A stretch of 30,654 bases of DNA from a virus, in IMG/VR virus record IMGVR_UViG_3300021197_001575, positions 1 to 30,654 of that record. The stretch is one strand, 5' to 3'. The position numbers and the translations under genes are program-made. How positions within the stretch are numbered: position 1 is the first letter of the stretch; every line of letters begins with the position of its first letter. The notes under the pieces were generated by a model. The model had not been told where the DNA came from. It did not search any database and saw nothing but the letters and a program-made list of their open reading frames with translations. Shown here one piece after another: positions 1-30,654 of the stretch.

Positions 1-12
1 GCAGGCAGCTAG

Positions 13-83
13 AGGCAGCGGGGGGCTAGGCAGCGGCAGGCAGCGATAGGCAGCGGCGGGCTAGGCAGCGGCAGGCAGCGGCT
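13..83. repeat. GC-rich 35-bp tandem repeat at the left edge
   Basis: Two nearly identical units, 13-47 and 48-83, are built from the shorter word AGGCAGCGG. Partial copies lie on both sides (1-12 and 84-90). No plausible gene covers the stretch. It sits beyond the last leftward gene, next to the hairpins at 101-141. The function is unknown; a packaging, end or regulatory role is only a guess from position. Confidence 0.75.
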
Positions 84-100
84 AAGGCGGTCAGATTGTC

Positions 101-141
101 GCAACATTTTCCATGTTGCAACGCAGCATTTTGCATGCTGC
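101..141. repeat. Two tandem hairpins with a compensatory base change
   Basis: The first hairpin is GCAACAT (101-107), loop TTTCC, ATGTTGC (113-119). The second is GCAGCAT (123-129), loop TTTGC, ATGCTGC (135-141). The two copies form a 22-nt tandem repeat, and the one stem position that differs (A or G) changes together with its partner (T or C), so pairing is kept. A partial third left arm lies at 145-151. There is no T-run after either stem, so these are not classical intrinsic terminators. They could be protein-binding sites or RNA structures downstream of the gene at 215-1036. Confidence 0.7.
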
Positions 142-152
142 AACGCAGCATT

Positions 153-218
153 GACCACCAGTGGAAAAGCTCAGCGACCACCAGTGGAAAAGCTCAGACC
201 ACCAGTGGAAAAGTTCAG
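153..218. repeat. Three direct repeats containing CCAGTGGAAA
   Basis: Three copies of a roughly 22-bp unit start at 153, 176 and 197. Each reads GACCACCAGTGGAAAAG followed by CTCAG or TTCAG. The core CCAC-CA-GTGG is itself an inverted repeat. The third copy overlaps the TGA stop (215-217) of the leftward gene. The same 10-bp word occurs seven more times in the window in the same orientation. With no spacer DNA between units this is not a CRISPR array. A repressor-binding or regulatory repeat is the likeliest reading, by inference. Confidence 0.85.
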
Positions 219-1036
219 TTGACGTTGACCAAGGCACGACCTCCAGCCATGCCAGCCTTGACCGGCTTGGCTGTGCGCAACGCACGACCGATGGACGCGC
301 CGATGTTCAGCGGCAAGCGCTTTCGGAGAGCCGGGATGGCTGCACCCATAAGGTTATAGGTTGGCTTTATCTTGGTGCTGGGCAGCAACGCGAACAACGT
401 CTCGACCTTGCGCGTTTCGTCGCGGAGCTTCTTGACGCTCTGTCCTGACGCACGCTTGGCTTTTCGGTTCGCTGAACCTCTAATCGCCGACGCAGTCCGG
501 CGCATGATAAAACGCACGCCATTATCCTTTTCGGTCACAAAGACTGTGGACTTTGGGATCAGCGCCTTGGGACGCTGGCTCTTCCTTATCGCGCCAGACG
601 GGCCGCGGTTTACCGGCTTCCTTCGGTAACGCGAGGCAACCGCAACGGTTGCGGCTTTGGTCGGGACTCTTGTTCCGCCCGTTATGTGCCTAGCGATCTG
701 ACCTGGCGTAACGGGCTTTCCCTTTTTGGGAATATTTTCTCGGCTCGTGTCTGTAAGGCCTGGTGGCGGACGGAGATGGCTTGCCTGAATCGCTCCGTGA
801 ATAATGCCATTGTTGCTTTTTGCTTGAGATTTGTTCGACCGGAAGGTGGCGTGCGTATGCTTGAAGAAGTTTTCGCTCCGCCGCTTAAACGTCCGGTCGT
901 AGGCCCTGCGGATTTCGTCGTCGCGGACGCGCTGCATCGTATTGTTAATGCCGAGCGACAGCGCGAAGGGCAACTGATCGGCGGTTACCCGATCCATATA
1001 GGCGGCTGTGAGCCCGGCGTTGGTTACGATTTGCAA
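215..1036 (-). CDS. Basic phage protein of unknown function (possible virion or moron protein)
   Basis: A 273-residue protein very rich in Lys and Arg, with no recognised catalytic motif, signal peptide or membrane segment. The N-terminal part (about residues 15-60: ADQLPFAL, then an RRAYDRTFKRR stretch) recalls small phage structural proteins that start with a similar 'ADQLPFA' segment, but I cannot name a family with confidence. The start is taken as TTG at 1036 because GGAGG lies 5 nt upstream (1042-1046) and a stop closes the frame shortly above. The gene stands alone: an intrinsic terminator (1090-1119) separates it from the replication operon, and copies of the CCRGTGGAAA word lie directly before its start and directly after its stop. 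That isolation suggests an independently controlled moron-like unit or a late gene read from elsewhere. Function is not known. Confidence 0.7.
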   Translation of the reverse strand: MQIVTNAGLTAAYMDRVTADQLPFALSLGINNTMQRVRDDEIRRAYDRTFKRRSENFFKHTHATFRSNKSQAKSNNGIIHGAIQASHLRPPPGLTDTSRENIPKKGKPVTPGQIARHITGGTRVPTKAATVAVASRYRRKPVNRGPSGAIRKSQRPKALIPKSTVFVTEKDNGVRFIMRRTASAIRGSANRKAKRASGQSVKKLRDETRKVETLFALLPSTKIKPTYNLMGAAIPALRKRLPLNIGASIGRALRTAKPVKAGMAGGRALVNVN

Positions 1037-1044
1037 ATGAGCCT

Positions 1045-1077
1045 CCAGTGGAAATAATTAAACCCCCGATGGAAAAG
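1045..1077 (-). promoter_or_regulatory. CCRGTGGAAA motif overlapping the ribosome binding site
   Basis: On the coding (minus) strand TTTCCACTGGAGG (1042-1054) merges the dispersed word with the Shine-Dalgarno GGAGG, 5 nt before the TTG start of the gene ending at 215. A degenerate second copy (CGATGGAAAAG on the plus strand, about 1067-1077) lies just upstream. The paired arrangement resembles 24963-24987. Confidence 0.6.
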
Positions 1078-1089
1078 TTCATACCACAG

Positions 1090-1119
1090 AAAAAGCCCCC
1101 ACCGCAAAGCGGCAGGGGC
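1090..1119 (-). terminator. Intrinsic terminator of the leftward replication operon
   Basis: On the minus strand a GC-rich stem (GCCCC/GGGGC outside, CCGC/GCGG inside, TTT loop, with a 2-nt internal mismatch) is followed immediately by TTTTT (1094-1090). It lies about 55 nt after the stop of the last gene of the operon (1176). This is a classical Rho-independent terminator. Confidence 0.9.
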
Positions 1120-1175
1120 AGGTAGCAACCAGGAGGATGCCCGCTGGGAGAAGCGGACTAGATGCAAGACTGATA

Positions 1176-1310
1176 TTATCCATTATCGAGCAGCTTGCAA
1201 GCCTTATGCTTCGTATATCCAGCCTTTAGCCTGCGCTTTCTGTCGCAGGCAACGCGTTGACGGAACAGCTTATTTGCCAGCGCTTTTGCCTGTGGATTTT
1301 TCTTCGCCAT
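1176..1310 (-). CDS. Small basic hypothetical protein, 44 aa
   Basis: A 44-residue, strongly basic protein (MAKKNPQAKALANKL..., with clusters such as RKRRLK). The ATG at 1310 is chosen over the upstream in-frame start because AGAGG lies 7 nt before it. It overlaps the end of the gene above by about 40 nt, a common arrangement in compact phage operons, and it is the last gene before the terminator at 1090-1119. Two Cys residues are present, but there is no clear zinc motif. The basic character would fit a nucleic-acid-binding accessory protein. No family is recognised with certainty. Confidence 0.65.
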   Translation of the reverse strand: MAKKNPQAKALANKLFRQRVACDRKRRLKAGYTKHKACKLLDNG

Positions 1311-1560
1311 CGTCCAACCTCTGCCGCGCCAGCCGCGCGTAACCTTCGATGTCGAGCCAATGATCGGGCTCATTGGCGTTGCCGCTCAAAATGCGGCACA
1401 CCTTTGCCGCTATCATATCTAAAGCTTCGCGCTGCACCACCGAAAGGTTGCCGTGAGCCTCACGGAAAAGCAGCTTCATCTCTTGCGCGAAATACGCATT
1501 CTCTTGAAAATCGCCATGCGTATTCGCGCGCTCCGTAATCACCATGCCTGCATCTCTCAT
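1270..1560 (-). CDS. DUF6378-like phage protein
   Basis: A 96-residue protein carrying the segments ITERANTHGDF near the N-terminus and QREALDMIAAKVCRILSG followed by NEPDHWLDIEGYA in the middle. These are the hallmark stretches of DUF6378, a small phage family found in replication and nucleotide-metabolism clusters. Its biochemical role is not established. The start at 1560 forms a TGATG junction with the upstream gene; an alternative ATG at 1545 (MVITERANTHGD) has a comparable ribosome binding site and fits the usual family start about equally well. The C-terminus is Lys/Ser-rich and probably disordered. Confidence 0.75.
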   Translation of the reverse strand: MRDAGMVITERANTHGDFQENAYFAQEMKLLFREAHGNLSVVQREALDMIAAKVCRILSGNANEPDHWLDIEGYARLARQRLDDGEEKSTGKSAGK

Positions 1561-2123
1561 CAAAACGGGACCTCGTCATTGTATGTTTTTGGAGAGCGGA
1601 CTTTTTTTACCTCCGCTCCAGGAAAGGCGGCCTTTACCTCGCTGACTCCGGGCCATCCCTGCATATGTTGCAGGGCGACGCCAACCTCGTGCATGGAAAA
1701 CAACTGGAGATCAGGATATTGCTCGCGAGCGGCCCGCCAGTCATACCCTTCTACCAGAATCCCAAATTGCTCACCATTGGGCATCTCGGCGCGAAGCACG
1801 CCGCCATGAGCAAGTTCCGCCCCTGACGCCTCCGCTTCTGCGTCCATGGCTTGCAGGCCACGCAAGACCGAACCAGCCCGCTTGATCACCTCGGCTGGAA
1901 TATACTCGTGAATGGCGTCCTCCATCTTTGCCCAGGCCGATCCGAACTTGCTAGCCGTATCCGGGCTAACCAAGCCGATCAGTCGATCCTGACCCCACTT
2001 CCTTTCCATGTCGTGCATAAGGCGGTCCACGGGCGCAAGAGCGGCATCGACGGCCACGTGGTGTACCGGTTGCTTGCCGTAGAGCAGCCTGTCCTTTTTG
2101 TTTTGATATACTTTCTTCATCAA
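1560..2123 (-). CDS. Hypothetical replication-operon protein with an SSB-like tail (DEVPF)
   Basis: A 187-residue soluble protein. A helical middle part (about residues 30-105: PVDRLMHDMERKWGQDRLIGLVSP, then an Ala/Glu-rich helix) is followed by a mixed region and a C-terminus ending YNDEVPF. This end resembles the acidic DDDxPF tail by which bacterial SSB recruits partner proteins, so the protein may bind replication factors in the same groove; this is inference. The gene overlaps the primase-helicase stop by 4 nt (ATGA), so it is translationally coupled to it. I cannot assign a named family. Confidence 0.7.
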   Translation of the reverse strand: MMKKVYQNKKDRLLYGKQPVHHVAVDAALAPVDRLMHDMERKWGQDRLIGLVSPDTASKFGSAWAKMEDAIHEYIPAEVIKRAGSVLRGLQAMDAEAEASGAELAHGGVLRAEMPNGEQFGILVEGYDWRAAREQYPDLQLFSMHEVGVALQHMQGWPGVSEVKAAFPGAEVKKVRSPKTYNDEVPF

Positions 2124-4198
2124 ACCCGACCTTCATCTCGCACGATCCATACGCGCCCATCGTTCTGGCAGAGATAATCAATAGCAATCAGCTTATCGAA
2201 CGCGGTCTTATAGCTGGCTTTTGTGCCGCTGATCCGTCCCATAACGTGCTCCTGAAGCTTATCGGCATCTATGCACCAGTATGCACCCCCCGGTGGAAAG
2301 CCCGTGCCACCGGGATTTGCTGCGCCTACGCCATCGTTGCGAAGTTGAAAGAAGCCATCCCGGATGGCAATCTGATTGTTGCCCTTGGGTTGCGGCCTCT
2401 GCGCCTCTGCCAACATCTCCAGATCGACCGCGTCGGCCTGTATCGCCATGGCTGTAGTGATATCGTCGCCGTCATCATCCATGCCGAGAATGATGCTTTG
2501 CAGCGTGAAGTGAATCGGGTCGCCAAACGGCATGTCGCGCTGTTTCGTAACCGAAGCCGTCCGCACGCCAGTCTCGCCCACGCTGATTTCAATCTCTGTG
2601 TCGATGGCCGCGCGCAAGCTGCTGTGGCCGCGAGCGCCGCGGGTGGCGTCCTTACCCAAGTGATGCACCAGGAGAATAGTGACCGAGCACTCGCGGGCGA
2701 TGTGACCGAGGTTGCGGATGACTTTGGTCATATCTGCTGGGTCGTTCTCGTCGCCGCCAGCCATCGACTGGCTAAGTGTATCGACGACAACCACCGACGG
2801 ACGCAGGCCGCTTAGCCGCTCGATGACGTCCAGCTCTTTCGCCGTGCGCTCTGAGCAGTCCGAGCCGTGTAGGAAGTCGATGTCGGAAAAGCGGAAAGCC
2901 ATCATCCATTCCGGGATGGAAAAAGTCTGCCGCAGGCCAAGGACGCGATTGCGGATGCCATATTCGCCTTCGGCGGCGAGATAGAGCACAGGCGCTTGTT
3001 CGACTTTCCGTCCGAACCATGGAGCACCAGTGGAAATGCTCGCAGCGAGGTGCAGCGCCAAGAACGACTTGCCGCTGTTGCTGGGGCCGTACAGCATCGA
3101 CAGCGACTTGGATGCCAGCATGCCCTTAACGATGTATGGCGACGCCGCCACCTCTGTGATGTCGTGTGCCCACACCAGCCCAGCCTTGATCCGCTCGAAA
3201 TCTTCGTCGTCAACAACGGCGTCCTGCAACGGCGGCAGGGCCGTTTGGTTGCTTGGCGAGTATTTAGCCGTCGCGCCACGCAACATAACGTCAAGCTCTC
3301 TGGCCGTCCGCTCAGCGCTATAGCCTGGGAGCGTCAGCGCCTGGGCGTACTGCGCGATGAATTGACTGGCGGACATGCCCTTCGCGATGGCCGAAGCGGA
3401 AAGTTTAAGGACGCTCTGGTGCCACAGGCCAGGAGCGCGGCTCTGCGCCATGAGCGCATCCCAGTCATGGCCTTCGTGGCCGAAGTCTATGTTCATAAGA
3501 CCGACCGAGGCAGACTGCTGCATCGTTTCGGGCGGGCTGTCGTTGGCCGAATAGATTTCTTTCTCGGCCAACATTGGCTGCTCAACAGCCGGAGCGATGT
3601 TGGCCAAATAAGTTCTCTTTTCGGCCAACATTTTTACCGTGCTGACTACCTCTGGAGTATAGCCTTTCGCCTGCTTGCGCTCGTCGGGATAGCTGACAAA
3701 GCCCGGCACGCGCATCACGCGGCTCGGGTTGCGGACAGCCTTGTCTGTTTGCAGGGTGTCGATCAGACGACCCTGCGCCTCGCGGAATTCGTTGCTCGTG
3801 ATCGGCTCTTCTAAACGCCAGTAGGCATGGCCGCGAGGTGCTGGCTCCGTACCGGTCTGCACCAGGATGGTCGGCTCAGGGCCGTCAAAGCTCTGAATGC
3901 GCTCCCATGCGTGGCCGTCATCAGCGTCCACGTACAGGTAGTGCGCGCGGCGGATATCGGTGTCGCGAGCCGACTGCGTCTGAGTGCGAGCCGGATTGAT
4001 GCACGCGTACACGTTGTATTCGCCGTCGTTCGCTGCCGCAGCGAACGCGATAGCCTCGTCCAACCTATCGGCTGAAAATGTGTCTTGAGTGATCTTGCCG
4101 TGAGCGGCAATGCACCTGATGTTCAGGCGATCTCCCTCCGCCCAGTCCTCGGTAATAGTTGATAGAAATTGACGCGCTGCGTCTAGGTCCTGTTGCAT
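2120..4198 (-). CDS. Bifunctional primase-helicase (RepB-like primase plus RepA/AAA_25 ATPase)
   Basis: A 692-residue replication protein. Residues about 20-185 look like a RepB-type primase: NVYACINPAR, then YLYVDADD (acidic metal-binding residues), GHAYWRL, and PSRVMRVPGFVSYPD. After a linker at about 185-345 comes a RecA-fold helicase of the RepA kind: Walker A GPSNSGKSF at 371-379, Walker B SVVVVDTLSQS, then VTILLVHHLGKD. The likely role is priming and unwinding at the phage origin. It is the central gene of the leftward operon. The linker contains an imperfect duplication (MLAEKRTYLAN / MLAEKEIYSAN) that coincides with an array of inverted repeats at 3542-3631. Translation appears to start at the ATG at 4198 behind an unusual hairpin (4207-4228). 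Two copies of CCRGTGGAAA fall inside the gene, at 2290 and 3027. Confidence 0.9.
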   Translation of the reverse strand: MQQDLDAARQFLSTITEDWAEGDRLNIRCIAAHGKITQDTFSADRLDEAIAFAAAANDGEYNVYACINPARTQTQSARDTDIRRAHYLYVDADDGHAWERIQSFDGPEPTILVQTGTEPAPRGHAYWRLEEPITSNEFREAQGRLIDTLQTDKAVRNPSRVMRVPGFVSYPDERKQAKGYTPEVVSTVKMLAEKRTYLANIAPAVEQPMLAEKEIYSANDSPPETMQQSASVGLMNIDFGHEGHDWDALMAQSRAPGLWHQSVLKLSASAIAKGMSASQFIAQYAQALTLPGYSAERTARELDVMLRGATAKYSPSNQTALPPLQDAVVDDEDFERIKAGLVWAHDITEVAASPYIVKGMLASKSLSMLYGPSNSGKSFLALHLAASISTGAPWFGRKVEQAPVLYLAAEGEYGIRNRVLGLRQTFSIPEWMMAFRFSDIDFLHGSDCSERTAKELDVIERLSGLRPSVVVVDTLSQSMAGGDENDPADMTKVIRNLGHIARECSVTILLVHHLGKDATRGARGHSSLRAAIDTEIEISVGETGVRTASVTKQRDMPFGDPIHFTLQSIILGMDDDGDDITTAMAIQADAVDLEMLAEAQRPQPKGNNQIAIRDGFFQLRNDGVGAANPGGTGFPPGGAYWCIDADKLQEHVMGRISGTKASYKTAFDKLIAIDYLCQNDGRVWIVRDEGRV
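2290..2299. repeat. CCGGTGGAAA copy inside the primase-helicase gene
   Basis: An exact copy of the dispersed word, on the plus strand. On the coding strand it encodes part of a GTGFPPGG segment near the C-terminus of the primase-helicase. Confidence 0.7.
3027..3036. repeat. CCAGTGGAAA copy inside the primase-helicase gene
   Basis: An exact copy of the dispersed word in the same orientation as all the others. On the coding strand it encodes part of SISTGAPW, just after the Walker A region. Confidence 0.7.
3542..3631. repeat. Four-site GTTGGCC inverted-repeat array (candidate replication origin)
   Basis: GTTGGCC occurs at 3542-3548 and 3599-3605, and its complement GGCCAAC at 3566-3572 and 3623-3629, giving alternating orientation with start spacings of 24, 33 and 24 bp. 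The sites form two hairpins: GTTGGCCGA/TCGGCCAAC with a 13-nt loop, and ATGTTGGCC/GGCCAACAT with a 17-nt AT-rich loop. The array encodes the linker between primase and helicase domains. In phage lambda the origin iterons lie in the corresponding linker-coding part of gene O, so an origin or initiator-binding site is a reasonable inference. Confidence 0.6.
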
Positions 4199-4234
4199 CT
4201 ACTAATGCGGCGGGGTTGCCCCCGCCGCTCTCCC
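4199..4234 (-). promoter_or_regulatory. Hairpin between Shine-Dalgarno and start codon of the primase gene
   Basis: On the minus strand GGGAGA (4234-4229) abuts a perfect 9-bp stem GCGGCGGGG/CCCCGCCGC (4228-4207) with a GCAA tetraloop of the GNRA class, then ATTAGTAG and ATG. The linear distance from the SD to the ATG is 30 nt, too long for normal initiation; with the 22-nt hairpin folded it becomes 8 nt. No other ribosome binding site precedes this ATG. The geometry resembles the structured initiation region described for T4 gene 38. A terminator is less likely because no T-run follows. Confidence 0.6.
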
Positions 4235-4254
4235 GTTGTTAGTGTTTTGCTCCC

Positions 4255-4827
4255 CTAAAATTCGAGGTCATCATCCTTGCTCTCAGCGGGGGCAACGTCC
4301 TGAGCATCATCTGTAAGGCATGCGGGAGGGCTCACGTATTTGACGCACTCAAGAATAGGAACGACAGTGCCGCCACGTGCGAACTTTAGAACCTCAACGT
4401 CTTTCAGCTTAGCGACAGGCATCTTGTCTGCCGGTAGATCGTTGAGCTGAACGATAAAGCGCTTAATCGCTTCCCAGGCACCTGCGCCCGCCTGCTCCCA
4501 AACCACCCTTGTATCGCCCCCTAGGGCCACAGGGAGACGGAAGCCGCGCTTCCAGCCATCCCCCTCCGGCTTGGCGCGGAAGCGGCTAGGAGTGTCATTC
4601 CAAATCCACTCTGGGGCCATTCCGGACATCCCGTCCGAGCGCTGCCAACCCGTCTGTAGCGAGCGCACGTCGACTATCGCTCCCTTGTTTAGATCGACGG
4701 GCTCCTTGCCGTCGCGAGTGCGGAGGCTGAATGAGCGAGGGGCGATGGAGCCGTCATGGCTTCCGTTCGCAGACCAGCTTAGGAAGGGGCCGGACGCAAT
4801 GTCTGCGCCAAAATCGATATCAAGCAT
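4255..4827 (-). CDS. Candidate single-stranded-DNA-binding protein with acidic C-terminal tail
   Basis: A 190-residue protein placed between the PD-(D/E)XK nuclease and the primase-helicase. It has no OB-fold signature that I can prove by eye, but the body (DIDFGADIASGPFLSW, later SLQTGWQ, WIWNDTPSRF and WKRGFRLPVALGG) matches a conserved phage replication-operon protein type. It ends SKDDDLEF: an acidic tail closing in Phe, as in SSB (DDDIPF) and T7 gp2.5. I therefore infer a phage SSB substitute that coats ssDNA and recruits partners by its tail. The ATG at 4827 is chosen because AAGGAAAAAGC precedes it; upstream in-frame TTG at 4899 would add 24 residues overlapping the previous gene. The leader contains ACACTAACAA, repeated before the primase gene. 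Confidence 0.65.
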   Translation of the reverse strand: MLDIDFGADIASGPFLSWSANGSHDGSIAPRSFSLRTRDGKEPVDLNKGAIVDVRSLQTGWQRSDGMSGMAPEWIWNDTPSRFRAKPEGDGWKRGFRLPVALGGDTRVVWEQAGAGAWEAIKRFIVQLNDLPADKMPVAKLKDVEVLKFARGGTVVPILECVKYVSPPACLTDDAQDVAPAESKDDDLEF

Positions 4828-4853
4828 GCTTTTTCCTTTTTTCCTTGTTAGTG

Positions 4854-5612
4854 TCAGACGCCGTATAGCTCTTGCCGAAGAGCTTCGCCGCCTGTCCAAT
4901 AAAAGTTATTGGTAAGCGGCACGATCTGGCGAGCTGTCTCTTTGTCGCACACCGTCAAAAAGCGCTCCATCCGGCTGATAATGACCTTGGCGCGAAGCAA
5001 AACATCATCTACATCGCCATCCTCCAGCAGGTTTGTTTTTTTGCCGCTGACGTACAGAAACTGGACGGTGTAGTTGCTCTTTGCCCTCTGGTAGATGGCT
5101 CGCTGTAGCTGGTGCTCTGCCGACATTTTCGATGGCACGCGAGTGGTCGTTTTTAAGTCAATAACTGAGCCTTCGTCGGGGAAGACGAGGTCGAGGTAGC
5201 CGATGATCGGAATGGACCAGCCGTCAAACTTGGCCGTGATGCTAATCTTTTCCTGCTTTCCGCCTTGCGGAAACTCCGGCTTGCCGTAACCGGCGAGGTT
5301 TTCGAGCGCTAGGTCAACCATCGGCGGAATCAAATCGGCTTCCTTTGCGACCTTTTCGTCCGTCAGGGCCTGGATGCTGTACTGCTTGTTGAAGCGCTCA
5401 ACCGCGGCAACCTTGGCTGCATCAGCGTCTTTTTTGCCGGTAAGGCAGTCTACGACAGCGTCCTCTATCACGATGCCGCGATATGCCGCCGGGCCAAAAG
5501 GTGTGCGCTTTTTGAATAGGTAGGCCGCAACCCAGACGTCAGGGGCGTTGGTCCAAAGGTTTATCGACGAGGCTGACAGGTGGTCGATGCCGTGCTTTTC
5601 GAATCCGTTCAT
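4854..5612 (-). CDS. RecB-family PD-(D/E)XK exonuclease
   Basis: A 252-residue nuclease. The active-site core is visible in the C-terminal half: GYLDLVFPDEGSVIDLKTTT gives the D...DxK motif, and HQLQRAIYQ matches the QxxxY motif of RecB/Cas4-like nucleases. The N-terminal segment (LSASSINLW, then FGPAAYRGIVIEDAVVD) is the usual start of the PDDEXK_1 family, where the Glu is part of the active site. It probably resects DNA ends in phage recombination or replication repair, paired with the adjacent SSB-like protein. The ATG at 5612 lies 15 nt after the resolvase stop; a TTG at 5624 would add four residues. Confidence 0.85.
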   Translation of the reverse strand: MNGFEKHGIDHLSASSINLWTNAPDVWVAAYLFKKRTPFGPAAYRGIVIEDAVVDCLTGKKDADAAKVAAVERFNKQYSIQALTDEKVAKEADLIPPMVDLALENLAGYGKPEFPQGGKQEKISITAKFDGWSIPIIGYLDLVFPDEGSVIDLKTTTRVPSKMSAEHQLQRAIYQRAKSNYTVQFLYVSGKKTNLLEDGDVDDVLLRAKVIISRMERFLTVCDKETARQIVPLTNNFYWTGGEALRQELYGV

Positions 5613-5627
5613 TTTGCTGTCCAATCG

Positions 5628-6059
5628 TTAGAGATCGAACAGCTTTATACCTGCGTGGCCAATAAGCAACGCTTCAGCGCGGCCATGGTCTTTTTGCCGC
5701 AAAAGACGATCTTCCAGACTTGGGAACAGCTCGCGCGCCAGTGACAGGCTCGCCTTTTTATCTTGGCCGATCAGACCAAGATGCCGCTTCCAGGCCTGCG
5801 GTCGCACTGTATAGACCCGCGTCCCTTGGCTGGCGAGGACGCCAAGCAACTCACCATAACCACGCATCATAGCTGCGCTGGATGCCACGGCGTTGCCAGG
5901 CCTAGGATGCTGAAGCTCTATGACTGCGATTTTAGGAGATAAGCCGTTAACGAGATCGAAGACCATCTCGACGGTAGCGGGGATGTCGTGAACAGCTTCC
6001 CGCGCTCGATCAAAAACTGCTATAGCGCCGGTTTTCCCGGGATCGATACCTATTATCAT
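5628..6059 (-). CDS. RuvC-like Holliday-junction resolvase
   Basis: A 143-residue RNase H-fold resolvase. IIGIDPGKTGAIAVFD at the N-terminus carries the first catalytic Asp (D6), IAVIELQHP the catalytic Glu (E48), and the C-terminal KDHGRAEALLI the last acidic residues (D124, E129), as in RuvC. Phages use such enzymes to cut branched replication and recombination intermediates before packaging. It is the first gene of the leftward operon, starting directly beside the palindromic divergent control region. Confidence 0.88.
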   Translation of the reverse strand: MIIGIDPGKTGAIAVFDRAREAVHDIPATVEMVFDLVNGLSPKIAVIELQHPRPGNAVASSAAMMRGYGELLGVLASQGTRVYTVRPQAWKRHLGLIGQDKKASLSLARELFPSLEDRLLRQKDHGRAEALLIGHAGIKLFDL

Positions 6060-6088
6060 AATATCTCAAAAGCAGGGCAGCTTGGCGT

Positions 6089-6144
6089 CCCGATATATAT
6101 CGATATCGAAGATCGAAGAACCTTCGATATCGATATATATCGGG
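6089..6144. promoter_or_regulatory. Perfect 23-bp inverted repeat in the divergent control region
   Basis: The left arm 6089-6111 (starting CCCGATATATATCG) is exactly complementary to the right arm 6122-6144, with a 10-nt loop at 6112-6121. The arms are AT-rich and themselves contain GATATC and ATCGAT palindromes. The element lies between the divergently transcribed resolvase and the first rightward gene, so it is well placed to act as an operator for both early transcription units, or as a cruciform-forming replication element. A bidirectional terminator is unlikely, because the flanking genes point away from it. Confidence 0.8.
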
Positions 6145-6146
6145 CC

Positions 6147-6171
6147 TGTCAACCCTGACGTTTTATATAAT
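6147..6171. promoter_or_regulatory. Possible divergent promoter elements
   Basis: On the minus strand a perfect -35 hexamer TTGACA (6152-6147) is followed, at 17-bp spacing, by a weak -10 TATCGA (6129-6124) inside the palindrome's right arm. On the plus strand a perfect -10 TATAAT lies at 6166-6171, without a good -35. A leftward promoter overlapped by the inverted repeat would be repressible by whatever binds there. The elements are read by eye and are not proven. Confidence 0.4.
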
Positions 6172-6258
6172 TAAAAGAATGGCTGCGTCGTTTTGGTTAG
6201 TTTGCCTGCGCATCATTGCGCGCTAGTTTTTGCGCTACACCAAAAGAGGATGAAAATA

Positions 6259-6597
6259 ATGAAATCTACAGAGCACCCGGAAACGCGCGAAGGCGCTTAC
6301 TGGCTGCGCACGTACGAAAACTACGTCATCGAAGTTTCGGGGAATGCGCCGCTTGATCGCGCAAAAGACATCGCGCTCAACCTAGTCGTTGCACAGTATG
6401 GCGCGACGATGACGACCCAGACGCCCTCTGCGTCAGGGCTCTGCGATTACTGCTGTAGCTCGCACGGCACGCTTGTCATCATGCCAATCGGCCATGGAGC
6501 CTCGGTACTGATACACGACGCCTGTTGGCAAGAGTGGCACCTTGAGCGCCACGCCATTGCGAAGGCTAGACTACTGAAAATAGGCGTCGGCAAGTGA
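6259..6597 (+). CDS. Hypothetical protein with a possible Cys/His metal site
   Basis: A 112-residue protein, first gene of the rightward cluster. Residues about 55-95 contain CDYCCSSHG followed by HDACW, a C-x2-C...H-x2-C arrangement that could bind zinc. The N-terminal part (YWLRTYENYVIEVSGNAP) looks like a small alpha/beta region. The ATG at 6259 is chosen because AGAGG lies 9 nt upstream; ATG at 6250 and an upstream GTG are alternatives. No family is recognised. Position next to the XRE regulator suggests an early regulatory or host-interaction role, which is inference only. Confidence 0.65.
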   Translation: MKSTEHPETREGAYWLRTYENYVIEVSGNAPLDRAKDIALNLVVAQYGATMTTQTPSASGLCDYCCSSHGTLVIMPIGHGASVLIHDACWQEWHLERHAIAKARLLKIGVGK

Positions 6598-6635
6598 TTA
6601 AGCTCGCAACGCCATCACCAACACAAGGAAAGAAG

Positions 6636-6869
6636 ATGCACAGACAAAGCTATATGGCCGACCTGCGGGTTAGGATCAAAGAGGCCAGCGCCGGTCGGAG
6701 CTACGAAAGAGTGGCAAAGGACTGTGGCCTCGCCAGAGCTACCGTAACAAACCTGTCGTCTCCGTGCTCACAGCGGTTTCCAGAGAAAGGTCCGCACATG
6801 TGGACCTTGCTTCAGCTCGCTGATGGGCTGGGTGTTGATTCGCGCTGGCTCATCTTCGGAGACGAATGA
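6636..6869 (+). CDS. XRE/Cro-type helix-turn-helix regulator
   Basis: A 77-residue DNA-binding protein. Residues about 7-65 (LRVRIKEA...SYERVAKDCGLARATVTNLSS...WTLLQLADGLGVDSRWLIFGDE) form a compact five-helix HTH typical of Cro/CI-like regulators, including the final 'GVDSRWLIFG' that closes many phage XRE domains. It has no C-terminal cleavage or oligomerisation domain, so Cro or antirepressor-type control is likelier than a RecA-cleaved CI. The ATG at 6636 is preferred over the upstream GTG (6594) because AAGGAAAG precedes it. A terminator-like hairpin begins within its stop codon. The 23-bp palindrome at 6089-6144 is a natural candidate target. Confidence 0.75.
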   Translation: MHRQSYMADLRVRIKEASAGRSYERVAKDCGLARATVTNLSSPCSQRFPEKGPHMWTLLQLADGLGVDSRWLIFGDE

Positions 6870-6899
6870 GCCCCACCGGATGACCCGGCAGGGCTCTTT
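6868..6899 (+). terminator. Terminator-like hairpin after the XRE gene
   Basis: GAGCCC (6868-6873, starting in the TGA stop) pairs with GGGCTC (6891-6896). An inner CCGG/CCGG stem has a 5-nt loop, and TTT follows. The architecture (outer stem, 2-nt mismatch, inner 4-bp stem) mirrors the terminator at 1090-1119, but the T-run is short, so it may be leaky. Confidence 0.5.
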
Positions 6900-6929
6900 C
6901 GGCCTAGGAGAGCGTTCCGCGTGATTAGA

Positions 6930-6987
6930 CGCGGGCGGCTTACCCGCGGACTAGCGCCCGCGAAACCACCCTAAGCGAAATCGCTTA
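6930..6987 (+). promoter_or_regulatory. Leader hairpins before the Myb-like gene
   Basis: Within the 154-bp gap at 6870-7023, CGCGGGCG (6930-6937) pairs with CGCCCGCG (6955-6962). A smaller perfect hairpin TAAGCG-AAAT-CGCTTA (6972-6987) is followed by the AT-rich run ATTATTATT. The second could be a weak terminator or attenuator. The gene start at 7024 has a clear AGGA ribosome binding site downstream of these structures. No clear promoter is seen. Confidence 0.4.
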
Positions 6988-7023
6988 ATTATTATCCGTG
7001 TAACACTGTCACAGGAAACAATC

Positions 7024-7392
7024 ATGGCAATGAATGGACACACTACGCCCGACACAGTCTGGGGGACCGCGTTCGAGGCGCTAAGCCCTGAGCCTAAGAG
7101 AGCGCGAACCCGGTGGTCGGACGACGAAAACAAGCAACTTATGATTATGCTGCACAATGGACGCTCACCCAAAGAGATGGCAAAGAAGCTGGGTCGCACC
7201 GAAGGGTCGATAAGCTATCGTCTGAGAACCTACACTGAGCTGCGCAAGCATGCGGTCCGGCCTAGGGTGATTGGTCCGCCAAGCGTTGAGCCCGTAGAGT
7301 TTGGCGCTCGGCGCATGCTTTTAGCTCTTACGGTTTTTCAGATGGTTGTTTTGATAGCGTTTGCGGTTTTCGTCGGGGTAAGCGGACGATGA
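7024..7392 (+). CDS. Myb/SANT-like DNA-binding protein with a C-terminal membrane segment
   Basis: A 122-residue two-part protein. Residues about 28-72 (RARTRWSDDENKQLMIMLHNGRSPKEMAKKLGRTEGSISYRLRTY) form a tri-helical SANT/Myb-type domain, also seen in GcrA-like phage proteins. Residues about 96-119 (RRMLLALTVFQMVVLIAFAVFVGV) are one hydrophobic helix preceded by Arg pairs, so the DNA-binding domain should face the cytoplasm from the inner membrane. Such a design could tether DNA or a regulator to the membrane; this is inferred. The ATG is supported by ACAGGAAACA. The stop overlaps the dCMP deaminase start (ATGA), indicating translational coupling. Confidence 0.7.
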   Translation: MAMNGHTTPDTVWGTAFEALSPEPKRARTRWSDDENKQLMIMLHNGRSPKEMAKKLGRTEGSISYRLRTYTELRKHAVRPRVIGPPSVEPVEFGARRMLLALTVFQMVVLIAFAVFVGVSGR

Positions 7393-7853
7393 CTGGGTTA
7401 GAAACATCCACCCGCTGGCACGAATATTTCATGCGTATCGCTAGCGAGACGGCGGCTCTGTCCAAAGACCCCTCAACGAAAGTTGGTGCGGTGGCCGTGA
7501 TTGACCGGCGGATCGTCGCCGTTGGGTTCAACGGCTTTCCGATGGGCGTCAGAGATGATCCGCAACGATACGCTGACCGTGAGCGCAAGCTGCTGATGAC
7601 TGTGCACGCCGAGAGCAATTGCGTAGCCGACGCTGCTCGACGCGGGGTCTCTCTGAACGGCTGCACGCTTTACGTGACGCATCCGCCATGTCCGCACTGC
7701 TGCGGGCTGCTGATTCAGGCTGGCGTTGACAAGGTTTTTCATCCAGCGGCAGACAAAGACTTTCTGAGCCGCTGGGCGGAACAAGTTAAAATCACGCGCG
7801 AGATGTGCATCGAAAGTGGAACACTAATGATGGAGATAGCAGATGGGGCTTAA
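7389..7853 (+). CDS. Deoxycytidylate (dCMP) deaminase
   Basis: A 154-residue zinc enzyme converting dCMP to dUMP in the cytoplasm, the substrate for the ThyX encoded just downstream. The catalytic HAE is at residues 73-75, and the zinc ligands C101 and C104 lie in PPCPHC. Upstream DPSTKVGAVAVID and GFNGFPMGVRDDP match the nucleotide-binding N-terminal half of the family, and the length is normal. It is coupled to the Myb-like gene by a 4-nt overlap and to the GcrA-like gene by an 11-nt overlap. Confidence 0.92.
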   Translation: MTGLETSTRWHEYFMRIASETAALSKDPSTKVGAVAVIDRRIVAVGFNGFPMGVRDDPQRYADRERKLLMTVHAESNCVADAARRGVSLNGCTLYVTHPPCPHCCGLLIQAGVDKVFHPAADKDFLSRWAEQVKITREMCIESGTLMMEIADGA

Positions 7854-8223
7854 GATACCCTGGGATAACGAAACGCAAGAAGCGTTGATCGAAGCTTGGA
7901 AAGACCCACAGCTTTGCATTCTGTCTCTGGCTAAAAAATTGGGAGTTAGCAAAAGCGCTATTCTTGGCAAGGCCCATCGGCTAAAACTTGCTACCAGGGA
8001 TCAAGTAAAATCTGGAGCCGCAAAAGCTATGCGGAGCCCGGTCAATAAAGTCCCGAAAATAGACCCCAAGAAAACCCCATCCCGCCGAACTTGCGCGTGG
8101 CCAATAGGCCATCCTGACAACGCTGATTTCCATTATTGCGGAGCAGATGTCCAGCTTGGCGGCTCGCCATACTGCGCCGAGCACCACCGTCGCGCCTACG
8201 TGCCGAGAAAAGAGAAGCCATGA
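7843..8223 (+). CDS. GcrA-family cell-cycle regulator homologue
   Basis: A 126-residue protein with the two-part layout of GcrA. The N-terminal HTH is at about residues 5-50 (WDNETQEALIEAWKD...SLAKKLGVSKSAILGKAHRLKL). The C-terminal sigma-factor-contact region has C-WPIGHPDNADFHYCGA and SPYCAEHHRRAY. In Caulobacter, GcrA associates with sigma70 RNA polymerase and acts at CcrM-methylated GANTC promoters. A phage copy may steer transcription of host cell-cycle or phage promoters (inference). The family points to an alphaproteobacterial host. The gene overlaps dCMP deaminase by 11 nt and ThyX by 4 nt. Confidence 0.88.
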   Translation: MGLKIPWDNETQEALIEAWKDPQLCILSLAKKLGVSKSAILGKAHRLKLATRDQVKSGAAKAMRSPVNKVPKIDPKKTPSRRTCAWPIGHPDNADFHYCGADVQLGGSPYCAEHHRRAYVPRKEKP

Positions 8224-8873
8224 CAGTCAAGCTAGCTGGATACTCAACGCGCGTTGGGGCTGGTCCAGACGAGAGCCTACTGGATCAGATCGCTTACTAT
8301 GCACGCGTTTCCAACCCGTCAAGCCAGATGTCCGGGTTGAATAACGAGCGTCTCTGCGCGTACTTAATTAAGCATCAACACTGGAGCCCTTTCGAAATGG
8401 TGTCCGTCACCCTGGACATCAGCACCAGCCGAGATGTCTCGCGCCAGCTGCTTCGCCACAAATCTTTTTCGTTCCAAGAATTTAGTCAGCGATATTCGGC
8501 TACCGAGACCACCTGCAACACCCGCCAGGCGCGGATGCAAGATACGACCAATCGCCAGAATTCACTACCAGCTGACGACCCCGATTTGAAACGATGGTGG
8601 ACTGACAAGCAGCTTCAGATCATGGACTTGACCTTCATGGCCTATGACCAAGCGTTAAAGCATGGCGTAGCCAAGGAGGTGGCGCGAGCGATCTTGCCCG
8701 AAGGATTGACGCTAACGCGACTATTCGTTACCGGCTCTATCCGCTCGTGGCTACACTATATATCCCTGCGAACTGCGGCAGAGACCCAACTCGAACATCG
8801 AGACGTTGCTCGCGATGCTGCCCGAGAGATTGCCCGTGTGTTTCCGCCAATTATGGATTTTTGCAATGACTGA
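8220..8873 (+). CDS. thyX: Flavin-dependent thymidylate synthase ThyX
   Basis: A 217-residue ThyX, which makes dTMP from dUMP using methylenetetrahydrofolate, NADPH and FAD. The signature lies at residues 79-92, RHKSFSFQEFSQRY, matching the ThyX motif RHRxxSxxxxSxR with Lys in place of the third Arg. HWSPFEMVSVTLDIS before it and LEHRDVARDAAREIARVFP near the end are also typical. The ATG at 8220 gives an ATGA overlap with the GcrA-like stop. With the adjacent dCMP deaminase it forms a dCMP to dUMP to dTMP route. Confidence 0.93.
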   Translation: MTVKLAGYSTRVGAGPDESLLDQIAYYARVSNPSSQMSGLNNERLCAYLIKHQHWSPFEMVSVTLDISTSRDVSRQLLRHKSFSFQEFSQRYSATETTCNTRQARMQDTTNRQNSLPADDPDLKRWWTDKQLQIMDLTFMAYDQALKHGVAKEVARAILPEGLTLTRLFVTGSIRSWLHYISLRTAAETQLEHRDVARDAAREIARVFPPIMDFCND

Positions 8874-9078
8874 GCGTGAGACCTGGCTGGAAATGAAACG
8901 ACGCCACGAATACGAGATGGATAGGATGCTTGTGGACGCGATGAAGGCCCACGGCATGAACAAGACAAAGGCCGCGGATATGATCGGTATTCCGCGTCGA
9001 ACAATACAGCGACGCTGGCATGATCGACACTTGCTGGAGCTAGTCAAGCTCGACGAGGCTACCGATGGAAAAGGTTAA
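8866..9078 (+). CDS. Fis-type HTH DNA-binding protein
   Basis: A 70-residue protein. The N-terminal half is a charged helix (WLEMKRRHEYEMDRMLVDAMKAHG). The C-terminal half, MNKTKAADMIGIPRRTIQRRWHDR, is a Fis/NtrC-type helix-turn-helix (HTH_8). The ATG at 8866 overlaps the ThyX stop by 8 nt. The stop lies inside the end of the convergently transcribed endolysin gene (20-nt overlap), with no terminator between, so the two transcription units run into each other. It may be a nucleoid-like or promoter-specific regulator closing the rightward operon. Confidence 0.75.
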   Translation: MTERETWLEMKRRHEYEMDRMLVDAMKAHGMNKTKAADMIGIPRRTIQRRWHDRHLLELVKLDEATDGKG

Positions 9079-9574
9079 GCGACTGCTCCAGCGTCTCGTC
9101 ATTCCGCCTAATCCAACCTCGGCCAAAAGTGTCGAATGTAGACAACCTCCGATAGAAAAGCTCACGAGCTTTGTGTATCGACTCGATTGTGGTCACTATA
9201 TCGGCCTTCGACACCGCGTCCATGGTGTTGGGGCCGATAACACCGTCAGCGCGGACACCAACGCTCAACTGCAACGCCTTTGATGCTCGGCGAGGGCCAG
9301 AGTTGACACCCCAATCAAACAACATCCAATCGAGCCCCGACGGCATGACGTCGCCATGCACGCGGTCCCAATATCGTTTTTTGTAGATTGGCTCTACGTC
9401 CGCTGGCAGCAGAGCTTTCATTTCGTCTTCGGTGACAGAGCGGCCAATCCAATCTTCATACACGGCCTGAGTGCATCCAAGATTTGTCCGACCTCCGGGA
9501 TCGCGCGGATGCGCAATGTAACCCCCTTCGTGCGCGAGCAGCCAGCTAAAGCACCGGGGGAAATTGACTATCAT
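9059..9574 (-). CDS. Endolysin, GH108 lysozyme with peptidoglycan-binding domain
   Basis: A 171-residue peptidoglycan hydrolase. The GH108 active-site segment, HEGGYIAHPRDPGGRTNLGCTQAVYE, places the catalytic Glu at E16. The C-terminal half (LFDWGVNSGPRRASKALQLSVGVRADGVIGPNTMDAV) is the PG_binding_3-type part. It has no signal peptide, so it needs the holin to reach the wall. It starts with an ATGA overlap with the holin gene and has GGAGG upstream. Confidence 0.92.
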   Translation of the reverse strand: MIVNFPRCFSWLLAHEGGYIAHPRDPGGRTNLGCTQAVYEDWIGRSVTEDEMKALLPADVEPIYKKRYWDRVHGDVMPSGLDWMLFDWGVNSGPRRASKALQLSVGVRADGVIGPNTMDAVSKADIVTTIESIHKARELFYRRLSTFDTFGRGWIRRNDETLEQSLNLFHR

Positions 9575-9960
9575 CGACCTTTGCCTCCGAAGAATTTAGT
9601 TGCGCCCCGGACGGCGAAGCTGGAAGCTATTATTGCTCCTAAACTAAACTGGTACCACTCAGGCATAGCCTCAAGCTGCGCAAAACCGTTGTGGACGATG
9701 GTCTCCAGGCCAGGAATAAAAGCCATAATTAATGGGATTGAGAATACTATTGTAAGATACTCGTCTTTCAAAGAGTTCTTCGACGCATCAGCCATAATGC
9801 GCTCCCACCCACTTTCGTGTGTGGCGGCTTCGATCATTACTGTGGCCTTGGCCTGCGCCTGAGCCACCTTCATGGCCGTCTTGGCCTTCTTTTCTTCGAC
9901 GGACCCCTGGAGCCAGGTGCTAGCAAGTCCGACAATGGGTCCAATCAACGCTCCAAGCAT
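9571..9960 (-). CDS. Holin, GTA-type 3TM family (PF11351-like)
   Basis: A 129-residue membrane protein. A short N-terminal hydrophobic segment (MLGALIGPIVGLASTWL) is followed by a charged amphipathic helix (EEKKAKTAMKVAQAQAKATVMIEAA). Then come two membrane helices, around YLTIVFSIPLIMAFIPGL and WYQFSLGAIIASSFAVRG. SGWERIMADASKNSLKDEYLT between them is characteristic of the 'holin of 3TMs, for gene-transfer release' family. The ATG at 9960 is chosen because GAGAGG lies 6 nt upstream and it forms a TGATG junction with the previous gene. It precedes the endolysin, the classical lysis order. Confidence 0.85.
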   Translation of the reverse strand: MLGALIGPIVGLASTWLQGSVEEKKAKTAMKVAQAQAKATVMIEAATHESGWERIMADASKNSLKDEYLTIVFSIPLIMAFIPGLETIVHNGFAQLEAMPEWYQFSLGAIIASSFAVRGATKFFGGKGR

Positions 9961-10157
9961 CACACACCTCTCTGCCTGTTGTGTATCAATATCGGGTTGC
10001 AGGTTGCCCAATACCCAATTAACTCACCGCTAGATACACGTTTCTGCAAGTCCGAGAAAACTATTTCTTGTGGCGGGCACTGCTTGACCACGCTAGCTAT
10101 TGACCTGTACTCGCCAGCCGGGTTCAGCAGAACGACCACTAGCAGTAAGACCTTCAT
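9960..10157 (-). CDS. Small secreted lysis-cassette protein, 65 aa
   Basis: A 65-residue protein opening with a hydrophobic leader (MKVLLLVVVLLNPAGEY) that looks like a signal peptide or membrane anchor. Two Cys residues (CPPQEIVF and WATCNP) could form a periplasmic disulfide. There is no lipobox directly after the leader, so it is not an obvious Rz1-type o-spanin, though a lysis-related envelope role is likely from context. It is coupled on both sides: ATGA with the upstream gene and TGATG with the holin. Confidence 0.65.
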   Translation of the reverse strand: MKVLLLVVVLLNPAGEYRSIASVVKQCPPQEIVFSDLQKRVSSGELIGYWATCNPILIHNRQRGV

Positions 10158-10483
10158 TTTGCCGCGGCCTTAGTCGCTGGTCGCTGCTTTTTTACGATCT
10201 GCGTGCCGACCATGAAGGCGCTTACTATTCCGGCCACCGAGATGAAATAAACGCTGCCCAGCCCCTGTAGGGCGTCGGCAGCAGCTTGGAGGCTTAGCAC
10301 CACACTCAGTATTACGAGCGCCGGGTAGCCGAGCATCCCGTACAAGCAAAACCAAGCCATCCGACGCGTCTGGTCCCGATGAAGATCGCTGTCCTCCATC
10401 TGGCGACGCCGGTCTTCAAGCTCAAGCGCCGCCATACTTGCGCCATTGCAATCGCAGATTTTTTGTTCATCAGTCATGGTCAT
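10154..10483 (-). CDS. Two-helix membrane protein of the lysis cassette
   Basis: A 109-residue protein. A charged cytoplasmic N-terminus (residues 1-42, with a CDC motif) is followed by two hydrophobic helices (about MAWFCLYGMLGYPALVILSVVLSL and VYFISVAGIVSAFMVGTQIV) and a short Lys/Ala-rich tail. Topology and location fit an accessory holin or antiholin, but no family is recognised. It starts with a 4-nt overlap with the upstream coiled-coil gene. Confidence 0.65.
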   Translation of the reverse strand: MTMTDEQKICDCNGASMAALELEDRRRQMEDSDLHRDQTRRMAWFCLYGMLGYPALVILSVVLSLQAAADALQGLGSVYFISVAGIVSAFMVGTQIVKKQRPATKAAAK

Positions 10484-10785
10484 TGCCTCATGTATTCTAT
10501 CTGAGATTCGAGCGTGCTGACCCGCCCCAAGATTTTTAGCTGTCGAGTCAGCATCTCGGTAAAAGCGTCAACCTCGTCGAACAAATCTTCAATCTGCTCA
10601 GCGTTTTGCGCGACGTCTCGCTTTAAATTTACGCCGTCTTCAATTGCCATCCGCGATCCTAGCCGCCCGACGGTCTCTTCGAGGTCGCTGACGGTGGACG
10701 CCTGCTGGCTAACCCACCAGACACCAGCCGCGAGTTGGCAGGCCATTATGGCCACCAGCGTAATCGGGAGCTTGAGCTTGTCCAT
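10480..10785 (-). CDS. Membrane-anchored coiled-coil protein (possible i-spanin)
   Basis: A 101-residue type II membrane protein. One N-terminal hydrophobic helix (LPITLVAIMACQLAAGVWWV) is followed by a heptad-rich coiled coil (about residues 28-100: VSDLEETVGRLGSRM...NAEQIEDLFDEVDAFTEMLTRQL). This is the shape of an inner-membrane spanin such as Rz, which bridges to an outer-membrane partner in the last lysis step. The assignment rests on topology and on location among holin and endolysin genes only. Confidence 0.6.
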   Translation of the reverse strand: MDKLKLPITLVAIMACQLAAGVWWVSQQASTVSDLEETVGRLGSRMAIEDGVNLKRDVAQNAEQIEDLFDEVDAFTEMLTRQLKILGRVSTLESQIEYMRQ

Positions 10786-10818
10786 ACTACCTCCGCTCGC
10801 AACGCAAACGACTGACCG

Positions 10819-10971
10819 TCACCGGCCTAGCCAGCGCTGCACCGTCTGACTCTCATATATCCTGATGACCAACCAGACCACTGACAACAAAGAAGCTATC
10901 GCCGGAAGCCAGTCAAACAGTGCCCCTAAACTCACCGCCATAGCGCTCCAGTCGACTAGGTTCTTGTCCAT
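10819..10971 (-). CDS. Short membrane protein, 50 aa, holin-like
   Basis: A short open frame reads MDKNLVDWSAMAVSLGALFDWLPA, then a single hydrophobic helix (IASLLSVVWLVIRIYE), and ends QRWLGR. It begins at a TGATG junction with the preceding tail gene (an ATG one codon earlier, at 10974, is also possible) and ends before the 33-nt leader of the coiled-coil gene, filling an otherwise empty 185-bp gap. Short 'DWLPAIAxxLSxVWxxIRIYE' proteins recur in phages, usually near fibres and lysis genes, which supports a real gene. Function unknown; a pinholin or membrane accessory is possible. Confidence 0.7.
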   Translation of the reverse strand: MDKNLVDWSAMAVSLGALFDWLPAIASLLSVVWLVIRIYESQTVQRWLGR

Positions 10972-11291
10972 CATGTTACGTCTTCCATGATGTCGATCTT
11001 AATATTTGAAGAGTTTGGGAACGTTTCGATGTTTCCGTCCGCGTATGTAACCTCGAACTCAGCTTGATAACTGCCAGCTGTGTCCGTATCGCCAGAGGCC
11101 CAGCTATAGCGGACCAACCCCGCGGCGGCGGTGACGATGGTTGCGGCGGCGTCGATCACCACCGCAGCGCCCGTCCGCCGCATATGGAACCGGACAGAAG
11201 CGAAGCCCAAATTGATCGCGGTGCCTGAAGCGTCGGATAATACGGCCTCCAGTTGCGGCGATGTATCGTGTTGCTTTATCTGGAATGTCAT
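10971..11291 (-). CDS. Ig-like structural protein (BppU N-domain type)
   Basis: A 106-residue all-beta protein. The pattern QHDTSPQLEAVLSDASGTAINLGFASVRFHMRR, then VIDAAATIVTAAAGLVRYSWASGDTDTAGSYQAEFEVTYADGNIETFP, matches the immunoglobulin-like domain found in BppU-type upper baseplate proteins and many phage fibre-region genes. It probably decorates the tail tip or fibres. TAATG and TGATG junctions tie it into the late operon on both sides. Confidence 0.75.
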   Translation of the reverse strand: MTFQIKQHDTSPQLEAVLSDASGTAINLGFASVRFHMRRTGAAVVIDAAATIVTAAAGLVRYSWASGDTDTAGSYQAEFEVTYADGNIETFPNSSNIKIDIMEDVT

Positions 11292-12193
11292 TAGATAGCC
11301 CCGTTGTTGGCGTTGGAAACCGCAGCACCATTGGCCATGCTGGCTATCACAGCAACATTGCCAGAATCAGCAGTCGCGCGAACCTGTCGAGCCGCGCTGG
11401 CGTCCGCAAAATGTGGGGCCAAAGCCTTTAAGCTCAGGCCTCCTGCCGGAATAACAAATATCTGATCGATGGTCAACGTCGGCGCGCTCGCCGAGAAGTT
11501 AAGCTGACTGACTGGGGCTGGGATGCGCTTCCCGGCGGACACAAGCGGAGAAATGGCGGATAGCGCCATTACAGTCGCTGGTGTGTCAACGATTATGTCA
11601 GGATTTATGGACGGAGCAGCGGCGGCTAGGGATAGGTTGGCAGCAGGGGTGCGGACGATTACGTCAACGGTTAAGGCCGGAGTCAATGCGACCAGGGTAA
11701 CGCCAGCCGCCGGGGGGCTCAGGGTAACGTCAGCGGGCAGCGTTGGAGCGGCAGCCGATAGAGATAGGCTGGCAGCGGGAGCGGCTACGACCACGTCAAC
11801 GGTTAGCGTCGGCACCAAGGCCGATACGGCCAGAGCCGCGACTGGTGCCGCAACGATCACGTCCGCATTCAATGCTGGAGCCAATGCCGTTAGGGCGATA
11901 TCTACCGTCGGGACGCTTACAGTCGCGCCGACGGCTAACGCCGGGGCGATGGCGGCTAGAGATAGAGCCGCGACTGGTGCCGCAACGATTACGTCCACGG
12001 TCAGCGCCGGAGCTAATGCCGACAGGGCAATATCTGTTGTTGGTATGCTGACAGTCGCGCCGACGATTAATGTCGGGGCGCTAACGGCCAAGGCAATGGC
12101 GGCAGCAGGTATCGCAAGGTCAATGCCGGGTGTGGCCGCAGCCGCACCGGCAGACGCCAGCGGCCCAGAAGCCAGAGGCGCAAAGCCCAACAT
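11291..12193 (-). CDS. Structural protein of tandem 22-residue Ala/Val/Pro repeats
   Basis: A 300-residue, almost uncharged protein made mainly of about ten tandem 22-residue units (about residues 27-260). Each runs P-x-x-x-hydrophobic-x-L-x-A-x-x-P-x-L-x-V-D-V-x-V-x-x, for example APVAALAVSALVPTLTVDVVVA. Neighbouring units alternate between an 'IPTTDIALSALAP' type and an 'APVAALSLAAIAP' type, so a 44-residue super-repeat (132 bp) is visible. The C-terminal 40 residues (DSGNVAVIASMANGAAVSNANNGAI) are different. The regular proline and valine spacing suggests a beta-solenoid or fibrous shaft. Position among fibre genes supports a virion appendage role; no named family is assigned. Confidence 0.75.
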   Translation of the reverse strand: MLGFAPLASGPLASAGAAAATPGIDLAIPAAAIALAVSAPTLIVGATVSIPTTDIALSALAPALTVDVIVAAPVAALSLAAIAPALAVGATVSVPTVDIALTALAPALNADVIVAAPVAALAVSALVPTLTVDVVVAAPAASLSLSAAAPTLPADVTLSPPAAGVTLVALTPALTVDVIVRTPAANLSLAAAAPSINPDIIVDTPATVMALSAISPLVSAGKRIPAPVSQLNFSASAPTLTIDQIFVIPAGGLSLKALAPHFADASAARQVRATADSGNVAVIASMANGAAVSNANNGAI

Positions 12194-12456
12194 CAGGGTT
12201 TAATCGGCCACGTCACAGCGTGCGGAAATCCCTCTTGCGCAGGCACGTCACGCAGCGCTTGGCGGTAGGCTGCCATTGCTGGCGACATCGTGGTGTCATT
12301 TAGAGCCGTCCAGTCGGTGCTGGCCAGCAGGTGGTCGCGGTGGGCACGGACATCAACCGGCAAAACAGTTAAATCGTACTCGGCTTTTGCGTCCTGCAGT
12401 GACTGTATTTCGGCTTCAGTCAGATCAATCAGTTGTCCGTTTCGCAGACCCTTCAT
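12193..12456 (-). CDS. Phage tail assembly chaperone-like protein (PF16778 type)
   Basis: An 87-residue protein whose second half, RAHRDHLLASTDWTALNDTTMSPAMAAYRQALRDVPAQEGFPHAVTWPIKP, is the characteristic 'RDxLLxxTDW...YRQALRDVPxQxGFPxxVxWP' module of the Phage_tail_APC family. Such proteins sit next to fibre genes and are thought to help fibre or tail assembly. The length is short but complete for the module. It overlaps the upstream fibre gene by 4 nt and joins the repeat protein gene at TGATG. Confidence 0.85.
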   Translation of the reverse strand: MKGLRNGQLIDLTEAEIQSLQDAKAEYDLTVLPVDVRAHRDHLLASTDWTALNDTTMSPAMAAYRQALRDVPAQEGFPHAVTWPIKP

Positions 12457-13028
12457 TGGCTTATCCCGTATAGTGAAATACGACCCGAGCTAATCACAGC
12501 CGTGCCAGCCGTTGTTGTGAACTGTAGACCTGTTAAGCTGGTTTCCGAGTAGGTTGACGAAAGGCCGCCGGTCGTAAACATGGTCTCTGCCGTGTTATTC
12601 GTACCAGTAAAACCAACGGTTGTCATGAACGAAGGCCACCTGGCTAAGGCGGGGCAAACCTCAAAAGAGCCCATTGACGTGATCAACCCAGAGGTGCCAT
12701 AGAACCCAGTGGATGTAGTCGTGAACGACGCAAAGCTAGACAGTTTTGATCGGAGGTAAGTGTAGTTGGAGCTACTAAGCAGAGTGCCGTTATCGTAAAA
12801 TTTAATCTTGGCCAAATTTGAGGAAGGGGCCATGATGACGTCCCAATTGAGCACATACCTGTTATAGCTCCCGATTGATGTAAAATCCACTGTAGCGACC
12901 GCACTGGACACGGTCTGCGTGCTGATTAAACTCCAAGAGCCCCCGCCAGCAGCCGCCCCGCCCAGCGTAGGCGCTCCGCCACCGGCAATGGAAAGATCGT
13001 TAGTCTGGTGGTTGATTGTGATGCTCAT
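12453..13028 (-). CDS. Tail fibre or tip decoration protein
   Basis: A 191-residue Ser/Thr/Gly-rich protein. After a short N-terminal segment and a Gly/Ala linker (about residues 15-31), the remainder looks like a single beta-sandwich: WSLISTQTVSSAVATVDFTSIGSYNRYVLNWDVI at the start and SSGRISLYGIS at the end, a terminus common in phage receptor-binding and fibre-tip proteins. No enzymatic motif is visible. Tight junctions on both sides place it in the fibre operon. Confidence 0.65.
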   Translation of the reverse strand: MSITINHQTNDLSIAGGGAPTLGGAAAGGGSWSLISTQTVSSAVATVDFTSIGSYNRYVLNWDVIMAPSSNLAKIKFYDNGTLLSSSNYTYLRSKLSSFASFTTTSTGFYGTSGLITSMGSFEVCPALARWPSFMTTVGFTGTNNTAETMFTTGGLSSTYSETSLTGLQFTTTAGTAVISSGRISLYGISQ

Positions 13029-13327
13029 TATACTGCGACGCTCCCAGCCATGTCATCCTGCGTCATAATCCACGCGTAGCACTGCTCCAGGAATGTATCG
13101 CCAGCCATGGCCTCAACCGCAGCTAGCTCAACGTGGTAGCGGCGGAAGTCCACATCCCGCGTGTCGTCATCTGGTGTAGGGGTAGCATACCCCGCAACGT
13201 CAACCATCACGGAAAACTTTGTTTCGACTGACCGCTGCCGCAAGACCGCTGCCATAGCAATCCGAAAGTAGGCCCCAGCGAATGCCGTTCCGTATTGCGA
13301 AGTGCTCAGGTCAATTTGAATAGCCAT
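13028..13327 (-). CDS. Small fibre-region hypothetical protein
   Basis: A 99-residue protein ([30 protein letters not shown]...). The ATG at 13327 is chosen because GGAGG lies 10 nt upstream and the start codon overlaps the previous stop (TAATG). The N-terminal half reads like a beta-rich structural module; the C-terminal part (RRYHVELAAVEAMAGDTFLEQCYAWIMT) is helical. I do not recognise the family. Its place between two fibre proteins suggests a small adaptor or assembly factor. Confidence 0.65.
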   Translation of the reverse strand: MAIQIDLSTSQYGTAFAGAYFRIAMAAVLRQRSVETKFSVMVDVAGYATPTPDDDTRDVDFRRYHVELAAVEAMAGDTFLEQCYAWIMTQDDMAGSVAV

Positions 13328-14433
13328 TAATATGTTACCTCCGATGTGCTTATATTTGCGACCCAACGAATGTTGGTAGACGCTGCGCCAGTAACCGCGA
13401 TCTTAAGCCCGCCGCTGGTTGTGTCGGCGGTGAGAGCCACGGCCCAACTTGGCGTGTTGTCGATCACAGTTGTGGCTGAGTTGACCAGCACTGTGGTGCC
13501 AGCAGAGCCCTCCCTGCGGATCAGGCCCTCCACCTTAAACGCAGCCGATGCCGTGCCTGAGGCCTGCTGGCGAGCTACGATGGTGCCGAGGAACGCGAAG
13601 GCGCTGTTGTTTGGCAGGATAATTTGGTTGGTCGTTGACGCAGAGAGAGCGGGATTGTCCGTCAACATCGCTTTTGGCGTGGCATCAGTGGTCGCGATAC
13701 GCAGAACATAGATGCCGAGTTGGCTGTCGCCGGTAGTGGAGAAATTCGTGCTAGAATAAGCAAATTTTCCAGCGATGGTTGAAGAGGACTGCTGGCCCAT
13801 CGCAACTGAGCCCTGCGCGCCCGCCACACAATTGCGACCAATTGCGAGAGCCTGCGAACCCGAAGCAGTCGCAAAAGTGCCGCCAAAAGCCATAGCGCCT
13901 GATGCTGTCGCTTTGGTAAACTGACCAACAGAGGCCGAGTTCGCGGCGGTAGCGCCATAAGCGGAATGGTCGAATGCTATAGCTGCTGCGAGAGAGGCGG
14001 TGCCAGCGGAATTGGATGTCCCTAGAGCAATAGAACCTGTGCCGGAGGCTGTAGACCCGGTGCCGATAGCCACAGCGTTAGTGCCACTAGCGTCAGGTGC
14101 AGTAGGACTGGACGGGTTCTCCCCGTACAATTGCAGCGCGGCGAGGTCTGCGGCAGTCGCAGACACAAACACCACAGCAGAGCCTGACAGGTTCAGCAAC
14201 GAGCCAGTTGAGCTTTCGGATAGCGTGCGGGAAAGCGTTGTGCTAGATGCTGTATATGCTCCGCTTCCAATTTCCCATGCCGTGCCGTCCTCAATTACGT
14301 ACCGCACTACGTCGCCATTGCTGACCCCGGCGTCGGCAAATGTTTGATATCCGCTTTCGGCGGCCCCCAGCGTAATCGTGCCGGTGCCGGTTGTGGCGGT
14401 CGCAACTTTGGCGCGATTAACTAGGGTTACCAT
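13327..14433 (-). CDS. Tail fibre with YadA-like head repeats
   Basis: A 368-residue fibre. Residues about 115-215 carry the left-handed beta-roll repeats of trimeric autotransporter adhesins ([25 protein letters not shown], later [21 protein letters not shown]), which trimerise and often bind surfaces. The N-terminal about 110 residues ([45 protein letters not shown]) are a common phage-fibre attachment module. The C-terminal about 120 residues form a separate beta-domain, perhaps the receptor-binding tip. The gene directly abuts the upstream structural gene (TAA-ATG). Confidence 0.8.
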
Positions 14434-14871
14434 TTAAGCCACCGTAAACGTGAAAATTCCAGAGGCATTCCATGCCACCTTAAACGCTGCCCCATCGGCA
14501 GCCGTCTGCGTCCCGTCAAAGTTGATAACGGCCAGTGGCGGATCGTTGGCATCGGTGTCGTTGTAGACGACCCCGTATGCGGCTACGATGGTGCCGCCGG
14601 AGGCCGTCCAAGTCACATCGTCAGCATCAAATTTACTATCATTGGTTGTAACAGTGGTTACCGCGACGTTGGCCAGGGCTTGCCCGCCAGCAGTATAGCC
14701 AGTGCCCGCTGAGGCCTCGGTCCCGGTAGCATTAACTTGAGCGAGCGTTGTGTTCGCCACGTTGGGCGTCAGGGCGCTGTACAACTTAAGCTTGTAGGTG
14801 TCGGTGGATAGGTTCGCGCCTGACGCGAACAACTGGGACGTGTGGTTGAATAGTGTGACAGTGATGGCCAT
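14434..14871 (-). CDS. Phage structural (fibre/decoration) beta-protein
   Basis: A 145-residue beta-rich protein with the pattern MAITVTLFNHTSQLF...DTYKLKLYSALTP, then GYTAGGQALANVAVTT, FDADDVTWTASGGTIVAAYGVVYNDT and AFKVAWNASGIFTFTVA. This is a widespread phage structural family of unknown precise role, usually beside tail-fibre genes. A GAAAGGA ribosome binding site precedes the ATG. The 60-nt gap upstream (14872-14931) shows no convincing terminator. Confidence 0.75.
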   Translation of the reverse strand: MAITVTLFNHTSQLFASGANLSTDTYKLKLYSALTPNVANTTLAQVNATGTEASAGTGYTAGGQALANVAVTTVTTNDSKFDADDVTWTASGGTIVAAYGVVYNDTDANDPPLAVINFDGTQTAADGAAFKVAWNASGIFTFTVA

Positions 14872-14931
14872 AGTCGAAATCCTTTCGTGGACGCAGATGT
14901 TATTGTATCAGATAGTGGTGCGGCTGTCTCG

Positions 14932-15843
14932 TCAGAGCGCGGCCTCCAGCGCTGCAATACGCGTTTCTAGTGCATCAATTTTCGCCGACGCCTCTTGGAG
15001 AGCCTTGACAACGATTGGCAGAAGCTTACCCGGCGTCGCTTCGAGCCGATCAGGATTATTGTCGCGCGCAGAATTAAGCCAGCGCACCCCGTGCGCCTGC
15101 TCCGCCGCCAACAGTTCTTGAGCGAGGAAGCCAGCTTCTTTTTGGCCCTGCTGGGGCGGCGGGTCGTCAACGTCAACGTCTCGGATATTCCACCGAAATT
15201 CAACCGGTCGCAGCCTCTGGATGTAGCTCAGCCCCAGGCTCAGATTGGCAACCTCGGTCTTGTCTCGCGCGTCAGAGAGAGCCGATATACTGCTGACCTG
15301 ACATCGCAGCACAGTCACACTGCCGTTGCCGAGTACCACCTCGTTGCTGGCCGTGGCCGATGACACCGCAGACTGGTACCCCAGTGCCGTGTTGTTGGAG
15401 CCCGAAGTCAAGCCTGCGCCCGCTTGCCCACCTATTGCCACGTTATTTGCACCGGTACTGGAGCCATCTACCCCCAGCAGGGCCTGATAACCGACGCCAA
15501 CATTGAAACTACCGGTATTGTATCGGCCCGCTGCGTTGCCGATAGCGACGGAAGATGAGGTCGATCCTGTATACGCCGCGCCGCTATTTGTGCCGAGGGC
15601 AATGTTGACCGTACCGGTTGGGTGTGCGCCCGCGTTTAGCTTAAAGGAGCCGTTGACATCAAGATTGGCGGTTGGGCTTGCGGTGCCGATGCCTACGCTT
15701 GTCCCATTCGCCGTGATCGGGCTCAGAAAAACAGCCTTAGTGGCCTTCTTGGTTTCCGTCGCCGATACATCTACCACCGCCAAGACGTCAGTCTCAGCTA
15801 CGGCAGTCAGGGCAACTAGCTCCGAAATTTTTGCGTCAGCCAT
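14932..15843 (-). CDS. Tail fibre with YadA-like repeats and S74 intramolecular chaperone
   Basis: A 303-residue fibre. Short N-terminal modules (MADAKISELVALTAVAETDVLAVVD) are followed by beta-roll repeats (about residues 75-200: VNIALGTNSGAA, SSVAIGNAAG, NNVAIGGQAG, NNTALGYQSA). The C-terminal Peptidase_S74 domain contains LSDARDKTEV, carrying the Ser and Lys of the self-cleaving dyad, then YIQRLRPVEFRWN and a closing coiled coil (IDALETRIAALEAAL). S74 domains fold trimeric fibres and then cut themselves off. The ATG at 15843 is chosen for its strong AAAGGAG; a longer frame upstream is not needed. Confidence 0.9.
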   Translation of the reverse strand: MADAKISELVALTAVAETDVLAVVDVSATETKKATKAVFLSPITANGTSVGIGTASPTANLDVNGSFKLNAGAHPTGTVNIALGTNSGAAYTGSTSSSVAIGNAAGRYNTGSFNVGVGYQALLGVDGSSTGANNVAIGGQAGAGLTSGSNNTALGYQSAVSSATASNEVVLGNGSVTVLRCQVSSISALSDARDKTEVANLSLGLSYIQRLRPVEFRWNIRDVDVDDPPPQQGQKEAGFLAQELLAAEQAHGVRWLNSARDNNPDRLEATPGKLLPIVVKALQEASAKIDALETRIAALEAAL

Positions 15844-15857
15844 GTCTAGCTCCTTTA

Positions 15858-16475
15858 CTACGTGATGCGGAGGAATAGGCCTGCCGAGAACGTGTAGCTG
15901 ACTATCGAGCCATCGCTGTTTAGGTTGGCCACCCTGCCCAAGCAGCCGTTGCCCATTAACCGCCACGTGCCTAGTGCGGGATTTCCGGCGAGCGTCGAAC
16001 CTCCCTGCGTGATGCCTAGGGCACCTCCTGGGATTCCATAGCGCAAAGACGACCCGGCAATGGTAGCGCCGCCTGTAATGGCCGAGGTGGTGTTATTCAG
16101 CAGCATTGAGTACGTTCCCACCGCGAGCCAGGCTATGATTTTGTTGGAGTCGATGGCTTGCTGCACAAGGAGTGGCGTCATCGATTTGGTGTTGTTCGAG
16201 CCGCCCTCGGCTTCGGCTTGCGACGCGAATGTAATGGCCGCAGACGAAGTTCCCGCTGACTGATCTAGTGTCGCAATCGCGATCCAAGCGTCGTTATCTT
16301 CATTGCGCATCTTGAGTATGTGATTGGTCGTGTCGTACCAGATTTGATTGGCATACGTCGTCCCATCGAATTCAGGCCCTGAATTCTGGGTGAGGATGGC
16401 CGCAAAAACATTGTTGATGTTCGCACGGGCGTTGGGTGCCGATTGGTTACCTATGATGTAAATGTGCTGTGCCAT
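15858..16475 (-). CDS. Tail fibre or tip protein
   Basis: A 205-residue protein. The N-terminal part (IYIIGNQSAPNARANINNVFAAILTQNSGPEF...ANQIWYDTTNHILKMRNEDNDAWIAIATLDQ) is a typical fibre attachment module of phage tail-tip regions, including the 'WYDTTNxxLKxRN' strand pair. A small Gly/Leu-rich beta-domain ends the protein (GTWRLMGNGCLGRVANLNSDGSIVSYTFSAGLFLRIT). It follows gpJ directly with a TGATG junction, so it may plug onto the tip. Confidence 0.75.
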   Translation of the reverse strand: MAQHIYIIGNQSAPNARANINNVFAAILTQNSGPEFDGTTYANQIWYDTTNHILKMRNEDNDAWIAIATLDQSAGTSSAAITFASQAEAEGGSNNTKSMTPLLVQQAIDSNKIIAWLAVGTYSMLLNNTTSAITGGATIAGSSLRYGIPGGALGITQGGSTLAGNPALGTWRLMGNGCLGRVANLNSDGSIVSYTFSAGLFLRIT

Positions 16476-19105
16476 CAGTCGTATCCTACGTGAGCCACCA
16501 GCTCGTCAATAGCTGGGCCGACGCCATTGGCGGTTGAGTTTAGTATTACTTTATACCTAAAGGCGCGGCCTGAGAAGTCCCCAGCCTGGAAGAGCCGGTA
16601 AGCGCTCCACACCGGCGACCCTGACGGATCGTCGTCAGTAGTCGATATGTACGTCTGCACGTCTGTGTCATCGGTCTGTAGGCCAGACGTCCAGCTATCC
16701 CAGTTACCAGGCCACGTGTCCCAGTTGCCGCTTATGCCATCCCAGGCGCTAGCACCGCTAGGCGCTGATCGGATTGTCCTTACATGAACATAGGAATGGA
16801 CCCGCCTGACTGCGCCGGTGTCGATATAGTTGGCGAATTCATATGTCGCGCTGGATGGCGCGCTGGCCGGGTCAGTGATCTTCAGGAACCCGCCGTTGAC
16901 AGAACAACCGGTCTTGGTTCCGGCGAAGCCGCTCTGCTCAGTCTGGCTGCTGTTATTTGTGTACGATCTTAAGTCTGCTGCGGGCAAAACAAACGAAGAG
17001 TATTCTGTCGAGGCGGTGCCCAGCTTTGAATAAGCCTTAACCATGTACGTGCCCGCGCGCGCTGGCAGGCTTACGGAGGTTCCAGGCCGACTAATTTTCT
17101 GAGCTGCGGTTGTCGCGTTTGAAAAACTCGCGCCCGCCTGCGAAACCGAATGGCGAATGACGTAATGGCTCAACTTAGGGTCGCTAACGGCGATCCATCC
17201 GATATGAACGGTGCCGTCGCTCGCGCTGGCTGCGAAGCCGGTCACGTCGTCAGGCGGGGAGCCGTCGCCCTGCACCAAGCCCGTCGCACCCCTCCAGCTT
17301 CCCCGCACCCCAATAGCGTTGATTGCCCGCGCGCGCACGTCGTAGGAGCCAAGATCGACATTTATTGCCTCAAAGCGGCCTGTCGCTGTGGTTCCGCTCA
17401 GCACAAGCTCGCCGGTGCCCATAGCCTTATATTGTTCCGTCGTGCTAGCCTTATATTGCACCTCGACCCGGTCCACGTTGGAATTTGCCTCGGCGCTGAC
17501 GGTGATCATCGCCACAAGGACATTAACAATCTGCTCGTTCGATACACGCTGCTCCTCTGACGCCGTGACGCCTACGGTGACCACTGTATTTGGCCGAGCC
17601 AGAAATGTGTTGTTGGCCTCGAATAAGGTCTCGTCAGCATCCCAGTCATACACGCTTGCACTGATCTCCTGTAGAGTCAGTGGCACCACGATAGCCCCAT
17701 CCGCATCGACGCCAAAACTCCACTCGACCACCTCGAATGTTTTCTCCGAGAAGCCAAAGCGCGAATTTGTAAGCTTGATAGTGTCGCCTGGTGTCAATTG
17801 AGCCGCTCTCAAGCCGAAATTTCCACTAACGATGATCTGCTCTCTGCTCCTATACATAAGTATCTTGGCAATTCTCTGAGCCCTGCTTGGCGAAGAGGTA
17901 AATTGCAGGTCGATCTCAGCGCTAGAGACTTGGTTTCCGTCGTCCTCCAGGAACTGATCCGACAGGACCGGTGGAAATGTGTCCGGCTGCCAGTTTGTTT
18001 CAGCGCCGCGAAACGAGCCGGTCACCCGGTTAAACAAATCTCTACGGGAAGCTCTGGTGATTACGCTTAGAGGACCAAAGGCATCGTCCTCGGTGAACGT
18101 CATCACGGACTCGGTGTACGCGCCAGCTTTGCAGACCCACTTGCCCTGGCTGTACCACAACGAGCCAGCCATGCACTTCACCATCTCGTTGATGATGTCC
18201 ATTGGTTTTTGCTCGGTGGAAAAGAAGCCGTCGCAAGAATAGCGCTTCTCGGTGCCTCCGGCATCAAGCGCCACGTCTTCGTCGCATATGTTGGCCGCTG
18301 CTGCGAAGCTAGTGTCATCCAGCTCATAATCTTCGGCAATTTTACTTGTCAGCAAATAATCGCGAAGACAAAGAGCGGCATTGCTGCTGAATGACGTTGA
18401 GCCGTCTCGCGGGTCGTAGACCTTTTTGCCTTCGATGACTGCCGTGATCACCGGTGGCCCCTGAGTGTATATATCCGGCTCAAAAGCTGCGCGGGCATAG
18501 ATGTAAGCGAAGCCATAGGCTCTATGCTGGCTCGTCCAGAAGTTTTCGCTCTCGACTTCAAGATTAGCGTCTACGGTCTGAAAATCTGCGCCGTTGTGCG
18601 TGAGTATCCGCAGCGTTTCTCCACCTGAGTATTTAGCTGGCGAGGTCACCTCGCCTGTCACAGCATTAACGGTAACCTCCTCGCCATCGACGTAGAACTC
18701 GATAAAGCCGTTAATCTCGTGGCCCGCGACTCCGATCAATCGGTGAAGAGTGGTTTCTGGCCGTTCGCTTTGCGGCACACTCATCGGGCCGGTCGTCTCT
18801 TGGTAGAACACAACCCCGCCCATTCTTGCCGTGCCATAAACGACAGGGGCTGCGGCAAGACTATCCATGATGTTTATGGCGGAACCGGCGTAGCGCTTTG
18901 CTTTTGGGGCCAGCATTTGCTTAAGGGCAAATTGCGCTCCCATCGTCACCAGCATTGAGCCAGCCGTGACTACGGCCACCGACGCTGCGGTCGCAGTCGC
19001 GGGGAGCGCCGCAAGGGCCATGGCCACAACTGCGTGCGCCGAATGCGGCAAGAGCGCAATTGCGCTCACTGATGTCGCGAGAAATATTTTTATTGCACGA
19101 GCCAT
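16475..19105 (-). CDS. Tail tip / host-specificity protein, lambda gpJ-like
   Basis: An 876-residue central tip protein. Residues 1-75 are strikingly hydrophobic and begin like a signal peptide (ARAIKIFLATSVSAIALLPHSAHA). The middle, about 80-520, is the Phage-tail_3/gpJ hub (APVVYGTARMGGVVFYQ, then ICDEDVALDAGG, KRYSCDGFFSTEQKPMDIINEMVKCMAGSLWYSQGKW). Two fibronectin-III-like domains follow (about 530-720), then a C-terminal beta-domain ending in a discoidin-like strand pattern (YKVILNSTANGVGPAIDELVAHVGYD). It recognises the host and starts DNA ejection. It overlaps the DUF6950 gene by 16 nt. A CCGGTGGAAA copy lies within it at 17968. Confidence 0.85.
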   Translation of the reverse strand: MARAIKIFLATSVSAIALLPHSAHAVVAMALAALPATATAASVAVVTAGSMLVTMGAQFALKQMLAPKAKRYAGSAINIMDSLAAAPVVYGTARMGGVVFYQETTGPMSVPQSERPETTLHRLIGVAGHEINGFIEFYVDGEEVTVNAVTGEVTSPAKYSGGETLRILTHNGADFQTVDANLEVESENFWTSQHRAYGFAYIYARAAFEPDIYTQGPPVITAVIEGKKVYDPRDGSTSFSSNAALCLRDYLLTSKIAEDYELDDTSFAAAANICDEDVALDAGGTEKRYSCDGFFSTEQKPMDIINEMVKCMAGSLWYSQGKWVCKAGAYTESVMTFTEDDAFGPLSVITRASRRDLFNRVTGSFRGAETNWQPDTFPPVLSDQFLEDDGNQVSSAEIDLQFTSSPSRAQRIAKILMYRSREQIIVSGNFGLRAAQLTPGDTIKLTNSRFGFSEKTFEVVEWSFGVDADGAIVVPLTLQEISASVYDWDADETLFEANNTFLARPNTVVTVGVTASEEQRVSNEQIVNVLVAMITVSAEANSNVDRVEVQYKASTTEQYKAMGTGELVLSGTTATGRFEAINVDLGSYDVRARAINAIGVRGSWRGATGLVQGDGSPPDDVTGFAASASDGTVHIGWIAVSDPKLSHYVIRHSVSQAGASFSNATTAAQKISRPGTSVSLPARAGTYMVKAYSKLGTASTEYSSFVLPAADLRSYTNNSSQTEQSGFAGTKTGCSVNGGFLKITDPASAPSSATYEFANYIDTGAVRRVHSYVHVRTIRSAPSGASAWDGISGNWDTWPGNWDSWTSGLQTDDTDVQTYISTTDDDPSGSPVWSAYRLFQAGDFSGRAFRYKVILNSTANGVGPAIDELVAHVGYD
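17968..17977. repeat. CCGGTGGAAA copy inside the gpJ-like gene
   Basis: An exact copy of the dispersed word. On the coding strand it encodes part of DTFPPVLS. It may be coincidental coding sequence or a functional copy. Confidence 0.6.
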
Positions 19106-19527
19106 ACTACCGCCCCATCAATTGGCATGCGCAATATTCCGTGGCTGCCTACGCACATTGCACCCAAGCTTCCCATGACGCCCAACCTGTATTGGTAGAG
19201 GATGTTCTTGCGGTCAACATCAACGGGCATGGCTATGACTGAGCCGATTGGCGGATGCCTGAGCGGCGACCGATCTAGACGCTCATCGATCAAGCTGACG
19301 ATATCCCCATGCTTGGTCGCGCGGCTGACACGGATTGCTCGTCTCAGCGCGCCAAACTCTGTGGTGTATCCGCGATGCTCTTCGATCAGGTCATCCAGGA
19401 AGCCAGACCCGCGCTGCGCCGCCGCCGCTTCGTTCGCGAACGTAAAGCAGTCGTGCCGCCCCCACTCGAATGGCTTGCCCGCGACGGAATCGAGGTAGGT
19501 AATCAGTTTTTCTCGACTGGATGTCAT
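19090..19527 (-). CDS. DUF6950 tail protein (lambda K position)
   Basis: A 145-residue protein with the DUF6950 signature PFEWGRHDCFTFANEAAAAQRG, then RGYTTEFGALRRAIRVS and KHGDIVSLID. The Cys in HDCFTF and the later VGSHGILRMP recall a degenerate NlpC/P60 fold, matching the place of lambda gpK just before the tip protein. It may process peptidoglycan or be purely structural. The ATG at 19527 lies 2 nt after the upstream stop and gives the usual family start; a longer upstream frame only reads through the previous gene. Confidence 0.8.
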   Translation of the reverse strand: MTSSREKLITYLDSVAGKPFEWGRHDCFTFANEAAAAQRGSGFLDDLIEEHRGYTTEFGALRRAIRVSRATKHGDIVSLIDERLDRSPLRHPPIGSVIAMPVDVDRKNILYQYRLGVMGSLGAMCVGSHGILRMPIDGAVVWLVQ

Positions 19528-19529
19528 CG

Positions 19530-20234
19530 CTAGAACATCCCGCCGCCGCCGCCCATCTTCACGCCCCGGCCCCACATAAGCGGCTTGTCCTGGAGGTCTG
19601 CGACATATTCAAATGCTTTGTCTGGTGGAAAGTTAGGAAAGCGAACCCGCTGCGCCTCAGTCGTATAGCGTATGGGCCGCGGGCGCTCCAGATCGACCAG
19701 CTTGCTTTCGAGCGAAACGGAAATCGTCGAGGTCTCACCGCCCTCGTCGATTATCATTTGATCCATGTAGCCAACGAATAGCGTCGTTAGAGCTTGCGCG
19801 TCACCGATGGAAACGGAGATTGCCGCACCACTTTCTTGCAAGAGGTAGTCGCCGGTTTCTTGAAGCAGGAAGTCTTGATCCAACGCCGTCAACCCAAATT
19901 TGATGCGGGCAATGCGGCCATGGTATTTCGTTTGCAAAGCCAAGGAGAGCAGCGACCCTGGGATGCCGGACAACGAGATGTTTGCTCCAGCAGAACGAAC
20001 GTCACTCGTCTCTAATAATGCCGATATGGTCAAAAGATTGCCCGCACCAGTGTAGGTCACACTGCCGAGCGTCAGGTCGCCAAGGCCCGTCCAGAAATGG
20101 AGCGGCGTGTCATCGATCTCGAAATCAACAGCATAAAAGGGGCGGATTTCTGCCCTACCCAGGTTTGGAGCGATTGACCCCATATCTTTGCCGGTGTAGG
20201 TGTCGCCGCTAGTCTCATAGCGCCGCGTCACCAT
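19530..20234 (-). CDS. Minor tail protein (lambda L position, DUF2163-like)
   Basis: A 234-residue beta-rich protein (FYAVDFEIDDTPLHFWTGLGDLTLGSVTYTGAGNLLTISALLETSDVRSAGANISLSGIPGSLLSLAL...). The pattern matches the minor tail hub proteins found between the distal tail protein and gpK/DUF6950. FVGYMDQMIIDEGGETSTISVSLESKLVDLERPRPIRYTTEAQR near the C-terminus is characteristic. It ends with a Gly-rich tail (GGGGGMF). It probably forms the hub ring under the tail tube. A TAATG junction couples it to the gene above. Confidence 0.75.
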   Translation of the reverse strand: MVTRRYETSGDTYTGKDMGSIAPNLGRAEIRPFYAVDFEIDDTPLHFWTGLGDLTLGSVTYTGAGNLLTISALLETSDVRSAGANISLSGIPGSLLSLALQTKYHGRIARIKFGLTALDQDFLLQETGDYLLQESGAAISVSIGDAQALTTLFVGYMDQMIIDEGGETSTISVSLESKLVDLERPRPIRYTTEAQRVRFPNFPPDKAFEYVADLQDKPLMWGRGVKMGGGGGMF

Positions 20235-20857
20235 TAAACGATGACCTCTACAGCGGGAAAAGTCAGGCCGTAGATCGACGCCTCGTCGATGGTCCAGTCC
20301 ACATTGGGGCTAGTAAGCCTGAAAACGCCCTTAGCGTTGCTGACGACGATAGCGGCACCATCCGCAGGCGCTGTACGAATTGACGGCCAGATATCTATTG
20401 TGGCCTGCCCCGCACCGCTGCTGCTAACGTCCTGCAACGCCTTGTGCAGCGATGCGCTCGCGCCCGCGCCAAGCTGGATATAATCACCAGCCTTGAGCCA
20501 GCCGGTCTGGCTGGCTGTGCAGCCATCGATGCTGATGCTGTCGCCCGTTTGACTGCCGCCGTTGACGACAGGCGTGCCGCCAACAGAGCCGCGCGCTGTC
20601 CCGCCAAGAGGGTCTCCTAACAGGAAGGTGCCTTCGCGGCCTCTCATGCTTAGGAGCCATGCTATCCAGCCCTCTGCATCAGCGCGCTTCATAGGTGGAA
20701 GCGTGATTTCGGCCTCCCAGCGCTCACCGCTGTGCTTGTAGACCTGCTGACGCAGCGTGAACACGCTTTCGCTTACAGCCGTGACGTTGACCGCTCGCAG
20801 ATTTATACTGCGAATGCCGGTGTGCGTGGGCAAAGCTCTTGGGTAGCTGATTGGCAT
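20234..20857 (-). CDS. Minor tail protein (distal tail / lambda M position)
   Basis: A 207-residue beta-rich protein right after the tape measure gene, where lambda has M. WEAEITLPPMKRADAEGWIAWLLSMRGREGTFLLGDP is the recognisable core seen in phage distal-tail-type proteins. The remainder carries a Gly-rich insert and a terminal beta-domain (VFRLTSPNVDWTIDEASIYGLTFPAVEVI). It likely joins the tube to the tip complex. A TGATG junction follows the tape measure gene. Confidence 0.7.
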   Translation of the reverse strand: MPISYPRALPTHTGIRSINLRAVNVTAVSESVFTLRQQVYKHSGERWEAEITLPPMKRADAEGWIAWLLSMRGREGTFLLGDPLGGTARGSVGGTPVVNGGSQTGDSISIDGCTASQTGWLKAGDYIQLGAGASASLHKALQDVSSSGAGQATIDIWPSIRTAPADGAAIVVSNAKGVFRLTSPNVDWTIDEASIYGLTFPAVEVIV

Positions 20858-22971
20858 CAGGCAAAGGCCCCCGCAAATGAGCCGCCGCGCCGCCGAGCGT
20901 CGAGCACCGCCTGGGTGCTTGCCGCTGCGATTTGCGGCATTAGGCTCTGGATTTCCGCACGAACAGTCTGCTGCACCCCGGTGCTGACGTTGAACGTCTG
21001 ATTGATCTGACTGCCAGAGCCACCGAGTTCATCGTTAGGAACGACCCTGCCTGAAGCTGAGGGTATCATGAGCTCCGGCCCCATCTCGCCCACCAAATAT
21101 GGCCGAGTCGCGGATGCGTAGCCGCCTTTTGCGAGAGGCTCGATAAGGCCTCCAACATCATCGCCCGAGGTCGCTGGGCCACTCAAGAGGCCGCCCAGGT
21201 AGCTAAAGCCTTTTTCCAGCAAACCCCAAAGTCCATCACCGCCGCCAGCGCCGCCAGCGCCACTCAGCTTGTCGAACAAGCCATCCAGGGCAGCGTCTAT
21301 GCTTTTGTCCATGAGGCTCGACAGTATCTCCCCCATCATGTCCCGGAAGGCTTCCGAGACGCTCTTGGTGCCGTCGATGACACTTTTGAATGCCGACTTG
21401 AATGACGAAGATATTTTGTCGAAAGCGTCTTTCAGCTCCTTGCCAGCCTCCTGCGAGGAATCTTCAAGCTTCTTTAACCTCTCGACAAGCAGGGCGAACT
21501 GAGCGTCAGTCAACTTAAGGGTCGTTGCTATCTTGGCCGCCTGCTGTGCAACGTTTTTGGACAGGCCCAGCTCGTTCATCAGCCGCTGCTTCTCGGTGAT
21601 CTGAGCGATCTGGAGGTTGATCTTACCAAGCTCCTTCAGGTAGTCTTGCGTGACGGGCGAGGCTTGGGGGATGGGAATTGCGCCTGTGCTGAAGCCGCGC
21701 ATGTCTTCCGGTTTACGCACTTTGGCCTGCTTCGTCAGCTCATCTGTTATTTTTCGTTCTGCCGCCAAGCGTGCCTGTAACAAAGCGCTATTAGCGGCAA
21801 GGTCGCCAGAAAGAAGCCTCGTGGCTTCCGCGGTCGCCTCCGTCTGTTCCATGCCCTGTTTCAGGAGGACGTTAATCTCTCTTTGAATTGCCAGCGCCAC
21901 GCCAAGTGGCGCTAGTTCTGAGCTATCCATTGAAAAGGTTTCCATCGAAGCTATGGCGGCGGAAAGCTCAATGGTTGATGATTTAGCCTGATCGGCTTGC
22001 CCTGCATATGCGCTCATTTCCACGGCAAGAGTGTTCAACCGTTCGCCAAGCCCGCCCACGGCGTGGAAAGCTTTCTTCATTGGGGCTGGCAATTCGTTTG
22101 CTTGCGTATTTATTTCAAGCAATACAGCGCTTGTATCTTTTCCGGCTTCTACCTGCGCTTGAAATTTAAGTATTAACGCATCAATAGCAACGATAGCTTT
22201 ATTGCCAACAGCGTTTGCCATCCTTAATGTCGTGCCTTCTATGATCTTATTTATTGCTTCGACGTTTGTGGCTCTTTTCCTAGCAGATACAGCGTTTTTC
22301 TCAAGATATATACTTAAGTCCTTTAAGGCGTCTACTTGACCACTTGGGACAAGATCCCGAAATACATCTCTTAATCCTTGAGCACCCTCCGTCAAAGATT
22401 GCAATTTTATCTTTCTCTGATTCTCTATAAATATTTTAACGCCATCGCTCATCTCGCCAAATTTAGCTTTAGCTTCTTCAAAGCTACTAGCTACTTCTAC
22501 TCTAAATGTTTTGCCAACGTCGCGGGCTGCGCTGTTAAGTGCGCTTAACGAATCGTGCATATTGTCTATTTTTGACTTTGCCTCTTCCGCCGAATCCCCG
22601 GTCTTCATAATGGCCACGCCGACAGCCGCAAAGATGGCCACGGCTGCGCCGATGATTGAACCCAACGGGCCAAATATTTGAAGAAGCTGCGGAGCCTGCT
22701 GGCCGAATGCTTGCAAAGCATTGGTGCCGCCGCCAACCTGAACGGCGAAATCGCCGAGCTGATAGCCGGTTTGCTGCAAACCGCTGCGGAAGAATTTATT
22801 TCCGCCGCCAGCGCCAGTCAAATTCTTGCCGAACACCTTGACGTTTTGGTTGGCCGTTTGGGTTCGCTTGCCAAAGTCGCGCACTGCGTCGCCAGCCGCA
22901 TTGATTTGAGACGTTGCGCCCTTGACGTTCGCTTTAACATTAATGTTGATGTCTGAGCTAACGCCTGCCAT
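20857..22971 (-). CDS. Tape measure protein
   Basis: A 704-residue tail-length protein. The N-terminal coiled-coil part includes a glycine-rich segment, and a hydrophobic region (about residues 95-120, PLGSIIGAAVAIFAAVGVAIM) is typical. A long helical middle and a C-terminal GGYASATRPYLVGEMGPELMIPSASGRVVPN motif are standard for tape measures. At about 1.5 angstrom per residue the tail would be near 105 nm. DNA encoding the first half of the helical middle (about 22080-22500) is near 40% GC by my count, well below the surrounding genes. The ATG overlaps the GT-extension frame above. Confidence 0.9.
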   Translation of the reverse strand: MAGVSSDININVKANVKGATSQINAAGDAVRDFGKRTQTANQNVKVFGKNLTGAGGGNKFFRSGLQQTGYQLGDFAVQVGGGTNALQAFGQQAPQLLQIFGPLGSIIGAAVAIFAAVGVAIMKTGDSAEEAKSKIDNMHDSLSALNSAARDVGKTFRVEVASSFEEAKAKFGEMSDGVKIFIENQRKIKLQSLTEGAQGLRDVFRDLVPSGQVDALKDLSIYLEKNAVSARKRATNVEAINKIIEGTTLRMANAVGNKAIVAIDALILKFQAQVEAGKDTSAVLLEINTQANELPAPMKKAFHAVGGLGERLNTLAVEMSAYAGQADQAKSSTIELSAAIASMETFSMDSSELAPLGVALAIQREINVLLKQGMEQTEATAEATRLLSGDLAANSALLQARLAAERKITDELTKQAKVRKPEDMRGFSTGAIPIPQASPVTQDYLKELGKINLQIAQITEKQRLMNELGLSKNVAQQAAKIATTLKLTDAQFALLVERLKKLEDSSQEAGKELKDAFDKISSSFKSAFKSVIDGTKSVSEAFRDMMGEILSSLMDKSIDAALDGLFDKLSGAGGAGGGDGLWGLLEKGFSYLGGLLSGPATSGDDVGGLIEPLAKGGYASATRPYLVGEMGPELMIPSASGRVVPNDELGGSGSQINQTFNVSTGVQQTVRAEIQSLMPQIAAASTQAVLDARRRGGSFAGAFA

Positions 22972-23116
22972 TTTTCTTTACCCGCTCGGCCTCGATCCGG
23001 TGGAAAGCTATCCACTCATTCATTTCGCTAAGACTGATCTGCTCTATCTCAGCTATCGTGCGACCAAGCCGATCCGCCAGCGCGACGAGGTTATAGCGCA
23101 GCGGATCGGCCTTTAG
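22958..23116 (-). CDS. GT-type C-terminal extension made by -1 frameshift (lambda T analogue)
   Basis: An open frame in the -1 register continues the tail chaperone gene from its slippery site. It reads LKADPLRYNLVALADRLGRT, then IAEIEQISLSEMNEWIAFHR and IEAERVKKNGRR, and stops at TAG 22958-22960, inside the first codons of the tape measure gene. The extension is 52 residues, for a fusion near 167. 'SEMNEWIAFHRIEAER' is the kind of Glu/Trp-rich helix found in T domains. In lambda, the rare GT form coats the tape measure protein while the G form is abundant. It has no start of its own. Confidence 0.85.
   Translation of the reverse strand, partial: LKADPLRYNLVALADRLGRTIAEIEQISLSEMNEWIAFHRIEAERVKKNGRR
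22997..23006. repeat. CCGGTGGAAA copy upstream of the tape measure start
   Basis: An exact copy of the dispersed word, about 26 nt before the tape measure ATG and inside the GT-extension frame. On the coding strand it reads TTTCCACCGG. Confidence 0.6.
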
Positions 23117-23122
23117 TTTTTT
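23068..23122 (-). promoter_or_regulatory. -1 programmed ribosomal frameshift signal
   Basis: On the minus strand the heptamer A_AAA_AAC (23122-23116) lies just before the stop TAA (23115-23113) of the short chaperone. After 5 nt comes GCCGATCCGC (23110-23101), which pairs perfectly with GCGGATCGGC (23077-23068), a 10-bp stem with a 23-nt loop. Slippery site, spacer and stimulatory stem all match the standard design, and the -1 frame is open for 52 codons. Confidence 0.9.
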
Positions 23123-23460
23123 TCCTGATCCTCAACGGAGACCGTCTCAAAGATCGAGCCGAAGACCGTCGCAATAGTGCCCGCCGATTGGCGACTTAGG
23201 ATTGCTTTGTCTTCTAGGTCGAAGAGCTTCTCGCCGTCAGCGTCAATGGCTTTGATAACGATAAGCTCTACCATTGCGTCCATCGACGGATTGGCCAAGA
23301 AGTCCTTGTGCTTACGCTGAACTCGGCTGATGTCTGCACCAGAGATAGGATGATAATAGAGCTTGAGCGGCCCATTATTATCGCCCCACTCGGGCACCTC
23401 TATAACGCGCGCGTCAATCGACGCGGACGCTGCCGCAATCCGCTGTCCCAGTACACTCAT
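23113..23460 (-). CDS. Tail assembly chaperone, short form (lambda G analogue)
   Basis: A 115-residue protein between the tail tube and tape measure genes. It begins MSVLGQRIAAASASIDARVIEVPEWGD and contains LKLYYHPISGADISRVQRKHKDF, typical of phage G-like chaperones that start with a short beta part and continue into helices. The zero-frame product ends EDQEKN at TAA; a fraction of ribosomes should shift at the A_AAA_AAC site to make the longer GT form. No strong SD precedes the ATG; GGGTGA lies close by, 11 nt after the tail tube stop. Confidence 0.85.
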   Translation of the reverse strand: MSVLGQRIAAASASIDARVIEVPEWGDNNGPLKLYYHPISGADISRVQRKHKDFLANPSMDAMVELIVIKAIDADGEKLFDLEDKAILSRQSAGTIATVFGSIFETVSVEDQEKN

Positions 23461-23470
23461 CAGTCACCCG

Positions 23471-23860
23471 CTATGCTGTGGCGGTAGTAAGCGCGCCCGT
23501 GCCCTGCACGCCAATGGACATCTCGACCATACCGTCAAAAGACGCGTTGATTGAGCGCGATGTCACGATGGCTGTGCCGCTGTAGTAGGTGTCGCCGCTC
23601 GCAGCGCCCTCTGGGTAGAATTTGATCGTCACTTCAGCGCCGATGGCAAGCGCCACCTGACCGTTGGTATCGGTCTCGTCCCAGAACACGTCAAGGGTGC
23701 CGTCGAAGGACGTTAGGCTAGGCTTGTGCGTGCGCGCGGTGTCGCCCATCGCGGTGTCTTCGATGGTGTCGGCATTTTCGTTGACGTTGTAGGAGCGAAT
23801 TTCGGCGACAGCCGCCGATCCTACGTGGACAGTCCCCTCTGAGCCGGTGTGCGTTGCCAT
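23471..23860 (-). CDS. Major tail (tube) protein
   Basis: A 129-residue tail tube protein. The sequence THTGSEGTVHVGSAAVAEIRSYNVNENADTIEDTAMGDTARTHKPSLTSFDGTLDVFWD and the closing beta-strands (TAIVTSRSINASFDGMVEMSIGVQGTGAL) match the small HK97/lambda-V-like tube fold. It forms the stacked hexameric rings of the tail. It precedes the G/GT chaperone in canonical order. A GGAG ribosome binding site lies 8 nt before the ATG, and the 130-bp upstream gap holds a possible promoter and palindrome. Confidence 0.85.
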   Translation of the reverse strand: MATHTGSEGTVHVGSAAVAEIRSYNVNENADTIEDTAMGDTARTHKPSLTSFDGTLDVFWDETDTNGQVALAIGAEVTIKFYPEGAASGDTYYSGTAIVTSRSINASFDGMVEMSIGVQGTGALTTATA

Positions 23861-23990
23861 TTACGTGTCTCCAGATGTTGGGTCGCAGAGACGCGAGACG
23901 CCTCTATGCCGCACATATACCATATGTCGCGCGACAATCCAACACACCGTGGAGATTTATATAACTGGAGGCAGCCGCAAAGTGCGTCGC
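23861..23990 (-). promoter_or_regulatory. Intergenic region with palindrome and possible promoter before the tail tube gene
   Basis: This 130-bp gap is one of the few in the late block. It contains the perfect 12-bp palindrome TGTCGCGCGACA (about 23925-23936), next to an imperfect CATATACCATATG palindrome. On the minus strand TTGGAT, then 17 bp, then TATATG could be a weak sigma70-type promoter overlapping both. It may boost tail tube expression under the control of a dimeric regulator. The calls are by eye and tentative. Confidence 0.4.
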
Positions 23991-24434
23991 TTATCGAGCG
24001 GTCTCTACATCATTAATCGAAGTCACGTACTCGATGGAGTAACGAAGACGAGCAACGCCAATTGGCTGCTCGGCCTCTCCGGTCAATTGAAGATCGGTTG
24101 CAGTCAGCACACACCGTTTGGCTAGGCCATTAAGTGTGAAATCGTTGGCAATGCTTTCCTCAATCTCAACGCATATATCATCAAGTGCGTCGTCCAGATC
24201 GGCATTTGCTTTGTCGTAGACATCAACCATAATGTCTACGTTTCTCTGCATGGTTCTCAGGCCTATCGTGCCCAAAGCGCTGGACTCGGAGTCGAACGAC
24301 ACAGTCACCACAGGTAGGTTCTCGCCCTTAAGGGAGTACACTCTGTTAGTGTACACCCGTCCCGATACCGACGTAACGCCAGAGGCCAAGGTGCTTTGCA
24401 TCCGGTCGCGCAGCTGCTGACGGACGTGAGCCAT
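23991..24434 (-). CDS. Tail terminator protein (lambda U-like)
   Basis: A 147-residue alpha/beta protein (MAHVRQQLRDRMQSTLASGVTSVSGRVYTNRVYSLKGENLPVVTVSFDSES..., then RNVDIMVDVYDKANADLDDALDDICVEIEESI). This is the typical layout of gpU-type proteins, which cap the finished tail and join it to the head. It sits between the FII-like connector and the tail tube gene, as in lambda. A TAATG junction couples it to the upstream gene. Confidence 0.85.
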   Translation of the reverse strand: MAHVRQQLRDRMQSTLASGVTSVSGRVYTNRVYSLKGENLPVVTVSFDSESSALGTIGLRTMQRNVDIMVDVYDKANADLDDALDDICVEIEESIANDFTLNGLAKRCVLTATDLQLTGEAEQPIGVARLRYSIEYVTSINDVETAR

Positions 24435-24754
24435 TATCGCTTCTCCAACCGCAGTTCAGATACGCCGGTTCCGTCGTCTGTTACCTCGCGAACGAAATAG
24501 CTGACGGAGTTTATCACGATCAGCGCGCCGTCCATGGCCGCCGCATGAGCGACGATGTCAGTCGAGCGGCAAGTGAACATCGGTGTGCGCATGATTATCG
24601 GCAGGGCACCATCGGTCTCCTGCTCCTCTAGCGCCCTGTCGAAGAAGCCTTTTAGCGTTGTCGCCGAGCCGCCAACGGGCGTCAGCGTGGCGGCAACGCC
24701 AAAGTCCTCGACGCCAATCATCAACGATAGGTCACTGTCGAGCGGAATAGACAT
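24434..24754 (-). CDS. Head-tail joining protein (lambda FII-like)
   Basis: A 106-residue small beta-barrel protein. The segment FGVAATLTPVGGSATTLKGFFDRALEEQ followed by IIMRTPMFTCRSTDIVAHAAAMDGALIVINSVSYFVREVTDDGTGVSELRLEKR mirrors gpFII: barrel strands with a closing 'GxxxLxLxxR'. It would bind beneath the portal ring and provide the tail attachment site. Location between the capsid-side accessory gene and the terminator gene agrees. The start overlaps the previous stop (TAATG). Confidence 0.85.
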   Translation of the reverse strand: MSIPLDSDLSLMIGVEDFGVAATLTPVGGSATTLKGFFDRALEEQETDGALPIIMRTPMFTCRSTDIVAHAAAMDGALIVINSVSYFVREVTDDGTGVSELRLEKR

Positions 24755-24954
24755 TACTCGGCTTCATCTTCCGGCGTTTCTACATCCCAAATTGCGCGAT
24801 CAACTTTAGGCTTGCGTCCGCGCTTCTTTACCTCTTCCAGGTATCCGCGATCAATCAATTTCTGCGCAATGGCATCAGGAAGATCATACTCTTCGCCAGG
24901 CATCATATTGCCGCCAGTGCCAGCAAAACACTTCTCTATTACTTTGACTTTCAT
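24754..24954 (-). CDS. Small head-region protein (DUF7210-like, lambda FI position)
   Basis: A 66-residue protein: MKVKVIEKCFAGTGGNMMPGEEYDLPDAIAQKLIDRGYLEEVKKRGRKPK and an acidic end (WDVETPEDEAE). The 'GxxxxPGEEYDLPDxxAxxLIxxGYLE' pattern is common in small genes directly downstream of phage capsid genes. It may be an assembly or packaging helper. The start has GGAG within the dispersed TTTCCACCGGAG motif, 6 nt before the ATG. Confidence 0.75.
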   Translation of the reverse strand: MKVKVIEKCFAGTGGNMMPGEEYDLPDAIAQKLIDRGYLEEVKKRGRKPKVDRAIWDVETPEDEAE

Positions 24955-24962
24955 GGGTCACT

Positions 24963-24987
24963 CCGGTGGAAATTGATCCGGTGGAAA
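24963..24987 (-). promoter_or_regulatory. Paired CCGGTGGAAA motifs forming the ribosome binding site
   Basis: Two exact copies lie 15 bp apart (24963-24972 and 24978-24987). On the coding strand the copy nearer the gene reads TTTCCACCGGAG, then TGACCC, then ATG, so its 3' end supplies the Shine-Dalgarno of the gene at 24754-24954. The pair lies directly after the hairpin at 24989-25014. Confidence 0.7.
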
Positions 24988-24988
24988 T

Positions 24989-25014
24989 CGGGGAGACGGG
25001 CGACCGTCTCCCCG
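24989..25014 (-). terminator. Strong hairpin after the capsid gene
   Basis: A perfect 11-bp stem CGGGGAGACGG/CCGTCTCCCCG with a 4-nt loop begins 6 nt after the capsid stop (25021). It is followed on the minus strand only by ATTT, not a full T-run. It could be a leaky terminator or an mRNA-stabilising structure that sets capsid expression above the downstream genes. Confidence 0.6.
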
Positions 25015-25020
25015 ACCAGG

Positions 25021-27351
25021 TTAAGCTACGTTGACCTCGTCTGTCTTCGCGAAGCTTTCGCCGTTGCGGACAGCAACGTCAACATCCTGGAGGACGGTGA
25101 TTCGGACAGTACCAGACTTATCGCCCGCGTACGGGTTTACTAAAATTGACGGCTGGTTGAAAAGTCCGATCATCATCTGGCTAAAATCCCCGAACGCGAT
25201 CGCGGAAGCATCATTGCCGCCGTCGCCTGGGTCAAGGTTCGTAGGTACGTTGCTGGTGAATGCAGCGCCGTAACCATAGATTGCATTCCACGGCTCGTTC
25301 AACAGCATGATGCTGTCGGTGGACGCCACCTTAGCCGTGGAGGCCATCTTCGCCTTCACCGCCGGGTGAGACAACCAACCCAAAGCATTCGGATTGATTA
25401 CACCGTTGGCTTCTTCGACCATCTTCACCAGCGTGACAAGGTCAGCCCAAGTCAAGTCGGCGACAGAGCCATCAGCGGAAATATCCAGATTGCCAACGCC
25501 AGAGGTGTTGAGCAAACCAGTAGGTTGACCGCCAGACCCAGAGCCGTTGATTGCGTAGTACTCTAGGCGATCAGCCATGGAGTTCAACAAGTCATTACGG
25601 ACAACTTGCTCTACGGAGGGAATACTTTCCATCGCAAGTAATCGACTTATTTCGACAAATGCGCCAAAAGTGCGTGGTTGCAAATTAACTGAAGAATCGG
25701 CCTGGCTTTGATCCGAAACGTCACCCGCCTCCTCGACGAATGCGGCTTGCGCACCGGCCAATTTAGGAATGCGAATGCGGTTGGTCAGACCGCCCATGTA
25801 GTTGGCACCTAAGCCACCAAGAACCTGGCGAGCACGCAAGGCCTCGATGAACAAGTCGCCGCGTTGCACGGTTGGCACAAAGTCTGCGGTGATGGACTCG
25901 CCGGAGATTGCGCCAGTGGCCGCAGTCGTCATTACGCCTGAACGCCAAGCGAAATCAGGAACATAGAAGCCCTGGCTTTCTTTGCCTGTGCGACGCACGA
26001 TCTCATCGTGCATCTCACGCTCTAGACCGGCGTCCTTCCAGTTGCCGCTGACTTGAGCGCGAACCAAGGCACCGAGCGAATAAGCGCGCTGCTCTTTCGG
26101 CTTCACCTCTTGCGAGAGAGGCGCGATATCAAGAGCTTGCTTGCTTTCGATCTCGTTCAGCAACTCGCCGCGGAATTGCTCTACCGACAGGCCGCGGCCA
26201 AGAGCGGCTTCGCCCAGGTCGCGTCGGTTAAAACGAGCGGCAAGAGCCAGGATGGATTTATCGTTTTCACGGGCAGCACGAACCGCGTCGGCCTTGGCTG
26301 CCTCGACATCAACATGATTTTCCATGTTTTCAGTCCTTTCTTGAAGGTTGGGTGAGATAACAGGCGGATGCGAACGTCCAACCCCTACAGAATCGGACGA
26401 ATCCGCAGGAATACTTACAATCGACACCTCAAGCGGTCTGGTCTTTACCCGATAGTACTCCTCGGGGTCGTCCTTCCGCTCCACTCGGCCATGAAGCTCA
26501 TAGCCAACACTAATGTTGCGGCGAATGCCGTCGCAACAGTCCTCGAACACTTCCGAAGCAAGCGAGCCCTTACCAAAGCGCACTATTGCCCGCAGACGGC
26601 GGGAATCTTCATCCAGTTCGACACCTTCGACCACGCCGATGACACGGTCATGTCGGTGGTCGAGAAGCAGGGGCGCGCGGCCAGACCGTAGGAACGTCAA
26701 GTCCATACTGTCCGCGCTGTGATCAATAACCTCTAGCCCGAAAGACCGCTGCACAGGCTCTTCTGTGCTAACGCCAACGGTTACTCGTCGCGTTTTTTCA
26801 TCGATGCCAGGGTTTTCCATGTTGACCGCGCGACAGACAAGGTTTGACCTGTCCGCCCGCATGTCCAGAGTTGCCTCTGGCTCATCGATTTCTTCGTATT
26901 CTTTGTCGTGATCCTTCGCAAAGGTCACAGTTACGGTCTCTTCGTCCTCGTCAACGCTGACGACATGGCGCTCTTCGACTGCCACTTCGTCAAGCTCAAG
27001 CGATGTGTTGTCGCTATTTTTCAGCTCGTCCATTGCGCGATACTCCTTAGATTTACTGGCTGCGAACGACTTGCCGGGGTTGCCGCCCCAAAGAAGCCAG
27101 GCAATTTTGAATGACGACGGTCCGCCGTCGCTCTTTTTAGCATCATAATGCTTATCGTAGTTGTTCGCATGCCGCGAGAAAAACGAGTGCATACGCTTGA
27201 TGGTTGATGGCGACAGCGTTGCGTTGTTCGCGATGTCACGCGCGCGTGCAACGCCGACCTGAGTGCCGCCGCGGCCCCACTCTTTGCGCAGCTCCAAGCC
27301 ACGCTTTGCAGCGTCGCGCATTGCTTGCGTCGGTTTTTGCCCATCAGCCAT
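25021..27351 (-). CDS. Fused prohead protease (S78) and HK97-type major capsid protein
   Basis: A 776-residue three-part polyprotein. Residues about 1-90 (PTQAMRDAAKRGLELRKEWGRGG...LSPSTIKRMHSFFSRH...SSFKIAWLLWGGNPG) are a recurring phage domain often joined to head proteases. About 165-325 is the S78 prohead protease: LLLDHRHDRVIGVVEG supplies the active-site His and GIRRNISVGYEL the Ser. About 343-776 is an HK97-fold capsid protein with an N-terminal delta-like helix, then GFYVPDFAWRSGVMTTAA, LGANYMGGLTNRIRIPKL and a terminal VRITVLQDVDVAVRNGESFAK. The start at 27351 is 7 nt after GGAG; ATG 27354 is adjacent. An internal start at 26325 could yield free capsid protein. Confidence 0.88.
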   Translation of the reverse strand: MADGQKPTQAMRDAAKRGLELRKEWGRGGTQVGVARARDIANNATLSPSTIKRMHSFFSRHANNYDKHYDAKKSDGGPSSFKIAWLLWGGNPGKSFAASKSKEYRAMDELKNSDNTSLELDEVAVEERHVVSVDEDEETVTVTFAKDHDKEYEEIDEPEATLDMRADRSNLVCRAVNMENPGIDEKTRRVTVGVSTEEPVQRSFGLEVIDHSADSMDLTFLRSGRAPLLLDHRHDRVIGVVEGVELDEDSRRLRAIVRFGKGSLASEVFEDCCDGIRRNISVGYELHGRVERKDDPEEYYRVKTRPLEVSIVSIPADSSDSVGVGRSHPPVISPNLQERTENMENHVDVEAAKADAVRAARENDKSILALAARFNRRDLGEAALGRGLSVEQFRGELLNEIESKQALDIAPLSQEVKPKEQRAYSLGALVRAQVSGNWKDAGLEREMHDEIVRRTGKESQGFYVPDFAWRSGVMTTAATGAISGESITADFVPTVQRGDLFIEALRARQVLGGLGANYMGGLTNRIRIPKLAGAQAAFVEEAGDVSDQSQADSSVNLQPRTFGAFVEISRLLAMESIPSVEQVVRNDLLNSMADRLEYYAINGSGSGGQPTGLLNTSGVGNLDISADGSVADLTWADLVTLVKMVEEANGVINPNALGWLSHPAVKAKMASTAKVASTDSIMLLNEPWNAIYGYGAAFTSNVPTNLDPGDGGNDASAIAFGDFSQMMIGLFNQPSILVNPYAGDKSGTVRITVLQDVDVAVRNGESFAKTDEVNVA
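26323..26340 (-). promoter_or_regulatory. Internal ribosome binding site and in-frame start of the capsid protein
   Basis: On the minus strand GAAAGGA (26340-26334) lies 8 nt before an in-frame ATG (26325-26323), the Met of MENHVDVEAAKADAV, exactly at the boundary between the protease region and the capsid delta-like domain. The product would be a 434-residue standalone capsid protein. Boundary position and SD quality make internal initiation likely. Confidence 0.65.
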
Positions 27352-28828
27352 CATCTGGCTCCGCAACAAATGGAGCGACGGCGCTCTTATCGCCAAAAGG
27401 CTCGTGAGCGAATACTATACCATACTGAGCAGCAAGCTCTTTATCCGCCTGCAGAGAGCCGAAAAGCTCCTCAACGTCTTTGCCGTAATGTGCCGCAACA
27501 TCCGACAGACTGATGAGACCATTCGACAGAGCCGTGACGCTGGCGTTGATTTCTTTAAGCGGATCGACCCACGCATATCCTCTGCCCCTCCAAACGGCAT
27601 TTTCGGAGAACTTGTAGAACTTGCTGGCGGGGATGGAGAAGTCGGTGAACGACAGCAACGTCTCTAGCCACCTCGTGTAGACAGGCACGCATAGATGATC
27701 GATCAAGAACGCCTGCAACATCCTGTAGTAGTCTCGATCTTCGATTGTCCCCTGCCGGATAGAGGAATACGACACGCCCTCCAGGTTTTGGCTCAGGCTG
27801 GTGTAACTGACGTTTAGGCCTGCTGCTATTCCCCGCAAGACCGCTGCCTCGAAGTCGGCGAAGGCTGTGACCGGGTGCGTGGGATCAATAAGCTTCAAGT
27901 CTGTCCCGGCTGGCAGTTGGTACATTGCCCCAGGAGCCATATCTATGATAGGAACTTCTTCCTGCTCGTCATCCCCCACAAAGTCGTCGCCAGCGGGTGT
28001 AGTGATTACGCCAAATTTAGCCGCTGCGGATCGAGCCGCGATCAGCTCGGCCTCTCTGTAGCCGTGAAGCATCTTGAGCGAAGCGATGGCCGGAGCCATG
28101 AAGGGCTCGCCCCGCGTCTGAAATGGCCGCGAAGGCATATAGATGTGAAGGATGTCATCTGCGGGAACGCGAACGTGCTTTTTCACCGTGCCCGAACTGA
28201 AGTTCAGGCCGTCACCAGGATGCGCGGTCAGCACATAATAAGCCGCTGGCTTCTGATGCGTATCAACCTCCACCCCCATGCGGATTTGATTGCCGTTTTC
28301 GGCCCGACCGTTCTTATCGCTATCAACAAGGTCGCTTTCGATGAATTGTAGCGTAAAGCTGTTGTGATACTTGGCACCGCGGACCATTTTTATAAACACC
28401 TCGCCGTCGCGGGCGAGGGTCTCTACGGCTAGGCGCTGGCAGTCCGCCCAACTGAGCCGACCGCCAATCTCGGCGCGCCCTAGCCGCCCCCACTGTCTCC
28501 AAGCGGTCTCGATAATGTCGTTGCCGCTAATGTCTATTGTGCCGTTTGAATTTCGCGCGCGAACCTGAAGATTAAAGCCCCTGTCACCAACGACGTTGGT
28601 CTTCATTAGGGTCAAAAAACGCTTCGCGTACTCATTGTTCCTCGCTAAGTCCCTGCAACGATTGCGCAGCAGCGGCAGGGTGCCGTACAGCTCACTATCG
28701 GCGGAGAAGCTAGAGCCAGGGAAATCAGCGAACAAACGACCCTGATTTGCTCCGGCGTAAGAGCGACGGCTGTGCTTGCTCGGCTTCTCCGCTGTGGGAG
28801 CCCGCCGGAAGATATCTCTGAGCCCCAT
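27344..28828 (-). CDS. Portal protein, lambda family
   Basis: A 494-residue portal protein that forms the dodecameric DNA channel at one capsid vertex. Hallmarks are LPLLRNRCRDLARNNEYAKRFLTLMKTNVVGDRGFNLQVRA near the N-terminus, then AETLARDGEVFIKMVRG, DDILHIYMPSRPFQTRGEPFMAPAI and GLNVSYTSLSQNLEGVSYSSIRQG. These match gpB-type (Phage_portal_2) portals in order and length. Its stop overlaps the protease-capsid start by 8 nt. Confidence 0.93.
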   Translation of the reverse strand: MGLRDIFRRAPTAEKPSKHSRRSYAGANQGRLFADFPGSSFSADSELYGTLPLLRNRCRDLARNNEYAKRFLTLMKTNVVGDRGFNLQVRARNSNGTIDISGNDIIETAWRQWGRLGRAEIGGRLSWADCQRLAVETLARDGEVFIKMVRGAKYHNSFTLQFIESDLVDSDKNGRAENGNQIRMGVEVDTHQKPAAYYVLTAHPGDGLNFSSGTVKKHVRVPADDILHIYMPSRPFQTRGEPFMAPAIASLKMLHGYREAELIAARSAAAKFGVITTPAGDDFVGDDEQEEVPIIDMAPGAMYQLPAGTDLKLIDPTHPVTAFADFEAAVLRGIAAGLNVSYTSLSQNLEGVSYSSIRQGTIEDRDYYRMLQAFLIDHLCVPVYTRWLETLLSFTDFSIPASKFYKFSENAVWRGRGYAWVDPLKEINASVTALSNGLISLSDVAAHYGKDVEELFGSLQADKELAAQYGIVFAHEPFGDKSAVAPFVAEPDDG

Positions 28829-29416
28829 CTAGACGAACCTCCCCAGAATGGTAGCGCGCCCCTTTTTCCCAAGCTTTATATTCATTTTTCGACGATGGTT
28901 GGCGACCTCTCGGCGGTACACATCGCGCCAATCGATAAGCTCCTTGGGCGTCATTTTTGTCAAAGACCTGCCCGCAATGGAATAGTTGCTGACGTCGCCA
29001 TCGGCCCTGTTCTCCAGGACTGATTCAATCTTGTCCAGCATGATCTCAGCGTGGATGCGCGGGTCTGTGCCGCTGACGTCAAGATCAACGACAATCGAAA
29101 GCTCGCCACGATCAACGACGACGCGATTGCCGGTCGCCGTCTCAGTGATCTCAAGCTGCCAGTGGTAGCGCCCAGGGGGAAAGCCCGACGAGGTGGAGCT
29201 AGGTGCGGTAAACCAGTAATAGTCATCACGCTCCGTCCCAGCTATCTTGATCTGAGACGCGCCACCCGCCCTAGGCCTAGCAACATATTCCGCACTGAAA
29301 CTTGCTGGCGGATAGTCGCCAACCAAGCTGGTGCGCTTCCAGGAAACAAAGTCGCCCACTACGATCTCGACAGGCTCGCCCTCTGGGGCGTTCGCTTCAT
29401 CGAACAAGTTGGCCAT
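28829..29416 (-). CDS. Head accessory protein at the gpW position (Ig-like N-domain)
   Basis: A 195-residue protein between terminase and portal, where lambda encodes the head-tail joining protein W. The first about 110 residues look like a beta-sandwich (EIVVGDFVSWKRTSLVGDYPPASFSAEYVAR..., then GRYHWQLEITETATGNRVVVDRGELSIVVD). The C-terminal part (DKIESVLENRADGDVSNYSIAGRSLTKMTPKELIDWRDVYRREVANHRRK) is helical and resembles small gpW-like phage head proteins. So this may be a gpW-type helper fused to a decoration domain. The family is not certain. Confidence 0.65.
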   Translation of the reverse strand: MANLFDEANAPEGEPVEIVVGDFVSWKRTSLVGDYPPASFSAEYVARPRAGGASQIKIAGTERDDYYWFTAPSSTSSGFPPGRYHWQLEITETATGNRVVVDRGELSIVVDLDVSGTDPRIHAEIMLDKIESVLENRADGDVSNYSIAGRSLTKMTPKELIDWRDVYRREVANHRRKMNIKLGKKGRATILGRFV

Positions 29417-30654
29417 TCAAGCGTATCCATTCACGAAGTTTTGACGCGACGACAACCGCCCCCTGCGCTGTCTCGTCGCATCCTCGACTTTTACATCATT
29501 TCTGGCCTTTTTGTAAAGGAGGTCCAGGTTGATGTTTGCAATGACCAACGCTGCAATTGCATATACCCGACAATCAAGTGCCTCATTGCGCGCGCGAACC
29601 TTTACCCATTCCAGTTTCGGCCTGCCCTTATAATATTTCGTGACACGCCTCTCTGCGGTCAGCATGCGATAATACTCCGCATCTCGATCAACCGGGAAAT
29701 AGCAATATCCTGGCCCCGGCGCTTCAATCTTCAGCCGGGCGTAGACCATCTCCTTGACGGTGTTGACGCCCACGCCAAACAGGTTGAGCCTGCCGATGTT
29801 GTTTCGGCTCGGTCTGGAAACGATAGGCCTGCCGTCACCGCCCAAGCCCTTTATAGCAAAGACCCGCTTGCCCGCCTGCGATTTGACGAACTCATAGGTT
29901 TGCTGGGTGTAATGACCGCCGGTGTCTATGCAGGCGGCTCTATGAGACATCTCGCCAAGCAGCGGATGCTTATAAGTGCGCTGCAACAGCTCGTCTAAAT
30001 CCTGCCAAAGCGACTGGGTTGATGGGTCTCCAACGATGGTGTCGTAGGCGAGACTGTAGCTGATTTCGGACGGCCCCCATCCTATGGTCTCAATCGCTAG
30101 GTATGAATCTTGGACATCGATTCCAATCGTTATCGCCACGACATCCTCTGGCAGTTGGTCGCCCCAATCGATAGCTCGACCCATAAGCTCATGTTCATCG
30201 ACTTCGGCTTGGCTGGATATGTCAGAGAATGTCTCTCCAAGGAATGTGTTCACCCAGGTCCTGAGCCTCATCGGATCACTTTTACTGGTCAGGAAATCTC
30301 TGACACCATCTTCAAGCGTGGTCCAAGGGGAATAAAGAGCGTTCAGGTGAAAGCCCGCGGTCTTTCCGTCTCCTGGCGCGGTGGCTCTCCACTCTCCATA
30401 CCTGACCGAGCGAAACCTAGCTGCGTCGTTCCAGCAACTGCCGCAGTGTTCGCAGACGTAGTGCGCTGTGCCTGGCCGATCTTTGTCCCAGTGCACCTGA
30501 GACCACTTGAGCACCTGATGCTCGCCGCAATCTGGACACTTTACGAAGAAGCGGCGCTGGTCGCTTTCTTCGTATGCAGCTTCGATGCGCGACGCGCCCT
30601 GAGTGGTCGGGGTGGAAACAAGGATGACTTTCCGGTTCCAAAAGGTCGCGCTTC
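29417..30654 (-). CDS. terL: Terminase large subunit, GpA family (partial)
   Basis: The C-terminal 411 residues of the packaging motor; the gene continues past the right edge of the window, so the Walker A ATPase part is missing. The visible frame starts SATFWNRKVILVSTPTTQGASRIEAAYEE and runs through a GpA-specific zinc-like segment (CPDCGEHQ and CEHCGSCW). The nuclease domain follows (AITIGIDVQDSYLAIETIGWG with the first acidic residue, then IDTGGHYTQQTYEFV and the terminal ALDCRVYAIAAL). It cuts concatemers, probably at cos sites as in lambda. A GTG-initiated shorter frame at 30514 is not a real start, since homologous sequence extends upstream. Confidence 0.92.
   Translation of the reverse strand, partial: SATFWNRKVILVSTPTTQGASRIEAAYEESDQRRFFVKCPDCGEHQVLKWSQVHWDKDRPGTAHYVCEHCGSCWNDAARFRSVRYGEWRATAPGDGKTAGFHLNALYSPWTTLEDGVRDFLTSKSDPMRLRTWVNTFLGETFSDISSQAEVDEHELMGRAIDWGDQLPEDVVAITIGIDVQDSYLAIETIGWGPSEISYSLAYDTIVGDPSTQSLWQDLDELLQRTYKHPLLGEMSHRAACIDTGGHYTQQTYEFVKSQAGKRVFAIKGLGGDGRPIVSRPSRNNIGRLNLFGVGVNTVKEMVYARLKIEAPGPGYCYFPVDRDAEYYRMLTAERRVTKYYKGRPKLEWVKVRARNEALDCRVYAIAALVIANINLDLLYKKARNDVKVEDATRQRRGRLSSRQNFVNGYA

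Follow-up and report, generated by a model that had tools for sequence, protein, structure and literature searches.

What is the role of a ten-base word that recurs along a viral genome in one orientation only? In the window, by which we mean the whole stretch of 30,654 nucleotides of viral DNA analysed here, CCRGTGGAAA has ten exact copies, all on the plus strand and none on the minus, at 158, 181, 202, 1045, 2290, 3027, 17968, 22997, 24963 and 24978, as a preliminary description had reported; 100 dinucleotide shuffles held 0.10 copies on average and 2 at most. That description compared the copies with mycobacteriophage stoperators and start-associated sequences. We found the word to be real, one-directional and dispersed, wider than its exact copies and carried by other phages also, and found no report of it in the main texts of the open literature searched.

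Results

The word in the window

On the terminase strand, CCRGTGGAAA reads TTTCCAYYGG. When one mismatch is allowed, 3.15 matches are expected in the window and 17 are found, 16 of them on the plus strand and one on the minus, and the degenerate copies suspected earlier prove to be CCGATGGAAA, at 1066, 9062 and 19804. The word has a polar 9-mer core, which reads TTTCCA(CT/CC/TC)G along the terminase strand (complement CRRTGGAAA) and is found 14 times on the minus strand and twice on the plus (21939 and 25626), so that strict one-strandedness is imperfect. When every 8- and 9-mer of the window was ranked blindly by strand-biased excess, TTTCCACCG came first, with TTCCACTGG and TTTCCACTG next. 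In the positive control of this screen, the nick word of phage tf came first in tf; the present word came first in the window and in roseophage CRP-6. In roseophage CRP-811, CCTGTGTTG led (8 to 1) and the best sub-word of the present word ranked lower.

The window features that follow all lie on the minus strand. A tandem array of three copies (158..211; copies at 158, 181 and 202), with a unit like TGARCTTTTCCACTGGTGGTC, sits directly 3' of the stop codon of a gpZ-like gene (215..1036), whose product matches phrog_1924 'minor tail protein' (E 1.6e-5) and has no Pfam match. An offset of +7 and/or +28 after the gpZ-like gene is common to the window, CRP-811, L199, L205, L303 and L312, and the gene has the word on both flanks in the window as in CRP-811, L092, L199, L296, L303, L306 and L312. 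Just upstream of it is a pair, TTTCCACTGG (1045) and TTTCCATCGG (1066), 21 bases apart (1045..1075), whose GGAGG is likely the Shine-Dalgarno of the gpZ-like gene. A second pair, of TTTCCACCGG copies 15 bases apart (24963..24987), occupies the spacer that separates the capsid gene from the one following it. The earlier remark that the word supplies the Shine-Dalgarno of two genes agrees with our reading of the sequence: GGAGG stands 5 bases before a TTG start (1036), and one copy of the second pair supplies GGAG before an ATG (24954). It is the G-rich tail carried by some array units that provides this role.

Single copies lie inside the helicase-primase gene at 2290..2299 (TTTCCACCGG), where the window encodes GFPPG and the relatives listed have GWP or GYP, and at 3027..3036 (TTTCCACTGG), a position without the word in the nine relatives listed. 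The same absence from nine listed relatives applies to TTTCCACCGG at 17968..17977, inside a tail-protein gene that also holds a 9-mer core, TTTCCACCG with A as tenth base, at 18214..18222. TTTCCATCGG occurs at the endolysin gene stop (9062..9071) and inside a tail-module gene (19804..19813). The TTTCCACCGG copy at 22997..23006 is in a probable extension, by frameshift, of the tail-assembly chaperone gene; relatives use other codons at this site, the exception being L133, a contig of 95% identity. The gene for the terminase large subunit (gpA type; 29417..30652, truncated at the window end) has the word on its coding strand.

By their position against the ORF list, six of the ten exact copies are intergenic (158, 181, 202, 1045, 24963 and 24978) and three (2290, 3027 and 17968) are intragenic. 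Three intragenic copies were reached in 2 of 2000 codon-preserving shuffles of 41 window genes (mean 0.26).

Carriers of the word

A paired-copy scan of viral contigs returned at least 120 stretches, and among the matches listed 91 of 120 have tandem arrays of TTTCCAYYGGWGGGG. Six of the 120 listed loci (L013, L058, L065, L088, L096 and L105) were dropped by hand as coding repeats and 23 because they had no extended-motif pair, leaving the 91; together with the isolates, the window and later loci these were dereplicated to 41 contigs, of which 39 served for the intragenic strand test. The array consensus takes in the six coding-repeat loci, and its seed predetermines part of the pattern. Genes on viral contigs are mechanical ORF calls.

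The isolate carriers are CRP-811 and CRP-6, both marine Roseobacter phages; the available passages of the roseophage papers do not use the term 'repeat'. Core sites on the same and the opposite strand number 16/0 in CRP-6, 7/0 in CRP-811 and 14/2 in the window, and genomes have about 7 to 16 sites, arrays counted in. Against the 7 core sites of CRP-811, its relatives CRP-821, -823, -831 and -406 have only 0, 2, 0 and 0 on the corresponding strand, and no alternative polar word stands out in these four in the blind screen. CRP-811 is 89% identical to CRP-821/823/831 in TerL, 87% in TerS and 85-90% in the helicase, and among these phages CRP-811 alone has arrays; its sites at 19522 and 9443 lie in rewritten blocks with surroundings 81-85% identical. 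The preliminary description had asked whether relatives lose the word wherever coding constraint is relaxed. Relatives without it do exist, but they are array-less, and copies of the word are gained or lost together.

Strand, terminase and transcription

In full-genome scans the word stood above background frequency and was unequally divided between the strands. Where the word is on the plus strand, so is TerL, in 40 of 40 CRP-6-type and 8 of 8 window-type TerL matches; the replication genes point opposite ways in these two groups, with the TerL relation unchanged. Scattered copies track the strand of the array, not transcription. Intragenic copies outside arrays in the 39 dereplicated contigs number 23 on the array's strand and none opposite (codon-shuffle null 1.8 and 1.2), 11 of them sense and 12 antisense, whereas array-less relatives are at background, with 0 on the same strand and 7 opposite (null 1.7 and 6.0). 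With homologous positions merged across 102 array contigs, the same and opposite strands have 32 and 1 positions of the 10-mer and 68 and 9 of the 9-mer.

In CRP-6-type loci fetched irrespective of the word, the 9-mer was found 84 times on the TerL strand against 6 at the TerL locus (18 against 0 after dereplication), and 236 times opposite the gene strand against 3 at the polymerase locus (35 against 1), where it is denser than at TerL; before dereplication, one control word of the two used in this test also showed a lopsided distribution.

Discussion

We tentatively read this word, which is strand-specific, in excess, independent of transcription, fixed in relation to the terminase strand and absent from close relatives, as a putative strand-specific nick or marking site, by analogy with known phages. 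Phages with nicked genomes have been on record for 50 years, and the function of the nicks is still described as enigmatic (PMC11780129, section 3.9). The closest precedents are the one-strand nick words of the Pseudomonas phages tf (TACT/RTGMC, 14 sites) and Rembedalsseter (WACTRTGAC, 13 sites). In tf, TACTRTGMC occurs 14 times on one strand and never on the other, mostly in plus-strand genes and also in two minus-strand genes. The present word is alike in being short, asymmetric, confined to one strand, in excess, found in genes of both directions and common to a phage group. It may also tend toward the right of TerL-oriented genomes, where sites are denser in the Rembedalsseter group (left/right halves with arrays: CRP-6 4/12, CRP-811 1/6, window 6/8, tf 3/11), but this half-genome skew is weak without arrays (4/8, 1/2 and 4/3 in CRP-6, CRP-811 and the window). 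The present word differs in being another word, in its tandem arrays with a G-rich tail and in spanning two groups with different terminases. Available passages on phiKMV-like phages and T5 likewise describe interruptions on one strand only (PMC3517423), a restriction that here applies to the word itself, though with other consensus words and no mention of arrays.

Under this nick or marking reading, the polar word kept on one genome strand, whose longer form (TTTCCAYYGGWGGGG) makes up tandem arrays upstream of the terminase genes, would be recognised by a system that nicks, or otherwise marks, a specific strand. Like tf, phiKMV and T5, the virion DNA would carry single-strand interruptions at the sites, with clusters at the arrays; speculatively, nicks 15 to 27 bases apart on one strand could release short oligonucleotides and leave a gap. 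Sporadic occurrence, as in CRP-811 against its relatives, is expected if the system is dispensable. More tentatively still, a strand-marking system may extend across phage groups that differ in terminase and replication module. Arrays and the genome-wide 9-base word would together set a polarity that follows the terminase (packaging) direction, and the arrays would be programmed clusters of nicks or loading sites. The open literature searched reports no such form. Since the nick-like signature with arrays is present in CRP-811 and missing from relatives with 85-90% identical terminase and helicase, these isolates offer pairs for testing its presence, its maker and its benefit.

As for the sites themselves, the word differs from the published nick words compared and the centre of the array unit is more variable than tf's word; tandem arrays with G-rich tails, missing from the available passages of the nick papers, look more like iterons or operators. 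BLAST revealed no nickase, and no protein common to both carrier groups yet missing from close non-carriers; none of the 28 most widespread clusters among those listed joins both groups. The window encodes proteins resembling XRE (weak match), Fis and GcrA, but tblastn found no relative of any of them in the carriers CRP-811 and CRP-6 (E up to 0.01). A gpZ-like reader was considered since the word flanks this gene in eight phages, but the gene is undetected in CRP-6 and the L092 protein, by eye, resembles versions from wordless phages; the eight sequences inspected share no small ORF upstream of this gene.

Iterons of plasmids and phages are direct repeats about two helix turns apart. It is possible, if somewhat doubtful, that the word belongs to iterons of a replication or packaging protein. 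The array would then be a platform resembling an origin or serving to load packaging, and the scattered copies would be auxiliary sites, all in one orientation, that steer a directional motor or fork. Its copies in arrays are direct repeats, mostly spaced 15-27 bases and often intergenic; arrays adjoin other repeats (nine copies of GTTGCAAAAATGTCAC-like units in CRP-6, GTTC-N7-GTTC boxes in L023, L118, L012 and L111); and the word's strand is fixed to the terminase in two terminase types. However, the word differs by its same-strand copies scattered genome-wide, and intragenic copies of this kind are not known to be usual for iterons. TerL, TerS and helicase are 85-90% identical in the array-less CRP-821/823/831 and, being common to these and CRP-811, are unlikely readers. 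L189 and L113 hold an apparent cos-like element apart from the array, and with TerS of the wordless relatives 87% identical, the word is probably not cos.

Chi and KOPS are polar short words. A word of this sort, protecting or orienting DNA against a nuclease or motor from one end, is an unlikely explanation; the present word is likewise polar, short, dispersed and independent of transcription, and its arrays fall close to where a genome end is expected, immediately before the terminase genes. Yet it shows no Chi-like abundance in 142 alphaproteobacterial genomes, which may not be true hosts: the 9-mer TTTCCACTG occurs 1885 times against 2174 for its reversed control, and TTTCCACYGG 1767 times against 1142, with at most 64 per genome and forward equal to reverse; for TTTCCACYGG, 17 of the 142 have at least threefold the control with at least 10 copies. 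Moreover, the carrier CRP-811 and the wordless CRP-821, -823 and -831 all infect CHUG strains, according to the available part of PMC12629253.

Operators or stoperators of an immunity system are improbable. The word has several short asymmetric sites per genome, and stoperators of cluster A mycobacteriophages are likewise short, asymmetric and dispersed, but they run with transcription, according to the available part of PMC6550527, and the present word keeps its genome strand through genes of both directions, so the earlier analogy fails. Of the 26 contigs that extend far enough, 13 have a GP88 or DUF7227-like gene (the latter name from one sub-threshold Pfam match, in L107) at most 4 kb downstream of the array. 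Its product was rejected as reader, since only these 13 have the gene near the array and since the wordless CRP-118 and S2B have it too. BLAST found no common repressor.

Start-associated sequences of cluster K have copies just upstream of gene starts. An RNA-level or translation element, whether Shine-Dalgarno or start-associated, is very improbable: the G-rich tail of array units does precede gpZ-like starts, and the unit's TGA is the gpZ-like stop codon in the sequences shown, but 30 of 35 isolated copies are intragenic by the gene calls, which does not bear out the start-associated comparison, and orientation contradicts this reading too, half of the intragenic copies being antisense and nearly all at the polymerase locus.

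Chance or coding constraint is hardly conceivable: some copies share one position across relatives (ThyX, polymerase) and so are not all independent, but 23 copies stand against a codon-shuffle null of 1.8 with none opposite, array-less relatives are at background, and 32 distinct positions against 1 remain after merging. This comparison of same and opposite strands, made separately for the two gene directions and set against codon-preserving shuffles, is applicable to any phage genome.

Results

Ten exact copies of CCRGTGGAAA were confirmed in the window (at 158, 181, 202, 1045, 2290, 3027, 17968, 22997, 24963 and 24978), all on the plus strand and none on the minus strand, against a shuffle mean of 0.10. 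The preliminary description had also supposed that degenerate copies extend this set, which is borne out by 17 one-mismatch matches where 3.15 were expected, 16 of them on the plus strand. On the opposite strand, that of the terminase and most window genes, the word reads TTTCCAYYGG. The window covers an entire IMG/VR virus record, which is 30,654 bases long and classed as linear, and its right end cuts a gpA-type terminase; capsid, tail and lysis genes are also encoded, together with an early plus-strand block for GcrA, Fis-like and ThyX proteins. The helicase-primase genes form a further block, whose last gene is gpZ-like. At the intragenic word sites relatives use different codons and often different residues (for example GFPPG in the window versus GWP in relatives), the direction of change being presumed. 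At the left end, beyond the array of tandem word-containing units, window positions 1-90 hold short GC-rich repeats (GGCAGCGGCAGGCAGC), and Roseobacter phage CRP-811 has different short GC-rich repeats at a similar place. An inverted repeat at 24979-25015, 3′ of the capsid gene, is followed only by TTT, itself part of the word; a terminator scan reported no terminator there.

A search of viral contigs for copies paired at a distance of 4 to 16 bases returned at least 120 stretches, and in 91 of these the extended unit occurs as one or more pairs; from the 120 listed, 6 were excluded as coding repeats and 23 lacked an extended pair. The unit consensus, WWTTTCCAYYGGWGGGG, derives from 330 distinct copies in 124 sequences (the 120 plus CRP-6, CRP-811, contig L189 and the window), with a spacing of 15 to 27 in 273 of 340 cases. 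Across all arrays spacings are mostly odd (17, 19, 21, 23, 25), with 26 as the main exception. In a genome collection of 84,980 species the extended pair occurred in four contigs. One of these, a short contig from a Rhodobiaceae MAG bin, was assigned to this word family; its units repeat every 17 bases, and its neighbours suggest that it is probably phage. The isolates with an array are the Roseobacter phages CRP-811, similar to the window in gene order, and CRP-6; the array is absent from Pelagibacter phage HTVC024P and roseophages CRP-9 (last 46 kb) and CRP-118. The two carrier groups, window-type and CRP-6-type, differ in terminase and replication genes and have tail genes in common.

Outside the arrays the word keeps its strand irrespective of gene direction. 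After dereplication, 41 array contigs (472 kb) hold 35 isolated 10-mer cores on the array strand versus 1 opposite; of the 35, 12 fall within sense ORFs, 18 within antisense ORFs and 5 between ORFs. Within genes outside arrays (39 contigs, 479 kb) we counted 23 versus 0, 11 sense and 12 antisense, where a codon-preserving null gives 1.8 on the same strand and 1.2 opposite; among relatives without an array (80 after dereplication, 887 kb) the counts were 0 versus 7 (null 1.7 and 6.0). With homologous positions merged, the 10-mer stands at 32 versus 1 and the 9-mer at 68 versus 9. As sub-word tests show, a shorter core than the word first described carries the polarity, with counts of 57 (null 8.0) versus 7 opposite (null 7.4) for TTTCCACT, 35 (null 9.6) versus 10 (null 6.2) for TTTCCATC, and 58 (null 11.0) versus 8 (null 5.7) for TTTCCAYYG followed by a non-G base. 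The majority of altered words stayed at null level; TTTCCAYYGC, which contains the core, reached 19 (null 3.8). TT[ACG]CCAYYGG (14, null 6.1) and TTTCCAYY[ACT]G (14, null 5.2) were moderately raised, and therefore near-cognate sites may count as well.

Loci were also retrieved by CRP-6 terminase or polymerase without regard to the word. Among the 80 matches listed per query (697 kb each), single 9-mer cores at terminase loci fell 84 on the TerL strand and 6 opposite, and at polymerase loci 3 on the polymerase strand and 236 opposite; arrays, in 19 of 80 and 10 of 80 listed loci, respectively, were every one on the TerL strand or opposite the polymerase strand. Many of these loci are near-identical, and nine dereplicated loci of each gave 18 to 0 and 1 to 35. 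An altered-centre control word gave 14 to 17 (terminase) and 7 to 18 (polymerase), a reversed one 11 to 35 and 7 to 14; redundancy alone can therefore skew a control word, to a ratio of about 3 to 1 at most, but not as far as the word itself is skewed, and at terminase the lopsided control runs the opposite way to the word. The word is sense in late genes and antisense in early genes, and is two to three times denser near polymerase than at terminase loci.

With the word set on plus in 102 array contigs (not dereplicated), TerL lies on plus in 40/40 CRP-6-type and 8/8 window-type matches, TerS in 49/49 and 8/8, and window-type helicase in 9/9; polymerase lies on minus in 26/26 and primase-helicase in 42/42. 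The word follows the terminase strand rather than the replication genes. In window-type phages the array is immediately 3′ of the gpZ-like gene, which has word copies on both sides in the window, CRP-811 and contigs L092, L199, L296, L303, L306 and L312, a start offset of +3 being common to six of the seven measured. The CRP-6 array lies between early plus-strand genes and the operon leading to terminase. Adjoining it in CRP-6 (L182) is a second array of nine direct GTTGCAARAATGTCAC-like units (44510-44732), and CRP-6 also encodes a sigma-factor-like protein (3586-4101; phrog_1740, E 1.3e-7), for which BLAST finds homologues in 40 of the compared viral contigs. Clusters of GTTC-N7-GTTC, which we take to be the alphaproteobacterial LexA box, directly adjoin the word array in four contigs (L023 10487-10520, L118 1253-1296, L012 1434-1554, L111 4187-4288); none occur in the window or CRP-811.

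Among close relatives the word is sporadic. CRP-811 is 89% identical to isolates CRP-821, CRP-823 and CRP-831 in TerL, 87% in TerS and 85-90% in helicase, and 9-mer cores number 7/0 in CRP-811 versus 0/0, 2/1 and 0/0, respectively. One CRP-811 site is common to CRP-823, in a 97% identical stretch of an HTH gene; those at 19522 and 9443 lie inside blocks rewritten versus relatives, with flanks 81-85% identical. Of 159 loci related to window terminase or helicase, seven carry an array, all co-oriented with terminase or helicase; among 53 capsid relatives a close pair occurs only in L133, near-identical to the window.

Discussion

Computation shows a polar word at the level of DNA, spread over the genome and also in arrays, which keeps to the terminase strand in two phage groups with different terminases and is sporadic among close relatives. 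Two reports describe nicks on one strand only in phages tf (14, at TACT/RTGMC) and Rembedalsseter (13, at WACTRTGAC), the latter word being enriched on one strand in 60 relatives; such sites occur within and outside genes, chiefly on the coding strand, and are denser toward the right of terL-oriented genomes, their function being given as unknown (PMC3517423, PMC11780129). Our word resembles these in its strand bias, its excess and its independence of gene direction, and its genomic distribution matches only partly. The nicked strand of tf is the one opposite to TerL, and the equivalent strand in word carriers reads CRRTGGAAA, the orientation first described. A blind screen ranked the tf nick word first in tf (positive control) and this word first in the window and CRP-6; in CRP-811 another word came first, with TTCCATCGG further down the list. 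On these likenesses, we tentatively suggest a putative nick or strand-marking site. Somewhat doubtful, with a fit nearly as good, is that the arrays are putative iteron-like binding sites; BLAST comparison of carriers and non-carriers found no reader protein of the word.

Over the whole CRP-811 genome (L183), CCTGTGTTG (8 to 1) outranks this word in the same screen. Caulobacter phage S2B (L195), annotated with a T7-type RNA polymerase, has strongly strand-biased CTTGCGTCA (8 to 0) and TTGCGTCA (11 to 3) genome-wide, which are possibly promoters.

The word is probably not cos, because a separate cos-like element, TAGGTTCTTCTGG, is found in contigs L189 and L113, in L189 some 2.5 kb from the array. 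In four wordless isolates this element, conserved as TAGGTTCTTCTGGC...GGGTAATYCNGACC, separates the gpZ-like gene from TerS: CRP-821 (L190 129-87), CRP-823 (L191 129-87), CRP-831 (L192 30969-30927) and CRP-406 (L193 28278-28237). Its first half occurs at L189 2891-2904, and it is itself a candidate cos site. A host Chi or KOPS word is likewise improbable as far as seen, since totals in 142 genomes (9-mer 1885 versus 2174 for the control, 10-mer 1767 versus 1142; never above 64 per genome) speak against it. The analogy to stoperators drawn in the preliminary description probably fails, because these are described as oriented with transcription (PMC6550527), which the word does not follow.

As a separate observation, TTTCCACTG occurs 36 times in one genome of about 2 Mb (G107), and its reversed control 0 times.

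Follow-up and report, generated by a model that had tools for sequence, protein, structure and literature searches.

A probable -1 frameshift signal in the tail assembly chaperone locus of a marine phage, and the downstream RNA structures of its relatives

In this marine phage the tail gene G stops directly after a slippery sequence, and a second reading frame, T, continues beyond the stop into the next gene. This raises the question of how T is translated and which RNA elements would direct its translation. The window analysed here is the whole of a 30,654-base record of an uncultured virus. We consider it very likely that G and GT serve a siphophage as its pair of tail assembly chaperones, produced by ordinary lambda-type -1 ribosomal frameshifting. 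Most ribosomes would stop at the zero-frame TAA and release G, and a minority would slip back one base at A_AAA_AAC and complete GT, slippage being helped by a stem just past the heptamer and perhaps also by an upstream GAGG. Sequence, conservation, covariation, fold and gene order are shown here, and from there we infer that slippage takes place, how efficient it would be, and what G and GT would do. With T added, the annotation of an essential tail gene, which ordinary gene callers omit, is complete.

Gene order and protein families

The late genes of the window lie on the minus strand in a lambda-like order: large terminase, portal, capsid, tail terminator, tube, G, T, tape measure and fibre. 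The G/T pair is found where such a pair belongs, between the major tail protein gene and the tape measure gene (Table 1). Elsewhere in the late region, a single open reading frame of 791 amino acids (25021-27396, minus strand) fuses a prohead protease (Peptidase_S78) to an HK97-type capsid domain, and genes of the tail-fibre region (13327-14433 and 14932-15966, minus strand) carry a YadA-head repeat and a C-terminal endosialidase chaperone (Peptidase_S74) domain.

Table 1. Features of the G/T locus, in window coordinates.
Feature	Position	Strand	Basis
Major tail (tube) protein gene, directly 5' of G	23471..23860	-	
Gene G, tail assembly chaperone, 115 aa, TAA stop	23113..23460	-	ORF, PHROG and fold match
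GAGG, Shine-Dalgarno-like tetramer 7 nt 5' of heptamer, candidate 5' stimulator	23130..23133	-	E110 GAG bias
Slippery heptamer A_AAA_AAC, X_XXY_YYZ phase	23116..23122	-	sequence and conservation
Zero-frame stop TAA, touching heptamer	23113..23115	-	
T segment, -1 frame, 52 codons and TAG; C-terminal part of GT (167 aa in total)	22958..23116	-	
5' arm of stimulatory stem, GCCGATCCGC	23101..23110	-	fold, synonymous null and covariation
Loop of 23 nt between arms, itself partly paired in predicted fold	23078..23100	-	
3' arm of stimulatory stem, GCGGATCGGC	23068..23077	-	fold, synonymous null and covariation
Tape measure gene, directly 3' of T; start (ATG 22971) overlaps T end by 14 nt	20857..22971	-	

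G matches PHROG 344 'tail assembly chaperone' (E 1e-7) and T matches PHROG 337 'tail protein' (E 1.3e-7); both families are matched again by the fused GT sequence. A Pfam search of G and T gave no family at its cut-off, a sequence search for solved structures gave no match at the G/T locus, and neither did an Rfam search there. The predicted structure of G has a pLDDT of 86. This model superimposes on the HK97 tail assembly chaperone (2OB9) with a Z of 9.6 and an rmsd of 3.5 over 101 aligned residues, although the two proteins are only 18% identical; the next fold matches are YqbN (3KLU) and then RBSTP2171 (3FGX). The model supports the membership of G in the tail assembly chaperone family. 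Together with gene order and conservation, these matches agree with the G/GT pair that had been proposed by a sequence-only reading of this DNA.

G/GT frameshifting is long established, and the roles considered here for the two proteins are those of lambda, in which neither product is present in the mature virion (PMC5009743). By analogy, G would coat the tape measure protein, the T part of GT would recruit tail tube subunits, and a large excess of G over GT would set up correct tail assembly. The window is like lambda in its gene order, in having T in the -1 frame and a heptamer near the end of G, and in its G/GT logic (PMC5009743). It is unlike lambda in the signal: the lambda heptamer is G_GGA_AAG, whereas in the window A_AAA_AAC abuts the stop and a strong stem is anchored immediately downstream. 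Lambda was tried as a test case for the anchored helix and set aside; a quick fold, run with no synonymous null, gave a helix of only 8 pairs, starting 7 nt past the heptamer.

The predicted shift site and its conservation

The last codons of G read GAG GAT CAG GAA AAA AAC TAA, and the -1 frame then stays open to a TAG at 22960-22958, inside the tape measure gene. The sequence-only reading had described this arrangement of heptamer, stop and open frame, and each element lies where it was said to lie. It had also given the junction as EDQEK followed by LKADPLR, which leaves out the residue at AAC; N is decoded there, and the correct junction is EDQEKN-LKADPLR. Trypsin yields only NLK from this junction, and mass spectrometry of the junction therefore needs Arg-C (giving QSAGTIATVFGSIFETVSVEDQEKNLKADPLR), Asp-N (giving DQEKNLKA) or Glu-C.

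Heptamers of the form XXXYYYZ in this phase are rare: the predicted minus-strand genes, with 7,057 codon positions, contain only three, and each of the other two is over 1.3 kb away from its stop. Relatives of the locus were gathered from viral contigs, bacterial genomes and annotated phages. The first set comprises 176 loci with 128 distinct junctions; a second set, seeded with divergent members, comprises 123 distinct junctions, so that the two sets hold about 250. T is in the -1 frame in all 176 loci of the first set. Its 128 distinct junctions all keep both frame and heptamer, which is A_AAA_AAC in 121, G_GGA_AAC in five, and A_AAA_AAT and A_AAA_AAG in one each. In the second set 121 of the 123 junctions have the same form, T lying in the -1 frame and an X_XXY_YYZ heptamer preceding the zero-frame stop by 0-1 codon, and the two exceptions look like a broken or mis-assembled copy. 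The gap between heptamer and stop is zero codons in 242 of 248 distinct junctions and one codon in the remaining six. Given this rarity, and given that the -1 frame of T and a canonical heptamer are retained at all 176 related loci, the heptamer at the end of G is not a chance occurrence. Homologues with a broken heptamer or with stops in the -1 frame had been named among the observations that would count against the frameshift; the relatives pass this check.

A codon-by-codon scan of 107 conserved columns against codon usage finds its strongest departures at K114 (AAA in 122/122), N115 (AAC in 122/123), E113 (GAA in 106/106) and E110. This codon choice, like the heptamer itself, is left unexplained if T is made separately, by ribosomes that re-initiate or start internally once G has ended. 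In favour of this alternative, T is short and comes immediately after the stop of G; against it, the earliest ATG, GTG or TTG in the T of the window is codon 32, and the conserved part of T precedes it. Separate initiation therefore has almost no chance of being the correct explanation, and the frameshift remains the preferred one. T had been expected to have no start of its own and to be missed by gene calling. It is unannotated in three roseophage isolates, CRP-811, CRP-406 and CRP-822, where the 138 nt that separate the stop of G from the tape measure gene carry no feature; a long-range helix lies there and in the adjoining sequence.

The heptamer and its setting have been seen before. In Acinetobacter phage Loki, AAAAAAC lies directly at the stop of the chaperone gene (gp12/gp13), so A_AAA_AAC beside a chaperone stop is already known (PMC5313236); stimulators are undescribed in that paper, and the likeness to the window is one of heptamer position alone. 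The closest isolates found are the CRP-822-type roseophages (CRP-811, -822, -406 and others), which share the heptamer, its adjacency to the stop and T. The paper on that family (PMC12629253) does not mention frameshifting. A_AAA_AAC is a weak shifter in Escherichia coli relative to A_AAA_AAG (PMC5009743; PMC4066793), and re-pairing from AAC to AAA is reported to be less tolerated by bacterial ribosomes (PMC4066793). The efficiency of the site in the host, which is probably alphaproteobacterial, is therefore uncertain, a point against the frameshift reading.

Upstream Shine-Dalgarno-like stimulators are a feature of the dnaX and IS911 type of signal. In the relatives of the window E110, whose codon lies in GAGG, is GAG in 110 of 119 cases, where codon usage predicts 51. 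Pairing with the anti-Shine-Dalgarno sequence reaches -5 kcal/mol or lower in 65% of 37 lineages, compared with 21% of random positions. In the same 37 lineages the pairing shows no significant excess over a synonymous null (mean z -0.6, p 0.26), and therefore only the E110 codon bias stands and GAGG stays a candidate. It is plausible as a Shine-Dalgarno-like stimulator.

Local and long-range downstream helices

Downstream of the stop, the perfect 10-bp stem with its 23-nt loop, reported from the sequence after a 5-nt spacer, is present in the window. In the RNAfold prediction (-34.4 kcal/mol) it extends further out, to 23112-23066, and gains inner pairs, so that the stem begins 3-5 nt past the heptamer (5 nt to the perfect stem). 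This fold has a z of -3.0 against dinucleotide shuffles.

Both arms of the stem encode conserved residues of T (D-P and A-D-R), and the stem could in principle be a by-product of these amino acids. Synonymous resampling of the 50 nt after the stop, which keeps the T protein, nevertheless gives far weaker folds, with a mean of -10.9 kcal/mol compared with -31.0 for the window (z -5.8); for the local duplex p is 0.0005, and the same null is exceeded at p 0.01 by 61 of 128 junctions. Among 62 same-register relatives, 83% of cells pair, compared with 25-46% when the partner is slid. The compensatory changes that had been predicted are also found: 7 of 15 stem pairs have changed on both sides, and none of 500 shuffles scores as high. 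Because of this excess over the synonymous null and these two-sided changes, we regard the stem as selected as RNA beyond its protein coding; that it merely follows from the conserved protein is highly improbable. A stable structure under selection is thus found at a spacer of 5 nt, within the 5-9 nt of structure-stimulated -1 signals.

Two further elements were considered and rejected. A pseudoknot between the N-L codons of the loop (AAT CTx) and a downstream E-I pair (GAG ATT) was dismissed on visual inspection of the junctions, since AAC is a frequent codon for N and disrupts the pairing. A conserved hairpin about 66 nt downstream (GATT-GAGGA-AATC) is not universal. A codon bias that is unexplained lies about 66-90 nt past the heptamer, at window 23050-23020 (GT codons E138, I139 and E146) and in the same columns of relatives; E138 is GAG in 96 of 125 cases compared with 53 expected, and I139 is ATT in 79 of 106 compared with 43 expected.

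The stem had been called textbook. It is so in the window, but it is not universal, and many relatives have a long-range helix instead. Where the local hairpin is absent, RNAalifold predicts an 11-bp helix in which the same 5' arm (GCGAYCCAUUC) pairs with GAAUGGRUCGC, with 81 alignment columns between the arms; this long-range helix would close a branched loop. Roughly half of the first set has the partner some 60 nt further downstream than in the local helix. CRP-811, CRP-406 and CRP-822 (L002, L172 and L173) fold in this way and in this are unlike the window. In the long-range helix 98% of cells pair, compared with 28-48% when slid, and one pair switches between C-G and U-A in step. Duplex scans place the far end of the distal partner mostly at +100 to +111 after the stop, with some divergent lineages having it at +85 to +97. 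In divergent lineages the paired sequences are wholly different, as in phage DSL-LC06, where GAGGATGCTGAA pairs with TTTAGCATCCTC.

The distal helix was compared with 2,000 synonymous draws per locus. The mean distal z is -2.4 in 32 representatives that lack the local stem, with a Fisher p of 4e-28 that assumes independence and is overstated through kinship; ten divergent loci alone give 3e-11, overstated under the same assumption. In control arms the average is between -0.1 and -0.6. That divergent lineages agree is a better argument for the distal helix than these Fisher values.

Unconstrained folding of the first set gives an anchored helix of at least 9 pairs in 97.6% of junctions; the figure is 45% for synonymous versions and 28.5% for random positions. 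By class, 68 helices are local, as in the window, and 59 are distal; the class changes five times on a chaperone tree, which is a quick tree with many open forks. With the same criteria the second set has the helix in 88% of L081-like and 87% of L166-like junctions, compared with 22-28% in synonymous versions. These helices are mostly distal, and a further local branch is formed by L306-L317.

We think it likely, with less confidence than for the frameshift itself, that the stimulatory RNA is modular. A fixed 5' arm, 0-4 nt after the stop, would pair either with a partner about 20-25 nt away or with one that ends about 85-111 nt past the stop, several switches would have occurred, and lineages with runs of at least 8 A would have lost the structure, possibly moving to transcriptional slippage. 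A search of open-access papers, which did not extend to subscription titles such as Xu et al. 2004, found no report of partner switching or of a modular stimulatory structure and is therefore weak evidence of novelty. A literature search on long-range stems in tail chaperone frameshifting returned a general review only. The IS911 frameshift cassette is alike in its upstream Shine-Dalgarno-like sequence, A-rich heptamer and branched downstream structure (PMC5009743; PMC4066793). It is unlike in being a transposase gene with A_AAA_AAG and an unrelated protein, and it resembles the long-range class, not the window.

Long A-runs and related loci

In pelagiphage-like loci (L175, L179-L258) the junction reads GTA AAA AAA AAC TAA, mostly with 9 A, and lacks an anchored downstream stem. 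Pelagiphage HTVC026P has a run of 9 A. The anchored helix appears in 21% of this group, compared with 28% in synonymous versions. Across both sets it is missing from 59 of the 66 junctions whose run has at least 8 A, and from 3 of the 182 in which the run is shorter or the heptamer is G_GGA_AAC. Counted by lineage at 70% nucleotide identity, it is missing in 4/4 long-run lineages compared with 1/33 (Fisher p 8e-5, with both the grouping threshold and the A-run cut-off of 8 picked after the data were seen). One reading is that the long-run lineages moved to transcriptional slippage; another is that they use a stem-free ribosomal shift.

The same question applies to the window, whose run is 7 A: RNA polymerase might slip on it and add an A to some transcripts, without any shift by the ribosome. 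Transcript slippage may be the mechanism in the related pelagiphages, with their runs of 8-10 A and missing stem. The relatives of the window, however, keep the exact heptamer and not the run, including A6 variants (GCA, GTA or CTA before AAA AAC) and G_GGA_AAC variants, and these retain the stem without a long run. The covarying stem has no obvious role in transcript slippage. We consider polymerase slippage very unlikely in the window and retain the ribosomal frameshift.

The relatives form a natural experiment, in which the same protein pair and slippery site are combined with a short hairpin, a long-range helix or a longer A-run without structure. It allows one to test how the needed G:GT ratio is kept while the element that sets it is replaced, and how A_AAA_AAC, weak in E. 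coli, works in alphaproteobacterial hosts.

The same chaperone family, with the heptamer at the junction, also occurs in bacterial contigs. These are two Pseudovibrio genomes (L164 and L167) and three Rickettsia endosymbiont MAGs (L165, L168 and L169), in which the genes are probable prophage genes.
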